From Rhodoblastus sphagnicola (GTDB taxonomy: Bacteria; Pseudomonadota; Alphaproteobacteria; Rhizobiales; Beijerinckiaceae), in NCBI RefSeq assembly GCF_002937075.1, contig NZ_NHSJ01000096.1:1-64000 (forward strand): a stretch of 64,000 nt of DNA, in the 5' to 3' direction. The notes beneath the pieces were generated by a model. That model was given only the letters and a program-made list of their open reading frames with translations, had not been told where the DNA came from and did no database searches. Positions 1 through 64,000 of this stretch are shown here, piece by piece (within the stretch, counting starts at the first letter, position 1; every line of letters begins with the position of its first letter). A program made the translations under genes and the position numbers.

Positions 1-1141
1 GGATATGGCTCTCAGGCGTCGCGCACGAGCCGCCGCGCAGCACGAATTGCCCGCACATGAATTTCCCGTTGTATTCGCCGGCGGCGCCTTGGGCTGGACG
101 GAAGCGCGGATAAGGTGAGAAGGCGCTGCTGGTCCATTCCCAGACGTCGCCGAACATCTGCCGCAATCCTCCGCGCCCCGCCGGCGCGGGCGCCAATCGT
201 CCAGACTCCAGAAGATTGCCGCTGACAGGCCGCGACTGCGACGCCAGCTCCCATTCGGCCTCTATCGGCAGCCGCCGGCGCGACCAGCGCGCGAAGGCGT
301 CGGCCTCGAAATAGCTGACATGGACGACAGGCGCGGCGGGATCGACGCGCCGCCAGCCCGACAGCGTCATCGTCCAATGTTCGCCGTCCCGCTCCTCCCA
401 ATATAGCGGCCCGGTCCACTGTTCGCCGCAGCATTTCGCCCAGCCCTCGGACATCCACAAGAGCGGTTGCAGGTAGCCGCCATCGCTGATGAATTCCATC
501 CATTCGGCATTGGTGGCCAGGCGGTCCGCGAGGCGATAGGGCGAGACGATCACACGATGACGCGGGCGCTCACAGTCGAAGGCGAAGCCCTCGTCGCCCG
601 CGCCGATTTCGCCAATGCCGGCGGCAAATCGCACGAAGCCGAGCGGCGCGCTTTCGCCATCGCCCTCATCAGGCGCATAGTCCTTATAGGCGGGGTGCAA
701 CGGGTTTTGCGCGAACAGATGGAGTATGTCGGTGAGGAGCAGTTCCTGATGTTGCTGCTCATGATGGCAGCCGAGTTCGATCAGCGCATCGATGCGTTCG
801 GAAGGCTCATCTCGGCACAGCCGGTCGATGGCGCGATCGACATGATCGCGATAGTCGCAAATGGCTTCAAGAGCGGGCCGCGTGATCATGCCGCGCCGCT
901 GCCGTGAATGGCGAGCGCCCAGGGCCTCATAATAGGAATTGAACAGGAAGGCGTAGCCCGCATCGAATGGCGTGTAGGAGGGCGCGAAGGGCTCAAGCAC
1001 CATCGCCTCGAAGAACCAGCTCGTGTGCGCCAGATGCCACTTCGCCGGACTCGCGTCGGGCATGGATTGAACTGTGGCGTCGGCGTCGGAGAGCGGCGCC
1101 GCAAGCCTGCGACTCATGGCGCGAACGGCGTGAAACTTCAT
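1..1141 (-). CDS. egtB: Ergothioneine biosynthesis protein EgtB (C-terminus off the window)
   Basis: Predicted iron-dependent sulfoxide synthase that joins hercynine to a thiol donor in ergothioneine synthesis. The minus-strand frame begins with MKFHAVRAM and reads through a DinB-like N-terminal domain with WHLAHTSWFFE near residue 37 and the metal-binding CHHEQQHQE near residue 110. It then enters an FGE-sulfatase-type domain with MFGDVWEWTSSAF and CGQFVLRGGS at the window edge. About 380 residues are visible, against roughly 420 for the family, so only the end is missing. The ATG at 1141 gives the usual start just before the first helix; an in-frame GTG about 30 bases upstream is possible. 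The downstream egtD partner, if present, would lie outside the window. Function is from family knowledge; motifs are seen directly. Confidence 0.9.
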   Translation of the reverse strand, partial: MKFHAVRAMSRRLAAPLSDADATVQSMPDASPAKWHLAHTSWFFEAMVLEPFAPSYTPFDAGYAFLFNSYYEALGARHSRQRRGMITRPALEAICDYRDHVDRAIDRLCRDEPSERIDALIELGCHHEQQHQELLLTDILHLFAQNPLHPAYKDYAPDEGDGESAPLGFVRFAAGIGEIGAGDEGFAFDCERPRHRVIVSPYRLADRLATNAEWMEFISDGGYLQPLLWMSEGWAKCCGEQWTGPLYWEERDGEHWTMTLSGWRRVDPAAPVVHVSYFEADAFARWSRRRLPIEAEWELASQSRPVSGNLLESGRLAPAPAGRGGLRQMFGDVWEWTSSAFSPYPRFRPAQGAAGEYNGKFMCGQFVLRGGSCATPESHI

Positions 1142-1376
1142 CAGAATTCCCGATTGTCTTGAAGACACGCGCCGCCCGCTCCCGTCGTTCAAGGCTTTCG
1201 TGGCAGCCGGTTAATCGCCTCACGCCGCATAAGTTCCGGCTCCTCAGCTTGGATCCGCGCCTCCTCGGCCGTTTTCCCAGCGGCTCAGCTTGCTTCCGCG
1301 GCGCCAGTGACCATTTCAGTTATGCACGGTCCGGCGTCGGGTTTTCGGCGCGAAGGCTGACCGCGAGGGAGGCGAC

Positions 1377-1565
1377 ATGGCCCAATCGAAAGATCCGCGC
1401 AGCTCGCACGAAAAGAACCCGGTTCGCGCCGAGTCGGAAAAGACGCCCGAACATTTGGACGAGGTCGCCGAGGCCTCGTGGGAATCCTTTCCGGCCAGCG
1501 ATCCCCCGTCCTTCACCATGCGGCGTCCCAAAGACCCGGAGTCCAAGCGGCGCGGTGACAAATAG
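1377..1565 (+). CDS. Small conserved hypothetical protein (62 aa)
   Basis: A 62-residue, charged, soluble protein with no signal peptide or membrane segment. A strong ribosome binding site (GGGAGG) sits 5-6 bases before the ATG. The central stretch EASWESFPASDPPSF resembles the 'SFPASDPP' motif seen in many short uncharacterised alphaproteobacterial proteins, often near stress genes. It reads opposite to egtB and ahead of the transketolase remnant. No function can be assigned. Confidence 0.65.
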   Translation: MAQSKDPRSSHEKNPVRAESEKTPEHLDEVAEASWESFPASDPPSFTMRRPKDPESKRRGDK

Positions 1566-1621
1566 GCTGCGACGCGACGCTGAAATGGCCATGCCAGACC
1601 ATCACGGCATGGCTCTATAGC

Positions 1622-2290
1622 CGGCGTCCCGGTCATCTTGAACATTCCATCGCCCCCGGCGTCGAAGCGACCACCGGCCCGCTCGGCCAGGGCTGCGGAA
1701 TGTCGGTGGCTGAGCGCCGGGCGGAGGAGAATTTCAACCGTCCCGGTTTGGAGATCGTCGATTACGATGTCTACGCTTTTTGCAGCGACGGCGACATGAT
1801 GGAAGGCGTCAGCAACGAGGCGGCCTCGCTCGCCGGCCATCTGCGCCTGAGCAATCTCTGCTGGATCTCCGACGACAATCAGGTGAACATCGAGGGCCGC
1901 ACCCAACTGGCGTTCGGCGACGATGTGGGCATGCGGTTCCGCGCCTATGGCTGGCCGGAAGATGAAAGTTTCCTCTTGCCGGATGGCGTGCGCGAATATT
2001 TTCACGACGTCGTCGATCGCCGTGGCGGCGAACTGCGCCGCGACTGGCTTGAGCGCATGCTGGGCTATCGCGAAGCATATCCCGATCTGGCTTCGCGCCT
2101 CGACCTAATGCAAAGCGGCGAAACGCCAGAGGGCTGGGACAGCGATCCGCCAAGCTCAGCCCCCGACCCCAACGGGCTCGCCACCCGGGATTCCTGGGGC
2201 AAGGCGCTGAACGCCATCGCCGCAAAATTTCCCTGGCTGGTTGGGGGCGCGGCCGAACTGGCGCGGGAGATCCAGGCCGCGCCGGCGTGA
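1622..2290 (+). pseudogene. Transketolase remnant with internal deletion
   Basis: The frame opens inside a transketolase thiamine-pyrophosphate domain (PGHLEHSIAPGVEATTGPLG, then CSDGDMMEGVSNEAASLAGH and a DDN motif), so the first ~110 residues of a normal enzyme are missing. It then jumps at AYGW from the loop after the TPP domain directly to PEDESFLLPDGVREYF, which in intact enzymes lies some 60-80 residues further on. Both sites in intact transketolases carry an xYGW motif, so recombination between them is a likely cause. The reading ends after WLVGGAAELA, where the pyrimidine domain should start. The fragment lies just before gnd-zwf-pgl and was probably once part of this pentose-phosphate operon. 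The first in-frame ATG is at 1700, but no active enzyme can result. Confidence 0.85.
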
Positions 2291-2324
2291 AAGGAAAGCC
2301 GCGCTGGCGTGAGGAGGGCAGCGA

Positions 2325-3353
2325 ATGCGCATTGGCATGATCGGACTTGGGCGGATGGGCGGAAACATGGCCCGTCGCCTCATGAAAGCGGGGCATCAAG
2401 TCGTCGTTTATGACGTTTCCCCTGGGGCGCGCGAGGCGCTGGCCAAGGACGGGGCGACCGAATCCGGCTCGCTTGCCGAACTGGTGAAAAAGCTCGCTGA
2501 CGCGCCGCGCGCGATCTGGGTGATGCTGCCTGCCGGTTCGGCGACCGGACAAACGGTGACGGAGCTCGCCGGCTTGCTGGAACCGGGCGATATTCTGATT
2601 GATGGCGGCAATTCGTTCTACAAGGACGACATCGCCCGCGCCAAGAAGCTGGCCGAGAAAGATATTCGTTATGTCGATTGCGGCACCTCCGGAGGCGTCT
2701 GGGGCAGCGAGCGCGGCTATTGCATGATGATCGGCGGCCCAAAGGAAGCGGTGGATTTCCTCGACCCGATCTTTGCGGCCCTGGCGCCCGGATGCGGCGA
2801 CATCCCGCGCACGCCCGGCCGCAAACAGGACGATCCGCGCGCCGAGCGCGGCTATATTCACGCGGGACCGTCGGGCGCCGGGCATTTCGTGAAGATGGTG
2901 CATAACGGCATCGAATACGGGTTGATGCAGGCCTATGCGGAAGGGTTCGAGATCCTGCGCAACAAGAATGCGCACGACCTTCCCGAGGACGAACGCTTCG
3001 CTTTGAATCTGCCTGACATCGCCGAAGTCTGGCGTCGCGGCAGCGTCGTTTCCTCGTGGCTGCTCGACCTTGGCGCGGCGGCGCTGGCGAAAGACGCGGA
3101 TCTCGATAGTTTTTCCGGCTACGTCCAGGATTCCGGCGAGGGCCGCTGGACCGTGGAGGCGGCGATCGAGGAATCCGTTCCAGCGACCGTGCTCTCCGCC
3201 GCGCTTTATGCGCGGTTCCGCTCGCGCCAAACCCATGGTTTCGCCGAGAAGTTGCTCTCGGCCATGCGGTTCGGCTTTGGCGGCCACGTCGAGGGTCAGG
3301 AGCCGGTCGATCCCGCGCCAAAAGGCGCGACCCCACGCCAGCCTGCGGGATAG
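2325..3353 (+). CDS. gnd: 6-Phosphogluconate dehydrogenase, decarboxylating (short YqeC type)
   Basis: Oxidative decarboxylation of 6-phosphogluconate to ribulose 5-phosphate in the cytoplasm. The 342-residue protein starts with the dinucleotide fold [13 protein letters not shown], followed by [10 protein letters not shown], the substrate loop [13 protein letters not shown], and the catalytic segment [19 protein letters not shown]. Length matches the ~300-340-residue NAD-preferring type rather than the ~470-residue classical enzyme. A GAGGAGGG ribosome binding site precedes the ATG. The gene ends 4 bases before zwf, and zwf overlaps pgl, so all three steps of the oxidative branch are one transcription unit. 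Confidence 0.93.
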
Positions 3354-3357
3354 ATCC

Positions 3358-4989
3358 ATGGCCGCCATCGACCAGACCCAAACCGCGCAAATGATGGCGA
3401 AGATGATGTCGTCGCCACCGCGCCGCGCGCCAAGGCCCGCCGACCCTTGTTCCATGGTGCTTTTCGGCGCCACCGGCGACCTGACGCAACGGCTGGTGAT
3501 CCCCGCGCTCTACAATCTTTCCCGAACCGACACGCTGCCGGAGTCCTTCACGCTGATCGGCGTCGCGCGGGCGGAGACGACGACCGAAGCCTGGCGCAAC
3601 GAACTTTATCAGTCGCTGCAAAAATTCGTCGGCGCCGCCAAAGCCGAAGCCGGTCCCGACGGCGTTGATGCGGCCGCATGGCGGCGGCTCGCCGACAGAA
3701 TGGTCTATGTTCCCGGCGATTTGTCAAAACCGGAATTGTACGAGACGCTGCGCGGCGTCCTCGACCAGGCGGCAAGCGACAACGGGACGCAAGGCAATGC
3801 GATCTTCTATCTGGCGATCGCGGCGCAATTGTTCTGCACGGTCGTCAAGCACCTTTGCGAGGCGAAGCTGATCAATCCGCCAAGGGAGGCCGACGAAGGG
3901 CCGAAATTCTGGCGGCGTGTGGTGATCGAAAAGCCCTTCGGGCACAGCCTGGACTCGGCGCGCGATTTGAACACGCGGCTGGGGCGCATCCTGAACGAAG
4001 ACCAGATTTTCAGGATCGATCATTTTCTCGGCAAGGACACGGTCCAGAGCATCATGGCGTTTCGCTTCGGCAACGGGCTGTTCGAACCGATCTGGAATCG
4101 CGACCGTATCGATCACGTGCAGATTACTGCGGCGGAGACGGTCGGCGTGGAGACGAGGGGTCGATTCTACGAAGCGACCGGCGCGCTGCGCGACATGTTG
4201 CCCAATCATCTGTTGACGCTGCTCTCGATGGTGGCGATGGAGCCGCCCGTCAGCTTTGACGCGGCGAACATCCTCGCGAAAAAGGCCGAAGTGCTGGCCG
4301 CTATCCCTGAGGTCAAGCCTGCCTGCGCGGTGCGCGGCCAATATGGCGCCGGCGAGGTGCTGGGCAAGGAGGCAAGGGCCTATCGGCGGGAGGCGAATGT
4401 CGCGCCGGACTCAAACGTCGAAACCTATGTCGCAATGCGGCTGGAGGTCGACAATTGGCGCTGGGCTGGCGTGCCGTTCTACCTGCGCACCGGCAAGCAT
4501 CTGTCGCGGCGCGTGACCGAAATCGCCATTCGCTTCAAGCCGGCGCCCTATAAGCCCTTCCAGGATACGCCCGTCGTCGCATTGCGACCCAATTGGCTGC
4601 TGCTGCGCATCGCGCCGGACGAAGCCATCTCCCTGCAATTTGAAATCAAGCGGCCGGGTCCGGCGATGGATCTCGCCTCCGTCAAAATGGATTTTCGCTA
4701 TGAAGACTGGTTCCCGAAAGAAGCCAACGTCGGTTACGAGACGCTGATTTACGATGTGATGATCGGCGACCAGACCTTGTTCATGCGCGCCGACATGGTC
4801 GAGCAGACTTGGCGCATCGTGCAGCCGGCGCTCGACGGCTGGGCCGAGGAAGACGCCAATGGCGGGGCGGCGGAAATGCCCGCCTACGCTTCGGGCGGCG
4901 CCGGCCCTGGCGAAGCCGCCACGCTGCTGGCGCGGGACGGACGGTCCTGGCTGCCGATCGACGACGCTGGCTCTGGAGAGCCCGCATGA
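3358..4989 (+). CDS. zwf: Glucose-6-phosphate 1-dehydrogenase
   Basis: First step of the oxidative pentose-phosphate pathway: glucose 6-phosphate to 6-phosphogluconolactone, making NADPH. The 543-residue product has the nucleotide-binding motif FGATGDLTQR near residue 35, VIEKPFGHSLDSA, the active-site signature RIDHFLGKDTVQSI and YLRTGKHL. The frame is open upstream into gnd, but the ATG at 3358, four bases after the gnd stop, fits an operon start; the first ~30 residues are a poorly conserved, methionine- and proline-rich leader. The stop overlaps the pgl start (ATGA). Slightly longer than the usual 490-510 residues because of the leader and a C-terminal extension. Confidence 0.95.
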   Translation: MAAIDQTQTAQMMAKMMSSPPRRAPRPADPCSMVLFGATGDLTQRLVIPALYNLSRTDTLPESFTLIGVARAETTTEAWRNELYQSLQKFVGAAKAEAGPDGVDAAAWRRLADRMVYVPGDLSKPELYETLRGVLDQAASDNGTQGNAIFYLAIAAQLFCTVVKHLCEAKLINPPREADEGPKFWRRVVIEKPFGHSLDSARDLNTRLGRILNEDQIFRIDHFLGKDTVQSIMAFRFGNGLFEPIWNRDRIDHVQITAAETVGVETRGRFYEATGALRDMLPNHLLTLLSMVAMEPPVSFDAANILAKKAEVLAAIPEVKPACAVRGQYGAGEVLGKEARAYRREANVAPDSNVETYVAMRLEVDNWRWAGVPFYLRTGKHLSRRVTEIAIRFKPAPYKPFQDTPVVALRPNWLLLRIAPDEAISLQFEIKRPGPAMDLASVKMDFRYEDWFPKEANVGYETLIYDVMIGDQTLFMRADMVEQTWRIVQPALDGWAEEDANGGAAEMPAYASGGAGPGEAATLLARDGRSWLPIDDAGSGEPA

Positions 4990-5771
4990 CCGCGCGGACT
5001 CGAGATCCTGCGACAGGCATCTCCGCCGCAGAGCCTGAGGCGGCGGCCGTTTCCGACCGGAAGCTGCGAATTTTCCGCGATCGAGGCGCCTTGGCGGAAG
5101 GGGCGGCGGAATGGCTGTTGGGCGTGGCGACCGAGAAAGCCGGCGCCTTCACCGTCGCGCTCTCCGGCGGCTCCACCCCACGCGCGCTTTACGAGAGATT
5201 GGCGGCGCCGCCGTATCAAGAGGCTTTTCCGTGGGCGCGAACGCATCTGTTTTGGGGCGATGAACGGTTCGTCCCGCACAATGATGCGCAGAGCAATTTT
5301 CGCATGGCGCGCGAGGCTTTGCTTTCGCGCGTTCCAATTCCGGCAGGCAACATCCATCCCGTTCCCACGCAAGGCGCCAGCCCAGAGACCGCCGCCGCGG
5401 CCTACCAACACGAACTCATGGATTATTACGGCGCGGAAGCTCTCGCCCCGGAGCGACCGCTGTTCGACGTGACGCTGCTCGGCCTGGGCGCCGATGGACA
5501 TACGGCCTCGCTGTTTCCCGGCGCCGCCGTGCTCGGGGAGCAGCACTCTTGGGTCGCCGCGGTCGCCGACGCCAAAAACCTCGCGCGGATCACGCTGACC
5601 TATCCGGCGCTGGAAAGCAGCCGTCTGGTGGTGTTTCTGGTGACCGGGAAGGAAAAAAGCGCCGTTTTTGCGCGCCTGCGTCGCGGCGACCGCGCCTTGC
5701 CAGCCGCGCTTCTCCACCCCGTCGGCAACCTCTGGCAATTTGTCGACGCGGAATGCGCTGGCATAAGCTGA
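4986..5771 (+). CDS. pgl: 6-Phosphogluconolactonase
   Basis: Hydrolyses 6-phosphogluconolactone, linking the Zwf and Gnd reactions. The 261-residue protein shows the family motifs VALSGGSTPRALYERL, FWGDERFVPHNDAQSNFRM and the LLGLGADGHTASLFPG loop. The ATG overlaps the zwf stop by 4 bases, implying translational coupling; the frame is open further upstream, but that part is only the shadow of zwf. The first ~40 residues are variable. Confidence 0.93.
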   Translation: MTARTRDPATGISAAEPEAAAVSDRKLRIFRDRGALAEGAAEWLLGVATEKAGAFTVALSGGSTPRALYERLAAPPYQEAFPWARTHLFWGDERFVPHNDAQSNFRMAREALLSRVPIPAGNIHPVPTQGASPETAAAAYQHELMDYYGAEALAPERPLFDVTLLGLGADGHTASLFPGAAVLGEQHSWVAAVADAKNLARITLTYPALESSRLVVFLVTGKEKSAVFARLRRGDRALPAALLHPVGNLWQFVDAECAGIS

Positions 5772-6262
5772 CTCGGGGCGCGCGCAAGGGGTAATTACAG
5801 CGGCGATGAGCATCCGCCGCGATACGCCGGCAGACTTTCGAGGTGACCAGGGGTGGTGACAAGGCCATGTCCGGGCTGATGAAAGACACGACCAGCCTGC
5901 CGCGCTTTTCGCAAGCCGAGATCGACTTTGTCGCCAATAATCCCGGCCCCACCTTCTTCCATCGCCGCCATCAGGATCATATGGACGAGGGCTTTGCCGG
6001 CCCCGTCCCGACAGGACGCGGGCGAACCCGATTTGATCGCCTCCGTGGCTTGGGCAACGACAATGGAGCGGACTCCGACCGGCGCGCGCATCAAGGCGCC
6101 TGCAATGGGTAGATTCCGATTCTGCCGCGTCAGAGCGCCCTGCGTTAGCTTTTGGCCAATGCGATGACCTTGCCCGCGTCGGAGTTACTCCAGCCCGCCG
6201 CGAAAGAGTTGCACGTTGAAGGGCAGCGGCGACGTTACCCAGGACCAACGAAGGGGCGTCTG
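5772..6262. other. About 490 bases without a supported gene
   Basis: Short overlapping frames exist on both strands (for instance 5795-6094 minus and 5843-6112 plus), but none has recognisable motifs, a ribosome binding site or a clear advantage over its antisense partner. It could hold decayed coding sequence after the pgl operon. Confidence 0.4.
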
Positions 6263-6421
6263 ATGAGCACGCTTGCGATTATCATCATTTTGATCTTGTT
6301 GTTCGGCGGCGGAGGCGGCTATTACGCCCATAACCGCTACGGAGGCGCAGGACTCGGGGGTGTGCTCGGTACGGTTCTGGTCGTACTCGTCATACTCTGG
6401 CTCGTTGGCGGCATTCACTGA
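6263..6421 (+). CDS. Tiny membrane protein, DUF3309-like (52 aa)
   Basis: Starts with MSTLAIIIILILLFGGGGG, has a polar middle (YYAHNRYGGAG) and a second hydrophobic segment GGVLGTVLVVLVILWLVGG. This two-segment plan with a Gly/Tyr-rich linker resembles DUF3309 proteins, and a clearer DUF3309 member occurs at 40691-40849. Upstream in-frame ATGs exist, but this start gives the family length; an AAGGGGC stretch lies 6 bases upstream as a possible ribosome binding site. Function unknown; the family is common among stress-induced genes in this group. Confidence 0.65.
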   Translation: MSTLAIIIILILLFGGGGGYYAHNRYGGAGLGGVLGTVLVVLVILWLVGGIH

Positions 6422-6661
6422 ACCTGTCCCGTCGGGTCCACGCGACACTGCCCAAAACGTCCAGTATTGAGCGGTTTCCGCGACAAGATTCTGGAGAGGG
6501 GCAAATCCCGTTCAGGAGCTTTGCGCCGCGCGGATATTCGAGGCCGCTCCGCGGTATATTGCTGCGCCACCGATGACCCTGTCGGGCGCATCGGCCCTTC
6601 GCTCAGCGACACCCTTTGATAAAAGGGAGCATTCAACCGAACAGGCCGCTTTTGACGTGGC

Positions 6662-8119
6662 TCACACGGAAAGCGCGCCGACAGGTCCGACCATTTTTTG
6701 CGGATCGACGGTTTCGTCATAGAGCTTTTCACTGATAAAGCCCGAAGCAAGAGCGGCCTCTTTCAGCGACAGGTTCTCCGAGGCGGCTTTATGCACAATG
6801 ATCGCGGCCTTGTCATAGCCAAGGAGCGGCGTCAGCGCTGTCGCCAGCATAAGCGAACGCGCGAGGAAAGCCTTTATGGCGGCGTGATTGAGGACCGCGC
6901 CCTCGATCTGATAAACGCGCATCTTTTCGCTGGCGTCTCCCAGAATGCGGGCCGAATGGAGAAAGTTGTTGATGACGATCGGACGTGTCGTATTGAGTTC
7001 GAAATTGCCCTGACTTCCTGCAAAAGCCGTGGCGGTGTCCTCCCCGATCACTTGGATGCAAACCATGACCATGGCCTCCGACTGAGTCGGATTGATCTTG
7101 CCCGGCATGATCGATGAGCCAGGCTCGTTTTCCGGCAGGATCAATTCGCCCAGACCGCAGCGCGGCCCGGAAGCGAGCCAGCGCATGTCATTGGCGATTT
7201 TCATCAGGGCGACGGCCAGGCCGCGCAGGGAGGCCATGGCGCAAACCATTGCGTCCAATGACGCCTGGGCGGCGAATTTATTCGGCGCGGTGACAAAGGG
7301 ACGTTCTGTCAGCTCGGCGATTTTCGCCGCCATATCCGCGCCGAAATTTGGCGGCGCATTGAGCCCGGTGCCGACAGCTGCGCCGCCGACCGCCAACTCG
7401 AACAGCGCCCCTTCAGCGCGGCGGACGCCGGCCAAAGCGTCGCGAATCTGCCGCGCATAACCCGACCATTCCTGGCCCACGGTGAGCGGCACGGCGTCCT
7501 GCAAATGGGTGCGGCCGATTTTCACGACGTCTATCCATTCTTCCGCCTTGGCCTCAATGGCGTCGGCCAGCGCCTCGGCCCGAGGCAGCAAGCGATTTTC
7601 CAGCTCCAGAATGGCCGCGATATGCATGGCGGTCGGGAATGTATCGTTGGAGGATTGGCCCATATTGACGTCGTCATTGGGATGAACCGGCATCTTGGAG
7701 CCGATCTCGCCGCCGAGCAGCTGAATGGCGCGGTTCGAAAGCACCTCGTTGAGGTTCATGTTTGTTTGCGTGCCGGAGCCGCTCTGCCAGACGTAAAGTG
7801 GAAAATGATCATCGAGTTTTCCAGCGATCGCCTCGTCGGCCGCGCGGCAAATCGCTTTGGCCTTCCAATGCGCGAGATGTCCTGACGCGCCATTGACCAA
7901 AGCGGCGGCTTTCTTGACATAGCCATAGGCGTGATGGAGGGCCTTTGGCATCAAATCGTCGCCAATGGCGAAATGGGCGAGGCTGCGCTGGGTCTGTGCG
8001 CCCCAATAGCGATTGGCCGGCACGTCGACGGCGCCCATTGAATCTGTTTCACGACGCATGCCGATGGCGTCAATGCCAATGGGGATCTTCTGCATGGCTG
8101 GATGGACTGGATCGGGCAT
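6662..8119 (-). CDS. fumC: Class II fumarate hydratase
   Basis: Reversible hydration of fumarate to malate in the TCA cycle; cytoplasmic homotetramer. The 485-residue protein has ANRYWGAQTQRSLAHF near the N-terminus, WQSGSGTQTNMNLNEV, HPNDDVNMGQSSNDTFPTAM, and the superfamily signature GSSIMPGKINPTQSEA. The ATG at 8119 has AAAGG 10 bases upstream; a longer frame to 8188 lacks such a site. FumC proteins are usually 460-470 residues, so the N-terminal leader here is a little long and ATGs up to codon ~30 are alternatives. It is a single-gene unit. Confidence 0.95.
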   Translation of the reverse strand: MPDPVHPAMQKIPIGIDAIGMRRETDSMGAVDVPANRYWGAQTQRSLAHFAIGDDLMPKALHHAYGYVKKAAALVNGASGHLAHWKAKAICRAADEAIAGKLDDHFPLYVWQSGSGTQTNMNLNEVLSNRAIQLLGGEIGSKMPVHPNDDVNMGQSSNDTFPTAMHIAAILELENRLLPRAEALADAIEAKAEEWIDVVKIGRTHLQDAVPLTVGQEWSGYARQIRDALAGVRRAEGALFELAVGGAAVGTGLNAPPNFGADMAAKIAELTERPFVTAPNKFAAQASLDAMVCAMASLRGLAVALMKIANDMRWLASGPRCGLGELILPENEPGSSIMPGKINPTQSEAMVMVCIQVIGEDTATAFAGSQGNFELNTTRPIVINNFLHSARILGDASEKMRVYQIEGAVLNHAAIKAFLARSLMLATALTPLLGYDKAAIIVHKAASENLSLKEAALASGFISEKLYDETVDPQKMVGPVGALSV

Positions 8120-9028
8120 AATGTTTGACCTTTCAAGAGCCGAGCCGGACAGAAAAGGCTTCGTCCGCGAACTGACGGGTCTCTTCAAGAACGAAGCGAC
8201 CCGCCGTGCGTTCCGTTGCGGCTTTTTTGGACTTCAAGAAGCGATGGCGGGCGGAATTTCGTCGGATATGCCGGCGATCGCCCGCCGACGCGATATCCTG
8301 TTCGCCGAGCCGTTCGGAATGTGAGATGTTCTTCCCCGCCAGCGCGGCGAGCGCCTGATGGTCGCGCTACGCGACCAGAAATACGCAAGAAGGCGGGTGG
8401 TTGAAGGAAGCGCCCCCATGTTCGGAAACGCATGAGTCAACCCAAGGATTTGCTTGGTTCATGGCAAGGCGACCGCCGCGCGTCCCAGTTGATATGGCTC
8501 CACTTTGGCGGATTTCGTCCGCAAGCGGCATGATCGGAATCTACTTAGGCGTTGCTGAGAAATGATTGAATCGATTTGGCTATGTGATCCTTGAGGTTAG
8601 GGATGGATGTGTCACGCGGCATGATTGATGAAACGGCGATTCGGCAGCCCGCGACAGACTTGAGTTCATCTGGCTGAGCGCGTCGATGACGTCATCGCCG
8701 GCGCACGGACAGCAGCCGCACGCAGTTCAACAGGCCGCCCGCCTCGCCTATGGTCGCGCCGAGTTTAAGATCCAAGGGATTCATATAGCGGGCTATCCTC
8801 CCGCGAGCATTCGCCGCAAACGCACCAATTAATTGATTTCTATGAATATATTTGTCGTCGTTGGGCTTGTTCATCCCGACGGCGGTCCTTAGCCGTGATA
8901 GTGACTTGATAAACTCGCTCGCGAATTCCAGATTGGTTGCGGCGCTCCGGTGGTTGGGCAACAGACAAGATCCACCAAAGGCGCTCTGCTTTCGACACGC
9001 GGCCTCGTCTCTGAATGGATTGCGCGAC
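8120..9028. other. About 900 bases without a supported gene
   Basis: Contains the fumC upstream region and then nothing recognisable. A minus-strand frame (8692-9231) reads with a plausible C-terminal segment (ARYMNPLDLKLGATIGEAGG, near 8700-8800) but overlaps the histidine kinase start and matches no family known to me. GC drops around 8560-8680, and scattered stops in every frame suggest decayed sequence. Confidence 0.35.
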
Positions 9029-10162
9029 ATGAAGACGTTATTGGCCAAGCTGGAGGCCAGCGGTGGCGTATTGTCCACCGCCGAACTGGTGTTGGCGGAA
9101 GAACGGCTGCGGCTGGCGACCGATGCCGCCGACATTGGATGGTGGGATGTGGAGGAGGGCCATGGCCAATTGTCCTGGTCGCCGCACGTCCACGCAATGT
9201 TTGGCGTTTCCGCCGATGCTCCGGTGACCATGGACGATTTCTACGACGGGCTGCACCCGGACGATCGCGAGCGTGTCGCCGCCTTCTATGCCGCCGCCGC
9301 CGATCCCACGCGCCGCGCGCTCTATGACGTGGAATATCGCACGATCGGCAAGGAGGACGGCGTTATCCGCTGGGTCGCCGCCAAGGGCCGCGGCGTGTTC
9401 GACGAGAGCGGCCGATGCCAGCGGGTGATCGGCACCGCTCGCGACATCACCGAACGCATGTTGGCGCAGGAGGAAAAACTTGCGCGTGATCGGGAGACCG
9501 CCGAACTGCGGGAGCAGTTCATCGCGGTGCTCGGGCACGATCTCAGAAATCCCCTGGCCTCGGTCGCCTCCGGCACGCGGCTTTTGGCGCGTCAGCCTGA
9601 AAGAGCCGTTGAGATCGCCGGCCATATCGAGCGCAGCATTTCGCGCATGTCCGAGCTGATCGAGAACATACTCGATTTTGCGCGTGGCCGTTTGGGCGGC
9701 GGGTTCGTCACTACGCGCGACAGTGAAAAGCCGTTGGACCCCGTTCTCCTGCAAGTCATCGAAGAATTCAGAACGATGCACCCGGAGCGAGACATCGCGA
9801 CCGAAATTGATTTTCGAGAGCCCGTTCAATGCGATCGCCAACGCATGGGCCAGCTGCTTTCGAACCTGCTCGGCAACGCTTTCGTCTATGGCGCGCCAGC
9901 TGCGCCAATTCAGGTGCAGGCCTTCGCGAGACAGGGCCAGTTTGAGCTCGCCGTGACCAACTCCGGACCGACGATTGAGCCAGCCGACGTCGAGAGGCTG
10001 TTTCAGCCGTTTTTCCGCGGCACGGTTCGCGGCAGCCGCGAAGGCCTCGGTCTGGGCCTCTATATCTGTTCCGAAATCGCCAAGGCGCATGGCGGAACGA
10101 TCAGCGTCTCGTCGGAAAATGGAACGACCTCCTTCACTTTGCGCATGCCCACGGCGGTATAG
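9029..10162 (+). CDS. PAS-domain sensor histidine kinase
   Basis: A soluble sensor kinase of about 377 residues. Order: a short leader, a PAS domain (EERLRLATDAADIGWWDVEE to VIGTARDITERML, residues ~25-150, PAS_3-like), the phosphoacceptor helix FIAVLGHDLRNPLASVASG (H near residue 171), and an ATPase domain with N box LLSNLLGNAFVYG and G box GLGLGLYICSEIAKAHGG. No membrane segment, so a cytoplasmic signal is expected. The frame is open upstream to 8852; the ATG at 9029 just before the PAS domain seems best, but the ribosome binding site is weak. No response regulator is adjacent. Confidence 0.85.
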   Translation: MKTLLAKLEASGGVLSTAELVLAEERLRLATDAADIGWWDVEEGHGQLSWSPHVHAMFGVSADAPVTMDDFYDGLHPDDRERVAAFYAAAADPTRRALYDVEYRTIGKEDGVIRWVAAKGRGVFDESGRCQRVIGTARDITERMLAQEEKLARDRETAELREQFIAVLGHDLRNPLASVASGTRLLARQPERAVEIAGHIERSISRMSELIENILDFARGRLGGGFVTTRDSEKPLDPVLLQVIEEFRTMHPERDIATEIDFREPVQCDRQRMGQLLSNLLGNAFVYGAPAAPIQVQAFARQGQFELAVTNSGPTIEPADVERLFQPFFRGTVRGSREGLGLGLYICSEIAKAHGGTISVSSENGTTSFTLRMPTAV

Positions 10163-10374
10163 CGCCGCGGTCGCCTCCTCTCGAGCGGGTCCGCGGCGCC
10201 GCTCGTGACGCGGTTTTGTCGTTGATGACGGCCATCAACTTTGACGGCGCAAGCATTGTCTCAAACAGCCAAGGCCGAAGCCGGGAGCGGAATGGTTCGA
10301 TGACGCGGTCAACGTCAGAGGTCCCATTGCATTGCTTCCGTGACCGCGCAAGATAGATCCACCGTTCGCTGATC

Positions 10375-10399
10375 GGAACCAGCAACCTCGCCATTCGTT
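10375..10399 (+). promoter_or_regulatory. EcfG-type GSR promoter for the DUF2383 gene
   Basis: GGAAC at 10375-10379 and CGTT at 10396-10399 with exactly 16 bases between, the alphaproteobacterial EcfG consensus. It lies about 40 bases before the DUF2383 start. Confidence 0.8.
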
Positions 10400-10440
10400 A
10401 TTGAGGAGAAGATCGCCGACGCCGATCATCCGATCAGACG

Positions 10441-10923
10441 ATGGCCTTCTTCAGGCTCGCACCAATGGAGAACGACTTGGACACTAACATTCTGGATCAT
10501 TTGAAGAGGCTTCACACCAGCGAAATCGACGCCCGCAATGGCTACGAAGAAGCGCTGGATGACGCCGAAGGAAAAGGGTTGACGCCGCTTTTCCGCGACA
10601 TGATCGCTCTCCACCACAACAACATCGAAGAGCTCGCCGGCGAGTTGAGCCGGCAGGGCGAAAGGCCGGACGGCAGCGGTTCGTTCCTGAGCACAGTTCA
10701 CCGCACGATCATCAACTTGCGTTCGCTTTTCAATGGACTGGACGACAGCGTCCTGCCGGGCTTGATCGACGGCGAAAAACGCAATGTCGAAAAATATGAC
10801 GAGGCGCTGGCCGCTGCGTCGGCGTCGCCGATCGCTGCCGCGCTGGCCGCGCAGCGCGACAACATCCAACAAAAGATCGCCTTGATGGAAACCCGGAAGG
10901 CCGCAGTTGAAACGGCGTCCTGA
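10441..10923 (+). CDS. DUF2383 ferritin-like four-helix protein (PA2169 family)
   Basis: A 160-residue helical protein with the family pattern LKRLHTSEIDARNGYEEALD, KGLTPLFRDMIALHHNNIEE and VEKYDEAL. Family members are four-helix bundles of the ferritin-like fold and are usually stress-induced; the biochemical role is unknown. Either the ATG at 10441 or the in-frame ATG at 10465 (MENDLDTN) may be used; the latter fits the family better but neither has a strong ribosome binding site. An EcfG promoter precedes it and a strong palindrome follows. A truncated homologue lies at 61525-61714. Confidence 0.85.
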   Translation: MAFFRLAPMENDLDTNILDHLKRLHTSEIDARNGYEEALDDAEGKGLTPLFRDMIALHHNNIEELAGELSRQGERPDGSGSFLSTVHRTIINLRSLFNGLDDSVLPGLIDGEKRNVEKYDEALAAASASPIAAALAAQRDNIQQKIALMETRKAAVETAS

Positions 10924-10945
10924 CACTCTTATGGATGGAAACACT

Positions 10946-10974
10946 GAGATCGGGGGGCGCTGCCCCCCGATCTC
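10946..10974. terminator. Bidirectional hairpin between DUF2383 and katE
   Basis: A perfect 13-bp stem (GAGATCGGGGGGC) with a GCT loop separates the two converging genes. T-runs are weak, but position and stem strength support shared termination. Confidence 0.7.
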
Positions 10975-11042
10975 AATTTAGCGATCTCCCCTGGACCGAT
11001 CACCCGGGCGCCTCGGGAACGACAGCGCCCCCGAGAACTTCC

Positions 11043-13121
11043 TCATGCGAGATCGCGCAAGGAAGGTTCACGGTCCCAGTATCGCTTGGTCGCGGCGGCG
11101 ACAAAGGCGCGGTCCAGTCCCGTGACGCCTTCATCGGGCGACACGCCGGCCTTGTCGAGCAGCGGTCTGGCTTCGGCGCCGGCGCCTATGGCCTTGAGGT
11201 GGGCAAAGGCGTCCATCACCCATTGGATCGCGGCGCCCTGTTTGCTCAATCGCGCGGCGCCGGCCTTGTCGACAACCAGCGCGATGGCGTCGAACAGAGC
11301 GGATGGCGTGCCGGCTAGCTGTCCGGCGATTGGCGCGATCGAACCGTCGGAGAGTGCGACGCCATTCATGCGCTCCGCGACGAGCGCGACCGCGCCGCCG
11401 GCATTTTCGACCGCCGATTTCAGTTCCTGAATCGCTTCGGCGTCGCTGCCATCGGCGACGAGAATGCCGATTTTTCGGCCTTGCAGCGTCGGCTTCATCT
11501 GCTTGTGAATGCTCAGGGCGTCCGAGGGCGGCAGCTCCACCAAAGGCCGCGCGGGCGTGGAGGCGTGTGGCAGTTTGAGTCCCAAACCTTTCGCCACGCG
11601 CGCGGCGAGATCCTCATCGACATTAAGCAGGTTCGCCAGCAGGCGGACCGGAGGCTTTTCCAGCGTCCCCTTCGACAATTCAAACACGAAGGAAGAGGCG
11701 ATATGCGCCTGTTCCGATGACGTCTGCGACAACCAGAACATGCGCGCCTGACTGTAATGGTCCGCGAAAAGTTCGCCGCGCCGCCTCACCTTCGACCCGG
11801 CGGCTTCGCCTGGAGTCATTGCGGGGGCCGTGGCAAAGCCGGTGTCCGGATTTTCGCGCGGACCGCCGTTCTCGCCATGTTCGGCGAGGCTGTTAGGCTC
11901 GTAATTGGCCCGGCCCTTGGGAACCTGCATTTGCATATGCCCGTCACGCTGGAAATTGGCGAATGGACATTTGGGCGCATTGATCGGCAGCTGGTGAAAA
12001 TTCGCCGTGCCCAGTCGGGATTTTTGCGTGTCGAGATAGCTGAAAAGGCGACCCTGCAGCAAGGGATCGTCCGAAAAGTCGATCCCCGGAACGATATTGG
12101 CGGGGCAGAACGCCGCCTGCTCGGTTTCGGCGAAGAAATTATCGGGATTGCGATCGAGCACCATCCGGCCGATGATGTCCACTGGGACGAGTTCCTCCGG
12201 GATCAGTTTGGTCGCATCCAGCACGTCGTAGGGCAGCGTCGCCGCCAAAGCTTCGTCGAACACCTGCACGCCGAATTCCCATTCCGGAAAATGGCCGCTG
12301 GCGATCGCGTCATGAAGGTCGCGCCGGTGAAAATCATTGTCGGCGCTTTGCAGCTTGACGGCCTCGTCCCATACGGTGGATTGTAAGCCGAGTTTGGGCT
12401 TGAAGTGGAATTTGACGAAGCTGTCCTTGCCCTGCGCATTGACCAGGCGATAGGTGTGCACGCCAAAGCCTTCGACCATGCGCAAGGAGCGGGGGATGGC
12501 GCGATCCGACATCGCCCACATCAACATATGGGTCGTCTCCGGGCTCAGCGAGGCGAAATCCCAGAACGTGTCATGGGCCGATCCCGCCTGCGGATAGCCG
12601 CGATCCGACTCCATTTTTACCGCATGAATCAAGTCCGGAAATTTGATGGCGTCCTGAATGAAGAACACCGGAATATTATTGCCGACGAGATCCCAGTTTC
12701 CCTGTTGCGTGTAGAATTTTACCGCGAAGCCGCGCACATCGCGCGGGGTGTCCACCGATCCGGCGCCGCCGGCCACCGTCGATATCCGCGCGAAAACCGG
12801 GACCTTTTCGCCCTTGCGCTGAAAGAGATCGGCCTTGCTCACCTGCGGGATCGGCTTGAGCAGTTCGAAAAAACCATGGGCGCCGGAGCCGCGCGCATGA
12901 ACGATGCGTTCAGGAATGCGCTCATGATCAAAATGAAAGATTTTTTCGCGCAGCACGAAATCTTCCAGCAGCGTCGGACCGCGCTCCCCGGCCTTCAGGC
13001 TGTTTTGATCGTCGCTGATCTGGATGCCCTGGTCGGTCGTCAGCGACGCGACATCGGCCGACGCCACCTGATGCGTTTCCCCGCCTGCGGGCCGGCTTTC
13101 GGAACTCTTGGATTTGGACAT
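11043..13121 (-). CDS. katE: Large-subunit catalase HPII (KatE type)
   Basis: Haem catalase that disproportionates hydrogen peroxide. The 692-residue product is of the large clade: [47 protein letters not shown] and the haem-ligand segment [14 protein letters not shown], followed by a C-terminal DJ-1/glutamine-amidotransferase-like domain ([20 protein letters not shown], from about residue 540). The ATG at 13121 has GAGG at the right spacing; an upstream in-frame start to 13154 is less likely. No perfect EcfG promoter is present: GGAAC at 13267-13263 has a GTT only after 19 bases. Confidence 0.95.
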
Positions 13122-13331
13122 TTGCAAAGCCTCTGATCGCAGCCGGAATTCCATCCCGTCAGGTGAGCGCGCCCCGCCTGGTCACAGGACCGACGCCCAA
13201 AGCGACGCGCGTCCGATCCGCCAGGCTGGGCTGCGCCTGAACAATTCGCGGGCTTTGCAGAGGTTCCTGCTGCGTCAGGATTTCTCGTGGTTCGGCATTT
13301 GACGGTCTCGCGAAATGTCGCGCAGCGACGG

Positions 13332-13834
13332 TCACATCCTCGCAGCGTCGGCGGCTTGAACGCCATCGGGAAGCTCGACGACGTCGAGCCCGCAAAAGAC
13401 CGGCCTTGTCTCCGCCAGCGCGCGAAACGACTCGCTCCAGTCGTCATCGCGATGTTCGGCTGGCGTCTGCACGGCGGCGGCGATGGACGCGGCGACGTCC
13501 TCGCCCATGGCGGCGCTTTCGCAAAGTCCCTGAATGAAAGGTCTTTGCTTGAGCGGAAAGGGCAGGGAGAGAATGTGGATCCGCGCCAGAGCCTTGTCAT
13601 CGCCAGACACAACGCCAGACTCATCGGCGATCAAAGAGCGCGAAGATTGCGGCGAGTGCGCCGTCCTTGCCAGTGGCGAGCGCGCAGGCCGCGCTTTCGC
13701 TGAAAATTTCGAGGGGAGGGGGGCAAGAGGGAGACCAAAAATCGTCCTCGGGCAGCAAGCCCATTCGCGACACCATGGTCGCGCGCCAGACCGTGTTGCG
13801 GCGGCGACCTTGGGTCGCCGCCAAACCGCGACAA
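13332..13834 (-). other. Unrecognised minus-strand coding stretch, possibly frameshifted
   Basis: Two overlapping minus-strand frames look protein-like: about 13621-13824 (ending ALATGKDGALAAIFALFDRR) and about 13332-13603 (GTG start, MSGDDKALARIHILSLPFPL, ending VQAADAARM). They abut near 13605-13625 in different frames, as if one gene had been split by a frameshift. I recognise no family. Composition is less Arg/Pro-biased than that of the antisense frames, which is the main support. Confidence 0.3.
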
Positions 13835-13967
13835 TGCCGAATTTCATATGATCGATTTCATGAAATCCCCCGGCCCTGTCTTGGTTCCCCGCCATAGAAC
13901 GGCTTCAACCGATCCGCCGTCGATCCTTTCCACGGGCCAATGGGATGATCTGGCCAAGCTCGCCGGC

Positions 13968-14381
13968 TCAGGCGACGCCCGCCTGATCCTTGCTTTCGCC
14001 CGCCGAGCGAATTTGCGATTTCATGTCCGATATGGCTTCATCGCAGAGGTCTTCCGCCACGATGGTTCGATTGTTGGCCTTTGCATTGGCGCGGATCAAT
14101 TCATCCAGCTTGAGCTGAATGGCCGTGGCGCCGCGATTTTGCGTGGCCTGGATCAAAAACACCATGAGAAAGGTGATGATGGCGGTTCCCGTGTTGATCA
14201 CGAGTCGCCAGGTGTCGCTGCAATGGAACACGGGGCCGGTCGCGGCCCATGTCGCGACCACGCCGAGCGACAAGCCGAAGGTGAAGGGATGCCCCGTGAA
14301 GTCAGCGGTTTTGACGGCCATCCGCCTGAACCAATCGCCCCGAGGCGTCGCTGTCGAAGGGCCGTGTGGCGTGGTTGGCAA
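13968..14381 (-). CDS. Low-affinity iron permease family protein
   Basis: A 137-residue inner-membrane protein with two predicted membrane segments: FGLSLGVVATWAATGPVFH and LVINTGTAIITFLMVFLIQ. The family hallmark WRLVINTGTAIITFLMVFLI-QxTQNR followed by LKLDELIRA is clear, matching the iron_permease Pfam group (related to yeast Fet4). Bacterial members are short and their transport activity is largely unproven. The C-terminal ~45 residues are soluble. Confidence 0.85.
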   Translation of the reverse strand: MPTTPHGPSTATPRGDWFRRMAVKTADFTGHPFTFGLSLGVVATWAATGPVFHCSDTWRLVINTGTAIITFLMVFLIQATQNRGATAIQLKLDELIRANAKANNRTIVAEDLCDEAISDMKSQIRSAGESKDQAGVA

Positions 14382-14542
14382 GGGTCACAGCATCCGCTCA
14401 TCCTTTCAAGCCGAATGATTTGCATTGAGTGAATTGCTGCGGCCAACTTTCGTTCCCGGCCCTGGTCGTCACTTCCCAGCGGCCTGATGTTGGCGAGTAG
14501 AATTGTTCCAAGGCTCATGGCGCAGTCACCCGATCTCTCATT

Positions 14543-14567
14543 GGAACAAGACTCCGCCCTTGCTGTT
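14543..14567 (+). promoter_or_regulatory. Candidate EcfG-type promoter for the AI-2E family gene
   Basis: GGAAC at 14543-14547 and TGTT at 14564-14567 with a 16-base spacer, about 63 bases before the ATG at 14630. The first base of the -10 box departs from CGTT, so this is weaker than the perfect sites. Confidence 0.45.
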
Positions 14568-14629
14568 GGCTGAGCGGACGTCGCGCGTTTGGCTCAGCCA
14601 GACCGGCGTCCCGGAGGCTCGCGACGCAA

Positions 14630-15709
14630 ATGAACATGCCCTCGTCGATCGTCACGCCGAAAACGTCGTCGCCGCCGGCGACGCAAAGCGAACCTGAATT
14701 GATCCTGCGCCTCGGCTGCTATGCGGCCATCGGGCTGTTCGTTTTCGCGCTGCTCGCCGTCCTGCAAATCGCGGCCAGCATCGTGACGCCGATCATTTCC
14801 GCCCTTGTCGTCGAGACCGTGCTTGCGCGCGTCAGTGATCGGCTGATGCGGCTGGGCCTGTCGTCCGTCGTGGCCGGATTTTGCGTGATCGGCTTCGCGC
14901 TGGCGACGGGCGCGCTCATGATCAACGCGCTGATCGAGCCCTTCTCGGCGCTGGTCGCGCGCGCCCCGCAAATGGCCGAAGCGTTGACGACTCTGATTTC
15001 CCCGGCGCTGCAACCGCTGTCCAATCTCCGCAACGCGTTGCTGCATACGCCGGGCGCGGCCGCGTCGCTGCCGATCGGGGGCGAGAGCGAATGGCTGGCG
15101 TCCTTCGTTGGCGGGCTGACGCCGGCGCTCGGCCAGCTCCTGATCTTCTTCGCCAGTCTGGCGTTTTTCGTCTCGGGACGGACAGCGCTGCGGCGGCAAC
15201 TGGTCATGGCCATGCCGGAGCGCGCCAGCCGTCTCACGGCGATCCGCGCCATCGCTGCGGTGGAAAACGCGCTGTCGCTATATTTCGGCACGACGACGCT
15301 GATCTACGCCGCCGTGGGCGCGCTGACCGCGATCGTCGCCTGGGCAAGCGGTCTTACCAATCCGCTGCTCTGGGGCGCCATGAGTTTCGCCGCGGCCTAT
15401 ATTCCCTATTTCGGCGTCGGCTTGATTTCCTTGTCGCTGGCCGCCAGCGGCTTTCTGGCCTATCCCCATTCCCTGCTGGCGCTCGCCCCGGCCACCGCCT
15501 ATCTCGTGATCCATATCGCCAGCGAAACTTTCGTCATTCCGACGCTGCTCGGACGCCGTTACGAGGTCAATCCGTTCTTGATTTTCCTGTCCATTGTCTT
15601 CTGGAGCTGGATGTGGGGGCCAGTGGGGGCCATTCTCGCGGCGCCTTTGCTGCTTTCGGCCCAGACCCTGCTCGGGTTGTTCCGGGAGCCCGAGGGCTAT
15701 CTGCCCTGA
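14630..15709 (+). CDS. AI-2E family transporter (PerM/YhhT-like)
   Basis: A 359-residue inner-membrane protein with about seven to eight hydrophobic segments, beginning CYAAIGLFVFALLAVLQIAA. The family signature region LIYAAVGALTAIVAWASG, AAYIPYFGVGLISL, IHIASETFVIPTLLGRRYEVNP and the C-terminal segment WSWMWGPVGAILAAPLLL is present. The substrate is unknown; the family name comes from E. coli TqsA, and other members act in Na+(Li+)/H+ exchange. A perfect palindrome follows the stop. Confidence 0.88.
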   Translation: MNMPSSIVTPKTSSPPATQSEPELILRLGCYAAIGLFVFALLAVLQIAASIVTPIISALVVETVLARVSDRLMRLGLSSVVAGFCVIGFALATGALMINALIEPFSALVARAPQMAEALTTLISPALQPLSNLRNALLHTPGAAASLPIGGESEWLASFVGGLTPALGQLLIFFASLAFFVSGRTALRRQLVMAMPERASRLTAIRAIAAVENALSLYFGTTTLIYAAVGALTAIVAWASGLTNPLLWGAMSFAAAYIPYFGVGLISLSLAASGFLAYPHSLLALAPATAYLVIHIASETFVIPTLLGRRYEVNPFLIFLSIVFWSWMWGPVGAILAAPLLLSAQTLLGLFREPEGYLP

Positions 15710-15772
15710 TGTCCTGGCGAAGGAAGGCGGACCCGCAAGCGAACGTCGTCCAGAGCCCCGCCCAAGACAAGA

Positions 15773-15796
15773 CGCCCGCCGGAATTCCGGCGGGCG
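15773..15796 (+). terminator. Palindromic hairpin after the AI-2E family gene
   Basis: A perfect 12-bp inverted repeat centred on GGAATTCC, 64 bases after the stop. The T-run is weak. Confidence 0.55.
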
Positions 15797-15832
15797 TTCG
15801 ATTGCGCGATGCGGCGCGCCTTGCGCGCGACG

Positions 15833-15855
15833 AAAAAGGGGCGCGGACGCGCCCC
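15833..15855 (-). terminator. Rho-independent terminator of the dps-microprotein unit (copy A)
   Basis: On the minus strand an 8-bp stem (GGGGCGCG/CGCGCCCC, 2-base loop) is followed directly by TTTTT. It lies 6 bases after the microprotein stop. Confidence 0.8.
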
Positions 15856-15861
15856 TCGATT

Positions 15862-15942
15862 TCAGTGGTGATAGAGCAAGGCGATGACGATGATCACTGG
15901 AATTGGCACGCCCAGCAGCCAGAGCAAAATTCCGCGTCCCAT
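15862..15942 (-). CDS. 26-residue membrane microprotein next to dps (copy A)
   Basis: The minus strand encodes a single hydrophobic helix beginning MGRGILLWLLGVPIPVII and ending in two histidines. A near-identical 25-residue protein lies in the same place beside the second dps (29135-29212). Keeping start, length, GVPIP motif and gene order in both copies makes chance unlikely. It is 44 bases downstream of dps and just before the terminator, so it is probably cotranscribed with dps. AGGAGGACATTACAC upstream of the ATG supplies a strong ribosome binding site. Function unknown. Confidence 0.8.
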   Translation of the reverse strand: MGRGILLWLLGVPIPVIIVIALLYHH

Positions 15943-15986
15943 GTGTAATGTCCTCCTGCTTCCGGTGAAAGATCGCGCCGTCGGGA

Positions 15987-16484
15987 TCACGCCTTGGTGA
16001 CGATCGCCCGCAACATCCAGATGGTCTTTTCATGCCAGTCCATCCGCGCCACCAGCATGTCGTGGGTGACGATGTCTTTCTTGTCCTCGGCCTTGATCGC
16101 GATCTCGCGCATGTCGCGCACACAGGCTTCGTGGTCGGCGATCAAATCGAACACGATCGCCTCGCCGCTCATCGCCTGCGCGTCGGGCTTGATGGCGACC
16201 TTGGGAATCGGCGTCAGAAAGCCGAGGGCGCGAATGCGTTCGGCATAGACGTCGACCGCCTCGAACAGCGCCTTGTATTGGTCCTCGAGCATGATATGCA
16301 GCGGATGAAACAAGGGCCCGACGACATTCCAGTGATGGACATGGGTCTTCAACAGCAAGCTGTAGGCCGCGCTTAAAATATCTCCGAGCGCGTCGGAAAT
16401 CTCTTTGCGGGTGGACGTTTCGAGGCCGGACTTCGGCGTTTCGGCGTGCGGCTTTGACGCAAGAACCGTAGCTGTCTTGTTCAT
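15987..16484 (-). CDS. dps: Dps-family DNA protection ferritin (copy A)
   Basis: Forms dodecamers that oxidise iron with peroxide and shield DNA. The 165-residue product has ILSAAYSLLLKTHVHHWNVVG, the ferroxidase helix LFHPLHIMLEDQYKALFEAV and MREIAIKAEDKKDIVTHDML. The ATG at 16484 has GGAG 8 bases upstream, exactly as in the second dps; the longer frame to 16616 covers the promoter and is rejected. A GGAAC-N16-CGTT promoter ends 70 bases before the ATG. The microprotein follows. Confidence 0.93.
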   Translation of the reverse strand: MNKTATVLASKPHAETPKSGLETSTRKEISDALGDILSAAYSLLLKTHVHHWNVVGPLFHPLHIMLEDQYKALFEAVDVYAERIRALGFLTPIPKVAIKPDAQAMSGEAIVFDLIADHEACVRDMREIAIKAEDKKDIVTHDMLVARMDWHEKTIWMLRAIVTKA

Positions 16485-16553
16485 GTTAAACTCCAGATCG
16501 AGAGGGGTCGGCGCCGCCTGTCCTGTTGAAACGACATCCGGTTCCGCCAAGGC

Positions 16554-16578
16554 AACGGCGCCGCAGGACACAGGTTCC
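16554..16578 (-). promoter_or_regulatory. EcfG-type GSR promoter of dps (copy A)
   Basis: On the minus strand GGAAC (16578-16574), a 16-base spacer and CGTT (16557-16554), 70 bases before the dps ATG. The second dps has the same arrangement at the same distance. Confidence 0.88.
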
Positions 16579-16639
16579 GGGGTGGCGCTGAGAATAGTTT
16601 CTGTCGTCGCGGCCATGATCCCGGAACCTCCGCGCCGTC

Positions 16640-17019
16640 CTGGCGCCGGCGCGCTGTCCGAGTCGGACGAACGCTTGACGGAAGCGCTTCGATGCGCGGC
16701 GAAGGAGCCCTCTTCAGGAGATCAACGCGTTCAACATTTTGCCGGAAGTGGACTCCCGTCCGCGCAGTTTCCTGCTGACCCCTGACGCCGCCCATCGGGA
16801 GTGCTTCGTCACGTTCCGCCAGCGCGCGATCAGGTCGAGGCGCGGATGAGCAAACGCGAGGGGATCGACCGCAAATTTGCCTGATTGCAGCGGCGGTTAT
16901 GTTGTTTTCAAAGCGATCGCGACGGGTCTCGTCGGCGCGGCCAGTCCCGCCAACGCAAAGCGACCCACGCGCCCATCAAGGTCGAAACAGACGCGTCCGA
17001 TCATGACCTCTGTCTTCAA
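16640..17019. other. Intergenic region without a supported gene
   Basis: Between the dps promoter and the holin-like gene. Only short frames with no ribosome binding site are present. In copy B the equivalent place holds DUF1328, an ABC transporter and a phosphorelay operon. Confidence 0.5.
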
Positions 17020-17415
17020 TCAATCCGCTCTGTTCGACCTTGCCGCGAAATAGGCCGCGCCAGCCGCCGACGCGAGGCCGAACAGCTTGGCGTGCCGGGC
17101 GGCGAAGCCGAGGACATGCGGCGCCAGCACGACGACGGCGCTGGACTTCACCCAGGCGACCAAGCGCTCGGCCAATTTCCGCGCGATCATTTGTCCGATC
17201 AGTCCGACCGCCAAAGCCAGCAACAGACCGGCCCCGCCGATGGCGAGCGCCGCGCCGCGCGGATCGAGATAGGGAATGAGGCTCAGATAGGCGGCAAGGG
17301 CGCAAAAGATCACGCCGGCCCCGGCGAGCAGCGCCGAGACCGTTGCGCAGGCCAGCCCCAAGGCCATGCTTCTTGCAAAGCGGGGATCGCTGGACGACAG
17401 CGTCGATCCGCTCAT
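17020..17415 (-). CDS. Holin-like small membrane protein (copy A)
   Basis: A 131-residue protein with two long hydrophobic segments (CATVSALLAGAGVIFCALAAYL and AIGGAGLLLALAVGLIGQMI), then the amphipathic stretch SSAVVVLAPHVLGFAARHAK and a small hydrophobic tail. The plan resembles the 'phage holin family' or DUF1469-type proteins that often accompany DUF883 proteins; it is not a phage gene here. Its ATG overlaps the DUF883 stop (ATGA). The paralogue at 35154-35531 is 6 residues shorter. Probably acts at the inner membrane in stress; precise role unknown. Confidence 0.8.
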   Translation of the reverse strand: MSGSTLSSSDPRFARSMALGLACATVSALLAGAGVIFCALAAYLSLIPYLDPRGAALAIGGAGLLLALAVGLIGQMIARKLAERLVAWVKSSAVVVLAPHVLGFAARHAKLFGLASAAGAAYFAARSNRAD

Positions 17416-17729
17416 CGGCGGTCCCCGCGCGTGGCCAGACCAAACAGGAATCCGGCGCCGGCGGCGATGGCCAGGGCCGCGAACGGATTGGTGGCGACCG
17501 ACCTCGCCATATGGGCGGCGCCGCGCCCCATATAATCCTGCGCGCCATCCGACAGATCGTTCAACTGACCCGTGGCGTCGGCCGCGGCTTTTTTCGCCGC
17601 CGAGGCGGCGGTGTCGCGACCTTCCGCGGCGACCTTGGAAAAGTCGTCGATCGACGCCTTGATGGTTTTCACCGCATCATCGATGAGCGCGGCGAACAGT
17701 TCCTTTTCGGTCTTGAAATCTTCCGACAT
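17412..17729 (-). CDS. DUF883 (ElaB/YqjD/YgaM-type) protein (copy A, intact)
   Basis: A 105-residue protein: a long charged helix (MSEDFKTEKELFAALIDDAV onward, rich in Lys, Glu and Ala) and a C-terminal membrane anchor AALAIAAGAGFLFGLATRG. This is the DUF883 plan; E. coli YqjD and ElaB are anchored inner-membrane proteins that bind ribosomes in stationary phase. Translation is coupled to the holin-like gene by an ATGA overlap. The second copy (35528-35837) is frameshifted, so this may be the only working one. Confidence 0.85.
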   Translation of the reverse strand: MSEDFKTEKELFAALIDDAVKTIKASIDDFSKVAAEGRDTAASAAKKAAADATGQLNDLSDGAQDYMGRGAAHMARSVATNPFAALAIAAGAGFLFGLATRGDRR

Positions 17730-17905
17730 TGCGTTTCTCCAGTCTGTCGCATTTTTCAGTCCCGTTCAGGATTGAATTTGCGCGCATTTTCGAAGAGCCA
17801 ATGCGGGCCCCGGCGATTTGTCCCACCGCCTTCCCGCTTTCGCCCGCGTTCCCGCATCGTAGCGGATGCAGGTTTGTGGTAATGAAAATATTTAAAAACA
17901 GCAGG

Positions 17906-18337
17906 TTAAAGCGGCTGGGTCATGACCGCCCGCACGGGATAGGCGGCGGCGAAGAATTCGCCGCCGATGTCTTCCGGCGCATCGATTCCCATCAGCTCCA
18001 TCAGCCTCTGGCGGGCGCGGCTGACCCTGCTCTTGATCGCGCCTATGGCGCAATCGCAGATGACCGCCGCCTCCTCATAAGACACGCCGGAGGCGCCCAC
18101 CAGCAGGATGGCTTCACGCTGCTCCTCCGAAAGCCGGGCAAGCGCAATCTTCAGATCTTCGAGGTCGAGTCGGCCGCCCTGTTCGGGATGACTCATCATC
18201 CTGGACGCCTGTTCGCCATCGGTGTCCTGCGCCAGATCGTCGGCGCGGTCTGGCATGTTGGTGAGCGACAAGGCAAAAAAGAGCACCTGTTTCACTTCCG
18301 CAAGCAGGGCGGTCTTGAATTCGCCGGTGGGAGTCAG
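17906..18337 (-). pseudogene. ecfG: Degenerate EcfG sigma factor (copy A, 43-codon deletion)
   Basis: Aligned with the intact paralogue (35952-36512), this frame matches from the N-terminus (TPTGEFKTALLAE) to RADDLAQ, then jumps straight to DTDGEQAS. Residues 38-80 of the paralogue are missing, exactly 43 codons and in frame. The lost part holds region 2.2 and the -10 recognition segment (AWLFTIMRNTFYSDYRK). Region 4 is intact (REAILLVGASGVSYEEAAVI). In the paralogue the start is ATG inside the nepR stop; here the matching codon is CTG (18337-18335), leaving a GTG at 18295 as the next start. A normal sigma is very unlikely; the remnant could at most bind NepR or -35 DNA. The deletion lies between two short CAGGA(G/T)AC repeats of the paralogue. 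Confidence 0.85.
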
Positions 18338-18564
18338 GGTTGGACCTCGCTGGCGTCGTGCGTGCGTTGACCCCTGACCGCCCCTGGCGCGTCAACGCCT
18401 TCGACTCCCGCCTGTTCCAACTGGTCGAGCAGGCTGGCGAAACGGTCGGGAATTGCGGTCATCTCGGTTTCGGCAAACAGCAGCTTCAGTCTGTCGCCAA
18501 GATGAAGTCGCAGTTTTTCGTTAAGCGGGGGTGGGCTTGCGGGTGGTTCCTGCTTGCTTTCCAT
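18334..18564 (-). CDS. nepR: NepR anti-sigma factor (copy A)
   Basis: Short anti-sigma factor that holds EcfG until phosphorylated PhyR displaces it. The conserved core NEKLRLHLGDRLKLLFAETE and IPDRFASLLDQLE is present. The start at 18564 (MESKQEPP) matches the paralogue; an ATG nine bases upstream is also in frame. The stop overlaps the first codon of the damaged ecfG. The unit starts from a divergent EcfG promoter shared with phyR. Confidence 0.9.
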   Translation of the reverse strand: MESKQEPPASPPPLNEKLRLHLGDRLKLLFAETEMTAIPDRFASLLDQLEQAGVEGVDAPGAVRGQRTHDASEVQP

Positions 18565-18660
18565 GATTTTCACGTCATTTCATGATGCGGTCGCGGCAAA
18601 ACTCCGGCTTGGGAGCGGTTTTTTGGGAGCGGCTCCTGCGAGCTTGCCTTTCCATCAAGC

Positions 18661-18685
18661 AACGCGGCCGGCTTTGCCCTGTTCC
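18661..18685 (-). promoter_or_regulatory. EcfG-type promoter of nepR-ecfG (copy A)
   Basis: On the minus strand GGAAC (18685-18681), 16-base spacer, CGTT (18664-18661), about 100 bases before nepR. It implies autoregulation. Confidence 0.88.
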
Positions 18686-18702
18686 GAAAATAATCCGGCT
18701 TG

Positions 18703-18727
18703 GGAACCTGAAACCTCATCACACGTT
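18703..18727 (+). promoter_or_regulatory. EcfG-type promoter of phyR (copy A)
   Basis: GGAAC (18703-18707), 16-base spacer, CGTT (18724-18727), 87 bases before phyR, and back to back with the nepR promoter. Confidence 0.88.
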
Positions 18728-18813
18728 TTCATGCCGCGTTCCTCGCAGCCGAGTTCCTGGCGGCCGAGTTCCTGGCGGCGAGGAATGGTTCTGCGCACCG
18801 GAGTTTCTCAAAC

Positions 18814-19611
18814 ATGACGCTTTCCGAGATTGTCGCCCCGCAACTGCCTTTCCTGCGTCGCTATTCACGCGCCGTGAGCGGGAGTCAGACCAGCGGCGAC
18901 GCCTATGTCGTCGCCATGCTCGAAGCTCTGATCGAAGACCCGTCCCTGTTCGACCAGCGACTCAATGCGCGCACGGCCGTCTACAAGCTGTTTTCCCGGA
19001 TCTGGAACGCCATGCCGCTGAATGGCGAGACCGCGTCCTCGTCCAGCACGGGCGCGGAGCGCCGGTTGGAAGACATCACGCCGCTGCCGCGCCAGGCCTT
19101 CCTGCTCACCGCCGTGGAGGGTTTCTCGGCGGAACAGGGGGCGAGAATTCTGGATATGGACCTCGCCAAATTCTCCAGGCTGGTCGAAAACGCCAGCCGC
19201 GAAATCAGCGCGCAGGTCGCCACATCGGTGCTGGTCATCGAGGACGAGCCGATCATCGCCATGGATTTGGAAAATCTGGTCAGGGAACTGGGCCACAAGG
19301 TCGCCGGCAACGCCCGCACACGCGGCGAAGCCGTGGAAATGGCCAATCGCCTGAAGCCCGGCCTCGTTCTCGCCGACGTCAGGCTGGCCGACGGCAGTTC
19401 GGGGCTCGACGCCGTCCACGACATTCTCAGGAGCTTCCAAGTGCCGGTGATTTTCATCACCGCCTATCCTGAAAGCCTGCTGACCGGCGAGCGCCCGGAA
19501 CCGACCTTCCTCATTGCCAAGCCTTTCGAGGAAGACGTGGTGCGCGCCGTGATCAGCCAGGCCTTGTTCTTCAACACCAAGGCTGAAAGGAGCGAAGCCA
19601 GCGCCGCCTGA
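18814..19611 (+). CDS. phyR: PhyR anti-anti-sigma response regulator (copy A)
   Basis: Master switch of the alphaproteobacterial general stress response. Residues ~1-130 form a sigma-like domain (APQLPFLRRYSRAVSGSQTS, then ITPLPRQAFLLTAVEGFSAE) that mimics EcfG and binds NepR; residues ~140-255 are a receiver with VLVIEDEPIIAMD, the phosphoacceptor in VLADVRLADGSSG and IAKPFEED. 265 residues, the same length as the paralogue at 37045-37842. Followed at 137 bases by an HWE kinase that may phosphorylate it. Confidence 0.93.
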   Translation: MTLSEIVAPQLPFLRRYSRAVSGSQTSGDAYVVAMLEALIEDPSLFDQRLNARTAVYKLFSRIWNAMPLNGETASSSSTGAERRLEDITPLPRQAFLLTAVEGFSAEQGARILDMDLAKFSRLVENASREISAQVATSVLVIEDEPIIAMDLENLVRELGHKVAGNARTRGEAVEMANRLKPGLVLADVRLADGSSGLDAVHDILRSFQVPVIFITAYPESLLTGERPEPTFLIAKPFEEDVVRAVISQALFFNTKAERSEASAA

Positions 19612-19747
19612 CCCATTCCCTTGGCTATTTGAAGCAAGGCGGAACGTCTTTATCCTTTTCCGGTTGGTTGAATGCAGGTTCCCCGACAACAACAGACGGT
19701 TGAGGGATCCCGCGTTTTGAAACCCCTTGTGGATGAGACGGCAGGAA

Positions 19748-21166
19748 ATGCGGTTTGTGTCGGATATTGCAGTCGGGTTGGCTTGCCTGTCTGCAGCGCT
19801 TGCCCTGAGTTACTATATCCACAAGCGCAGCAGCGTCGAGGAACTTGCCCGGCAAACAAGCCGGATCGCCATTATTGGCTTTCTCGCGTTCGGGGCGTCT
19901 CACCTTGTCGATGTCCTCACCCTGTTCTGGCGCGGCGTGGCGTGGCTGGATTTTATTCAGGCCGCCGCGCTCGGTGTGGCGCTGACCGCCTCTCTGGCCA
20001 TCTGGGGGTTGCTGCCCGCTCTGCTGGCGGAGCCCTCGCCCGGCGAATTGCTGGAAGCCAACAGGGCGCTCAGCGGGGCGACAGCGCGTCGCGCCGAGGA
20101 ATTGGCCCGCCTCGCCGCCGCCAAGGCCGATTTGGAGCGCGCCGTCGCCGAACGCACGCAGGCGCTCGACGAAGCCAAGCAGCGCTTCGAAAATGCGTTG
20201 AAAAATTCTGACATTTCCATGTCCCAGCAGGATACGGACCTGCGATATCTCTGGGTGCATAACGCCCCCAAAGGCCTGCCCGCCGCAGTCCTGCTCGGTC
20301 GCCTGCAACAAGACGTGCTTCCGGCGCGGGCCGACATGGTTCTGACCGCCGCCAAGCGCGGCGTCATGGCCAGCAAGGCGGCGAACAGTCTGGATCTCGA
20401 GATGGAGATCGACGGCGACACCCGCTATTTCCACGAAAACATCGAAGCGTTGTGGCGCGATGGCGAAGTCGTCGGCGTGCTCACGACCTCGATCGAAACC
20501 ACCGCCTACCATCGCCGGCAGGAGGAACTGCGGGCGCTGTTGCGCGAACTGACCCATCGCACCAAGAACCTGCTGGCGGTGATCATGGGCATAGCCCGGC
20601 AATCCGGGCGTTCGTCCACCGACATCGCAACCTTTGTCGCGCATTTCAACGGTCGCATCCGCGCGCTGGCGGTGACGCATGAATTGCTGGTGGCGTCGCA
20701 ATGGCGGGGCGTTGGGTTGCGCGAGCTGATCGCCGGAGTCTGGAAATCGACGAGCCCGGAAGCCCAGCAACGCATGGCGCTGACCGGGGAGAATTACTGG
20801 CTGGCGCCGGAGAGCGCGCAAAATCTCGCGCTTGCGATCTATGAAATGCAGAGCAACGCCATTGAGCACGGCGGACTTCTGGCCCCCGGCGGCAGCGTGA
20901 AAATAGCCTGGGCCGAGGAAAAAAACCAGGCCGGTCCTTTCGTGAAACTGACGTGGGAGGAAAACAGTCCACAAGCTTCGGCCAATGACAACCGGGGCGA
21001 TGGTTTTGGAAAGACCTTCGTGCAGGTCTTGCTGCCCCGCGCCACCAAGGGAAGTAGCACGATCGAATCGCACGACCGGGGTTTGAACTGGACCTTGACA
21101 TTGCCGCCGGTGAATTTCGTCTCAGGCGTTTGCGGATTGCGACGCGATCTGGCGGAAACCGCATGA
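19748..21166 (+). CDS. HWE-family sensor histidine kinase next to phyR (copy A)
   Basis: A 472-residue membrane kinase. Three hydrophobic segments in the first ~95 residues (from MRFVSDIAVGLACLSAALAL to AIWGLLPALL) are followed by a coiled coil (ARRAEELARLAAAKADLERA), a PAS-like domain (NSDISMSQQDTDLRYLWVHN) and the HWE dimerisation helix with LTHRTKNLLAVIMGIARQSG (H is the acceptor). The ATPase part has ALAIYEMQSNAIEHGGLL. The ATG at 19748 has GGCAGGAA upstream and matches the paralogue start (MRFVSDIA). Position suggests a PhyK-like role for PhyR, by inference. Confidence 0.88.
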   Translation: MRFVSDIAVGLACLSAALALSYYIHKRSSVEELARQTSRIAIIGFLAFGASHLVDVLTLFWRGVAWLDFIQAAALGVALTASLAIWGLLPALLAEPSPGELLEANRALSGATARRAEELARLAAAKADLERAVAERTQALDEAKQRFENALKNSDISMSQQDTDLRYLWVHNAPKGLPAAVLLGRLQQDVLPARADMVLTAAKRGVMASKAANSLDLEMEIDGDTRYFHENIEALWRDGEVVGVLTTSIETTAYHRRQEELRALLRELTHRTKNLLAVIMGIARQSGRSSTDIATFVAHFNGRIRALAVTHELLVASQWRGVGLRELIAGVWKSTSPEAQQRMALTGENYWLAPESAQNLALAIYEMQSNAIEHGGLLAPGGSVKIAWAEEKNQAGPFVKLTWEENSPQASANDNRGDGFGKTFVQVLLPRATKGSSTIESHDRGLNWTLTLPPVNFVSGVCGLRRDLAETA

Positions 21167-21482
21167 TAGGGTCCGCCCGCATTCGCCCTGAGCGGAGCGC
21201 ACAGCATTGACGTCTGCCGCCAAAACAAAAACCCGCCTCAGGGCGGAGCAAGCCAATTCCGTGAAATTTATTCCCATAAGAGCGACGACATACGCGCTAA
21301 AATAAGAGCTGCAACAAAGTATCTGCGCTTGGCTTGGGGAGATCATCATCATTGTGAAAGCCACGCGGCTGCTTGCGCCCTGTGGAAGCGTCCGAGGACA
21401 GACCGTTATTCGCCCGGACTCTATTGACATGAAGCAGTCCTGATTTTCCCCAAGACCAAATGAACCCGGAAAGGATGACACC
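21167..21482. other. Intergenic region upstream of csbD (copy A)
   Basis: No gene seen. A short inverted repeat (CCGCC-TCA-GGGCGG near 21230) with an adjacent A-run could stop minus-strand transcripts. No GGAAC box is present here, unlike the equivalent place in copy B. Confidence 0.4.
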
Positions 21483-21641
21483 ATGTCCAGCACCGTCGCC
21501 AATGTCTCCGGCGTCGGCAATGAAATCGTCGGCAAGGGCAAGCAGGCCATCGGCAAGGCCACTGACAACAAGAAGCCCCATGCCGAAGGCGTCGTGCAGG
21601 AAGCCAAGGACGGCGTGAGAAACGTCATCGACAAGGCGTAA
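21483..21641 (+). CDS. CsbD-family stress protein (copy A, 52 aa)
   Basis: A 52-residue, Lys/Gly/Ala-rich protein beginning MSSTVANVSGVGNEIVGKGK with repeated KGKQAIGKATDNK and HAEGVVQEAKDGV segments, the CsbD pattern. AAGGATGACACC before the ATG carries the ribosome binding site, as in the paralogue at 40013. CsbD proteins are induced by general stress in many bacteria; mechanism unknown. A hairpin terminator follows. Confidence 0.88.
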   Translation: MSSTVANVSGVGNEIVGKGKQAIGKATDNKKPHAEGVVQEAKDGVRNVIDKA

Positions 21642-21667
21642 CCGACAAGGCGCAATTTAAGGAATAT

Positions 21668-21707
21668 GCGGCGCCTCGGCTGAATGACCGGGGCGCCGCA
21701 CGTTTTT
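21668..21707 (+). terminator. Rho-independent terminator after csbD (copy A)
   Basis: Stem GCGGCGCC/GGCGCCGC with a loop of about 16 bases and TTTTT starting 4 bases after the stem. Confidence 0.65.
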
Positions 21708-21921
21708 GCCCCCGCCGTCCGGACAAGACTCGGCCGACACACCATTGGACAATTGCGGCAATGACCTCATACGCCAAGAAAAATCGCCTGGGACGGAAGG
21801 GAACCATCCGCCCCGCGAGACATTGATTGAGCGAAGGCCTACCTCCCCGGTCTTTGCCGTCTCCTTTCGAAGACCCGGTCGCGCCGGGTTTCTTTTTGCC
21901 CAAATCGCCAGGAACAAAGCG

Positions 21922-23028
21922 ATGAAACTGTTCGAATGCCAAGGCTGCCGCAATACCGTGCATTTTGAAAACTCGGTCTGCGTCGCCTGCCGCCGTCAAC
22001 TGGGTTATGCGCCGGAACGGGGGACGATGACCGCCCTGGAGCCCGCGCAGGTGAACGAGGCGTCGCCTGCGCTGCTTGCGGCTGTGGGCGCGCCGGAGCA
22101 GCGCTACCACTTCTGCGCCAATGCGGCGCAAGGCGTCTGCAACTGGCTGGTTCACGAGAGCGACGGCCACAGCCTCTGCCGATCCTGCCGGCACAACGAC
22201 ATGGCGCCGGATTTGACCGTCGCGGGCAATCGCGAGCGCTGGGCGCGGCTGGAACAGGCCAAGCGCCAGCTGTTCTATTCGCTGCTGCTGTGGGGATTGC
22301 CCACGCCGATCATCGGCGAAGACGCGCGCGAACCGCTGGTGTTCGACCTCATCGGCGACGTGCATAGCGATCAGGGCGTGAAGACGGTTTTAACCGGCCA
22401 TGATTTCGGCCGCATCACACTCAATATCGCTGAAGCCGACGACGACGTGCGCGAACAGCGCCGCGTCGCCATGGGAGAGCCCTACCGCACGCCGCTCGGC
22501 CATTTTCGTCACGAAATCGGCCATTATTATTGGGATCTTCTGGTGCGCGACGGCGGCCCGCTCGCGGAATTCCGCGCCCTGTTCGGCGACGAGCGCGGCG
22601 ATTACGACCAGGCGCTTCAGGCCTATTACGCTAATGGCGCGCCGCGCGGCTGGCGCGAGTCTTTCATCAGCGCCTATGCGACCGCGCACCCCTGGGAGGA
22701 TTTCGCCGAGACCTGGGCGCATTACATGCATATTGTCGATACGCTGGAAACCGCGTGTTCTTTCGGCATATCGCTGAAGCCGCGCCATGTCGCCAACGAT
22801 CATCTGGAGGCCGCGGTGGATTTCGACGCCTATCGCGCAGACAGGATCGAACGGATACTGGACGCCTGGACGCCGATTTCCGTCGCCGTGAACAGTCTGT
22901 CCCGCTCGCTTGGCCAGGGCGACGTCTATCCCTTCGTGCTGTCTCAGGCCATGGTGGGTAAATTGAGCTTCATTCACAGGCTGATCGGCGAACAGCGCGC
23001 GCGGCAAACGACACGCGCGGCGGCCTGA
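21922..23028 (+). CDS. Zinc-ribbon putative zinc metallopeptidase
   Basis: A 368-residue soluble protein. The N-terminus carries a zinc ribbon (CQGC near residue 6, CVAC near 20) and a second cysteine cluster (HFCANAAQGVCNW with LCRSC, residues ~63-95). The middle has a metallopeptidase motif in GHFRHEIGHYYWDLL (HEIGH, residue ~198), and DFAETWAHYMHIVDTLE supplies a probable third ligand. This matches the 'putative zinc-binding metallopeptidase' family, whose substrates are unknown. The ATG at 21922 has AGGAA upstream; the frame is open further left without motif support. A near match GGAAC-N16-CATT lies about 100 bases upstream but lacks the conserved GTT. Confidence 0.85.
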   Translation: MKLFECQGCRNTVHFENSVCVACRRQLGYAPERGTMTALEPAQVNEASPALLAAVGAPEQRYHFCANAAQGVCNWLVHESDGHSLCRSCRHNDMAPDLTVAGNRERWARLEQAKRQLFYSLLLWGLPTPIIGEDAREPLVFDLIGDVHSDQGVKTVLTGHDFGRITLNIAEADDDVREQRRVAMGEPYRTPLGHFRHEIGHYYWDLLVRDGGPLAEFRALFGDERGDYDQALQAYYANGAPRGWRESFISAYATAHPWEDFAETWAHYMHIVDTLETACSFGISLKPRHVANDHLEAAVDFDAYRADRIERILDAWTPISVAVNSLSRSLGQGDVYPFVLSQAMVGKLSFIHRLIGEQRARQTTRAAA

Positions 23029-23062
23029 CACAGCAGGCTGAGCAAATCGGAAAGCAACGTTC

Positions 23063-23467
23063 ATGACAACCCTTCGCACGCTTGCAAGGACAGCGGTCGC
23101 GCTGCTGTTTTTCACCAGCGGGCTCGGCCATTTGTTTGCGCCGAGTTTTTTTCTGGCGATCATGCCGCCCTCGCTGCCGCTGCATCGCGAGGCGGTTTTC
23201 ATCAGCGGCGTTTTCGAACTGCTCGGCGCGGTCGGGCTGATGATTCCCTCGCTGCGCCGTGCGTCCGGTCTGGGTCTGTTTGTGCTGACCATTCTGGTCA
23301 CGCCCGCCAATATCTACATGTGGTGGCGCGCCGATCTGTTTCCGCAATTTTCGTCGACCCTGTTGTTCTGGCGTCTGCCCGCGCAACTCGTCCTGCTCGG
23401 GCTGATCTATTGGGCGGCGATCCCGCCGCCGACGCCGTTCCGCTCCGGCGCGTCCATGCCGCAATAG
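23063..23467 (+). CDS. DoxX-like small membrane protein
   Basis: A 134-residue protein with four hydrophobic helices: TAVALLFFTSGLGHLFAP, VFISGVFELLGAVGLMIPSL, GLGLFVLTILVTPANIYMWW and LPAQLVLLGLIYWAAIP. FFTSGLGHL and the GAxGLMIP loop fit the DoxX/DoxD superfamily. It starts 34 bases after the metallopeptidase and may share its transcript. Function unknown; some DoxX proteins act in redox or quinone-linked processes. Confidence 0.8.
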   Translation: MTTLRTLARTAVALLFFTSGLGHLFAPSFFLAIMPPSLPLHREAVFISGVFELLGAVGLMIPSLRRASGLGLFVLTILVTPANIYMWWRADLFPQFSSTLLFWRLPAQLVLLGLIYWAAIPPPTPFRSGASMPQ

Positions 23468-23589
23468 CGCAAGCCGCAATAGCGCAAATGGCCGACGCCC
23501 CAAATGTCGCCGCTGGCGTCGCCGAACAGTCAACCCTATGCCGGCGAGGGGCGGGGCCATCCCGAAGCGGCGCCGATCACATTCATGGT

Positions 23590-24264
23590 TCAGCACCAGC
23601 TTGCAAGATCCAGATTCGGCTCGCGCAGCAATTCCTGGATATTGGCTTCAACGATCCGATATCCGATATTGCCGGAAAGCGTCTGTCTTCCCTCATTCAG
23701 ACTCATGGTTGGGCTGCCCTTCACGCCCAGCTTTGCCGCTTCCCGGTCATCCGCGGCCAGCGCCGCATGGGCGCGGCCGTCGTCGATCAGGCGGCAGATA
23801 GGATCGACGGGCGCGTCCAGACTGGCGCCGATGTCGAGCAAAACCTCGCGGCGCGCGACATTGCGCCCCTCGACAAAGAAGGCGTCGCGAACTTTTCGGA
23901 TCGCGCGCTCGAAGGCGCCCGGCGCGCAGCTTTGCTCCTGCTCGCAGATCTGCACCGCTTTCAGAAATACATGCGCGGGATTGGAGGAGGCCGGCGGGCT
24001 GTCGCGCCACAGACGCGGATGAATCGGGGTTTCGGGAAATCGCGCGGCGATCGTCTGGACGTGGTCGGCAAAACCGTCATAGCCGCCCTTGTCGCGCCAG
24101 CTTGTGGCCATCTTTCCGGGAACATCGCCGAACACCTGAAAGAAGCGGTATTGAACCTGGATTTGCGCGCCAAAGTCGTGGCGCGCCTGATCGAGGCGCA
24201 ATTCCGAAAAATAAGCCCAAATGCAAAGAATGTCGGAAAAATAGAGGATGGGAAGCGGGCGCAT
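23590..24264 (-). CDS. DsbA-family (FrnE/2-hydroxychromene isomerase-like) protein
   Basis: A 224-residue thioredoxin-fold protein. The N-terminal strand LPILYFSDILCIWAYFSELR holds the usual active-site position but reads CIWA, so the second cysteine of CxxC is missing. The C-terminal GSPTMSLNEGRQTLSGNIGY followed by EANIQELLR is typical of DsbA-family oxidoreductases without signal peptides. The ATG at 24264 fits the family start; the extended frame to 24525 is Arg-rich and unlikely. Predicted cytoplasmic. The lone cysteine argues against a classical dithiol oxidase and for an isomerase, a transferase or a lost activity. Confidence 0.8.
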   Translation of the reverse strand: MRPLPILYFSDILCIWAYFSELRLDQARHDFGAQIQVQYRFFQVFGDVPGKMATSWRDKGGYDGFADHVQTIAARFPETPIHPRLWRDSPPASSNPAHVFLKAVQICEQEQSCAPGAFERAIRKVRDAFFVEGRNVARREVLLDIGASLDAPVDPICRLIDDGRAHAALAADDREAAKLGVKGSPTMSLNEGRQTLSGNIGYRIVEANIQELLREPNLDLASWC

Positions 24265-25009
24265 GGCGAGCCTGTGGGTTTGAGGAATAGATTTGAGCAG
24301 CGGCGGCGCGGTTGTGGCCGCAATGCGCGCGGCGGCGCAGCGTGGGTCAAGCCCGTTGAATTCATCAATGCGCTGCAAGTTCTCTTGGTTCCGCCGCCTC
24401 GACGCGGAACGCCACCGCGATCGCGCCCGATACCTCGTCACGCCCGATACCTCGTCACGCCTATGCAAGCGGCAGCCGAGCGCGCATGCGCGCCCGCGCG
24501 GCTTTGATCGCCGACATCTCACCAATGCTTGTGGAACAATGCGGCGGCGCGCAGGTTGGTAAACAGCGGTAAAAACTGGCGTTTCCGATCAATTTCGACG
24601 CCATCCGCCGCGCGCCGCGCAAGAGAAGGCAAATCCCGACCGCGACTCAAGCACTGCAACGCCATCCAGAGGGATGCGTTGGAATCGGCCATTGTTCGGA
24701 GCGCAAAAAGCGCGCCCTCGGCGTGGGAAACTACCCAGCCAACAAGAACGTATTGGCAATGCGGCGCTTCACCACGGGGGATCGCGATACGCGCCGATGC
24801 CTCCGCCGTCGATGCGATGCGCGCTTTGAGTAGTTTCCGATCCTGCTCCCGCCGCCACGTCTTGCTTACGTTGCCATCTCTCGCTTTGCGCAGGTTCGGC
24901 GAGGGGGCGGTTGAACATGCGGACGAACGCCCATCGGTATCCGGCGCCTCCGGATTGAAAAGAACGTCTCGCGGGATTGCGCGCAACCATTGCCCATGAT
25001 GAGGCGTTC
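24265..25009. other. About 740 bases without a supported gene
   Basis: Two fully overlapping antisense frames (24519-24986 minus, 24529-24999 plus) are open, but neither has motifs or a ribosome binding site. GGAAC-N16-GGTT occurs at 24533-24557 on the plus strand, more than 450 bases from the next gene. Confidence 0.4.
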
Positions 25010-26788
25010 ATGAACAACAAGCTGAAATGGATCGGTGGATCGGCGCTGTCGCTGGGCGCCATCGCCGCTGCCGTGATCTACACCCATTTCGATCAGGCGA
25101 TTCCCATTGTGGCGATGGGCGTCAATTATTTCCGCTACATGAACGCGCCCAAGGGAACCATCGCGATTGAAACGGCCGCCGCTGTCGGCAATCGTCCGTC
25201 GCCGGCGAAGCCGATCGCCTTGCATGGCCAAGGCGACGCCGATTGGCCGAGCTACAACAAGACGCTGACCTCCGAGCGCTTTTCCGCGCTGGACGAGATT
25301 ACATCGGCGAACGCCAAAAATCTGAAGGTGTTATGCACCTTCGACACGGGCCAATACACCGGCTTCAATTCCGGATTGCTCGAAGTGCGGGGCGCGCTCG
25401 TCTTCACCACCGAATATGATATTTTTTCAATCAATCCGAACGATTGCCGCCAGAATTGGCGCGTGCACGAAGAGTATACGCCCGCCTCGGCGCAGGGCGT
25501 CAGCCGCGGGCCGGCCTTCCTCGACGGCATATTGTTTCGTGGCGCGCAGGACGGGCGCATACTGGCCTATGATTTCGACACCGGCAAACGCCTTTGGGAA
25601 ACCAGTATCGCCGATCCGAAAAAAGGCGAAAGCGCGCCGGCTGCGCCGATCGCCTGGAATGGCCTCGTCTTCATCGGCAATGCCGGCGGCGACGTCAAAG
25701 GCGTCAAGGGCCGCATGTATGCTCTCGACGCCAAGACCGGCAAAATTGTCTGGGAATTCTATCTTGTGCCGAAAACGCCCGGCGACATCGCGCGTGGGCC
25801 GCAGGCGCGCTCACCGCTTGACGCCTCGACCTGGAAGACGCCGAACGGATCGCCGATAACCGGCGGCGCGACATGGACATCCTATTCGCTCGATCCTGAA
25901 AAGGGCCTGCTTTACGTGCCGGGCGGCAATCCCGCGCCGGATTTCGCGACGGGCATGCGCGAGGGCGAAAATCTCTATTCAGGTTCGGTCGTCGTGCTCG
26001 ACGCCAAAACGGGCGATTACAAAACCCACTTCATAATCGTCCCAAAGGACTGGCACGATTGGGACATGTCGACGGCGCCGGCGCTGATACAATCGGCCGG
26101 GGGCAAGAAGATGATGCTTGTCGCGCCGAAAGACGGCCACCTCTATGGCTTCGATCTGGCCGACAACAAGCTGCTTTATCGCAACCCCATGACCAGGATC
26201 GATAACGCCGACGCGAAATTCACGGTTGGCGTTCCGGTGCATTTTTGTCCCGGAACCGTCGGCGGCGCGGAATGGAATGGGCCAGCTTACGACCCCCAAA
26301 ACAATCTCGTCATGGTCGGCGAAGTGGAATGGTGTTCGACCGTGACTTTGCAGACGAAGCAGAAGTTGGAGGCGACGCCGGTTGGAAAGCCCTGGTCTGG
26401 CGAGGCTTCGCTTAATCCCTTCAATACGTGGGGCAAGCAGGATCCGGTGTTCGATTGGGCAGGCTGGGTCACCGCCGTCGACGCCGACAGCGGGCAATGG
26501 CGCTGGCGCGCCAAGACCAATTATCCGATCCAGAGCGGCATGACGCCGACGGCGGGCGGCGTCGTCTTTTTCGGCGACATGGGCGGCAATTTTTATGCGC
26601 TCGACGCCGATGACGGCCATCTGTTATGGGGCCGTAAAATCGGCGGCGCAGTGGGCGGGGGCGTCATCACTTACAAAGCGGGCGCCGCGCAACGGGTGGC
26701 CGTCGCCACTGGATTGATCGAAGTGCTGTGGCCAACGGAAATCACCACGGCAAAAGTCTCCATCCTCGGATTGGCTGATACGCCTTGA
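25010..26788 (+). CDS. PQQ-dependent dehydrogenase-like beta-propeller protein
   Basis: A 592-residue protein with an N-terminal membrane segment (LSLGAIAAAVIYTHF, residues ~10-30) serving as signal or anchor, then a PQQ-type eight-bladed propeller: repeats ending in DAKTGKIVWEFYLVP, YDFDTGKRLWE, ADSGQWRWR and DADDGHLLWGRKIGG. HDWDMSTAPALI and PFNTWGKQDPVFDWAGWVTA also fit PQQ dehydrogenases of alcohol or sugar type. Expected in the periplasm. The substrate cannot be read from sequence, and the vicinal Cys pair and calcium site of methanol dehydrogenase are not evident. No PQQ synthesis genes or cytochrome partner are nearby. Confidence 0.8.
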   Translation: MNNKLKWIGGSALSLGAIAAAVIYTHFDQAIPIVAMGVNYFRYMNAPKGTIAIETAAAVGNRPSPAKPIALHGQGDADWPSYNKTLTSERFSALDEITSANAKNLKVLCTFDTGQYTGFNSGLLEVRGALVFTTEYDIFSINPNDCRQNWRVHEEYTPASAQGVSRGPAFLDGILFRGAQDGRILAYDFDTGKRLWETSIADPKKGESAPAAPIAWNGLVFIGNAGGDVKGVKGRMYALDAKTGKIVWEFYLVPKTPGDIARGPQARSPLDASTWKTPNGSPITGGATWTSYSLDPEKGLLYVPGGNPAPDFATGMREGENLYSGSVVVLDAKTGDYKTHFIIVPKDWHDWDMSTAPALIQSAGGKKMMLVAPKDGHLYGFDLADNKLLYRNPMTRIDNADAKFTVGVPVHFCPGTVGGAEWNGPAYDPQNNLVMVGEVEWCSTVTLQTKQKLEATPVGKPWSGEASLNPFNTWGKQDPVFDWAGWVTAVDADSGQWRWRAKTNYPIQSGMTPTAGGVVFFGDMGGNFYALDADDGHLLWGRKIGGAVGGGVITYKAGAAQRVAVATGLIEVLWPTEITTAKVSILGLADTP

Positions 26789-26859
26789 GCCCGATCGGGC
26801 TCACAGCCCCCCTCAAGCCAACGAAGTCTTGCGTGCTGGTGGGGTCTTAGGTGAGAGGA

Positions 26860-27005
26860 AAACACAAATAATATTGTTATCAATCAATACGTTTTATATT
26901 TATCGCTCATGTTCATTCATATCAAAATAATAAGACAATATTATAAAAATATAACATCTATTTATATATGGAACTTCGAGCGTTTTTATACGTTTATAAT
27001 AGGTT
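26860..27005. other. Strongly AT-rich intergenic block
   Basis: About 145 bases of mostly A and T in an otherwise GC-rich window. It ends with an EcfG promoter and the DUF4142 start. It could be an UP-like element, an H-NS/MucR-type silencer target or a trace of recent insertion. Confidence 0.7.
26970..26994 (+). promoter_or_regulatory. EcfG-type GSR promoter of the DUF4142 gene
   Basis: GGAAC (26970-26974), 16-base spacer, CGTT (26991-26994), 31 bases before the ATG. Confidence 0.87.
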
Positions 27006-27025
27006 AACATTAGGGAGCCAATGAG

Positions 27026-27571
27026 ATGAGATTAGTTTCTATGATCGCCGTATTCGCTGTCATGGGTGGCGTTGCGATGGCGCAATCGCCGAGCACGAGT
27101 GAAAAGCTCGGCATAAACTCGGCGTTAGGCATCGCGCCGGCAACGCAGGACTTCGTCACCGAAGCCGCGAACTCTGGAGAGTTTGAGATCCAGTCGAGCA
27201 AGCTCGCGCTGGATCGCGGCGACCAGGTGTCAAAGACCTTCGCGGAGCAGATGATCACGGATCACCAGAAAGTGGGCTCGCAACTGAAGGCCCTGGTGCA
27301 GTCGAAAAACATCAAGGTCACGATCCCCGATGGGGTCAGTTCGTCGCAACAGTCGATGCTCGACAAATTAAAGAGCCTCAAGGGCGCCGACTTCGACAAG
27401 AAATATCGTGACGACCAGTACAGCGGCCACAAGAGCACGTTGGCGCTTTTCGAGCGCTACGCCAAGAGTGGAGACAACCCCGACCTGAAGCAATGGGCGG
27501 AACAGACCGCTCCCGCTCTCCAGCGCCATCTGAAGATGGCGCAGGAACTTAACGGGTCCGCCTCCAACTAA
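27026..27571 (+). CDS. DUF4142 secreted ferritin-like protein
   Basis: A 181-residue protein with a signal peptide (MRLVSMIAVFAVMGGVAMAQ, cleavage after AMA) and a helical domain with the DUF4142 pattern DFVTEAANSGEFEIQSSKLA, FAEQMITDHQKVGSQLKALV and LFERYAKSGDNPDLKQWAEQ. The family is a periplasmic ferritin-like bundle of unknown activity, repeatedly linked to stress regulons. The start has GGGAGCC 6 bases upstream. Confidence 0.88.
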   Translation: MRLVSMIAVFAVMGGVAMAQSPSTSEKLGINSALGIAPATQDFVTEAANSGEFEIQSSKLALDRGDQVSKTFAEQMITDHQKVGSQLKALVQSKNIKVTIPDGVSSSQQSMLDKLKSLKGADFDKKYRDDQYSGHKSTLALFERYAKSGDNPDLKQWAEQTAPALQRHLKMAQELNGSASN

Positions 27572-27600
27572 ACTAACGCTCTGCGGGCGCGTCGGGAGAA

Positions 27601-27981
27601 ATGCCGATGCGCCCGCTCTTCGAAAAAGAAGGCTATTCAATTGTCAGCTACGTTTCCGCTCTAGATTTCCTTGCGTCGAGCTGGCGGAGACAAAACAGTT
27701 GCATCGTCTCGAATGTGGACATGCCGGCGCTGGGCGGGGTGGAACTTCTGACCTATTTTCAGCTGATGAAAATCTCCGCAGGCGTCATCATCTTCGGCGA
27801 GCGCGGCAATACGCATATCGTGTTGGAGTCGATGGGTCTTGTAGGTTTCGAATTCTTGACACACCCGGTCAATTTCGATGCGCTGCTCGACGCCGTTCGC
27901 GCCGCATTGACGCGCGAAAATATATCGTTGCTGCATTTTCGAGCAACCGGCGCCCAGGACTTGTACATGTCGTCTCAATAA
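27601..27981 (+). CDS. Truncated receiver-domain protein lacking the phosphoacceptor Asp
   Basis: The 126-residue frame begins at RPLFEKEGYSIVSYVSALDF, the first helix of a FixJ-type receiver, so the first strand and its acidic pair are missing. The phosphoacceptor position in IVSNVDMPALGGVELL is Asn instead of Asp. VIIFGERGNTHIVLESMGLV and EFLTHPVNFDALLDAVRAAL follow as expected; the usual Lys of the KP motif is His (THPVN). No DNA-binding domain. It lies 30 bases after DUF4142. Most likely a decaying remnant; a phosphorylation-independent role is possible. Confidence 0.6.
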   Translation: MPMRPLFEKEGYSIVSYVSALDFLASSWRRQNSCIVSNVDMPALGGVELLTYFQLMKISAGVIIFGERGNTHIVLESMGLVGFEFLTHPVNFDALLDAVRAALTRENISLLHFRATGAQDLYMSSQ

Positions 27982-28047
27982 CAATTTCGACGAAATTTGG
28001 CGCCGCCGCCTTCACGGTAACGATCCTCGCACATAGTCCATAACTGC

Positions 28048-28400
28048 GCGCCTCTCCTGGCAGATAATAGTTTTCAAGCAGGATGCGGTTCTTCAGCGTC
28101 TGATGCCAGCGCTCGATTTTGCCTTGCGTCTGCGGATGATAGGGCGCGCCGCGCACGTGAGCTATGCCCTGCGTCTCCAGATATTGCGCCATTGTCCGAC
28201 AGGAGGCGAGGCTTGTGGCGCACGGCGACCTTGTCCAGGCCGGCGGCGGCCAACGCCAGATCCAGCGTCGCGGTGACATCCTCCGCCTTCATCGTGGCGC
28301 ATAACTTCCGCGCCACGGATGTAGCGGGAATAATCGTCCAGCACCGTCGACAGATAATACCAGCCCCACCCGATGTCGATGGTGTCGGCTGCGACGACAG
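28048..28400 (-). pseudogene. Decayed IS3-type transposase fragment
   Basis: Pieces of an orfB-type DDE transposase occur in different minus-strand frames: WYYLSTVLDDYSRYI near 28340-28390, KAEDVTATLDLALAAAGLDK near 28230-28290, then LETQGIAHVRGAPYHPQTQG and KIERWHQTLKNRILLENYYL down to 28055. At least two frame shifts and both ends are missing. It is unrelated in sequence to the intact IS3 element at 44.6 kb. Confidence 0.8.
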
Positions 28401-28459
28401 CGACGAGTGCAACTCCGGGAAAATGGCTAAAGGCGCGATATGAAAGCGCGCGAAAAGCG

Positions 28460-28485
28460 AATGCCGGCCCGTTGGGGCCGGCATT
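28460..28485 (-). terminator. Hairpin terminator of the DUF1236 gene
   Basis: A perfect 11-bp stem (AATGCCGGCCC) with a 4-base loop, 6 bases after the stop; on the minus strand CGCTTTTC follows. Confidence 0.6.
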
Positions 28486-28491
28486 TGAAAA

Positions 28492-28914
28492 TCACTCGAT
28501 GACCTCGACGATGGTGTGCGTCTGAGGGTCGACCAGCACCGGCGTGCCGTCGATCACCGTATAGCGGTAACGGCTCAGGTGATATTCCTCTGGCGCCTCG
28601 TAATATACGACCCCGCCCTCCGGCAGCACGGCGCCGACAACCACCTGGCGCCCATAATGATAAGCGGGGCGGTTCTGCTCGAGCGCATATTTGCGAAAAC
28701 GCGGACGGTCGTCGGCGCCAAGAAGACCGTTGACGCCGCCGACGACGGCGCCCACGGCGCCGCCCACAACCGCGCCGACCGCGCCGGCATCACGGGAGCC
28801 TTCGCGCGCGCCGCGCTCCGCGCCAGGAACAACACCTTGCGCTTGAACAGAAGAAAGGCCGAGCGCCGCGAAGGCGGCAATAAGAGCGGCAATACGGATT
28901 GGCTTGATGGGCAT
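28492..28914 (-). CDS. DUF1236 periplasmic protein with glycine zipper
   Basis: A 140-residue protein with a signal peptide (IAALIAAFAALGLSSVQAQG), a glycine-zipper stretch (GAVGAVVGGAVGAVVGGVNG, residues ~45-65) and a C-terminal DUF1236-like part (YTVIDGTPVLVDPQTHTIVE). DUF1236 is common in Rhizobiales; function unknown. Predicted periplasmic, possibly membrane-associated through the zipper. Confidence 0.85.
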   Translation of the reverse strand: MPIKPIRIAALIAAFAALGLSSVQAQGVVPGAERGAREGSRDAGAVGAVVGGAVGAVVGGVNGLLGADDRPRFRKYALEQNRPAYHYGRQVVVGAVLPEGGVVYYEAPEEYHLSRYRYTVIDGTPVLVDPQTHTIVEVIE

Positions 28915-29134
28915 GGGTCAGTTCCAGGTGAGGATGCGAAACCGCGTCCGTTCGACAAAACGAACGTGTGCTTGCGGAACAGGCTTGAAGGAAAGGCTCA
29001 GCCCGATTCAGAGCCGATATACGAAGAGATAACGGCTCCCGCGATGGATTGTTCCGCCGTTTTTCGCAACGCGTTCATAGGCGATGGGCGGCGCCAGGGA
29101 CAGCGCTCTGGCGACGCCGCCCACCCTTGGTGTT

Positions 29135-29212
29135 TCAGCGATAGAGAAAGCCGATGAGAATGATCACGGGGATCGGCACGCCCATCAGCCAAAGCAAAAT
29201 TCCACGCCCCAT
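29135..29212 (-). CDS. 25-residue membrane microprotein next to dps (copy B)
   Basis: Begins MGRGILLWLMGVPIPVII and ends in FLYR, a single hydrophobic helix matching the microprotein at 15862-15942 at most positions. A GGAGGGACTGACC upstream stretch gives a strong ribosome binding site. It lies 44 bases after dps (copy B), the same spacing as in copy A. Function unknown; sequence and synteny conservation support expression. Confidence 0.8.
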   Translation of the reverse strand: MGRGILLWLMGVPIPVIILIGFLYR

Positions 29213-29256
29213 GGTCAGTCCCTCCCGGAGTTCAATGAGAACGCCTGTTTGGTCGG

Positions 29257-29754
29257 TCACGCCTTGGCGACGACGGCGCGGAGCATCCACAACGTCTTTT
29301 CATGCCAAGCCATCTGCGCGACCAGCAGGTCATGGGTGACAATGTCGCCCATGCCTTCCGCCTCGATCGCGGTGTCGCGCATCGCGCGCACGCAAGTCTC
29401 GTGGTCTCCCAGGAGATCGTCGACAATCTGTTCGGCGCTCATCGTCCGCGCCTCCTGCTCCACCGAGACGTGCGGAATCGGCGCCGGGAAACCCAGCGCG
29501 CGAATGCGTTCGGCGTAGAGATCCGTCGACTTGAACAGCGTCTCATATTGCTCTTCGAGCATGGTGTGCAGCTGCTGGAACAGCGGGCCGACGATGTTCC
29601 AGTGATGAACATGGGTCTTGACCAGCAGGCTATAGGCGCTGCTCAGAATATCGCCGAGGGCGCCTGAAATGTCCTTGCGCGTCGCATGGTCAATGCCCGA
29701 CTTCGGGGATTCGACATGCGGCTTGGTCGCGATAACGGCGGCGGCATGCTTCAT
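29257..29754 (-). CDS. dps: Dps-family DNA protection ferritin (copy B)
   Basis: 165 residues, the same length as the copy-A protein, with ILSSAYSLLVKTHVHHWNIV, LFQQLHTMLEEQYETLFKST and VTHDLLVAQMAWHEKTLWML. The start at 29754 (MKHAAAVIATKPH) has GGAG 8 bases upstream, matching copy A. An EcfG promoter lies 70 bases before the ATG. Two Dps proteins may form separate or mixed shells. Confidence 0.93.
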   Translation of the reverse strand: MKHAAAVIATKPHVESPKSGIDHATRKDISGALGDILSSAYSLLVKTHVHHWNIVGPLFQQLHTMLEEQYETLFKSTDLYAERIRALGFPAPIPHVSVEQEARTMSAEQIVDDLLGDHETCVRAMRDTAIEAEGMGDIVTHDLLVAQMAWHEKTLWMLRAVVAKA

Positions 29755-29823
29755 GATCAACTCCATTTCGGGGAGGTTCGGCGTATCGCGCGAAAGGGAA
29801 TTCGCCGCCGGGTCTGAACAGGC

Positions 29824-29848
29824 AACGAAGACAAGGAAACCATGTTCC
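29824..29848 (-). promoter_or_regulatory. EcfG-type GSR promoter of dps (copy B)
   Basis: On the minus strand GGAAC (29848-29844), 16-base spacer, CGTT (29827-29824), 70 bases before the dps ATG. Confidence 0.88.
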
Positions 29849-29892
29849 CTTAACGCTGGATAATTATTTTTCCGCTCCCGGTGAGTATTTTG

Positions 29893-29917
29893 GGAACCTC
29901 TCCGCCTCCCTGTTGTT
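29893..29917 (+). promoter_or_regulatory. Candidate EcfG-type promoter of DUF1328 and the downstream operon
   Basis: GGAAC (29893-29897), 16-base spacer, TGTT (29914-29917), 45 bases before the DUF1328 ATG and divergent from the dps promoter. The -10 box differs from CGTT at its first base. Confidence 0.6.
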
Positions 29918-29961
29918 GCTTCACTGTCTCGTTCAAATCGTGAGCAGCGCGGAGAACACCT

Positions 29962-30129
29962 ATGCTCTACTTAACTCTTGTCTTTCTTGTCGTCGCGCTG
30001 GTCTCCGGCGCTCTGGGCTTCGGCGGCTTGGCCGCGACATCAGCGGGGATCGCCCGCGCGCTATTTGGCGTTTTCCTGATCCTGTTCGTGATTTCCGCCG
30101 TGATTCAGGTTCTCGGCGGCCACGCCTGA
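29962..30129 (+). CDS. DUF1328 small membrane protein (55 aa)
   Basis: Encodes [20 protein letters not shown] followed by [20 protein letters not shown], the typical DUF1328 two-helix hydrophobic protein (YtjA-like). Location is the inner membrane; function unknown, often stress-induced. It opens the plus-strand unit that continues with the ABC transporter 78 bases later. Confidence 0.88.
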
Positions 30130-30207
30130 TCGGCGATGCGAAAGCGCCCCGGACCAGAACGGTCCGGTGGGGGCCTGGAACGCGATTGGAATGAGAGGAG
30201 CAGCACG

Positions 30208-32064
30208 ATGGCGGACATTGGCGCGGCGGGCGATCAAACAAATGTCAAGACCATGGAGCTTCCAAGTTTCTGGCGTTTCACCTGGGGTTTCTGGAGCGGA
30301 GCGACGCGGGTGAAGGCCTGGGCCTTCACCAGTTTGATCATGATCCTCGTGGCGACGTCCGTAACCCTGGTTTACGCTGTCAACGTTTGGCAGAAGCATT
30401 TCTTTGATGCGCTCCAGCAGCATCATATCCAGGACATCTACGCCTCGATCATCAAATTGATCGCCCTGCTTGCTGCGGTGGCGCTGGTGGGCGTCGCGCA
30501 GAATGCGGCGCGCATGGGCTTGCAGGTGGAATGGCGGCGTTGGGTCGCCGACCGGTTGATCCGTCGCTGGATGAGCGACCGCACCTATTACAAACTGACC
30601 GTCGCCAGCGGCGAATGCGACAATCCCGAAGCGCGCATGACCGAGGATGCGCGGCTGGCGCTGGAGCCGGTGATTGATCTGTCTATCGGTTTTCTCCACG
30701 CCGTTTTGTCCGCTGGCGCCTTTCTCGGCGTTCTCGCTCTGGTCGGCGGCGCGCTGCATTATGAAGTCGGCGGCCTCACGCTGAACTTGCCGTTCGGCTT
30801 TGTGATCGTGGCGCTGCTCTATGCAGCGGCCATGTCGAGTCTTTCCTATTTCGTGGGGCGACCTTTGATCGCGGCGGTCCAGGAAAAAAACCAATCCGAG
30901 GCCAGCCTGCGTTATGAACTGACCCGCGTGCGCGAAAGCGCGGAAAGCATAGCGCTGATTTGCGGCGATGACGAAGAGCGCCGGACTCTGCTGGGCGCGA
31001 GCGACTCTTTGATCGCGCGCTGGTGGCGCATCATTGCGGCGCAGTCCAGCCTGATCGGCCTGGTTAACGCCAATGTGGTGATCCTGCCTCTGGTTCCCCT
31101 GGTGTTTGGCGCGAGCAAATTCATCGCCGACGGCATGTCTCTTGGTGATTTGATTCAGGTCGCCGCGGCCTTCGTGCAAGTACAGATGGCGCTGAACTGG
31201 ATCATGGACAATTTCATTCGCCTGGCCGAATGGCGCGCCTCCGCCAATCGAGTCATGGAGATGGTCGGCAATATGGATTGCCTCGACGCCGGTCTTGGCG
31301 GCGCCGAGGGCGGAAGCATCAAGGTCACGCGCGACGACGGCGACACGCTGCGCCTCGAGAATGTGATAGTGCGTCGCGACGACGGCGCCGTGGTGATTCA
31401 CGAAGCCGAAAATATCATCCATCGCGGCGACCGGGTGATGGTGTCCGGCGAATCCGGCGCGGGCAAGAGCACGCTGATCCGCGCCATCGCCGGGCTGTGG
31501 CCCTGGGGGCAAGGCGAGATCATCATTCCGCGCGCCTGGAGCGTGATGTTCCTGCCGCAATCGCCCTACCTGCCTTTGGGAACCCTGCGCGCGGCCGTCG
31601 CCTATCCGCGCGCGGCGGACGAGATCACCGTGCGGGAGGCGAGCGATGCGCTGCGTGCGGTCGGGCTCGAACAGTTCGTCGAGCGTCTCGACGAGGAAGA
31701 CCGCTGGGACCGCATACTTTCCGGCGGCGAACGCCAGCGCATCGCTTTCGCCCGCGTGCTCCTCAGCAAGCCGGATCTGGTGGTGATGGACGAAGCCACT
31801 TCGGCGCTCGATGAAGAAAGCCAATCGCGCGTGATGATCACGTTCATGGAGGCGCTGCCGCGGGCTTCCGCGATCAGCGTGGCGCATCGCCCGAGCCTCG
31901 CCGCATTCCACAATCGAACCATGTCCTTGCGCCGCGTGGGCGATGGCGTGAAGCTTGTGTCGGATCGCCAGCGAATGCCGCGCTATGCGCCCAAGTGGCG
32001 TTGGCTTGAGGATATTGGCCTGGCGCATGACATCGCCGACCCGCGTTCGGCCCGAACCCTCTGA
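30208..32064 (+). CDS. BacA/SbmA-like ABC transporter, fused permease and ATPase
   Basis: A 618-residue half-transporter. Residues ~1-320 are an ABC_membrane_2-type domain with FWRFTWGFWSGATRVKAWAF and RWVADRLIRRWMSDRTYYKL, as in SbmA/BacA and the YddA family. Residues ~390-600 form the ATPase: Walker A GESGAGKSTL, signature LSGGERQRIAFARVLL, Walker B LVVMDEATSALDE. The ATG at 30208 has GAGGAG 8 bases upstream. BacA-type proteins import peptides or move very-long-chain lipids or B12; the substrate here is unknown. The next gene starts 37 bases on. Confidence 0.88.
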   Translation: MADIGAAGDQTNVKTMELPSFWRFTWGFWSGATRVKAWAFTSLIMILVATSVTLVYAVNVWQKHFFDALQQHHIQDIYASIIKLIALLAAVALVGVAQNAARMGLQVEWRRWVADRLIRRWMSDRTYYKLTVASGECDNPEARMTEDARLALEPVIDLSIGFLHAVLSAGAFLGVLALVGGALHYEVGGLTLNLPFGFVIVALLYAAAMSSLSYFVGRPLIAAVQEKNQSEASLRYELTRVRESAESIALICGDDEERRTLLGASDSLIARWWRIIAAQSSLIGLVNANVVILPLVPLVFGASKFIADGMSLGDLIQVAAAFVQVQMALNWIMDNFIRLAEWRASANRVMEMVGNMDCLDAGLGGAEGGSIKVTRDDGDTLRLENVIVRRDDGAVVIHEAENIIHRGDRVMVSGESGAGKSTLIRAIAGLWPWGQGEIIIPRAWSVMFLPQSPYLPLGTLRAAVAYPRAADEITVREASDALRAVGLEQFVERLDEEDRWDRILSGGERQRIAFARVLLSKPDLVVMDEATSALDEESQSRVMITFMEALPRASAISVAHRPSLAAFHNRTMSLRRVGDGVKLVSDRQRMPRYAPKWRWLEDIGLAHDIADPRSARTL

Positions 32065-32101
32065 CCGGCGCGCGCAACGAGGCGCCAGGGAAATCGAAAA
32101 A

Positions 32102-33607
32102 ATGCGTCGTAATCGCAAGGAAATACTCAGCATTTCGACGCTGATCGCGACGGCGGCGTCTCTGATTCTGATCGCGATCGTTTATGGCGCCTATGTCTTT
32201 TCGGAACGCAGCGGCGCGCTGTCGCAATCGGCCTTCGATGTCAGCTTCTCCGAATTGCGCCTGAGCCGCGCCTTCAACATTCTGCTCGAAGCGGAATCGA
32301 GCCAACGCGGATTTCTTCTGACTCACGACGCCTCCTACTTGCAACCGTTCCTCACCTATCGCCAGCGCGCCGGCGCCGAACTGGATCACGCCGAAGAGCA
32401 GATGAAGCAGCTCGACATGGTCGGCTCGGCGCCGGCGCTGGCGCAATTGCGCGAGGTCATCGAAGCCAAATTGACCGAACTCGACCAGACCGTCGCCATG
32501 GGCGCCGCAGGCGAGATGGATCAGGCGCGCGCAGTGGTGCGCGGCAATGTCGGTCGCGACCTGATGAGCCAGGCGCGCGACATCGTGTCGGACAAATTGC
32601 GCCAGCTCGCCAACCTGCGCGCGGAACGCGTCGCCGACGCGCAGGCCAACGCCGCGCGCCTGACGACCCTGACCACGATAGGCGTGTTCAGCGTGGTGCT
32701 GCTGTCCCTCGTCGGCGTGGCGCAAGTCTATTCCTATTCCGCCGACCTCGCCGGCGCGCAAGACAAACTCGCCACCATAAATGACGCGCTGGAACGGCGA
32801 GTCGCCGAGCGCACGCGCAGTCTCCAGACCGCCAATGAGGAAATCCAGCGCTACGCCTATATTGTCAGCCACGATTTGCGCGCGCCGCTGGTCAACATCA
32901 TCGGCTTCGCCAAGGAGCTGGCCGCAAGCGTCAAGAGCATCGCGCCGGCGCTGGACTTGCCGTCGCCCGCTGGCGACGGCCCCGTGATCGCGCAGGCGCG
33001 GCTAGCGGTGAAGGAGGATATTCCCGAAGCGCTCAAATTCATCGACGCCTCGACAACACGCATGGACAATTTGATCAACGCCATTCTCAGCCTGTCGCGC
33101 CTTGGCCGGCTGCCACTGCTGCCGCAGGACATCGATCTTGCGGCTCTGACCGAGCGTTGCGTCGCATCCCTCCAGCACCGGCTCAATGACGCCGGCGCGC
33201 GCGTCGCCATCGAAGGGCGTTTGCCGCGGATGATCGGCGACCAGCAGGCGCTCGAACAGATCATTGGCAATCTCCTCGACAATGCCGCAAAATATCTCGC
33301 GCCGGAGCGTTCCGGGCGTCTTCTCGTGCGCGGCAGGCGCGCGGGGCCGCAGGTGGTGATTGAGGTCGAGGACAATGGCCGGGGCGTCGCCCCAGGCGAT
33401 CATGAACGGATCTTTGAATTGTTCCGCCGCGCGGGCAAGCAGGATCGCGCGGGCGATGGAATCGGCCTCGCCCATGTGCGCAGCCTCGTGCGGCGGCTGG
33501 GGGGTGAAATCGCCGTGACATCGGATGGCGAATCTGGCTGCACATTTACAGTCACGCTGCCTGCGGACCTGCGTCGCGCCATGGCGGAAGGCTATGTGAA
33601 TGCGTGA
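32102..33607 (+). CDS. CHASE3-type sensor histidine kinase
   Basis: A 501-residue membrane kinase: TM1 STLIATAASLILIAIVYGAY, a periplasmic CHASE3-like helical domain with ESSQRGFLLTHDASYLQPFL, TM2 TTIGVFSVVLLSLVGVAQV near residue 200, coiled coil, and the acceptor helix YAYIVSHDLRAPLVNIIGFA. The ATPase domain has ALEQIIGNLLDNAAKYLAPE and DGIGLAHVRSLVRRLGG. The architecture is that of kinases paired with Rcp1-type single receivers, and such a gene overlaps its 3' end by 8 bases. Likely feeds the GSR locus next door; this link is inferred from position. Confidence 0.88.
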   Translation: MRRNRKEILSISTLIATAASLILIAIVYGAYVFSERSGALSQSAFDVSFSELRLSRAFNILLEAESSQRGFLLTHDASYLQPFLTYRQRAGAELDHAEEQMKQLDMVGSAPALAQLREVIEAKLTELDQTVAMGAAGEMDQARAVVRGNVGRDLMSQARDIVSDKLRQLANLRAERVADAQANAARLTTLTTIGVFSVVLLSLVGVAQVYSYSADLAGAQDKLATINDALERRVAERTRSLQTANEEIQRYAYIVSHDLRAPLVNIIGFAKELAASVKSIAPALDLPSPAGDGPVIAQARLAVKEDIPEALKFIDASTTRMDNLINAILSLSRLGRLPLLPQDIDLAALTERCVASLQHRLNDAGARVAIEGRLPRMIGDQQALEQIIGNLLDNAAKYLAPERSGRLLVRGRRAGPQVVIEVEDNGRGVAPGDHERIFELFRRAGKQDRAGDGIGLAHVRSLVRRLGGEIAVTSDGESGCTFTVTLPADLRRAMAEGYVNA

Positions 33608-34043
33608 TCCCAACCCGCCCGTGATGATCGTGATGATCGAGGACGACGACGGTCACGCGCGACTGATCGAAAAGAACATCCGCCGCGCGGGCGGGCGCCA
33701 TGAAATTCTCCGCTTCGCCACCGGCGCGGCGGCGCTTGATTTCCTCCTTGGCGGCGGCGCGACCCGGCCGCGTTCGCCGCGCGCGCGGCTGATTCTGCTC
33801 GACCTCAATCTGCCCGACATGACCGGCTTGGACATTCTCGCCCGGCTCAAGGCCGATGAGCGCGCCAGGCGCTTGCCGGTGATCGTTCTGACCACCTCGA
33901 ACGACAAACGGGACATCGAGAAATGCTATGATCTCGGCGCCAGCGTCTATATGATCAAACCGCCCAATTACGACAGTTTCGCCAACGCCATCCAGCAGCT
34001 TGGGCTGTATCCGGCGGCAATCCAAGCGCCGGAGACGATCTGA
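33600..34043 (+). CDS. Rcp1-type single-domain response regulator
   Basis: A 147-residue receiver without an output domain. VMIVMIEDDDGHARLIEKNI carries the acidic cluster, LILLDLNLPDMTGLDILARL the phosphoacceptor and VIVLTTSNDKRDI the Thr; the KP motif is IKPP. Overlaps the preceding kinase gene and ends 2 bases before the next gene, so translation is coupled. Confidence 0.92.
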   Translation: MRDPNPPVMIVMIEDDDGHARLIEKNIRRAGGRHEILRFATGAAALDFLLGGGATRPRSPRARLILLDLNLPDMTGLDILARLKADERARRLPVIVLTTSNDKRDIEKCYDLGASVYMIKPPNYDSFANAIQQLGLYPAAIQAPETI

Positions 34044-34045
34044 TC

Positions 34046-35140
34046 ATGCCCTATGGCGCCGAATTCCGCAGCGGTCTCAAAATCCTGTTCGTCGATGACG
34101 ACGACGCCTTCGCTTTTCTGGTGCGGAAAGGGCTGACCAGACGCGGCCATGAGGTGGAAACAGCCGCGAGCGGCGATGGCGCGCTGGAGCGCATCGCTCA
34201 GGGCGGCATAGATGTCATCTCGCTGGATCATTCGCTGATTGGCGAGACCGGATTTGATGTTCTCGCGCGCCTCGGGCCGCGCGGATCGCGCGCGCCCGTC
34301 GTCTATGTCACCGGCGATTCCGACGCGCGCACGGCGGTGGCCGCCCTGCGCGCCGGCGCTGACGAATATGTGATCAAGGACGCCGGCCCGGAATTTTTCG
34401 AATTGCTGATCGCCGCCATCGAGCAGGTTTACGAGCGCTGGCGGCTCAAGAAACAACGCGAGGAGCAGGAGCGCGTCGTGCGCGAGGCGCGGGATCGCGC
34501 CGAGGCCCTGTTGCAAGAGGTCAGTCACCGAATTTCCAACAGTCTCAGCCTGGTGGTCGGCATGGTGCGCATGCAGGCCTCCACGCTGACCGATCCCTCG
34601 GCGGTCAACGCGCTACAGGAAACGCAGTCGCGCCTGATGGCCATCGCCGGCGTCCATCGCCGGCTCTACATGCATCGGAAGATCGGCATGGTGGCGCTGG
34701 ACGATTATCTGAAATACCTGACCGAGGAATTGCAGGATACATTGCGCGATCAGGATCATCCCGTCGCCATCAATCTGGCGGCGGACCCCATCACCGTTTC
34801 CACCGACAGGGCCATTCCGATTGGCGTCATTGTCGGCGAATTGGCCACCAACGCCTATAAATACGCCTATCCGCCAAGAACGGCGGGAGAAGTCCGCGTG
34901 CTGCTGCGACAGGTGGATTCGGCGCGCGCCGAATTGCGGGTGGAAGACGACGGCGCCGGCTATGACGAAGCGGCCCGGGCGAAGGGGACGGGGCTGGGAT
35001 CGAAAATTCTCAAGGCGATGGCTCTGAATTTGCGCGGCGACATCACGAAGCACGATGTTGCGCGCGGCACATCCATCGGCGTGACTTTTTCTTTTGACGA
35101 TATTGAGTTTCGTCCAACAGGTTCAGCGCTCATAGCATGA
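34046..35140 (+). CDS. Hybrid receiver-HWE/HisKA_2 kinase
   Basis: A 364-residue soluble protein with receiver and kinase in reverse hybrid order. Residues ~10-125 are a receiver (ILFVDDDDAFAFLVRKGLTR, VISLDHSLIGETGFDVLARL, EYVIKDAGPEF). A coiled coil leads to the HisKA_2 helix EVSHRISNSLSLVVGMVRMQ and an ATPase domain with GVIVGELATNAYKYAYPP and GTGLGSKILKAMA. Such proteins form the third member of a CHASE3 kinase / Rcp1 receiver / receiver-HWE kinase relay in alphaproteobacteria; HWE kinases commonly target PhyR. Here phyR copy B lies 1.9 kb downstream. Confidence 0.9.
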   Translation: MPYGAEFRSGLKILFVDDDDAFAFLVRKGLTRRGHEVETAASGDGALERIAQGGIDVISLDHSLIGETGFDVLARLGPRGSRAPVVYVTGDSDARTAVAALRAGADEYVIKDAGPEFFELLIAAIEQVYERWRLKKQREEQERVVREARDRAEALLQEVSHRISNSLSLVVGMVRMQASTLTDPSAVNALQETQSRLMAIAGVHRRLYMHRKIGMVALDDYLKYLTEELQDTLRDQDHPVAINLAADPITVSTDRAIPIGVIVGELATNAYKYAYPPRTAGEVRVLLRQVDSARAELRVEDDGAGYDEAARAKGTGLGSKILKAMALNLRGDITKHDVARGTSIGVTFSFDDIEFRPTGSALIA

Positions 35141-35153
35141 CGGAACGAGTCCG

Positions 35154-35531
35154 TCAGCTTGCTCTTTTCGAGCGTGCGGCGAAAAACGCCGCGCCAGCCG
35201 CCGAGACGAGGCCGATAAGCTTGGCGTGACGGACGGCAAAGCCGAGAATATGGGGAGCCAGAGCGATCGGCGCGCTTGATTTCACCCAGGCCGTCAAACG
35301 TTGAACCGAATTCCAGACGATGATCCGGCCGATGAGACCGAGCAGGGCCGCCAGAACGAATGCCGCCCAATGCGGCTCCAGATGGGGCGACAGGCTGAGA
35401 TAGGCCGAGATTGCGCAGAAGATCAGGCCGGTCGCCGCGAACATCGCGGAGGCCAGACCACAGGCCACGCACAAAACCATGCTTTGCGCCACATGCAATT
35501 CAGCCGATGATGACGGCGAGGTCGGGCTCAT
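35154..35531 (-). CDS. Holin-like small membrane protein (copy B)
   Basis: 125 residues, paralogous to 17020-17415: hydrophobic segments ACGLASAMFAATGLIFCAIS and AAFVLAALLGLIGRIIVW, then SAPIALAPHILGFAVRHAK and the same VSAAGAAFFAARS tail. It converges on the hybrid kinase gene. The start overlaps the DUF883 stop (ATGA), but DUF883 is frameshifted here, so coupling may be weakened. Confidence 0.8.
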   Translation of the reverse strand: MSPTSPSSSAELHVAQSMVLCVACGLASAMFAATGLIFCAISAYLSLSPHLEPHWAAFVLAALLGLIGRIIVWNSVQRLTAWVKSSAPIALAPHILGFAVRHAKLIGLVSAAGAAFFAARSKRAS

Positions 35532-35837
35532 CCGCGCCCTCCGCGCGAGGCGCGGCCGAGCAGATATCCGGCGCCGGCGACAATGGCCAAAGCGGCGAGC
35601 GGGTTTTCAGAAACGGATTTGGCCAGATTGAGAGCGCCGCGCCCGACATAATCCTGGGCGCCCCCAGACCGATCCGTGAACTGGCTGGCGGCATCGGCGC
35701 CCGCCTTTTTCACCGCTGAAGCCGCTGTTGTCCGCCGCTGCCTTGGAAACGTCTTCGAGCGAGGCCTTGATGGCTTTCACGGCGTCGTTGATCGTCGCCG
35801 CAAATTGTTCCTGTTCCGCCTTGAAATTGTCCGACAT
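35528..35837 (-). pseudogene. Frameshifted DUF883 gene (copy B)
   Basis: Starts normally at 35837 (MSDNFKAEQEQFAATINDAV), matches copy A to KAAADN near 35730, then changes frame: the C-terminal half (VKKAGADAASQFTDRSGGAQ to LLGRASRG) lies in the neighbouring frame down to the stop at 35528. Two bases appear to be missing (or one added) relative to copy A. Without correction the membrane anchor is lost. A sequencing error cannot be excluded. Confidence 0.8.
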
Positions 35838-35951
35838 TGGCTCTCGCCATTTTGCCATATGATCCCGCCTCCAATCGGCTTGACTCTTTTCGGCGTTCAG
35901 AGAACCAATGCCGGCCCCGACGCCTTGTTCAAACTGATGGCCGATCATTTG

Positions 35952-36512
35952 TCAGCCCGTCTGGGCCATGGCGACGCGCAAGGGATCGCCTGCCGCGAGG
36001 AATTCGCCGCCGATCTCTTCGGGCGCGTCAATGCCCATCAGTTCCATCAATTTTTGGCGGGCGCGATTGACGCGGCTCTTGATGGTGCCGACGGCGCAAT
36101 CGCAAATGGCGGCGGCCTCCTCATAGGAGACGCCCGAGGCGCCCACCAGCAGAATGGCCTCGCGGTGGTCTTCGGAAAGTTGCGCAAGCGCGATTTTCAG
36201 ATCTTGGAGATCAAGGCAACCACCCTGCTCAGGGTAGCTCATCAGCTTGGCGGCTTCTTCGCCATCCGTATCCTGAACCTCGCGCCGCGCCTTGCGATAA
36301 TCGGAATAGAAGGTGTTGCGCATGATGGTGAACAACCAGGCCCGGATCGAGGTTCCTTCTTGGAAACGATTCGACGCCGCCCAGGCCTTGATCAAGGTCT
36401 CCTGCACCAGATCGTCGGCGCGATCGGGCATATTGGTGAGCGACAGCGCGAAAAAGCGCAATTGCGCCACCTGGGCGAGCAAAGCCGTTTTGAATTCCGC
36501 CGTCGGAGTCAT
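35952..36512 (-). CDS. ecfG: EcfG general-stress sigma factor (copy B, intact)
   Basis: A 186-residue ECF15-type sigma factor. Region 2: FFALSLTNMPDRADDLVQET, then IKAWAASNRFQ and AWLFTIMRNTFYSDYRKARR; region 4: LSEDHREAILLVGASGVSYE and CDCAVGTIKSRVNRARQKLM. It directs RNA polymerase to GGAAC-N16-CGTT promoters. The ATG at 36512 overlaps the nepR stop (ATGA). This is the only complete EcfG in the window; the copy-A gene lacks 43 of these codons. Confidence 0.95.
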   Translation of the reverse strand: MTPTAEFKTALLAQVAQLRFFALSLTNMPDRADDLVQETLIKAWAASNRFQEGTSIRAWLFTIMRNTFYSDYRKARREVQDTDGEEAAKLMSYPEQGGCLDLQDLKIALAQLSEDHREAILLVGASGVSYEEAAAICDCAVGTIKSRVNRARQKLMELMGIDAPEEIGGEFLAAGDPLRVAMAQTG

Positions 36513-36739
36513 TTGCACGCCTCGCTGGAGTCATCGGCGCCATCATGCTTCGGCCCGTTGCGCGGTTGAACGCCCTTGAGGCCGACGCTTTCCAATTGGT
36601 CGAGCAAGCTGGCGAAACGATCCGGCATGGGACTGCGCGCCGTTTCGGCAAAAAGCATCTTCAGCTTGTCGCCCAGGTGCAATTGCAGTTTTTCTTCGAG
36701 CGGCGGCTTTTGAGCGGCGGGCTCCTGCGTTCTTTCCAT
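36509..36739 (-). CDS. nepR: NepR anti-sigma factor (copy B)
   Basis: A 76-residue anti-sigma factor with the core EEKLQLHLGDKLKMLFAETA and MPDRFASLLDQLES. The start at 36739 (MERTQEPAAQ) aligns with MESKQEPPAS of copy A; the longer frame to 36904 covers promoter sequence. The stop overlaps the ecfG start, coupling anti-sigma and sigma. Confidence 0.92.
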   Translation of the reverse strand: MERTQEPAAQKPPLEEKLQLHLGDKLKMLFAETARSPMPDRFASLLDQLESVGLKGVQPRNGPKHDGADDSSEACK

Positions 36740-36921
36740 ATTTTTCGCCAGTCTTTCATGCGGTTGCGAGATTGGCAGCGGCCCTTGAAACGAACCGATG
36801 GCGTCGGCGCCGCCTCGCGCGGCGCTAGCGGCCCCCCCCCTGTTCCGCCGAGCGGAACCAGGATTACTGGTGGAGGGCAAGAAGGAAGGCGGGCTGTCCA
36901 GCATAGCCCTCTTGTGGAGGC

Positions 36922-36946
36922 AACGCCGGCGTCATCACTATGTTCC
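36922..36946 (-). promoter_or_regulatory. EcfG-type promoter of nepR-ecfG (copy B)
   Basis: On the minus strand GGAAC (36946-36942), 16-base spacer, CGTT (36925-36922). Positive autoregulation of the intact sigma gene is implied. Confidence 0.88.
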
Positions 36947-36963
36947 AAAAAACATTTTTCTTG

Positions 36964-36988
36964 GGAACTCGACCGCCCCCGCCAAGTT
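36964..36988 (+). promoter_or_regulatory. EcfG-type promoter of phyR (copy B)
   Basis: GGAAC (36964-36968), 16-base spacer, AGTT (36985-36988), 57 bases before phyR. The first -10 base differs from copy A (CGTT), so it may be weaker. Confidence 0.72.
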
Positions 36989-37044
36989 ACCCTTGAGACG
37001 TCCTCGTCTTGAGGAATGGCTTATCGCGCTGGAGAATTCTTGTC

Positions 37045-37842
37045 ATGACGCTTTCGGCGCTTGTCGCCCCGCAACTTCCCTTTCTGCGCCGCTATGCCCG
37101 CGCCATGAGCGGCAGCCAGTCCAGCGGCGACGCCTATGTGGTCGCCATGCTCGAAGCCCTGATCGAAGATCCCACGCTTTTCGATTCCAGGCTTGACGCG
37201 CGCACGGCGGTTTACAAGGCTTTTTCGCGTATCTGGAACGCCATGCCGATAATTGGACGGGCTGACGCGCTTTCAAGTTCAGGGGCCGAGCGCCGCCTCG
37301 AACAGATCACGCCCCTGCCGCGGCAGGCATTCCTGCTGACGGCGGTGGAAGGTTTTTCGGCCGACCAGGCCGCTAAAGCGCTCGGCATGGATCTGGCGCA
37401 TTTCTCCAAACTGTTGGAAACCGCAGGCCGTGAGATCAGCGCGCAGGTCGCGACTTCTGTGCTGATCATTGAGGACGAGCCAATCATCGCTATGGATCTT
37501 GAGACTCTGGTCAAGGATCTCGGCCATGAATGCCTCGGCAACGCTCGAACCCGGGGCGAGGCGGTGGAAATGGCCCGCCGTCTGAGGCCTGGGCTGGTGC
37601 TTGCCGATATTCGTCTGGCCGATGGCAGTTCCGGCCTGGCGGCTGTGCATGACATTCTCGAATCCTTCGAGGTTCCCGTGATCTTCATCACCGCCTATCC
37701 GGAAAGCCTGTTAACCGGCGCGCGTCCGGAGCCGACTTTCCTGATCGCCAAGCCGTTCGAGGAAGACATGGTGCGCGCGGTGATCAGCCAGGCCCTGTTC
37801 TTCGACGCAAAGGCCGAGACGGAGGCCGTCAGCGCTTCATGA
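37045..37842 (+). CDS. phyR: PhyR anti-anti-sigma response regulator (copy B)
   Basis: 265 residues, collinear with copy A. Sigma-like domain: APQLPFLRRYARAMSGSQSS and LPRQAFLLTAVEGFSADQAA; receiver domain: VLIIEDEPIIAMDLETLVKD, phosphoacceptor in VLADIRLADGSSG, then FITAYPESLL and IAKPFEED. When phosphorylated it should bind NepR and free EcfG. Two PhyR proteins could integrate different kinases. The ATG at 37045 matches the copy-A start. Confidence 0.94.
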   Translation: MTLSALVAPQLPFLRRYARAMSGSQSSGDAYVVAMLEALIEDPTLFDSRLDARTAVYKAFSRIWNAMPIIGRADALSSSGAERRLEQITPLPRQAFLLTAVEGFSADQAAKALGMDLAHFSKLLETAGREISAQVATSVLIIEDEPIIAMDLETLVKDLGHECLGNARTRGEAVEMARRLRPGLVLADIRLADGSSGLAAVHDILESFEVPVIFITAYPESLLTGARPEPTFLIAKPFEEDMVRAVISQALFFDAKAETEAVSAS

Positions 37843-38017
37843 GACGGAATGCCAAATCCGAATGGATCATTCGGATTTGGCGCCAGACAAGCCCACCCCG
37901 CGATCCGGGACCACTGCGCAATCCCGCCCGTTGCCTGACGACATGATGCCGCGCAAGACAGCCATGGGCTGGCGGCGATCATGCGCGTTGGAATTGTTTC
38001 GTTAGAAAGTCGGGGCG

Positions 38018-39442
38018 ATGCGGTTCGTTTCGGACATTGCGATAGGTTTGGCTTGCCTCTCCGCAGCCCTGGCCTTTCTCTCTTACGTCTTGCGGCGTCG
38101 CGGATTGGCGGGCCAATCCCGGCAGGTCGCCATCATCGCCATCGCCGGCCTGTTTGCTTTCAGCGCCTCACGTTTCACCGATACGGCCGCCCTCTATTTT
38201 CCCGATGAAGAATGGCTCGGCTACGGGAGTTTGGCGACCTTGTTTTTCGCATTGACCGCGTCGCTCGTTGTCTGGAGTGGGCTGCCGGCCCTGCTCGCCG
38301 AACCCTCGCCCGGCGAATTGATGGAAGCGAACAAGGCCCTGAGCGGCGCGGCCGAACTGCGAGCGGCGGAGGTTGCGCGACTCGCCGCGACCCAGGCCGA
38401 ATTGGAGCGCGCTGTGCGCGAACGCACACTGGCGCTGGATGAAGCCAATCAACGTTTCAAACTGGCTTTGCGCAACTCCGAGATCTCCATGGTCCAGCAG
38501 GACCGCGATCTCCGTTACATCTGGGTGCACAATGCGCCCAAGGGCATGGCGGCCGCGGACTTGCTCGGCCGGTTTCAGAAGGATGTTCTACCGGAACATG
38601 TCGACGCCCCGCTTGGGAGCGCCAAGCGCGGCGTCATGGCGAACGAGACGCCTGACAGTCTGGAATTCAGCATCGCGATCGGGGGCGTCACCCGCCATTT
38701 TCATGAAAATATCGAGCCCGTCTTGCGCGATGGCGCCGTCATCGGCGTTCTCGTCACGTCGATCGAAACGACATCCTATCGTCGCCAGCAGGACGAGTTG
38801 CGAGGACTGCTGCGCGAAGTCACCCACCGCACCAAGAATTTGCTCGCGGTCATCATGGGCATCGCGCGCCAATCCGGTCGCTCCTCCAAGGATGTTTCCA
38901 CCTTTGTCGCGCGTTTCAACGGCCGCATTCGCGCCCTTGCCGTCGCCCATGAGCTGCTGGTGGACTCCGAGTGGCGTGGCGTGGCGATACGAAGGCTGGT
39001 CTGGGGCGTCTGGAAGGCGGTCAGCCCGGAAACCTTGAACTTGCTCACGCTGGAGGGTGACGGCCCCGACCTGGCCCCGGAATGCGCGCAAAACCTCGCC
39101 CTGGCCCTTTATGAAATGCAAAGCAACGCCATTGAACATGGCGGATTGCTCGCGCCCGGCGGCGGCGTAAGAATTTGCTGGGCGACGTCCGAAGACGATC
39201 CAGACCTTGGCGTCAAAATGGTCTGGGAGGAAACGGGCCGTCCCTCCGCGCCAGCGCAAACCATCGGCTTCGGCAAGACCTATGTCCATGGTCTGCTGCC
39301 CCGCGCCACCAAGGGCCGCAGCGCCATGCACTTTCATGAAAATGGCCTGACATGGACGCTGACGCTGCCGCGGTCGAATTTTGTCGCTAACGCTGGCGCG
39401 CAGGGCGCCATCGCGAATAGAGCGCAGGGCGGCGCAAAGTAA
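38018..39442 (+). CDS. HWE-family sensor histidine kinase next to phyR (copy B)
   Basis: A 474-residue paralogue of the copy-A kinase: MRFVSDIAIGLACLSAALAF, two more hydrophobic segments to residue ~95, coiled coil with AARRLAATQ-like heptads, PAS-like NSEISMVQQDRDLRYIWVHN, and the HWE helix VTHRTKNLLAVIMGIARQSG. ATPase: ALALYEMQSNAIEHGGLLAP. The membrane region is where the paralogues differ most, so the two may sense different signals while sharing PhyR as likely target. Confidence 0.88.
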   Translation: MRFVSDIAIGLACLSAALAFLSYVLRRRGLAGQSRQVAIIAIAGLFAFSASRFTDTAALYFPDEEWLGYGSLATLFFALTASLVVWSGLPALLAEPSPGELMEANKALSGAAELRAAEVARLAATQAELERAVRERTLALDEANQRFKLALRNSEISMVQQDRDLRYIWVHNAPKGMAAADLLGRFQKDVLPEHVDAPLGSAKRGVMANETPDSLEFSIAIGGVTRHFHENIEPVLRDGAVIGVLVTSIETTSYRRQQDELRGLLREVTHRTKNLLAVIMGIARQSGRSSKDVSTFVARFNGRIRALAVAHELLVDSEWRGVAIRRLVWGVWKAVSPETLNLLTLEGDGPDLAPECAQNLALALYEMQSNAIEHGGLLAPGGGVRICWATSEDDPDLGVKMVWEETGRPSAPAQTIGFGKTYVHGLLPRATKGRSAMHFHENGLTWTLTLPRSNFVANAGAQGAIANRAQGGAK

Positions 39443-39457
39443 AAAACGCGCCCACGG

Positions 39458-39482
39458 GGAACAACATAATGACGCCTGCGTT
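39458..39482 (+). promoter_or_regulatory. EcfG-type GSR promoter of the PRC-barrel and csbD genes
   Basis: GGAAC (39458-39462), 16-base spacer, CGTT (39479-39482), 75 bases before the PRC-barrel start. Confidence 0.87.
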
Positions 39483-39556
39483 GTTTTGAAAGGAACGGCG
39501 ATCTTCAAGCTTCACGGCAAGCGCAAAGACGATCGGCGCTCCCCCTCAAGGAGATC

Positions 39557-39967
39557 ATGATGAACACCAAGGCTATCCTTGGCGCTTGCGCGCTATTGTC
39601 GGTCGCTGCCCTTTCGACCGCCGTCTTCGCTGAGCCGAAGCTAACGGCGGGCGAAACCAATGTGCTGACTAGCCAGGGCGCGAGTGACGTTCTCGCGAGC
39701 ACGATCGTCGGCGCGACCGTCTATTCGCCCCGCGATGAAAAGGTCGGCGACATTCAATATCTGGTCATGAACAAGGACGGCAAGATCGAAGGCGCGGTGA
39801 TCGGCGTTGGCGGCTTCCTCGGCGTCGCCAAAAAGGACGTCGCCCTCAACTTCAAAGCGCTGACCATTTCTTACGACACCGACAATTCGGTGAAGAAGAT
39901 CACGGCCGACGTCACCAAGGACGGGCTCAAATCCGCCCCGGACTATCTGTTCCTGAAGAAGTCCTGA
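39557..39967 (+). CDS. Secreted PRC-barrel protein
   Basis: A 136-residue protein with a signal peptide (ILGACALLSVAALSTAVFAE) and a PRC-barrel domain (ASTIVGATVYSPRDEKVGDI, KIEGAVIGVGGFLGVAKKDV). AAGGAG precedes two adjacent ATGs (39557 and 39560); the second has better spacing. PRC-barrel proteins of this length are common stress genes of Rhizobiales; function unknown. Shares its EcfG promoter with csbD 45 bases downstream. Confidence 0.88.
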   Translation: MMNTKAILGACALLSVAALSTAVFAEPKLTAGETNVLTSQGASDVLASTIVGATVYSPRDEKVGDIQYLVMNKDGKIEGAVIGVGGFLGVAKKDVALNFKALTISYDTDNSVKKITADVTKDGLKSAPDYLFLKKS

Positions 39968-40012
39968 TTTTTTGCAACACCAACCGAACCCCAAGATCGA
40001 AGGATGAAAACC

Positions 40013-40204
40013 ATGTCCAGCACCACTGACAAGATCGCCGGCGTCGCCAATGAAATCGCCGGCAAGGGCAAGCAAGCTCTCGGCAAGGCTGTGGATGACA
40101 AGGGGCTTCAAGCCGAAGGCGTGGCGCAGGAAGCCAAGGGCGAACTCCAGAAGGCCGCCGGCAAGGCCAAGGACGCGGTGAAAAAGGTCGTCGACAACGC
40201 CTGA
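40013..40204 (+). CDS. CsbD-family stress protein (copy B, 63 aa)
   Basis: Begins [20 protein letters not shown] and continues with [20 protein letters not shown] and [20 protein letters not shown], the complete CsbD pattern, longer than copy A by 11 residues at the C-terminus. The ATG at 40013 has GAAGGA at proper spacing; the ATG at 40004 is too close to it. Confidence 0.9.
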
Positions 40205-40307
40205 CCGGCGCCTGCCCGGCGCCGCGGCCCCAGGTCCGCGGCGCTGGCTTTCTTGGCGAGCGCGGTGGCGCGTCGCCTTTCAACTCCATAGATTCGTGGA
40301 TGATTTC

Positions 40308-40562
40308 ATGAAGTTTTCTCATTTCCTCTGCGCGGGTCTGCTTGCCGCGACCGCGCAGTTCGGACTCTCCCTTTCGCCGGCTTCCGCCGATCCCGCCCCG
40401 CAAAGACCGATGGTCGAGAGCGCGCCGGACGTCGCCAAGCCGGCGGGCGCCGTCGCGCGCGACGAGAGGCGGCCGTCCCACTGGCGCAAAGCGCCCCCGC
40501 ATCATCGTGGCTGGGACGGACGCCATCGCCGTGCCCGGGGGCCTCACCATCGCCAGTGGTGA
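40308..40562 (+). CDS. Small secreted basic protein (84 aa)
   Basis: Signal peptide KFSHFLCAGLLAATAQFGLS with cleavage after SASA, then a Pro/Arg/His-rich mature part (HWRKAPPHHRGWDGRHRRAR). No family recognised. Low-complexity histidine and arginine suggest metal or polyanion binding, by inference only. An ATG 12 bases upstream is also possible. A textbook terminator follows. Confidence 0.6.
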   Translation: MKFSHFLCAGLLAATAQFGLSLSPASADPAPQRPMVESAPDVAKPAGAVARDERRPSHWRKAPPHHRGWDGRHRRARGPHHRQW

Positions 40563-40581
40563 TGCAGGCGCGAGCTTGTCG

Positions 40582-40609
40582 AAAGCGGCCTTCGGGCCGC
40601 TTTTTTTTT
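40582..40609 (+). terminator. Rho-independent terminator
   Basis: GCGGCC-TTCG-GGCCGC stem-loop extended by AAA/TTT pairs and followed by nine T in total. Confidence 0.93.
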
Positions 40610-40627
40610 GTGAACGCGATAAAAGAA

Positions 40628-40651
40628 GGGGACGCTTGCGCGTCCCCTTTT
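40628..40651. terminator. Bidirectional terminator between converging units
   Basis: GGGGACGC-TTGC-GCGTCCCC with TTTT on the plus side and an A/G-rich flank giving CTTCTTTT on the minus side; probably serves the DUF3309 gene. Confidence 0.75.
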
Positions 40652-40690
40652 CGACAGGCGCGGAAGCCGGATCGCGCCCGAATGGAAGGC

Positions 40691-40849
40691 TTAAATCCGC
40701 CCCATGAGCAGCAGAACCACGACGATCAAAACGATCAGGCCGAGGCTGCCGCTGGGCGCGTAACCCCAATTGGCGCTATGGCCCCAGTTCGGCAGAACGC
40801 CAACCAGCATCAGGATGAGGATAACGAGAAGAATGGTTCCAATCGACAT
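40691..40849 (-). CDS. DUF3309 membrane protein (52 aa)
   Basis: The minus strand encodes MSIGTILLVILILMLVGVLP, the family's tryptophan/glycine linker NWGHSANWGYAPSG, and a second helix SLGLIVLIVVVLLLMGRI. This is a canonical DUF3309 protein. Inner membrane, function unknown, typical of Rhizobiales stress regulons. Confidence 0.87.
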   Translation of the reverse strand: MSIGTILLVILILMLVGVLPNWGHSANWGYAPSGSLGLIVLIVVVLLLMGRI

Positions 40850-41186
40850 GCGTATCTCATTTTCAAAGAGCTTGCGCCTCGGCCCCGCACGAGCCGGACG
40901 ATGTGAATGCGATATCCGGAAGAGCCTGTTTCCACTGCTATTTTTTGAACTTGACGGCAGCTCCTGCGGTATGCGCTTTCAATAAGACAATGGCGCTTGA
41001 CCCGTTCGGTTCCAGCTTGCCGCGATAAATTCGCCGCGACAGGTTCGTGTAGCGCAGCGCGGCGCGGAATGAAGAATATTTCAATGGCCGGCGCGCTTGT
41101 GTGCACTTTTGAACGGACGCAGCGTCGAAAACTGACTAGCGTGATCTTGCCTCAAATTCTCCTTCGAAGCGCAGGGAACAGATCGT

Positions 41187-41579
41187 ATGATCGAGAATTC
41201 CGCTGAGTTGTCCATTCTGGTCGTTGAAGATGAAATCCTGATCGCAGCCGATCTGGAATTGCTTCTGAGGGAACGCGGCCTGTGCGTGCTTGGTCCGTGC
41301 AGGGCGCTGGAAGAGGCCTTGGCTCTGCTGAAGCGCGCCACACCAGATTTCGCCATGCTGGACTTCGATCTCGCTGGCGAATCGTCACTGCCGCTCGCGC
41401 GCGAGTTGCAGCGGCGCGACATACCCTTTGCGTTCTTAACGGGATCTCCAGGCAATGAAGAGGCGGCGCTTGAGTTCACGTCCAGCGCCATCGTGCAGAA
41501 ACCCTTTGATCCGAAAGATATTTTCGCCCTCGTTGAATCCCTGGGATCTGAAATGCATCCACGACAGTCCTTAAACTGA
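41187..41579 (+). CDS. Single-domain response regulator
   Basis: A 130-residue CheY-like receiver: LSILVVEDEILIAADLELLL with the acidic pair, FAMLDFDLAGESSLPLAREL with the phosphoacceptor, FAFLTGSPGNEEAALE and the KP motif in IVQKPFDPKD. No output domain. It precedes a PAS kinase by 100 bases and may be its partner. GGGAACAG just before the ATG acts as ribosome binding site, not as a GSR box. Confidence 0.88.
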   Translation: MIENSAELSILVVEDEILIAADLELLLRERGLCVLGPCRALEEALALLKRATPDFAMLDFDLAGESSLPLARELQRRDIPFAFLTGSPGNEEAALEFTSSAIVQKPFDPKDIFALVESLGSEMHPRQSLN

Positions 41580-41679
41580 ATAAAGAACTCATTTCAGTTT
41601 TGCCTTTTGTTGATGCTCGCGGACACAATCCATTCGATTGGCGCCGGGGCGAACAATTCGGAATGTGCGACGAAACAAC

Positions 41680-42954
41680 ATGACTGACGACTGCCACCAA
41701 ACCAGCGCGAATTTGGTCCGCGCCTTGCTGACCGTGTCAACGGATTGTCTCAAGCTCATGGACGCCGACGGGCGCCTGCTGGAGATGAACCCCTGCGGGC
41801 TGAAGCTGATGGAAATCGAAGACTTTTCGACCGTTCGCGATCAGCCCTCGACGATCTTCTGGCCGGAAGAAACACAGCCGACGTTTCTCGACGCCTTGCA
41901 TCGTGCGCGCAACGGTCTTGCTTCGTCCTTTTCGGCCTTTTGCCCGACCGCCAAAGGCGATGCGCGCTGGTGGGACGTCACAGTGCTGCCGATCTTCAAC
42001 GCGCGAGGCGAGGTGGTGTGGATTTTCGCCGCCTTGCGTGACGCGACCCACGCCCAAATGTCTGAAAAAAGCCCGCGCGATACGATAAAGGACAAGGAAG
42101 AAGCGCCGCCGCCGATGGTCGCGCGCCTTGAGTCCGAAAGCCTGCGATTGCAAGCCGTCCGGGCGCAAATCGGTCACGCCGAAAAGCTGCGCCTGCTCGG
42201 CCAGTTTGTCGGCTCCGTCGTCCATGACATCAACAATGTCCTGTCCTCCATGTCCGGCGCGGCGCGGCTGATCCGGCGCGTGGCCGCGGACGAGAGAACT
42301 TTGGACATTCTCAATCCCGTTGACCAGGCGGTGAGCAAAGGCGCGCGTCTGGTGCGGCAATTGCTCGATTTTTCTCGCACCGGGCCGAGCGAACCGGAAG
42401 TGCTCGAGGTGGCCATGGCGATCAAAGGCGACGCCGATTTGATGCGCCATTTCATCGGCCATGGCGTGCAGCTGGAGCTCAACTGCGAGGACGGACTCTG
42501 GCCCATTCTGGTCTCGCCGGGCGAATTGCAATCGGTCATTTTCAATCTGCTGGGCAATGCGCGCGACGCGCTGGACGGCGAGGGACGCGTGGAAGTCTCC
42601 GCGCGCAACCGCCCTTCGGTGGAGCGGCTGCGCGGCTTGCCTGCCGGCGATTATGTCGAAATCGCCGTGACAGACAATGGCCCAGGCATTACTCCAGAGG
42701 TTCTGGCGCGGCTTGGAGAACCTTTTTTCACCACGAAGGCGAAGGGCAAGGGCACGGGCCTTGGCGTACACTCAGCCTTTGAACTGGCCAAGGCCTGCCG
42801 TGGCATGATCGAAATCAACAGCGCGTCAGGCATGGGCGCGCGCATTTCCTTGCACCTGCCCCGCGCCGGCGCCGCTGGCGACATGATGGCGGCGGCCGCA
42901 CCGCAGCCGACGGTCCAAGCCGTCCCCACAACGATTGAAAATGCGTCGGCCTAA
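41680..42954 (+). CDS. PAS-domain sensor histidine kinase
   Basis: A 424-residue soluble kinase. PAS domain residues ~10-125 (LTVSTDCLKLMDADGRLLEM to WIFAALRDAT), linker, phosphoacceptor region LLGQFVGSVVHDINNVLSSM (H in VVHDINN, as in NtrB-like kinases), ATPase with SVIFNLLGNARDALDGEG, TDNGPGITPEVLARLGEPFF and GTGLGVHSAFELAKACRG. The start at 41680 (MTDDCHQ) has no clear ribosome binding site. Its stop overlaps the converging Crp/Fnr gene by 4 bases. Confidence 0.88.
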   Translation: MTDDCHQTSANLVRALLTVSTDCLKLMDADGRLLEMNPCGLKLMEIEDFSTVRDQPSTIFWPEETQPTFLDALHRARNGLASSFSAFCPTAKGDARWWDVTVLPIFNARGEVVWIFAALRDATHAQMSEKSPRDTIKDKEEAPPPMVARLESESLRLQAVRAQIGHAEKLRLLGQFVGSVVHDINNVLSSMSGAARLIRRVAADERTLDILNPVDQAVSKGARLVRQLLDFSRTGPSEPEVLEVAMAIKGDADLMRHFIGHGVQLELNCEDGLWPILVSPGELQSVIFNLLGNARDALDGEGRVEVSARNRPSVERLRGLPAGDYVEIAVTDNGPGITPEVLARLGEPFFTTKAKGKGTGLGVHSAFELAKACRGMIEINSASGMGARISLHLPRAGAAGDMMAAAAPQPTVQAVPTTIENASA

Positions 42955-43784
42955 AGCGTTTCAATCGTCTTGTCCTCGCGCGCCGGCCCCTCGGGATAGA
43001 CCCCGCGCAAAACCTCGTCGAAATGACGTTCGACGCAGGCGTTGCAGGCGCAGGACGAGCTTTGCAACCCGGTCATGTCGTCGATGCGAATCCGCGTGCG
43101 CCCGTTGGAGATTACGCCCTGGCGGCGCAGCTTGCCGATGACGCGGCTGACATAGGTGCGGCCAACGCCTAGCAGCCCCGCCAATTGATCCTGTGTCAGA
43201 GTCAAGTCGCTGGATCCCGTGCGATTGGCGGCGGCGAGCAGCCACTTGGCCGCGCGTTGCTCGACGCTATGCGCGGCGTTGCAGGCGGTGGTCTGGAAAA
43301 TCTGCGCCAGCATGCAATCCGCATAGCGGTTGAACAATTCACGCACCCGCTTGTTGCTCTCCTTGATCTTTTCCAGTTCGACCAGGGAAATGCGCGCGAA
43401 GTCTCCACCCACTTGCGCCACGCTGCGGGCGAAAGCGGGCAAATGCCCGTGGCTGACAATGCCGCCCAACGCGCCCTCGCGGCCGATCAGTCCGGTTTCG
43501 ATTTCGGATCCGTCGTCGAAGGCGATGCGAAAGGACGCCATGGTCGAGCCGATGGGAAAATAGGCGTGATCGACATTCGAGCCGGGCTCGTAAATGATCT
43601 GCCCCGTGCGCGCCTGCCAGCCTTCAAGCTTGACGCCGAGACTGTCGCGATCAGCCTTGACTAGATAGTCAAGAAGGTTGTTGCCCGTCGGGCGTTGCGC
43701 GCTATAGGAAAACACGTATTTCTCCAATTTCAGCCGTCGAGACAGCGCGTTGGAGAGGCAAAGGCTCCTCCCCGCGCTGGCCAA
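42951..43784 (-). CDS. Crp/Fnr-family transcription regulator
   Basis: A 277-residue regulator: cyclic-nucleotide-binding-like domain (GQIIYEPGSNVDHAYFPIGS, IGREGALGGIVSHGHLP), long helix, and a Crp-type winged helix with LTLTQDQLAGLLGVGRTYVS and LRRQGVISNGRTRIRIDD. Unlike Fnr the cysteines are C-terminal (SSSCACNACVERHFDEVL), a tail common in uncharacterised alphaproteobacterial members; metal or redox sensing is possible. Start uncertain: the first ~30 residues are weakly supported. Confidence 0.85.
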   Translation of the reverse strand: MASAGRSLCLSNALSRRLKLEKYVFSYSAQRPTGNNLLDYLVKADRDSLGVKLEGWQARTGQIIYEPGSNVDHAYFPIGSTMASFRIAFDDGSEIETGLIGREGALGGIVSHGHLPAFARSVAQVGGDFARISLVELEKIKESNKRVRELFNRYADCMLAQIFQTTACNAAHSVEQRAAKWLLAAANRTGSSDLTLTQDQLAGLLGVGRTYVSRVIGKLRRQGVISNGRTRIRIDDMTGLQSSSCACNACVERHFDEVLRGVYPEGPAREDKTIETL

Positions 43785-44108
43785 AATCTTCGTCGTCGGC
43801 CCGAAGCGATTCCCCCGCTCGCCTCGAACATCGGGGCGAAAATTGACCTCGATCCATCAAAGGATCCGCGATCAGTCCCGACAAGGCGCAACAGCGTGAC
43901 GAATGACAAAATCGCCCCAATACGAGCAAAGGGCGCCGAGCTTTTGGCTCGGAGCCCTGAAAAAAAGGTCCCGCATCAAATGCAAGTGGCCCTCGACGCC
44001 CGACTCACTCAAGCTGCGGGTGAAAATTGCGGAGTTTGCCCCGGGGCGGCGTTAAGTCAGTCATGACGAGTTCAGGTTCGAAATTATTGACGCACGCCAC
44101 CCGTTCGC
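43785..44108. other. Intergenic region without a supported gene
   Basis: About 320 bases between the Crp/Fnr gene and the glycine-zipper gene; only short frames and no clear hairpin. Confidence 0.45.
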
Positions 44109-44351
44109 TCAGCGATGGCGCCGATAGTGACCATGATGGCGGCGGTGGCGGCAGCCGCCATGGATGCCGCAATCAATGGCGGGTCCCGCTGTATAGCCAA
44201 TGGCGCCGCCAGCGACGGCGCCAACGGGTCCACCCACAAGCGCGCCGGCGCCGGCGCCGAGCGCCCCATCAACGAGATTGCCAGCATAGGCGGCGCCGCT
44301 CGCGAGCGACAAGCTCATCGCCATAACGGCGATCATGATCTTCTTCGACAT
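44109..44351 (-). CDS. Secreted glycine-zipper protein (80 aa)
   Basis: Signal peptide SKKIMIAVMAMSLSLASGAA cleaved after AYA, a glycine zipper (GALGAGAGALVGGPVGAVAG) that may insert in a membrane, then a His/Arg-rich tail. Typical of small envelope stress proteins in Rhizobiales. A possible EcfG-like promoter lies 160 bases upstream. Confidence 0.72.
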   Translation of the reverse strand: MSKKIMIAVMAMSLSLASGAAYAGNLVDGALGAGAGALVGGPVGAVAGGAIGYTAGPAIDCGIHGGCRHRRHHGHYRRHR

Positions 44352-44506
44352 GGTATTATCATTTCTCCATAATTCGGATATGCGACCGCTTTCGCGCGCA
44401 AGCGCGTGTACGAAACGCTTCGGGGGATTTTCCTGATCCGACAGAATGTTAGCGCCAGCTATTTTCTTGAGCCTTTGGCCTCATCGCCGTGCAGCTACAT
44501 CAGGAC

Positions 44507-44531
44507 AACTGCGAAGCAGCGCCAATGTTCC
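44507..44531 (-). promoter_or_regulatory. Candidate EcfG-type promoter upstream of the glycine-zipper gene
   Basis: On the minus strand GGAAC (44531-44527), 16-base spacer, AGTT (44510-44507), about 155 bases before the gene; the distance and imperfect -10 box lower confidence. Confidence 0.4.
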
Positions 44532-44646
44532 AAAGCTAAAAATCAGGGAGATCCCGCGGCTCTGCCGGGGTGGCGGTAGAAGTATGACTCTTCCTGGAGC
44601 CCACCACGAAACTTCCAACGTGAGCAGGCGCCATTCGTTGGCGGAG

Positions 44647-44672
44647 TGAACCGCGCCGGGTTTGCCGGAGGC
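44647..44672 (+). repeat. Left inverted repeat of the IS3 element
   Basis: 26 bp beginning TGAACCGCGCC; pairs with 45943-45968 with a single mismatch (G/T at position 18). Confidence 0.9.
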
Positions 44673-44700
44673 TCCAACTCCCAAGTAGGATGGAGCCTTC

Positions 44701-45024
44701 ATGAGCAATACGACCAATAGATTTTCACCTGAGGTTCGCGCCCGCGCGGTTCGGATGGTTTTGGAACACGAGGGCGACCACGCCTCGCGCTGGGCGGCGA
44801 TGTCATCGATTGCCGCCAAGATCGGCTGCTCGCCGCACCCCCTGCGGGAATGGGTCGGCAAGGCGGAAGTCGAAAGCGGCAAGCGGGTCGGCGTTCCGAC
44901 CGAGGTCGCCGAGAAGCTGAAGTCGCTTGAGCGCGAGAACCGCGAACTTCGGCAGGCCAACGAGATCCTGCGCAAGGCCTCGGCGTATTTTGTGCTGGCG
45001 GAGATCGACCGCCGACCGAAGTGA
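44701..45024 (+). CDS. IS3-family transposase OrfA
   Basis: A 107-residue DNA-binding subunit: helix-turn-helix from [20 protein letters not shown] to [13 protein letters not shown], then a leucine-zipper-like helix [33 protein letters not shown] before the ATG holds the ribosome binding site. The stop overlaps the orfB frame; a programmed -1 frameshift probably makes the OrfAB transposase. Confidence 0.92.
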
Positions 45025-45929
45025 TGATCGCTTTCATCGACGATCATCGGCAAGCCCATGGGGTCGAGCCGATCTGCAAGGTCTTGCCGATCGCCCCTTC
45101 AACTTATCACGCCCATCTCGCCAAGCGCATTGATCCCACAAAGCTTTCCCAACGAGCCCGATGCGACCTGGCTCTGAAGGTGGCGATCCGGCGGGTGTTC
45201 TCCGAAAACTTCGAGGTCTATGGCGTGCGGAAAGTTTGGCTGCAATTGAACCGTGAAGGCGTGGCGGTCGCCCGCTGCACCGTGGCGCGGCTTATGCGCG
45301 CCATGGGTCTGCATGGCGTCATCCTCGGCAAGCTTGTGCGCACGACGATTCAAGACAAGGCGGCGCCGTGCCCGCTGGACCGGGTCAACCGGCAGTTCAA
45401 GGCGCCCGCGCCCAACAGGCTCTGGGTGTTCGACTTCACCTATGTCTCGACCTGGGGCGGCATGGTCTATGTCGCCTTCGTCATCGACACCTACGCCCGC
45501 CGGATTGTCGGCTGGCGGGCAAGCCGGACGGCCCATGCGACCTTCGTGCTCGACGCGCTTGAGCAGGCCCTGCACGAACGCCGACCAACTCATGGCGGCG
45601 GCCTCGTCCACCACAGCGATCGCGGCAGCCAATACCTGTCGATAAAATACACGGAACGGCTGGCCGAGGCCGGCATCGAGCCGTCGGTGGGCAGCGTCGG
45701 CGATTCCTACGACAATGCACTCGCCGAAACCATCAACGGGTTTTACAAGGCCGAGGTCATTCATCGACGCGGCCCTTGGCGGCGTCTTGAAGCCGTCGAG
45801 TTCGCGCCGCTCGAATGGGTCGACTGGTTCAATCACCGCCGGCTGCTGGAGCCGATCGGAAACATCCCGCCAGCCGAGGCCGAGGCGCGCTATTACGCCT
45901 CACGAAATCAGACCGCCATCGCGGCCTGA
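45021..45929 (+). CDS. IS3-family transposase OrfB (DDE domain)
   Basis: A 302-residue catalytic part. HTH_21-like region [20 protein letters not shown], then the rve integrase core with acidic residues in [32 protein letters not shown] and [20 protein letters not shown], ending [18 protein letters not shown]. All DDE residues are present and the frame is uninterrupted, so the element may be active. Confidence 0.93.
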
Positions 45930-45942
45930 TTTGACCAAAACG

Positions 45943-45968
45943 GCCTCCGGAAAACCCGGCGCGGTTCA
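45943..45968 (-). repeat. Right inverted repeat of the IS3 element
   Basis: 26 bp reading TGAACCGCGCCGGGTTTTCC on the minus strand from 45968. Confidence 0.9.
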
Positions 45969-46019
45969 ATTGAGGCCGCGACGGCAACCTCAATGACACG
46001 GGCTCCCAAACGGGTCCCT

Positions 46020-49000
46020 TCATGGGGCAGCCTCACCGCGGTTAGGATTGACGATCTGATTGGCGAGCGTGTCGCGCTCCGCTGTCGTCAAGGGCTTGGT
46101 GTCCTCAGCGGTGAAGGCGCCGTTACCAAGAAGACGGACCACGTTGTTCGGGTCGTAGTTAGTGCTGCTTTGTCTGCCGCGGCTGCGCCGCTGTTCGCTG
46201 TCAGGCTGCTCTTCTCCAGTCCCACCCCCGTAGCCCAGCACTTCAACGATGATGACTGAAGGCCGGTCGTTGCCGCTGCCCTGTTTCGGCAGCGCCGTCT
46301 GCTGCGTCGCCGCGGTCGCGTTCGACGCTGTCAGGCCGGCGCTGATGTTCGGCGCCTGCACGGTTGGAATGCCCGTGGACTTGCCCTGCGCCTGGATGTT
46401 GGCGGCGTTGAGGATCTGCATGGCGGCGATGTTGATGTCGCCGGAGACGCGGATGCCGGCCTCACCCGCATCCACCTTGCCGAGCGGCGCGATCAGGTCG
46501 ATGTCGCCGGCCTTCACCTCGGGGATCGGGTTCAAGGTCGCGATGCCGGCGCCCGATGAGGGCGCCTGCGGCGACAGCTTGACATTGCCGTAGTCGTCGT
46601 AGACGCGCTTCGGCGGCGTATAGACAATGGTGGTCTTGGCGCCGCGTCCGGCGTTGATATCGCCTTCCGCGGACCAGGCGAGGATGTCACCGCCAAACGT
46701 CGTCATGATGCGCGACAGCCCGAGCAGGATCGAGCCCTTGGAATACATCTGGATGTTGCCCGAGCCCTGGGTGACGATGCCGGCGGTCGGAGGCGGCGGC
46801 GCCGCGCCCTCGACGCCGATCACCTGCTTGCCGCCCGGCGTCAGCATCTGGATATCGCCGCCGAACAGCGTCTTCACGCCAGCGCCGCCGAACATGATGA
46901 TGTCGCCGCTGCGCGTCTCCGCTTCGCCCTCCGGGAACAGCGTGGCGATCGCCTCACGGCCGCGGATGTAGTTGTGGAAGCGACTGCTGTTCGGGTCGTT
47001 GTACTCGCGGCCGCCTTCCCGCAGCTCTGCGAAATAGACCGTTCGCAGGAAGACGCCCCGCTGCTCCGGCTTCAGGGTGTTGAAATAGGCCAGAGCCTGC
47101 TCGACCGCGCCAGCAAAACCGTGACGTTCCTTCAGCCAGTCCGCCAACTCCTTCTCGTAAGTTCTGGCGACCTTGCCGTTCTGGTCGGCGAGCGGCACGC
47201 CTGTCACCGCGAGATTGGCGGGATCGAGATAGAGCGCCGCGAGCTTCGCATAGTCCGGCCCCGAAGCGCCGACGCCGGCCTGCAGGAGGATGCTGGCGCC
47301 GGGGCGGCTGTCGCCGGGACTGTAGGCGCCGAGCGAGGTGACGCTGGCGCGGTCCTCCATCCGGATGTTGCGCCCGGCGCTGATCTCCAGCGTGCCGGGA
47401 CCTGCGATGTTGAAGCTGGAATAGATGATGTCGCGGCCGGCCGAGATGATCGATACATCGGATTCGGCGGTATGAACAATCAGGTTGCTCTTCGTCTGGC
47501 CCGTGTTGCTGGAACCAGTGACAGCGACTCCAGACTCGCCGAGATTGTGGCCGCTGTTGACGATGTCGCGCCCGGCCTTCATCCAGACCGCGCCGCCCGC
47601 GCTGTAAAAGGTCTTCCCCGCGAGCTCGCCATAGAAACCGGTCTGCAACTCGCCGGTCATCAGGCCGACGATGTCGCCGCCCAGCGCATAGAAGCGCGCG
47701 GGATCGAGAGCATATTGACCCGAGGCGGTATTCGCCCCGAAGGCGAACAGATTATTACCGTCCCTGAACGCCTGCGGATCGAGGCTCGCCAGCGTCGCGG
47801 GCCGGAACGGCGTCGTGAGTATTGCCGGATCGGCGCTGGATCGGGACACGACGCCGCCATAGATCGACTGGCCCGCCAGCCATTCGAGCTGGCCGTTCGG
47901 CGACGGCGCGAGGAGCAGCGTCCCGGCATTATACGGGGCCGCAAAGATGCTGCCGGACGGCGCGACGGCGCGCAGGATCGACGGGTAAGACACATCGTTG
48001 ATACCGAATCTGTTGAGCGGCATCTTTGCATTGCCCGGCGTCAGATTGCCGCCGGCGGCGAACAGATCGATCGCCGTCCGATCGCTCCACAGGCTGAACC
48101 AGACTGAGGGCGTGTTCGGATCCGTATCGATGGTCTCGCGGCGGGTGGCATCGATGACGCCGCCGACCACCAGGTCGGCGCGCGAGGTCAGGGCAAAGGT
48201 CGCATCGCCCGGCAGCAGGGTCGGCCCGCCGAACATGCCGGCCTGCGTCACCGTGTAGGGATCGTAGGGGCGCACCTCTCTGGTTGCGCTGACTCCGTAT
48301 TGCAAACGGATATTCCCGATGCTCGCTGCGCTGACAGAGCTGTTGCCGCGCAAATTGGCGATCAGGCCATTCAGAAGCTGTGCCGATCCAGAGGGATCGA
48401 GATCGGTGGCGGTCGCCAGCAGGTTGGGATTGAGGCTGCCGCCGATACGCACATCGAGATCGCCGCCACCCGTCAACACCAGATCGCCCTGGGCGTTGAC
48501 CCGGCCGGTCGATCCGACCGCGAGCACCAGTCCCTGGCTGCGGAAAGGACGCGGGTTGTCCTCGACGATCCTGTCGATGGCGCCAGCGTTGCCGCCGACA
48601 TCGACCTTCAGATCGCCGCCGCCGAGCGTGCCAAAGCCAGTGAACCCCACCAGATAGGGAAGCCTGTCGTATTCAAAGGTCGGATAGTCATCGCTTCTGA
48701 CATAGCTGCCGAAGTTGATCCACCAGGCCGCGCCCGCGTCGCTGCCCGGCGCACGGCCCTGGCGCCACAGCCAGCTGGTGGGATCCGCGTTCGGCTTCGA
48801 ACCACCGCGCGTTTCTTCCGAAATGCCAATTCCTGTCCAGAGATCGCCAGTGAGATTGCCGCCGGCGCGCAACAACAGATTGCCGCCTCCCGTCGGATAC
48901 CAGGCATGCGAAAGCCGGCCATCGCCACTGACGAGGCTTTCATAGTCCGCGCCCTCCTTGCCCAGCACCTTGCCATCGCGGATCAGTGCCCGTGGCTGAT

Positions 49001-52000
49001 CGAACGCCGCGCCAACGCCCTGCGACTGTGTTCCCGCGGTATAGACGCCATAGGGCGAACGCTGGGCCAGATTGCCGCCGGCAACGAGGTCGAGATCGCC
49101 GGTGCCGGTGCGAACCACGCTGAAGATCGGATTGAACGGAATATAGCCGAGGAGATCGCCGATGACCACCTTGTCCGGGGTGGCCGGGATCGGCTCACCG
49201 AGCGAGACGAGGTAACCTGGAGAGCCGAGGAGGGTAGATTCAAAAAAGGCGGGCACAGGATCGCCCGCTTTCAGCGGACCTGAGAGCCCCCATGACGCCC
49301 AGTCAGTATCGAGACCCAAATCTGCGACGGCCAGCGCAGTGACGGTATAATTGTAGTGGACGCATTCGTAGGGACCGTCGGCGCACATAGAGTCAGGACC
49401 ATAATCATCCGGAATTCGGGTTCCGGCTTGCGTACCCCAATCAGCCGCTCCCTGGTCGCTCCAATACCATGCGCCGCCGGGTCGCGCCGGCGTGCCCGGA
49501 GTGATGGTCTTCTGGTACTTGTCGAACACCGAGAAATGGGTATCGGCCAGCGTCAGATTGCCGGTCGCGTCGCGCGGCCGCAGCATGCGGCTATCGGCGG
49601 CGCCGAGATCCGCACCGGCCACCAGGCGCATCGACCAGCTTTGCGAGCCGGCCGGCAACATGCTGGCCACCGCCCAGTTGGCGCCCTGACGGCCGTTCGC
49701 GTCGGCGGGCCGCAATCGAACGGAAAGTGCGCCGTTGGGCAGCTTGACTACGGTTTGCGACGGGATCAGGCCGCCCATCGGCAGCGTCAGGTCGCCGTCG
49801 AGCGTCACGGCGTATGGCAGTGCGACACCCTTGGGCCAGACCATCGCCTTCAGCGACAGGTCGGCAGGCACGACGAAACCCGCACCGAGCCGTGTACCGG
49901 CCGGGAGCGTGACGGCCTGCGCGAGACGTGCGCCCGCGGCGTAGAGCAGGCTGCCGTCCGCCGCGTACACGTCGCCGGCCAGAATGGTGTTGGCCGGCAG
50001 GAGGACGGCGCCGTTCAGCACCGCCGCGGCCGGCAGTCGCGTGCCCGTCGGCACGGTCAGCGCCTTGACCGGCAGATCGTAATTGAGCGTGCGGCCGGGT
50101 GCAAAGATGGTGCCGTCGGCGAGCGTCACACTGCCGTTGGGCACGGTCACGTCGCCGCCGAACGGCACCGCACCGGGCCGCAGGATCCAGCCGTCGTCGT
50201 CCGGTGTGGCGGGCGGCGGCGCAAATCCGTCGTTGATGCTGCCATAGATGTCGAGATTGCCGCCGGCGCGCAGAGTGAGCACGCCGACCTCGCCCGATCC
50301 ATAGACCGACGTGTGCGGGAAGTTCGGATTGACCCCGTCATAACGATGGCCCGACAGGTCGAGGTCGCCCTTGACCACCAGATCGCCCTCGGTCCGCACC
50401 TCGACCAGCGGCCGCAGGTGGAAGGCGTCGCGATAGGCGGCGTTGTTCAGTCCCGCCAGCTTGCCGTTCATCAAAGTCGCATTGCCGAGCGCTGCGTTGA
50501 TGAAGTCGCTGCTTTCGGTGTGGCGGTGATTCAGCCAGTCCTGATCGATGAATTGATAAGGCCGGCCGCTCGCCGTGGTCTCCGTGCCGACCGGCGCCTC
50601 GGCGCCGGAATAGACCCGCACCGCATTGACCGCGATCGAGCGCGCGCCCTGAATGGTCAGCGCACCGGAAGCGTCGATGGCGATGTCGTCGGCGCCGAGA
50701 CGCGGCGCGTTCAATTCCAGCGTACCGCGCAGGACGCCGTCATACTGACCGGGCGCGGCGCCGACGGTTGCCTTGGCGCCGTGCCGCAGATCGATCCGCA
50801 CGCCCGATGCGAGCGTCAACACTCCACTCCCGGAGCTGAGTTGGACGATGGCCCGGTTCGGGCTGTCGATGATCTTGCCATAACTATCGACGCGCAGCCG
50901 CTCGCCATGGGCATCGAGCACCGCGCTGCCGGTCAGCGTCAAGCCGCCATTGGCCGCGAGCCGGATCGATCCGACCTCCGCGCCGCTGGCGTCGATCGTC
51001 CCGGTAACGGTGAGGTGGCCGCCATCGAGCGAGAGGTTGACGTCACCCGCGCGCAGGCCGTCGCCGATCACGAGATCGCCTTGCTTGAGCTGGAAGCTGC
51101 GCCCGCCGAACACCTCGCCCGCATTGAGCCGCGCGTTGAGCGCGGCGAATTGGTCGCTGAGCGTGCCGCTGCCGCCGAGCCGCTGTGCGCGCACGTCGAT
51201 GAAGCCACCGCGATAAGGCACGATCGTGCCGCCGGCAACGTATTGGCCGCTGGTCGCGCCGAGGATCGCACCCTGCAGATCCACCGTCCCGGCGCCCGCG
51301 CCGAGCGCCGACGCCGTCAGCCGGCCAGCGTGATTGTATTTGGCCGAAATGTCGATGGTCGAACCTGCCGCCTGGCGGATGTCGCCGTTGCGGCTCTCGA
51401 GAATGACCTCGCCGCCCCAGCTGTATTTCTTGACGTCGGAGAACGTGATCTCGCGGCCCGCCATGTCGATCCGCGCCGCGTCGGAAAGCACGATGTCGCC
51501 GGTGGCGCTCACCGTCAGCCGTCCGCTCGGCAGCGTCACCGCCGTGGCAATCGACACGCTCGCGCCGTCGAGTGCGAGTTCGGCGCCCAACGCCTCCGCT
51601 CCGAGCACGGTCCCGGCCATCGCGCCGGATGGCGCGGTGACGGAGATCGCGCCCCCCACCGTGATGCGGTTGATCGAGCCGGCCTCGCCGGTCAGCAGCG
51701 GGGTCGAGATGTTGAGAGCGCCGCCGCTGTAGCTGTAGCCTGCACCGGTCACATAGGCGCCCTGGCTCTGGTAAACCGCGAGACTTCCCTTGTGATTGGC
51801 GGTGATCCGATCGCTGGCGTTGAGATTGACGCTGGCGAAGCCGAGCGTCAGCCGTCCAGCATCGTCCACGCCGCTGACCTGAGTCTTGGGGCCGTAGCCG
51901 AAGGTGATCCGTTCGGCGTCGATGACGAGCGAGCCGCTGCCGGTTCCGGCGCCGCCGGTGATGACCGCGCCCGGACCGCCGGTGCCGCCGCTCCAGACCA

Positions 52001-55000
52001 GGTTTTCGGTGCGGATCGTCGCGACGTCGCCGGAGCCACCTGCCCCGTAGATGGCGGGCGTGCCGAACACCAGATTGGCGATGCGGGACTTGCCCGAAGC
52101 GTCATAGGTGTCGAGCTTCACCGTGCCGAAGAAGTTGACCGCCTCACGCGCGGTCAGGATCAGGCTTTCGAGCGCCGGAGCGCCGGTCGAGGTGTCGCCC
52201 TTGAGCAACCGGTCGAGCACCGTCTGGTTGAGCGTGAGCCCCGAGGGCAGCACGTTCGTCGCGGCAGCAGCGGCGAGCGCCTCGCGCGTCCCGACATTGA
52301 CCGCGCCGACACCGAGCGCGAGGTTGCGGGCGCCGAACCGCACATTGTCGCCCAGTTCAAAACGGTTGGTCGTGGCGAACCCGATCGTGCCTTCGGAGTA
52401 GAGCGTGGTCGGCGCATTGCAATTGCCGGTCGCGCCGCAGGCGCCGATCAGGATCGCACCTTGCGATGTGATGGAGGAACCCGCCGGCAATATGTCCAAC
52501 CGGCCATTGGACACGGCGAGCATCGAGCCACCATGGCCGTTGGACGATGGCGTGTAGATGAAGCCGTTCGTCGAATCGAACGGGGTGTCCCCCATGCCCA
52601 ATGTGTTGATGCCGGCGCCGGCCTCGATCGTGATCGCGCCGACTTCACCAGTAAATCGCTTCCAGCCCGTGACCAGGAAAACCTCCGCCGCCCGCAGCAT
52701 CGCGCCCTCGCGCAGCGTGATGCTGAATGACTGGTCGGTGTTCAGGAACTCGACGTAGTTGCCCTTCTGGCCATAGGTGACGGTCGGCTTGGCGCCGATG
52801 GTCAGCCGGCGCGCGGACAGCGCGTTCAGGTCGTCGGCGTAGACCGAGACGCCCGTGAAGCCCTCGGTTGCCGCAGCGCCCGCCGCCAGGATCTCGATCC
52901 CGCTGCCTGTATTGTTTCCAAGCAGGCTCGCCGAACCCGTATAGCCGCCTTGTCCGGCGCTGAAATCCACCGCGCCGTGGAACCGGAAGGCGTTCGCACC
53001 CGCGCCGGATACGAGGTTGAGATAGAGATTCTGGCCGTCGAGCGGCAACATCGCGCGTGGCACGCCGAGACGCGCCGCATCCGCCAGCGCAAACCTGGCG
53101 TAGTTCGTCTCGTTGTAGAGCGAATAGGTTCGCGTCACCCTGGCCGGAGTCAGGATCACCTGCCGCGCAAGACTGTCGCGGATGTTGGTGTTGGCGACGC
53201 CGAGCCGCGCGGCGGCGACGTAAGAGCCATCGGCCATCGCCGCCCGGCCGGTCAGACCGCGCGACTCTGGCGTCGCCGCGATCTCGACTCGGAAGGCGCC
53301 CGGCAACAGCGCATAGGTCGATGGCATCAGCGTGTAGGTGCCGGCCGGCAGGCCGGGCACGCTGCCGTCGAGCGTGATCTGCTGGCCGACCAACGGATTG
53401 CCGGCGCCGGCGTCCGGACCGACCGGCGCATAGCCGGACGCCTGGTTCGGCACGATGGCATAGACGGCGTTGCCGGACGTGCTGATCCCATAGACCGGAT
53501 TGGCCTTGATCAGCGGATTGCGCAGCACATCGATCGAGCCGCCACGGCCGCTGACGAAGCCCGCCCCGGTCAGATCGCCGCCGCCCGACAAGTCGATCAG
53601 CGCGCCACTCTGGACATCGACCTTGACGCCGAAGAGCGAGACGCCGCGCGTCGCGGACACAGCGCCTTCCAGCGCGATCTTCTTGTCCGCATAGTACCAA
53701 TCGATGCCATCGACCGTGCCGCCATAGGGCATGATCAGCCCCTTCGAGCTGGTCGAGGTGATGCTGCCGGGCAGGAGATTGATCGTGTTTGCTCCGGATT
53801 CATTGCCCAGGCCGATCGTCCCGAGCGGTGCGCGAACCACGCCGCGCTGGTTGATCGTGGAAGCCCCGAGCGAGAGGGTTCCGAACGCCGAATAGGGTTG
53901 GGCCACCGGCGCCTGGCCGGCGCCGCGAATGGTGAGGCTGTAGGCGGGATCATAAAAACGATTTCCGCCGACGCCTCCCAGCCAACCGGCCCGGACGATG
54001 GCGCTTGCGCCGGTCGCGGGATAGATTTGCTGCGCGGCAAGGACGAGATCGCCACGGGTCTGGAGCACGGTCGCATTCAGGCCACCGCTGTGCAGGAAGC
54101 GGATATCCCCGCTGCTCTGCAACTCGACATCCGCGAACCCGCGCCGGTCGAGCGTGAAACTCGGTCCCGCGCCGCTGACGCCGAACGTGACGGAGCGCTG
54201 GACATCCAGCAATCCCGACGTCGCGCTGAACCGCGCGGCGCTCTGCCGTGCCGATGGGGCGCCGCCATTGATGACCGGTAGATGGCCGCCGCCGTCCGAC
54301 CGGATATCAGGCACGCCCAAGAGGCGCATATAGGGCGCGGAGAGGGTCACGCGGGCGTCGGCCTTTGAGGTTTCCGCCAGCGCCAGCGACGTCGAGAACA
54401 ACTGCAGGCTCTGGCGCATCGCCAGCGACACGTCGCCATCGAAGGCGATGATGCCGTAGCTGAGCAAATTGAGATTGCCGAAGCCGCCGGCCTCGATCTG
54501 GTCGACGCCGATCGCGGCCTTTCCAAAAACCAGGCTGCCGTTGGCCGAAGCCGGCGTGGCGTCGGCCGCCAGCGCGCTGATCGGCGCCGTCTGGGTCACG
54601 ATGAGATCGCGCGAGCGGTACCCACTGGCGTTCACATCCCGATATTCCGGAGTGCCCAGACTGACCGTCAACGTGCCGCCGGCAGCACCCGCGCCGCCGG
54701 CTGCAGCCCGCCAGGTTCCGCGGAGATCCAAGCCGTCGGAGGATGCGAAGGAGATCGCGCCGCCACGGCTGGCCACCTCGGTCGGACCGCCGTTCAACAG
54801 ATCCAACGTCGTCGCGGCGCCCGATGCGTCGAGCAGCGCTCCGTCGCGCACGACGACGAACGCCAGGGGACCGCCCGGCTGCCCCGACGACAGATCGACC
54901 GTTCCGCCGATGGTGATGTTGCCGCCGTCCAGCACCGCGCCATAGCGTCGGCCCCGCACATCGACGGCGCTGAAGGCGCGGCCTGCGACATCGAGCACGG

Positions 55001-58000
55001 CGGTCTCGCCGATCCAGATCGAATTGCTGTCAGAAATGCCGCCACCGCCGCCGATGCGGATCGAACCGCCCCAGGCGTTCAGCGTGCCGTCGACGGTCAC
55101 CTGCCCGACGCCGGAGATATCGATCGACTGCCCGGGATCGACGGTGAGTGCCGCGCCCTTGCCGACGACCAGACCGACCGCCGCCGGATCCGACGATAGG
55201 ACGCCAGCGGAGAGCGACAGGCTGGCCCCGCCGCGCTGGGTCAGCCGGCCTTTGGCGGAATCCTCCAGATACAGCGGCGGCGTCCAAAGCTCGAGGCCCG
55301 CAGACGGATCGCTTCCCGTGGCCACGGCGAACGCGCCTGCGGTGTAACGATAGACCGGCATGGTGACGTCGATCGTCGCACCATCGGCGACCGCCAGGCC
55401 CTTGTGGCCGTTGACGCTGTAGCTGGCGAAGCCGCTGCGGAACAGCGACGCATCGAGATTCAGCACGAGGCCCGCATCGCCGTCGCTTTGCTGAGCCTTG
55501 CTTCCGATCGCGATCACCCGGCCGGATTCGATCCTGAGCTTGCCGCCGCCTGAGACGCCGAACCCGGCGATCTCGCCGTCAAGGGTCAGCCGGCCGCCAG
55601 ACCGAACATTCCCTTGATCGGCCAAGAGCGTAACGTCGCCGCCCTTGCCGCCGCGCGTTTTCCCGGTCGACAGGATGGCGGCGCCGGACGAGACGTCGAT
55701 GGCGCCGCCGCTCGCGAGCGTGACGTTCCGGGTGGAATCGAAGGTGACGCTGCCGCCATCGACATAGGCGAGACCGGAGAGTTCGTTCGGATCGGTGAGA
55801 CCGTTGGTCCAGAGTCCGCGCACGTCGATGATCGCGCCGGTGCGCAGCGTCACGCCCGGCATCGTGGCCAGGATTGCGACCATGCCCAGGATATCTGTCT
55901 GGACGGTGACGCTGCCGCTGCGGGCGACGATGCCGGCATTGATGTCGACGGTCGGCGCGACCAGCTTGACCTGGCCGCCATTGGCCAGCGTCAGCGTCGC
56001 ATCGACCGCGATGGAGCCCCTGGTGGCGATCGTGAGGCCGCCGAGACCCTGTTCGTTGAGATGGCCAGCATCGAACCAGGCGGTGTTGGTGCGGACCGAC
56101 GGCAGGAGGTCGGTGGCGGACAGGCCGGCGCTGATGGCCGCGACATTGCTGAAGCGGACGTCCGAGCCGTAGGCGGCAACCTGGCTTGGCGTCGCGTCAT
56201 AGCGGCCGAGCCCGAGCGCGCCCTGCAGCGGCGCGGCGTTCTGCACCTGCCTGTAGCCGTCGGAGAGGCCCGCGACGCGCGCACTGGTCTGGCGCGCGCC
56301 CTTGACGACATCGGCGATGATATCCGCTTCGAAGATCGATGTGGGTGTCGAGAGGACGAGGTTGCCGGCATCGCGGCCGACGGTGTAGCCATCCTCCCAG
56401 CGCACGCTCTCGCGGCCGCGTCCAAGCGGGCTGTTCCACACCTCGGTGACGCCCCAGCGCTCGTGCTTGCGGATCCAGCCCTGGCCAAGGCCGTAGAACC
56501 TCATGTCGGCGCGCGCATTGTTGATGTTGTAGATACGACCGTCGGCTCCGAGCAAATTCGTGGTGATGATGTTGCCACCGTCGTAACGCACCGAACCGCC
56601 GGAGATGTCGAAGATCGAACCTTGCTGCGCGACGACTTCAGGAGCGGACAGCGTGATGGCGCCGCCAAGCGCGCTCCATTCGCCTATTCTGTGCGCGGTG
56701 TTGGCGAGATAACCACCAACCTCGATCAGCCCACCAGGGGTGTAATAGCGGTCGCTGTCATAGCCGCCAGCGCCCTTGGGCACGAAGATCAGGTTTCTAA
56801 TATCGACCCATACGTTTGCGTTTTTCAGATAATCGCTATCGCGGTTGAGCGGCGAGTCCCGCAGTTCATTGCCCTGGATATTGACCTTGAGGTTGTTGGC
56901 CGACATTGCCAGCGTCACGTCGCGCACTCCGGAGACGTCGAGGGTGGCGCCGTCCTCGACGAAGATGCGCTTGCCGGCGGAGACTGCCACCTGGCCGCCT
57001 TGCGCAATCGTCAGCGAGCCGCGCTTGAAGATCGCATTGCCGCCGGTGACGATCTCGATGCGCGACTGATCCATGCGGTCGGCGAGCTTCGACAGATTGT
57101 CGAACGCCCCGAAGGCCGCACTCGACCGCGCAGCGTTTTGCGGTGCGGATGCGGCAATCAGCGCATCGCGCTGACTGTTGAGCGCGGTCTCGGTGCTGTC
57201 AAGCTCGGGAACAATCGTCGAGACGCTGTCGGCGCCGAGGATGACGCGGCCTGACGTATCGGTCGCTGAGTTCAAAAGATGAATGGCGCCGCGGTTGTTG
57301 ACCGAGGTGGTCGAGATGAGAATCCCGTTTTGCGCTATCGTTTTGCCCGCGATCGTGATGTCGCCCTGCTGGCTGAAGATCAGGCCATTGTTGGTCACAT
57401 TGCCGGCACGGCTTTCCGCGCGCATGATCGGCGCGATCTCGTTTCCGCGCGTGGTCGAGAACGTGTTGGCGTCCGTACCGACACCGCGGCGCAGGATGAA
57501 GTCGTCGCCCGCGGCAAGTTGCGTCTGACCGAGCGGCGTCGAAATCGAGCCGGCATTAACGACCTCGCCGCCCATCAGAAGCGCGAAGCCGCCGCCATCG
57601 GTAACGGACGCCGGAGCATGGGTCGCGATCACCGCGCCAGCTTTGACCTCGACCTTACCGGCCCCTTCGCGCAGGCCCAGCAGCTCGGCCGCATCGGTGA
57701 AGCTCGGAGTCCAGGCCGATTCGGTCTGCGTCGAATAGATACCCTTCATAAATCGGTCGTCAGAAATCTTCGCGGTCGAGGCGATCAGCGCCCCGACATT
57801 GATCTGCGACGATCCACCGAAAATGATGCCGTTCTGGTTGATGATGTAGACCTGTCCCTTGGCATTGATGCCGCCAAGGATCTGGCTGGGCCGTCCGTCC
57901 GTGCCGAGCACGCGGTTCAGCGCCACCCAGTTGCTGGCGTCCTGTTTGAAGTTCACATCGGTCTTGCCGCCGACGTGAAACGTGTCCCAGGTCAAGATCG

Positions 58001-58457
58001 CTCTTTGCTGGGTCTGCTGAATCTCGACCTCGGTGCGATCACCGTTCGTGAACTGGGTCGGCAGGTTCGCGCCCCGCCAAAGATTTGCGGGGACATTCTG
58101 CGGAGCCGCCTGCAAGCCGCCGACCCCCAGACCATTTGGGATGCCGCTGTTGCCCGGCGCCGCTCGCGCCGCGTCACGCGCCGCTTGCTGCGTTGCCTGC
58201 ATCGCCCGGATGGCCTGCGTCGCGCGCTTCAACGAGTCCTGCGCATTGCGCGCCGCCCGCGCGGCCTCCTGCGAGTCCGACTGTGCTGCCGCGACCGCCG
58301 CTGCCGATGGCGCCGGTGTCCAGCCGCCGAGCGATCTGGCATGAGCTTCCGGCGAGACCATGAACAAAGCGAGCGCGCTCACGCCGACGAGCAGCGCGGC
58401 GTGGCGAGCATTGCGATAGGGGGAACCGGCAGAGCACGCAGCAACATTGACGGTCAT
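46020..58457 (-). CDS. Giant filamentous-haemagglutinin-like TpsA exoprotein (4145 aa)
   Basis: One uninterrupted frame encodes a secreted protein of two-partner-secretion type. Signal peptide: ARHAALLVGVSALALFMVSP with cleavage after AHA near residue 40. Residues ~50-98 are an Ala-rich coiled coil (AAQSDSQEAARAARNAQDSL). The TPS domain follows (WDTFHVGGKTDVNFKQDASN, GRPSQILGGINAKGQVYIIN, NQNGIIFGGSSQINVGALIA, residues ~150-240). Thousands of residues of Gly/Asn/Asp-rich beta-helix repeats fill the rest, and the C-terminus (PNNVVRLLGNGAFTAEDTKP) has no autotransporter barrel. AAGGAG lies 9 bases before the ATG. A TpsB pore is not in the window. Upstream on the same strand are fecR, fecI and an STN gene, suggesting surface signalling controls it. 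Adhesin or biofilm role by family. Confidence 0.9.
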   Translation of the reverse strand: MTVNVAACSAGSPYRNARHAALLVGVSALALFMVSPEAHARSLGGWTPAPSAAAVAAAQSDSQEAARAARNAQDSLKRATQAIRAMQATQQAARDAARAAPGNSGIPNGLGVGGLQAAPQNVPANLWRGANLPTQFTNGDRTEVEIQQTQQRAILTWDTFHVGGKTDVNFKQDASNWVALNRVLGTDGRPSQILGGINAKGQVYIINQNGIIFGGSSQINVGALIASTAKISDDRFMKGIYSTQTESAWTPSFTDAAELLGLREGAGKVEVKAGAVIATHAPASVTDGGGFALLMGGEVVNAGSISTPLGQTQLAAGDDFILRRGVGTDANTFSTTRGNEIAPIMRAESRAGNVTNNGLIFSQQGDITIAGKTIAQNGILISTTSVNNRGAIHLLNSATDTSGRVILGADSVSTIVPELDSTETALNSQRDALIAASAPQNAARSSAAFGAFDNLSKLADRMDQSRIEIVTGGNAIFKRGSLTIAQGGQVAVSAGKRIFVEDGATLDVSGVRDVTLAMSANNLKVNIQGNELRDSPLNRDSDYLKNANVWVDIRNLIFVPKGAGGYDSDRYYTPGGLIEVGGYLANTAHRIGEWSALGGAITLSAPEVVAQQGSIFDISGGSVRYDGGNIITTNLLGADGRIYNINNARADMRFYGLGQGWIRKHERWGVTEVWNSPLGRGRESVRWEDGYTVGRDAGNLVLSTPTSIFEADIIADVVKGARQTSARVAGLSDGYRQVQNAAPLQGALGLGRYDATPSQVAAYGSDVRFSNVAAISAGLSATDLLPSVRTNTAWFDAGHLNEQGLGGLTIATRGSIAVDATLTLANGGQVKLVAPTVDINAGIVARSGSVTVQTDILGMVAILATMPGVTLRTGAIIDVRGLWTNGLTDPNELSGLAYVDGGSVTFDSTRNVTLASGGAIDVSSGAAILSTGKTRGGKGGDVTLLADQGNVRSGGRLTLDGEIAGFGVSGGGKLRIESGRVIAIGSKAQQSDGDAGLVLNLDASLFRSGFASYSVNGHKGLAVADGATIDVTMPVYRYTAGAFAVATGSDPSAGLELWTPPLYLEDSAKGRLTQRGGASLSLSAGVLSSDPAAVGLVVGKGAALTVDPGQSIDISGVGQVTVDGTLNAWGGSIRIGGGGGISDSNSIWIGETAVLDVAGRAFSAVDVRGRRYGAVLDGGNITIGGTVDLSSGQPGGPLAFVVVRDGALLDASGAATTLDLLNGGPTEVASRGGAISFASSDGLDLRGTWRAAAGGAGAAGGTLTVSLGTPEYRDVNASGYRSRDLIVTQTAPISALAADATPASANGSLVFGKAAIGVDQIEAGGFGNLNLLSYGIIAFDGDVSLAMRQSLQLFSTSLALAETSKADARVTLSAPYMRLLGVPDIRSDGGGHLPVINGGAPSARQSAARFSATSGLLDVQRSVTFGVSGAGPSFTLDRRGFADVELQSSGDIRFLHSGGLNATVLQTRGDLVLAAQQIYPATGASAIVRAGWLGGVGGNRFYDPAYSLTIRGAGQAPVAQPYSAFGTLSLGASTINQRGVVRAPLGTIGLGNESGANTINLLPGSITSTSSKGLIMPYGGTVDGIDWYYADKKIALEGAVSATRGVSLFGVKVDVQSGALIDLSGGGDLTGAGFVSGRGGSIDVLRNPLIKANPVYGISTSGNAVYAIVPNQASGYAPVGPDAGAGNPLVGQQITLDGSVPGLPAGTYTLMPSTYALLPGAFRVEIAATPESRGLTGRAAMADGSYVAAARLGVANTNIRDSLARQVILTPARVTRTYSLYNETNYARFALADAARLGVPRAMLPLDGQNLYLNLVSGAGANAFRFHGAVDFSAGQGGYTGSASLLGNNTGSGIEILAAGAAATEGFTGVSVYADDLNALSARRLTIGAKPTVTYGQKGNYVEFLNTDQSFSITLREGAMLRAAEVFLVTGWKRFTGEVGAITIEAGAGINTLGMGDTPFDSTNGFIYTPSSNGHGGSMLAVSNGRLDILPAGSSITSQGAILIGACGATGNCNAPTTLYSEGTIGFATTNRFELGDNVRFGARNLALGVGAVNVGTREALAAAAATNVLPSGLTLNQTVLDRLLKGDTSTGAPALESLILTAREAVNFFGTVKLDTYDASGKSRIANLVFGTPAIYGAGGSGDVATIRTENLVWSGGTGGPGAVITGGAGTGSGSLVIDAERITFGYGPKTQVSGVDDAGRLTLGFASVNLNASDRITANHKGSLAVYQSQGAYVTGAGYSYSGGALNISTPLLTGEAGSINRITVGGAISVTAPSGAMAGTVLGAEALGAELALDGASVSIATAVTLPSGRLTVSATGDIVLSDAARIDMAGREITFSDVKKYSWGGEVILESRNGDIRQAAGSTIDISAKYNHAGRLTASALGAGAGTVDLQGAILGATSGQYVAGGTIVPYRGGFIDVRAQRLGGSGTLSDQFAALNARLNAGEVFGGRSFQLKQGDLVIGDGLRAGDVNLSLDGGHLTVTGTIDASGAEVGSIRLAANGGLTLTGSAVLDAHGERLRVDSYGKIIDSPNRAIVQLSSGSGVLTLASGVRIDLRHGAKATVGAAPGQYDGVLRGTLELNAPRLGADDIAIDASGALTIQGARSIAVNAVRVYSGAEAPVGTETTASGRPYQFIDQDWLNHRHTESSDFINAALGNATLMNGKLAGLNNAAYRDAFHLRPLVEVRTEGDLVVKGDLDLSGHRYDGVNPNFPHTSVYGSGEVGVLTLRAGGNLDIYGSINDGFAPPPATPDDDGWILRPGAVPFGGDVTVPNGSVTLADGTIFAPGRTLNYDLPVKALTVPTGTRLPAAAVLNGAVLLPANTILAGDVYAADGSLLYAAGARLAQAVTLPAGTRLGAGFVVPADLSLKAMVWPKGVALPYAVTLDGDLTLPMGGLIPSQTVVKLPNGALSVRLRPADANGRQGANWAVASMLPAGSQSWSMRLVAGADLGAADSRMLRPRDATGNLTLADTHFSVFDKYQKTITPGTPARPGGAWYWSDQGAADWGTQAGTRIPDDYGPDSMCADGPYECVHYNYTVTALAVADLGLDTDWASWGLSGPLKAGDPVPAFFESTLLGSPGYLVSLGEPIPATPDKVVIGDLLGYIPFNPIFSVVRTGTGDLDLVAGGNLAQRSPYGVYTAGTQSQGVGAAFDQPRALIRDGKVLGKEGADYESLVSGDGRLSHAWYPTGGGNLLLRAGGNLTGDLWTGIGISEETRGGSKPNADPTSWLWRQGRAPGSDAGAAWWINFGSYVRSDDYPTFEYDRLPYLVGFTGFGTLGGGDLKVDVGGNAGAIDRIVEDNPRPFRSQGLVLAVGSTGRVNAQGDLVLTGGGDLDVRIGGSLNPNLLATATDLDPSGSAQLLNGLIANLRGNSSVSAASIGNIRLQYGVSATREVRPYDPYTVTQAGMFGGPTLLPGDATFALTSRADLVVGGVIDATRRETIDTDPNTPSVWFSLWSDRTAIDLFAAGGNLTPGNAKMPLNRFGINDVSYPSILRAVAPSGSIFAAPYNAGTLLLAPSPNGQLEWLAGQSIYGGVVSRSSADPAILTTPFRPATLASLDPQAFRDGNNLFAFGANTASGQYALDPARFYALGGDIVGLMTGELQTGFYGELAGKTFYSAGGAVWMKAGRDIVNSGHNLGESGVAVTGSSNTGQTKSNLIVHTAESDVSIISAGRDIIYSSFNIAGPGTLEISAGRNIRMEDRASVTSLGAYSPGDSRPGASILLQAGVGASGPDYAKLAALYLDPANLAVTGVPLADQNGKVARTYEKELADWLKERHGFAGAVEQALAYFNTLKPEQRGVFLRTVYFAELREGGREYNDPNSSRFHNYIRGREAIATLFPEGEAETRSGDIIMFGGAGVKTLFGGDIQMLTPGGKQVIGVEGAAPPPPTAGIVTQGSGNIQMYSKGSILLGLSRIMTTFGGDILAWSAEGDINAGRGAKTTIVYTPPKRVYDDYGNVKLSPQAPSSGAGIATLNPIPEVKAGDIDLIAPLGKVDAGEAGIRVSGDINIAAMQILNAANIQAQGKSTGIPTVQAPNISAGLTASNATAATQQTALPKQGSGNDRPSVIIVEVLGYGGGTGEEQPDSEQRRSRGRQSSTNYDPNNVVRLLGNGAFTAEDTKPLTTAERDTLANQIVNPNRGEAAP

Positions 58458-58619
58458 CGGGCGGCTCCTTCGGCCAACAATAGGCCTCCGATGCAGCAGC
58501 GAGATGTCGCCGCCGCCTCGGGGTTACGAGAGGTCTCACTGCTAAGAGTGAATCCCGAAGGGGTGGCGTGCACGCTCTGGAAGGATTTTTTAGAAATTTA
58601 TCTGGGGCCGAAAGGCAAA

Positions 58620-59621
58620 TCAGCTCAGGAGCACGATTCCACCCGGCAAACGCTGGAGTTTCGCGCTGAACGCGCGCTCCAATTGCAGAAGGACCTGATT
58701 CATCTGGTCGATGCGAAAACGGCCGCTGAGCTGCTTCTGGCTCAGGGCCGCATTCATCAAAATGATGCGGCCGGGCCGATATCGGTTGATTTCTTCAATG
58801 GCCTCAACGATCGGGGTGTCGCGAAATTCGACGATGCCACGCTGCCAATCTGAGGCATGCTGCAGATCAATTGCGGCAATCCGTCTCAGGCCGGCAAGGT
58901 CGTAACGCACGCGCTGTCCGGCCCGCAACTCAGCCACCTCGGCTCCACGCTCGATTTGCACCACGCCCTCGAAGCAGGTCACACTGACCGGAGAATGCTC
59001 GCCACTTGCCGTGTAGCGAACATCAAACCTGCCGGATTCGGCGATGGTCCTCCCGTTTGCCGCCAGGACCACGAGCGATCGCGCCGGACGCGCCAGCGTC
59101 TCAAAAGACGCCTCACCAACGATCAGTTCAATGCGATCCACCCCAGCTTCCGCGGGACGGACGGCCAGGCTCGTTTGTGTGTTCAGACTAATCGCCACGT
59201 CGCCGGCAAACGTGACATTGCGCTGTTCGCCAGTAGCAGTGCGGTAATCCGCATTCAGCTCCGATAAGGATGGCCAAAGTCCAAGCGGCGGATTGAGCAT
59301 GCCGTAGACTGCCGCGCCCGCAAGAACCGTAGCGCCGCCACTCAAGACCATGCGGCGACTCATCGTCCTGCGCCGTTGTCCGAAAGCATCGAGTTCGCCT
59401 AAAAAGTCCTCATCCGGCTCGAACGTGGCGCGGCCGGCGGCGCCGACCTTACTCCATACGCGCTTTGTCTCGACAAATGCGGCTTCATGCTGGGGACTGC
59501 GCGCGCGCCAGAGCTTCAGCGCCGCGGCGTCCTCCGGCGCCATGTCTTTGGATATGAGCTTTCGTACCCAGGTGACCGCCTCCCGTTCAATCTGGTCCAG
59601 ATCAGAATGTGCCTTGCTCAT
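58620..59621 (-). CDS. FecR-type anti-sigma / sigma regulator
   Basis: A 333-residue single-pass membrane protein: DUF4880 N-terminal part (IEREAVTWVRKLISKDMAPE and LWRARSPQHEAAFVETKRVW), membrane segment MVLSGGATVLAGAAVYGMLN near residue 100, FecR domain (YRTATGEQRNVTFAGDVAIS, VTCFEGVVQIERG) and a C-terminal STN-like DUF4974 part (DTPIVEAIEEINRYRPGRII). It should transmit an outer-membrane or periplasmic signal to the sigma factor encoded just upstream. The start at 59621 is chosen by family alignment; the longer frame to 59837 overlaps the sigma gene. Confidence 0.9.
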   Translation of the reverse strand: MSKAHSDLDQIEREAVTWVRKLISKDMAPEDAAALKLWRARSPQHEAAFVETKRVWSKVGAAGRATFEPDEDFLGELDAFGQRRRTMSRRMVLSGGATVLAGAAVYGMLNPPLGLWPSLSELNADYRTATGEQRNVTFAGDVAISLNTQTSLAVRPAEAGVDRIELIVGEASFETLARPARSLVVLAANGRTIAESGRFDVRYTASGEHSPVSVTCFEGVVQIERGAEVAELRAGQRVRYDLAGLRRIAAIDLQHASDWQRGIVEFRDTPIVEAIEEINRYRPGRIILMNAALSQKQLSGRFRIDQMNQVLLQLERAFSAKLQRLPGGIVLLS

Positions 59622-59721
59622 CTCATCTTCGCGCCCTTCGCCGCCGCGTCCGTGAGCAAGCCGGCTGCGATTGCAGACGCTCTTACTTCTAAGACGTTTC
59701 CCGACGACCGCATGTGCACGC

Positions 59722-60237
59722 TCAATCTTCCAATTCTTTGTAGCGCGCAACACAATGTTCGAGGGCCAACTGAAGCTCTTTCGCAACGAGACGCAGGGAA
59801 ACACCCATCCGGTCCGCGATTTCCTGACGGGACGCATTGCCGAACCGCGCCGCCAGAAAGATCATTCGTCTCCGGGGTGGAAGCTCGTCCACAATTGCTT
59901 TGAACGCCTCCAGGTCCGACCGTGCGAGTATTGTTTGTTCCGGCGTCGGCATATCGTCGGCGACTTCAAGCAGGCTTTCGGTATCCACAGCCGATATGGG
60001 GCGGCGCTGCTCCATCCGGCGCTGATCCCCCGCCACGTTCAACGCGATGCGGAAGAGATAACTGCGCGGACTTTGGACGACGCCGATCGATTCCGTGCGC
60101 GCCAGGCGCAGCCACGTATCCTGCATGGCGTCGCCTGCAAGATCGGCCGAGCCGAGGCGTTGGGTCAAACGCGCCTTCAGATCGTCGTAACGTTCGAGGA
60201 ACAGACGACGGAGATTGGACAATCCATGATCGGTCAT
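59722..60237 (-). CDS. FecI-type ECF sigma factor
   Basis: A 171-residue ECF sigma: region 2 FLERYDDLKARLTQRLGSAD, DAMQDTWLRLARTES and SPRSYLFRIALNVAGDQRR; region 4 LEAFKAIVDELPPRRRMIFL and EIADRMGVSLRLVAKELQLA. The ATG overlaps the stop of the STN gene (ATGA). Its gap to fecR is 100 bases. Probably activates tpsA, possibly through a promoter in the 162-base gap before it. Confidence 0.92.
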   Translation of the reverse strand: MTDHGLSNLRRLFLERYDDLKARLTQRLGSADLAGDAMQDTWLRLARTESIGVVQSPRSYLFRIALNVAGDQRRMEQRRPISAVDTESLLEVADDMPTPEQTILARSDLEAFKAIVDELPPRRRMIFLAARFGNASRQEIADRMGVSLRLVAKELQLALEHCVARYKELED

Positions 60238-60992
60238 CGCCCAATCCCGACCGGTCCGAGGGGGGGATCTATATTGTCGCAGGCCGTCATTTGAGACTCT
60301 TGCGGCACGATCAACATCAGGACCGGCGACACGAAACCGGCCGGGGGCGACTCACTCACCCGCACGCTGCGCAGAGCAACATCAATCTTTTGGTCGGAAT
60401 CAAACGCGCCGGTAGACCCGAGACGCTGGGTCTTCTGGACGGCGCCGTCTGGTGCGATCCAGAACACAGCGGCGAAACGGTAGCGGCCTGGCCGCACATT
60501 GCGAGATCGGCACAATGTATTCAGAAGACTTGCCTGTATCAGCCCGTAGTAGCGCCGCTGTTCCGGCGATCGAACCTGCTGGCTCGTCGGCTGATTGGCT
60601 GTCGATACCGGCAACAGCACGAACGTGGTCTCCTCGACGAACTCAGCCGCCAAACCGGTGCCAGACAAAAGCTTGCTGAGCGCTTGATCCGGCGAAAATG
60701 TTCCACGAACGTCACCGGATACTCGCCCGACCGCCAGGCTCGCGTCGAAGAGGGCCTCGCGTCCGGTCGCATCGCCATAGCGGCCGAGTGCGGTGTTGAG
60801 CGATTGCGAGGGGATATTGAACTCGATCGGCGCGATCGTCGGCCGTGTTTGAGCCATGACGAGATCGGACACCGCCACCATGCTTGCCACGGACAATGCG
60901 CATGCCCCGCACAGCCGCCACAATGTAGCCGGTGCAGCTACAACACAACTCGTATAATCCGGTCTCAGTTCGGCTTCGGCCGGCTGACGCAT
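60234..60992 (-). CDS. STN-domain signalling protein with TonB-like C-terminus (first copy)
   Basis: A 252-residue exported protein: hydrophobic signal segment (LCGACALSVASMVAVSDLVM), STN domain (IEFNIPSQSLNTALGRYGDA, LSKLLSGTGLAAEFVEETTF, residues ~60-145) and a C-terminal domain resembling TonB C-termini (GRYRFAAVFWIAPDGAVQKT, residues ~180-240). STN domains normally sit on TonB-dependent receptors and touch FecR. Here a free STN protein is coupled to the sigma gene by an ATGA overlap. The ATG at 60992 is preferred; a TTG at 61028 is an alternative. Confidence 0.82.
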   Translation of the reverse strand: MRQPAEAELRPDYTSCVVAAPATLWRLCGACALSVASMVAVSDLVMAQTRPTIAPIEFNIPSQSLNTALGRYGDATGREALFDASLAVGRVSGDVRGTFSPDQALSKLLSGTGLAAEFVEETTFVLLPVSTANQPTSQQVRSPEQRRYYGLIQASLLNTLCRSRNVRPGRYRFAAVFWIAPDGAVQKTQRLGSTGAFDSDQKIDVALRSVRVSESPPAGFVSPVLMLIVPQESQMTACDNIDPPLGPVGIGR

Positions 60993-61165
60993 TACCTCTG
61001 TCCCCGCCCTGGCAGATCGGGACAGCAACTCCAGCTTCCTAGCGCTACGATCTGCCCGCTGACGGTAGAAATTGCGCGTCAGCGCGCACCCCTAGCCAAC
61101 GCGGGGTTGATGCTAATAATCTAACATTACGGTTTGACGACAACCGGCGCCGCCGCTTCCCCTGC

Positions 61166-61507
61166 TTACGCCCCAGCGTGGACCATGGTGACCTCATCGT
61201 TCAGGCGCATTGGGGGCGGGCGGCTGGACGTCCTCGCTGATTTTCTGGCGGAGTTTCGGCCCTTGGGCACGCCGCCGTAACACTCCCATGCCATCGAGGC
61301 GGGATCGATGGCGACGCGCAAGCCGAGCCCAAGCTTGCGCCAGCGCTTGGCCGCGACTGTGAAGGCTGCTGCGTGGTCGGCATCGCGGTAACGCCAGCGC
61401 CGGAAGTCCTCGGCATCGACCGTCGTGGCCTCGCCGGCAACAACGCGGGCGATCCAGTCATGGGCCTCGTTGGCGAGGCGCGCGTCGTGGTCGTCCTGCC
61501 GCGTCAT
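61166..61507 (-). pseudogene. Truncated FecR-like N-terminal fragment
   Basis: 113 codons beginning MTRQDDHDARLANEAHDWIA and DAEDFRRWRYRDADHAAAFT, a DUF4880 segment as at the start of FecR proteins. Similarity ends near AIDPASMAWE, before any membrane segment or FecR domain, and the tail is Arg/Ser-rich nonsense. A degraded paralogue of the fecR at 58620, or a leftover of the second module. Confidence 0.6.
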
Positions 61508-61524
61508 GTCTCGCCGCCGTCCGT

Positions 61525-61714
61525 TTCGCTTCTCCATACAAGTCTGATCGACGCATGCAGCGGCTATGAAGAGGGAGTGAAGGATGCTCATGGCAAAGGG
61601 GTAACACCCCTGTTTTCACAGATGGTCGCTTTGCATGGACAGGACGCCAGCGCCGTTGCGCAGCAACTCAAGCGCCTTGGTGCGTCGGTTGATGACGATG
61701 GGTCTCTCATGGGA
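61525..61714 (+). pseudogene. DUF2383 fragment cut by an IS21-type end
   Basis: LHTSLIDACSGYEEGVKDAH and GKGVTPLFSQMVALHGQDAS align with residues ~20-75 of the intact DUF2383 protein at 10441. The start codon region is missing on the left, and similarity stops at GSLMG where the IS21-like terminus begins (61715). Confidence 0.75.
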
Positions 61715-61985
61715 TGTCAATCGGCGTCCAAAATTGACCCCTCCAAACAGCGCGCGCGGTGGGGTGAGTGATGGGTCTTTGGGTCAGGCGCGGTTTTTCA
61801 GCCGCCAGCTTTCGTTGCCGGTCTCGACAATGTCGCAATGGCGCGTGAGCCGGTCGAGCAGCGCCGTCGTCATCTTGGCGTCGCCGAACACTGTCGGCCA
61901 TTCGCCGAAGGAGAGGTTGGTGGGGGACGACGATCGAGGTGCGTTCGTAAAGGCGGCTGATCAGGTGGAACTGCAACTGACCGCC
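61715..61985 (-). mobile_element. IS21-family remnant: one terminus and istB 3' end
   Basis: TGTCAATCGGCGTCCAAAAT at 61715 is a typical IS21-type terminus. Inside, the minus strand encodes the end of an IstB ATPase: [20 protein letters not shown], then after a one-base insertion near 61922 [20 protein letters not shown] and [20 protein letters not shown] to the stop near 61793. The rest of istB, istA and the other terminus are absent. Confidence 0.82.
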
Positions 61986-62082
61986 GGATTGCGCGAAGGG
62001 CGGATGACTGAGGCGGAGTTTGACCGCCTGTTTAAGGTACGCCCATTCCTCCCTGAATATTTTGCTGGTCAATATCGCGATT

Positions 62083-62439
62083 TTAGCCAAGCCCCTTCGC
62101 CGTTTGCTGGGTCAGTTGCATCGGCCCCTTGACGCCCGTCTGCGAGCAGGCGCAGGAATTGAATCGCGCTTCCTGGTAGGAGACGGTGAGGGCCAGATCG
62201 ACCGGCGCGCCGTCGTTCTGAGCCGCAGCCGAAATCATCTGCACATTGCTCGATTGGCTCTGCATCGCCGCTCCAACGTTTGACGATCCAAGCGCGCCGG
62301 GGTTGGACGTGAAGCCGTTCGGACATTGCGAGGCGAGCGGTGTATTGTTTTTGAGAAGCGCATCGCCCGATGGGCAATTACTCGCAGACGCGACGCCAGC
62401 CAAGAGCAAGGCGCCGATGAAACCGCCAAAGCGCTTCAT
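62083..62439 (-). pseudogene. Truncated lytic transglycosylase (SLT-type) gene
   Basis: Starts normally (MKRFGGFIGALLLAGVASAS, signal peptide) and reaches the SLT motif region VDLALTVSYQEARFNSCACS and TGVKGPMQLTQQTAKGLG before a stop at the junction with the IS21 remnant; the catalytic Glu is in YQEARF. A complete domain needs some 60-80 further residues. Cysteine-rich small transglycosylases of this kind occur in conjugation or secretion clusters, so it may be a trace of a lost element. Confidence 0.7.
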
Positions 62440-62592
62440 TTCAGGCTCCCGCGCCAGGAAAATTGTCGCAGGATGCCGCCAAACGGTGTGCCTGCTGTCG
62501 TTAAACCGTGATATTTCCTCGTTAGCGTCCATTTCCAATAAGCTCTCGTGGGAACGCGATCCGATCTTGGCCTTCATCAGCAGGTTCATGCC

Positions 62593-63417
62593 ATGACTGA
62601 CCAGGGTCGTCATGGCGCGGGCGGTGTTGGACGATGCGTGGCAGTGGGGGGGGGCCAGTCTATTGCGCGCACACTCCCTGTCGGGGACAGGCTTGCTGTC
62701 GGGGGCAGCCGGGCTCGCGGCGGCTTTACCGCATTTGTCATTGCAATATCGCTGGTTCTCGCTTCCCAAGACCAAGCTTGCGCGCAGCCATTGCTAAATT
62801 CGGTTTCGCTTCCGTTTGATATTCCCGCGCAATCGCTGGCGCCGGCGCTCGGGGCCTTCAGCGCTGCGTCTCATCTTGAGCTTTACTACGAAAGCAGTCT
62901 GGTGGAAGGTCATCGATCATCGGCTGTGAGTGGTTCCTTCTCACCGGACATTGCACTGGGGCGGCTATTGCGGGGGACCGGCCTGTCCGTCGAGTCGTTT
63001 GTGCCGGGAACCGCCACCATTCTGCCGGCGCGACCTGCCGCGCAGGCGCAGGATTTGGCTGCGCTCAAGAGCAAAACGGTCGAATTCTCCTCCTACTTCA
63101 GTCGCATCCAGGTCAGCCTGCGCGCCGCATTCTGCAAAAGTCCCGCCCTTCAGGCAGATCCGTCCGAGCTGATTGTTCGGCTTTGGATCGCGTCGTCAGG
63201 GGCCATCGCGCTTGCTGAGTTGCGCCAGCCGACAGGGGTAGAAGAACGCGATCGCGCCTATGTTGCTGCGATGCGCAGTCTTGTCGTCGGCCAAGCCCCA
63301 CCGCCGGACATGCCGCAACCCGTGACGATTATGGTTTTGCCGCGGACATCACGCGCGGCGGCGCAATGTCCACCAGCCGATAGCGCCGCTTCTGGTAGAG
63401 TGCTCGTTCATGAGTGA
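62593..63417 (+). CDS. STN-domain signalling protein with TonB-like C-terminus (second copy)
   Basis: A 274-residue exported protein: signal-like segment FTAFVIAISLVLASQDQACA near residues 45-65, STN domain (SLPFDIPAQSLAPALGAFSA, LGRLLRGTGLSVESFVPGTA) and a C-terminal TonB-like domain (IQVSLRAAFCKSPALQ, LIVRLWIASSGAIALAELRQ, VTIMVLPRTS). Same architecture as 60234-60992 with divergent sequence. The start is uncertain because the region before the signal segment is unusually long (ATGs at 62548 and 62593). Its end overlaps the next sigma gene by 8 bases. Confidence 0.8.
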   Translation: MTDQGRHGAGGVGRCVAVGGGQSIARTLPVGDRLAVGGSRARGGFTAFVIAISLVLASQDQACAQPLLNSVSLPFDIPAQSLAPALGAFSAASHLELYYESSLVEGHRSSAVSGSFSPDIALGRLLRGTGLSVESFVPGTATILPARPAAQAQDLAALKSKTVEFSSYFSRIQVSLRAAFCKSPALQADPSELIVRLWIASSGAIALAELRQPTGVEERDRAYVAAMRSLVVGQAPPPDMPQPVTIMVLPRTSRAAAQCPPADSAASGRVLVHE

Positions 63418-64000
63418 TGTGAGCCAGGCGACGACATTGCGCTGTGCGCTGGTTGATCAGTACGACGAGTTAAAGAGAGTGCTGACACGCCGCCTTGGTT
63501 CGGAAGATCTGGCAGGCGAAGTCCTTCAGGAAACCTACCTGAGACTGGCTCGACCGGCGCGGATCGGAGCCATTGCAAGCCCAAAGCAATATCTTCTGAC
63601 GATTGCCACCAACATCGCCCGAATGCGCTTTCGGCGTGAACGGCGGTCGGATAATCTGTCTGATCTGGACGCTGCTCTCGGTTTTATCGATGAAACGCCG
63701 GGGCCGCTGCAAAATCTGGAGGCCCGTCAGGAGATTGAGGTCTTGCAGCAGGCCTTCGACGAGTTGACGCCGCGGCGAAAGCAAATCGTCTTTGCCGCGC
63801 GCGTGGGCGGCGCCAGACTTCGTGATATCGCGGAGCAAATGGGGATTTCGCAGCGTCTGGTCGAAAAAGAACTGAAAGCCGCATTAATTCACTGCGGGGC
63901 GCGCTTGAACCGAGATATCGTTCAGCGTTTCGGTCCCGGTGCATCCCAAGCATCGAGAGAACAAGCGACCTCGACTGCAGCGCACGAAGACCAAGATGAC
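63410..64000 (+). CDS. FecI-type ECF sigma factor (second copy, runs off the window)
   Basis: 197 codons open to the window end. Region 2: ALVDQYDELKRVLTRRLGSE, LAGEVLQETYLRLARPA and SPKQYLLTIATNIARMRFRR; region 4: LQQAFDELTPRRKQIVFAAR and IAEQMGISQRLVEKELKAAL. The family usually ends near residue 175, so the visible extension (SQASREQATSTAAHEDQDD) is extra. The ATG at 63410 lies inside the end of the STN gene. Probably followed by another fecR outside the window. Confidence 0.9.
   Translation, partial: MSDVSQATTLRCALVDQYDELKRVLTRRLGSEDLAGEVLQETYLRLARPARIGAIASPKQYLLTIATNIARMRFRRERRSDNLSDLDAALGFIDETPGPLQNLEARQEIEVLQQAFDELTPRRKQIVFAARVGGARLRDIAEQMGISQRLVEKELKAALIHCGARLNRDIVQRFGPGASQASREQATSTAAHEDQDD

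What the first reader, a model, noticed from the sequence alone, without database searches (positions are those of the whole stretch)
15862..40204. Collinear segmental duplication of a whole general-stress block
The order microprotein, dps, holin-like, DUF883, ecfG, nepR (all minus), then phyR, HWE kinase, csbD (all plus) appears at 15.86-21.64 kb and again at 29.13-40.20 kb. Overlaps (ATGA between DUF883 and holin-like, and between nepR and ecfG), promoter spacing and start sites are kept. Copy B gained DUF1328, an ABC transporter, a phosphorelay operon and a PRC-barrel gene. Multiple GSR paralogues are known in Rhizobiales; a full tandem block including dps and a microprotein is less usual. 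I infer an old duplication followed by divergence.
Basis: partly seen in the sequence, partly recalled or inferred. Interest (0 to 1): 0.78.

Follow-up and report, generated by a model that had tools for sequence, protein, structure and literature searches.

The report
Duplicated stress-control locus, one copy decayed
A bacterium related to Rhodoblastus acidophilus carries two old copies of the same stress-response control locus, and one copy has lost the DNA-reading half of its master switch protein, so the pair shows how a spare control circuit is pared down after duplication.

Summary
The two blocks are real: nine collinear gene pairs. The six gene trees built each join A with B: kinase, EcfG, NepR and DUF883 with good support, PhyR and Dps with less. 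An old duplication is therefore supported. (1) B did not 'gain' DUF1328, the phosphorelay operon or the PRC gene: relatives carry them in like positions, and A keeps remnants of the phosphorelay kinase and probably of PRC. Only the ABC transporter looks inserted in B. (2) The nepR/ecfG ATGA overlap is not kept: A starts ecfG with CTG. (3) ecfG_A lacks 43 in-frame codons, most of sigma region 2. B's DUF883 is frameshifted. So A is a kinase-PhyR-NepR unit without a usable sigma factor of its own; B is the complete switch. The remaining EcfG_A codons evolved under strong constraint (omega 0.06, averaged over the branch), so the deletion is late or the sigma4 remnant still does something. Duplicated general-stress regulators are well known; this decay pattern is the new part. 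Interest is moderate.

The parts
15862..15942 (-). A: 26-aa microprotein after dps
   Evidence: sequence; 80-88% identical homologues beside dps in L038, L043, L048; no NCBIfam match
15987..16484 (-). A: dps
   Evidence: Pfam Ferritin; 66% identical to B
16554..16578 (-). A: EcfG-type promoter-like site of dps (GGAAC-N16-CGTT)
16706..16828 (+). A: remnant of the CHASE3 histidine kinase gene that is intact in B
   Evidence: tblastn 54% over 41 aa, 42.7 bits, E 2e-10 (search of this stretch alone); best of 200 shuffles 26.2 bits
17020..17415 (-). A: membrane protein ('holin-like')
   Evidence: 56% over 125 aa to B; no Pfam or NCBIfam match
17412..17729 (-). A: DUF883 protein, intact frame
   Evidence: (DUF883_C, 17.3 bits, below cut-off 27)
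17906..18337 (-). A: ecfG lacking 43 codons of sigma region 2; CTG start
18216..18238 (-). A: deletion junction in ecfG (DLAQ/DTDG)
18334..18564 (-). A: nepR
   Evidence: Pfam NepR
18661..18685 (-). A: EcfG-type promoter-like site before nepR-ecfG
18703..18727 (+). A: EcfG-type promoter-like site before phyR
18814..19611 (+). A: phyR
   Evidence: PhyR_sigma2, PhyR_sigma-like, Response_reg; NCBIfam PhyR over cut-off
19748..21166 (+). A: HWE histidine kinase (ETR1_N-like membrane part, PAS, HWE)
21413..21443 (+). A: probable remnant of the 3' end of the PRC-barrel gene before csbD
   Evidence: blastn 76% over 55 nt (31 nt of PRC plus csbD leader), 41.9 bits; best of 300 shuffles 26.5; no protein-level match by tblastn
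21483..21641 (+). A: csbD, 52 aa
   Evidence: Pfam CsbD 31.7 bits, below cut-off 40
29135..29212 (-). B: 25-aa microprotein after dps
29257..29754 (-). B: dps
29824..29848 (-). B: EcfG-type promoter-like site of dps
29962..30129 (+). B: DUF1328
30208..32064 (+). B: ABC transporter (SbmA/BacA-like), apparently inserted between DUF1328 and the kinase (start codon uncertain)
   Evidence: absent from that interval in L040, L043, L047, L048
32099..33607 (+). B: CHASE3 histidine kinase (start codon uncertain)
33600..34043 (+). B: single-domain response regulator
34046..35140 (+). B: receiver-HisKA_2/HWE kinase
35154..35531 (-). B: membrane protein ('holin-like')
35528..35837 (-). B: DUF883, frameshifted by an 8-nt deletion relative to A
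35952..36512 (-). B: ecfG, intact (sigma2 and sigma4)
36509..36739 (-). B: nepR (start chosen by alignment with A)
36922..36946 (-). B: EcfG-type promoter-like site before nepR-ecfG
37045..37842 (+). B: phyR
38018..39442 (+). B: HWE histidine kinase
39458..39482 (+). B: EcfG-type promoter-like site before the PRC gene
39557..39967 (+). B: PRC-barrel protein
40004..40204 (+). B: csbD, 66 aa

Best explanation
An accessory general-stress-response locus (microprotein-dps, DUF1328, CHASE3 kinase, regulator, receiver-HWE kinase, membrane protein, DUF883, ecfG-nepR, phyR-HWE kinase, PRC, csbD) was duplicated long ago in the lineage of this Rhodoblastus-like genome. The copies then decayed unequally. 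B stays a complete partner switch: its kinase phosphorylates PhyR_B, which takes NepR_B away from EcfG_B, and EcfG_B reads GGAAC-N16-CGTT promoters. A lost DUF1328, the phosphorelay operon and the PRC gene. Its ecfG lost the ATG and, by recombination between built-in short repeats (V-Q-D/E-T codons 129 nt apart), the core and -10 binding part of sigma region 2. A therefore keeps kinase_A, PhyR_A and NepR_A but no usable sigma factor. It most likely acts as an extra input and buffer on the sigma factors coded elsewhere (EcfG_B and the C103 copy), with EcfG_A a recent loss of function. Shown: homology, trees, the deletion, the remnants, promoter-like sites. Inferred: the direction of signal flow, cross-talk of NepR_A and PhyR_A with other EcfG proteins, the repeat mechanism, and loss of EcfG_A activity.
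For: Nine collinear pairs. A+B sisters in the six trees built; separating them in favour of the kind-2 loci or of L040 is rejected for PhyR+kinase (AU p 0.002-0.016). Five of 10 accessory loci elsewhere in the genus hold phosphorelay and/or DUF1328 genes that A lacks, one of them also PRC. Remnants in A of the kinase and probably PRC. ecfG_A lacks Pfam Sigma70_r2 while ecfG_B has it at 56.8 bits; the 11 other EcfG rows aligned with it keep the 43 residues. The two 12-nt repeats lie exactly 129 nt apart in the 17 ecfG genes (of 22 rows examined) in which the motif was found, matching at 6-10 of 12 positions. AlphaFold2 with the same 12 sequences: EcfG_B sigma2 pLDDT 75-89; EcfG_A before the junction 35-46, sigma4 about 73-83. 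11 GGAAC-N16-CGTT sites in the window against 1.15 expected. PhyR_A and kinase_A are under constraint (omega 0.061 and 0.083; omega 1 rejected). PhyR A-B identity 81.1%, like canonical PhyR between this genome and R. acidophilus (79.5-83.3%), hence old.
Against: The kept EcfG_A codons show omega 0.058 on the A branch, and omega 1 is rejected (2dlnL 33.8), so no relaxed selection is visible in the gene said to be dying. NepR_A, which this reading keeps as active, has omega 0.68, not distinguishable from 1 (2dlnL 0.07), on only 74 codons in an analysis that was unstable for other branches. A sits at the AI-2E transporter/Peptidase_Mx site that R. acidophilus uses for another paralogue type, and this genome's own PhyR of that type is an orphan elsewhere, so relocation or gene conversion took part. 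PhyR support for A+B is only 94/76. A 50% identical ABC transporter gene stands about 1.8 kb from ecfG in L058, another genus, so the ABC gene may not be wholly new to such loci. No expression or binding data exist.
Confidence: 0.7

Rival explanations
1. EcfG_A is a retained sigma4-only protein that binds NepR (or RNA polymerase) without promoter melting, acting as a decoy that lowers free NepR or dampens EcfG output.
For: In-frame deletion, no stop codons, strong constraint on the kept codons in both parts: omega 0.063 before and 0.053 after the junction. The Shine-Dalgarno-like GAGG keeps its 7-nt distance to the CTG. Promoter-like site before nepR-ecfG kept. The sigma4 fold is predicted.
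Against: The constraint is an average over the whole branch and would look the same if the deletion is recent. ATG became CTG. No second example: of 397 genomes of the order, 1 (this one) has the exact junction in an EcfG, and 0 of 122 phyR loci is sigma4-only. A review says the PhyR-NepR complex superimposes on an anti-sigma complex that embraces both sigma2 and sigma4 (PMC4598750, passages), so sigma4 alone should bind weakly.
Confidence: 0.15
2. The two loci are independent, older paralogues made alike by gene conversion rather than a segmental duplicate pair.
For: A occupies the site of a different paralogue type in R. acidophilus. Divergence differs by gene (PhyR 81%, kinase 63-64%, NepR about 53%).
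Against: The six genes tested give the same sister pair, small and non-core ones included (DUF883, Dps), and leaders and gene order match. No tract of unusually high identity was seen: the long blastn tracts are at most 78%, one 57-nt tract 81%.
Confidence: 0.15
3. Each block was acquired independently from different lineages.
For: The accessory PhyR of G004 and G006 group with A/B (weakly, 88/84 and 84/81), although R. acidophilus is the closer species by RpoB, so an ancestor of A/B may itself have come by transfer.
Against: A and B are sisters in the six trees built; pairing A or B with L040 or with the kind-2 loci is rejected for PhyR+kinase (AU p 0.002-0.016).
Confidence: 0.05

Closest known systems
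Alphaproteobacterial general stress response partner switch (PhyR-NepR-EcfG), canonical locus
   Same: ecfG-nepR operon divergent from phyR, 4-bp nepR/ecfG overlap, GGAAC-N16-CGTT promoters, HWE kinase beside a phyR (described in PMC4814048 and PMC7083833, passages read)
   Different: Two diverged full blocks 7.5 kb apart with dps, microprotein and csbD; copy A lacks sigma region 2 in its ecfG
Methylobacterium extorquens multiple EcfG/NepR (PMC4814048, passages including parts of the abstract)
   Same: Lineage-specific expansion; NepR paralogues that bind PhyR with no sigma partner detected, proposed as an extra layer of control
   Different: There no ecfG lies at the phyR locus; here a whole block is paired and a sigma factor is truncated
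Sphingopyxis granuli TFA EcfG1/EcfG2, two nepR and two phyR (PMC7083833, passages)
   Same: Two phyR and two nepR in one genome; csbD, catalases and an HWE kinase are GSR targets
   Different: Both sigma factors were studied as active there; the second nepR-phyR pair lies apart from the two ecfG genes
Rubellimicrobium thermophilum PhyR/PhyR' (PMC12148442, passages)
   Same: Paralogous PhyR proteins with different kinase and NepR behaviour
   Different: A single NepR; no block duplication described in the passages read
Rhizobium etli EcfG1/EcfG2 (PMC3892343, passages)
   Same: Old ecfG duplication with diversification
   Different: Concerns the sigma factor; the paper says there is generally one PhyR-NepR pair per genome

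Membership tests
EcfG-type ECF sigma factor (copy A gene) | sigma region 2 (core and -10 binding) | tested here: not met
   No Sigma70_r2 match; 43 codons absent
EcfG-type ECF sigma factor (copy A gene) | sigma region 4 | tested here: met
   Sigma70_r4_2 E 1.2e-13; fold predicted
EcfG-type ECF sigma factor (copy A gene) | overlap with nepR, divergent from phyR | tested here: met
   Coordinates; overlap is CTGA
EcfG-type ECF sigma factor (copy A gene) | activates GGAAC-N16-CGTT promoters | not testable with these tools
   Needs transcription assay
EcfG-type ECF sigma factor (copy B gene) | both sigma regions, nepR/phyR neighbourhood | tested here: met
NepR anti-sigma factor (A and B) | NepR core over Pfam cut-off | tested here: met
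   32.1 and 33.3 bits, cut-off 25.7
PhyR (A and B) | sigma-like domain plus receiver with phospho-acceptor Asp | tested here: met
   Domains shown for A, B by 81% identity; Asp188, taken by recall as the acceptor, is invariant in the 10 aligned rows, B included
Segmental duplicate pair | collinear order and sister position in each gene tree | tested here: met
   Six genes of nine; csbD, microprotein and membrane-protein trees not built
Holin | holin family profile | tested here: not met
   No Pfam match for A (B not tried); no NCBIfam match for A or B

The most novel reading that the evidence does not exclude
EcfG_A is a selected sigma4-only regulator: a sigma factor turned, by deletion between its own built-in repeats, into a decoy for NepR, so that block A tunes the stress response set by block B.
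Probability: 0.12. Interest if true: 0.6.

Novelty: new variant of a known kind. Interest (0 to 1): 0.38.

Why it matters
It gives a case, roughly dated by comparison with relatives, of a whole stress-control circuit duplicated and then reduced, with the sigma factor losing its DNA-melting half while kinase, PhyR and NepR stay. If EcfG_A is expressed, it would test directly whether sigma4 alone can bind NepR and whether a sigma-less copy of the switch still affects the response. The repeat pair flanking most of sigma region 2 in ecfG genes also suggests a simple route by which such truncations arise.

Tried and rejected
Independent origin of A and B: rejected by trees and AU tests. The first AU test (p 0.0017) held A with kind-2 loci and also G006 L045, which confounds two questions; cleaner tests are (A with kind 2 only, p 0.016; B with kind 2 only, p 0.016; A with L040, p 0.002; B with L040, p 0.003; PhyR alone, A with kind 2, p 0.019). 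All these groups were named after trees had been seen.

'B gained the phosphorelay and PRC': rejected by relatives and remnants. Convergent sigma2 loss elsewhere: the junction pattern matched in 10 of 397 genomes of the order (11 matches); at the ten matches outside this genome the reading frame is not EcfG, and the only EcfG_B similarity in those loci is a weak one away from the junction in L153 (E 0.006). Other deletion end points were not searched. Of 122 phyR loci, 103 have sigma2+sigma4 within 3 kb, 1 sigma2 only (L045), 0 sigma4 only, 18 none. At least eight places are in that set twice (L060/L037, L061/L050, L062/L047, L063/L043, L065/L038, L069/L052, L018/L059, L019/L058), and the window's own loci are not in it. 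Branch omegas for dps, nepR and the membrane-protein gene are unreliable (for example 19 for dps A and 20 for nepR B); nepR A 0.68 is reported as evidence against, dps and membrane-protein values are not used.

Mistakes of mine: (and the lists) the dps_A query was out of frame; corrected. The first RpoB tree used antisense ORFs for three genomes; redone. The first EcfG tree was distorted by the truncated L045 and left A and B unresolved; redone without L045, L058 and L059. Rows dropped: NepR tree without L058, L059; DUF883 tree without L037; Dps tree without the truncated G001 copy L171 and the distant L167. Trees for csbD, the microprotein and the membrane protein were not built. Paper searches 'EcfG' + 'pseudogene' (7 listed), 'EcfG' + 'truncated' + 'region 2' and two more terms (1 listed), 'lacking region 2' with two more terms (none) and 'Rhodoblastus' + 'general stress response' (none): none of the listed titles is about a sigma2-less EcfG; those papers were seen as listings only, and subscription papers are not covered.


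Full report
SETTING. The window lies on contig C96 of an unnamed 5.09-Mb genome. Its genus group has 11 held genomes, this one included. Contig lengths identify three of the others as Rhodoblastus acidophilus (DSM 142, DSM 137, MO) and one as Rhodoblastus sp. 17X3. By RpoB the window genome groups with the three R. acidophilus genomes (100/99*, about 96% identity), while G004 and G006 lie outside. It has three NepR genes over the Pfam cut-off, four PhyR (A, B, an orphan on C34, and a canonical one on C103) and four EcfG-like matches (B, canonical C103, C106, and the shortened A).

OBSERVATION. tblastx, blastn and blastp show collinear matches for microprotein, dps, membrane protein, DUF883, ecfG, nepR, phyR, kinase and csbD. 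The order and strands are as described. The dps promoter-like site has the same distance to the ATG in both copies. The window holds 11 GGAAC-N16-CGTT sites against 1.15 expected from shuffles, a consensus given for EcfG promoters in PMC7083833 (passages read); one of the 11 lies inside nepR_A and may be chance. At nepR the spacing differs between copies, and the nepR/ecfG junction is ATGA in B but CTGA in A.

THE HIDDEN DIFFERENCE. EcfG_A reads ...DRADDLAQ|DTDGEQ... where B and the ten other aligned EcfG rows have 43 further residues. They cover most of sigma region 2: Pfam finds Sigma70_r2 in B (56.8 bits) and none in A, while region 4 scores alike in both (50.9 and 50.2 bits). In intact genes the ends of the lost piece carry similar 12-mers (codons for V-Q-D/E-T and, mostly, V-Q-D-T/V) exactly 129 nt apart: 17 of the 22 rows examined have the motif, and the 12-mers match at 6 to 10 positions (9 in B, 10 in G004). 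This fits deletion between short direct repeats. With the same 12 sequences, AlphaFold2 gives EcfG_B a confident sigma2 and sigma4 (mean pLDDT 70), but EcfG_A only a sigma4 (mean 55). The core- and -10-binding role of region 2 is textbook knowledge, not tested here.

SELECTION. A codon model on seven sequences (143 codons kept in A) gives omega 0.058 on the A branch; omega 1 is rejected (2dlnL 33.8), and the parts before and after the junction behave alike (0.063 and 0.053). This is a branch average. It says that the gene was under constraint for most of its separate history; it cannot tell a recent deletion from a still useful remnant. PhyR_A (0.061) and kinase_A (0.083) are constrained too; NepR_A gives 0.68, not distinguishable from 1, on 74 codons.

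WHICH COPY CHANGED. In relatives, accessory PhyR loci come in kinds. Kind 1 (G001 L038, G005 L043, G008 L048) has dps (only its second half in L038) with microprotein, regulator genes, DUF883, ecfG-nepR, phyR and csbD without the HWE kinase; DUF1328 is seen in L043 and L048, and the CHASE3 kinase in L038 and L043. G008 L047 is similar, without a dps match. Kind 2 (L037, L042, L050) has AI-2E transporter, membrane protein, phyR and HWE kinase with no ecfG or nepR; DUF883 was seen in two of the three. G004 L040 has DUF1328, phosphorelay, ecfG-nepR, phyR, kinase, PRC and csbD together. So 5 of these 10 accessory loci (with L045 and L036 counted) carry the genes that A lacks, and DUF1328, the phosphorelay and PRC most simply predate A and B. 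A keeps a 41-aa piece of the CHASE3 kinase gene between dps and the membrane-protein gene (E 2e-10; 42.7 bits against 26.2 for the best of 200 shuffles) and probably the 3' end of the PRC gene before csbD (41.9 bits against 26.5 for the best of 300 shuffles; 31 of the 55 nt are PRC, the rest csbD leader, and tblastn with the PRC protein found nothing). Only the ABC transporter, absent between DUF1328 and the kinase or regulators in L040, L043, L047 and L048, looks like a B insertion; a 50% identical ABC gene does stand about 1.8 kb from ecfG in L058, a different genus and position. B in turn has a frameshifted DUF883.

TREES AND AGE. A and B are sisters in EcfG (97/92*), NepR (96/92*, long branches), kinase (99/99*), DUF883 nucleotides (100/100*), PhyR (94/76) and Dps (93/99); a first EcfG tree holding the truncated L045 left them unresolved. 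For PhyR+kinase, A with kind 2 (p 0.016), B with kind 2 (0.016), A with L040 (0.002) and B with L040 (0.003) are rejected by AU tests; for PhyR alone, A with kind 2 (0.019). PhyR A-B identity (81.1%) is like that of canonical PhyR between this genome and R. acidophilus (79.5-83.3%), and lower than for the kind-2 PhyR (86-87%): the duplication is about as old as, or older than, that species split, if rates are alike.

WHAT DOES NOT FIT. A stands between an AI-2E transporter and a Peptidase_Mx gene, as kind 2 does in G008, yet its genes belong with B. This genome's own kind-2 PhyR is alone on C34 beside what I read (recall, no search) as phosphate-transport genes. Relocation, replacement or conversion must have played a part.

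A SECOND BROKEN SIGMA. In G006 the ecfG of the corresponding locus keeps sigma2 and loses sigma4, and its kinase has an internal TGA. Together with the ecfG-less kind-2 loci, the sigma gene is missing or damaged in 5 of the 7 loci that carry this HWE kinase in 11 genomes (damaged: A, G006; absent: G001, G005, G008; whole: B, G004).

MECHANISM. B can run the standard switch. A can still pass a signal from kinase_A to PhyR_A and NepR_A, under EcfG-type promoters, but must act on sigma factors coded elsewhere. Such layering has precedents: Methylobacterium NepR paralogues that bind PhyR without a detected sigma partner, and Sinorhizobium paralogues cited in the same paper (PMC4814048, passages). 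EcfG_A is most simply a late loss; the decoy reading is open.

NOVELTY. Paralogous GSR regulators and ecfG duplications are well documented (PMC4814048, PMC3892343, PMC7083833, PMC12148442; passages read). I saw no report of a sigma2-less EcfG in the listings of searches, which cover open papers only.

Noticed in passing
19748-21166 and 38018-39442: Both HWE kinases start with a segment matching Pfam ETR1_N (ethylene-receptor-like membrane part): over the cut-off in A (32.9 bits), just below it in B (25.1). By recall the ethylene receptor needs a Cys and a His there; A seems to keep only the His.
   Followed up: no
L045 (G006), about 8678-11565: ecfG truncated after sigma2 (no sigma4) and kinase with one internal TGA: a second, opposite decay of the sigma gene in an accessory locus.
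   Followed up: partly
L036, 9477-10283: Orphan PhyR of the R. acidophilus kind-2 clade with no nepR, ecfG or HWE-kinase match within the 19.5 kb taken, next to what look like phosphate-transport genes.
   Followed up: partly
L038, 15384-15581: In G001 only the second half of dps matches in frame, while the microprotein beside it is kept.
   Followed up: no
10375-10399, 26970-26994, 29031-29055: Further GGAAC-N16-CGTT sites before DUF2383, DUF4142 and a small glycine-rich ORF: the window is rich in likely general-stress genes.
   Followed up: no
46020-58457: 4145-aa filamentous-haemagglutinin-like protein with TPS domain and DUF3739.
   Followed up: no
15862-15942 and 29135-29212: 25-26-aa membrane-like microprotein directly after dps, conserved beside dps in three R. 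acidophilus genomes (80-88%), with no NCBIfam match.
   Followed up: partly
44701-45929: Two overlapping ORFs that look like an IS3-type transposase (recall from sequence, no search).
   Followed up: no
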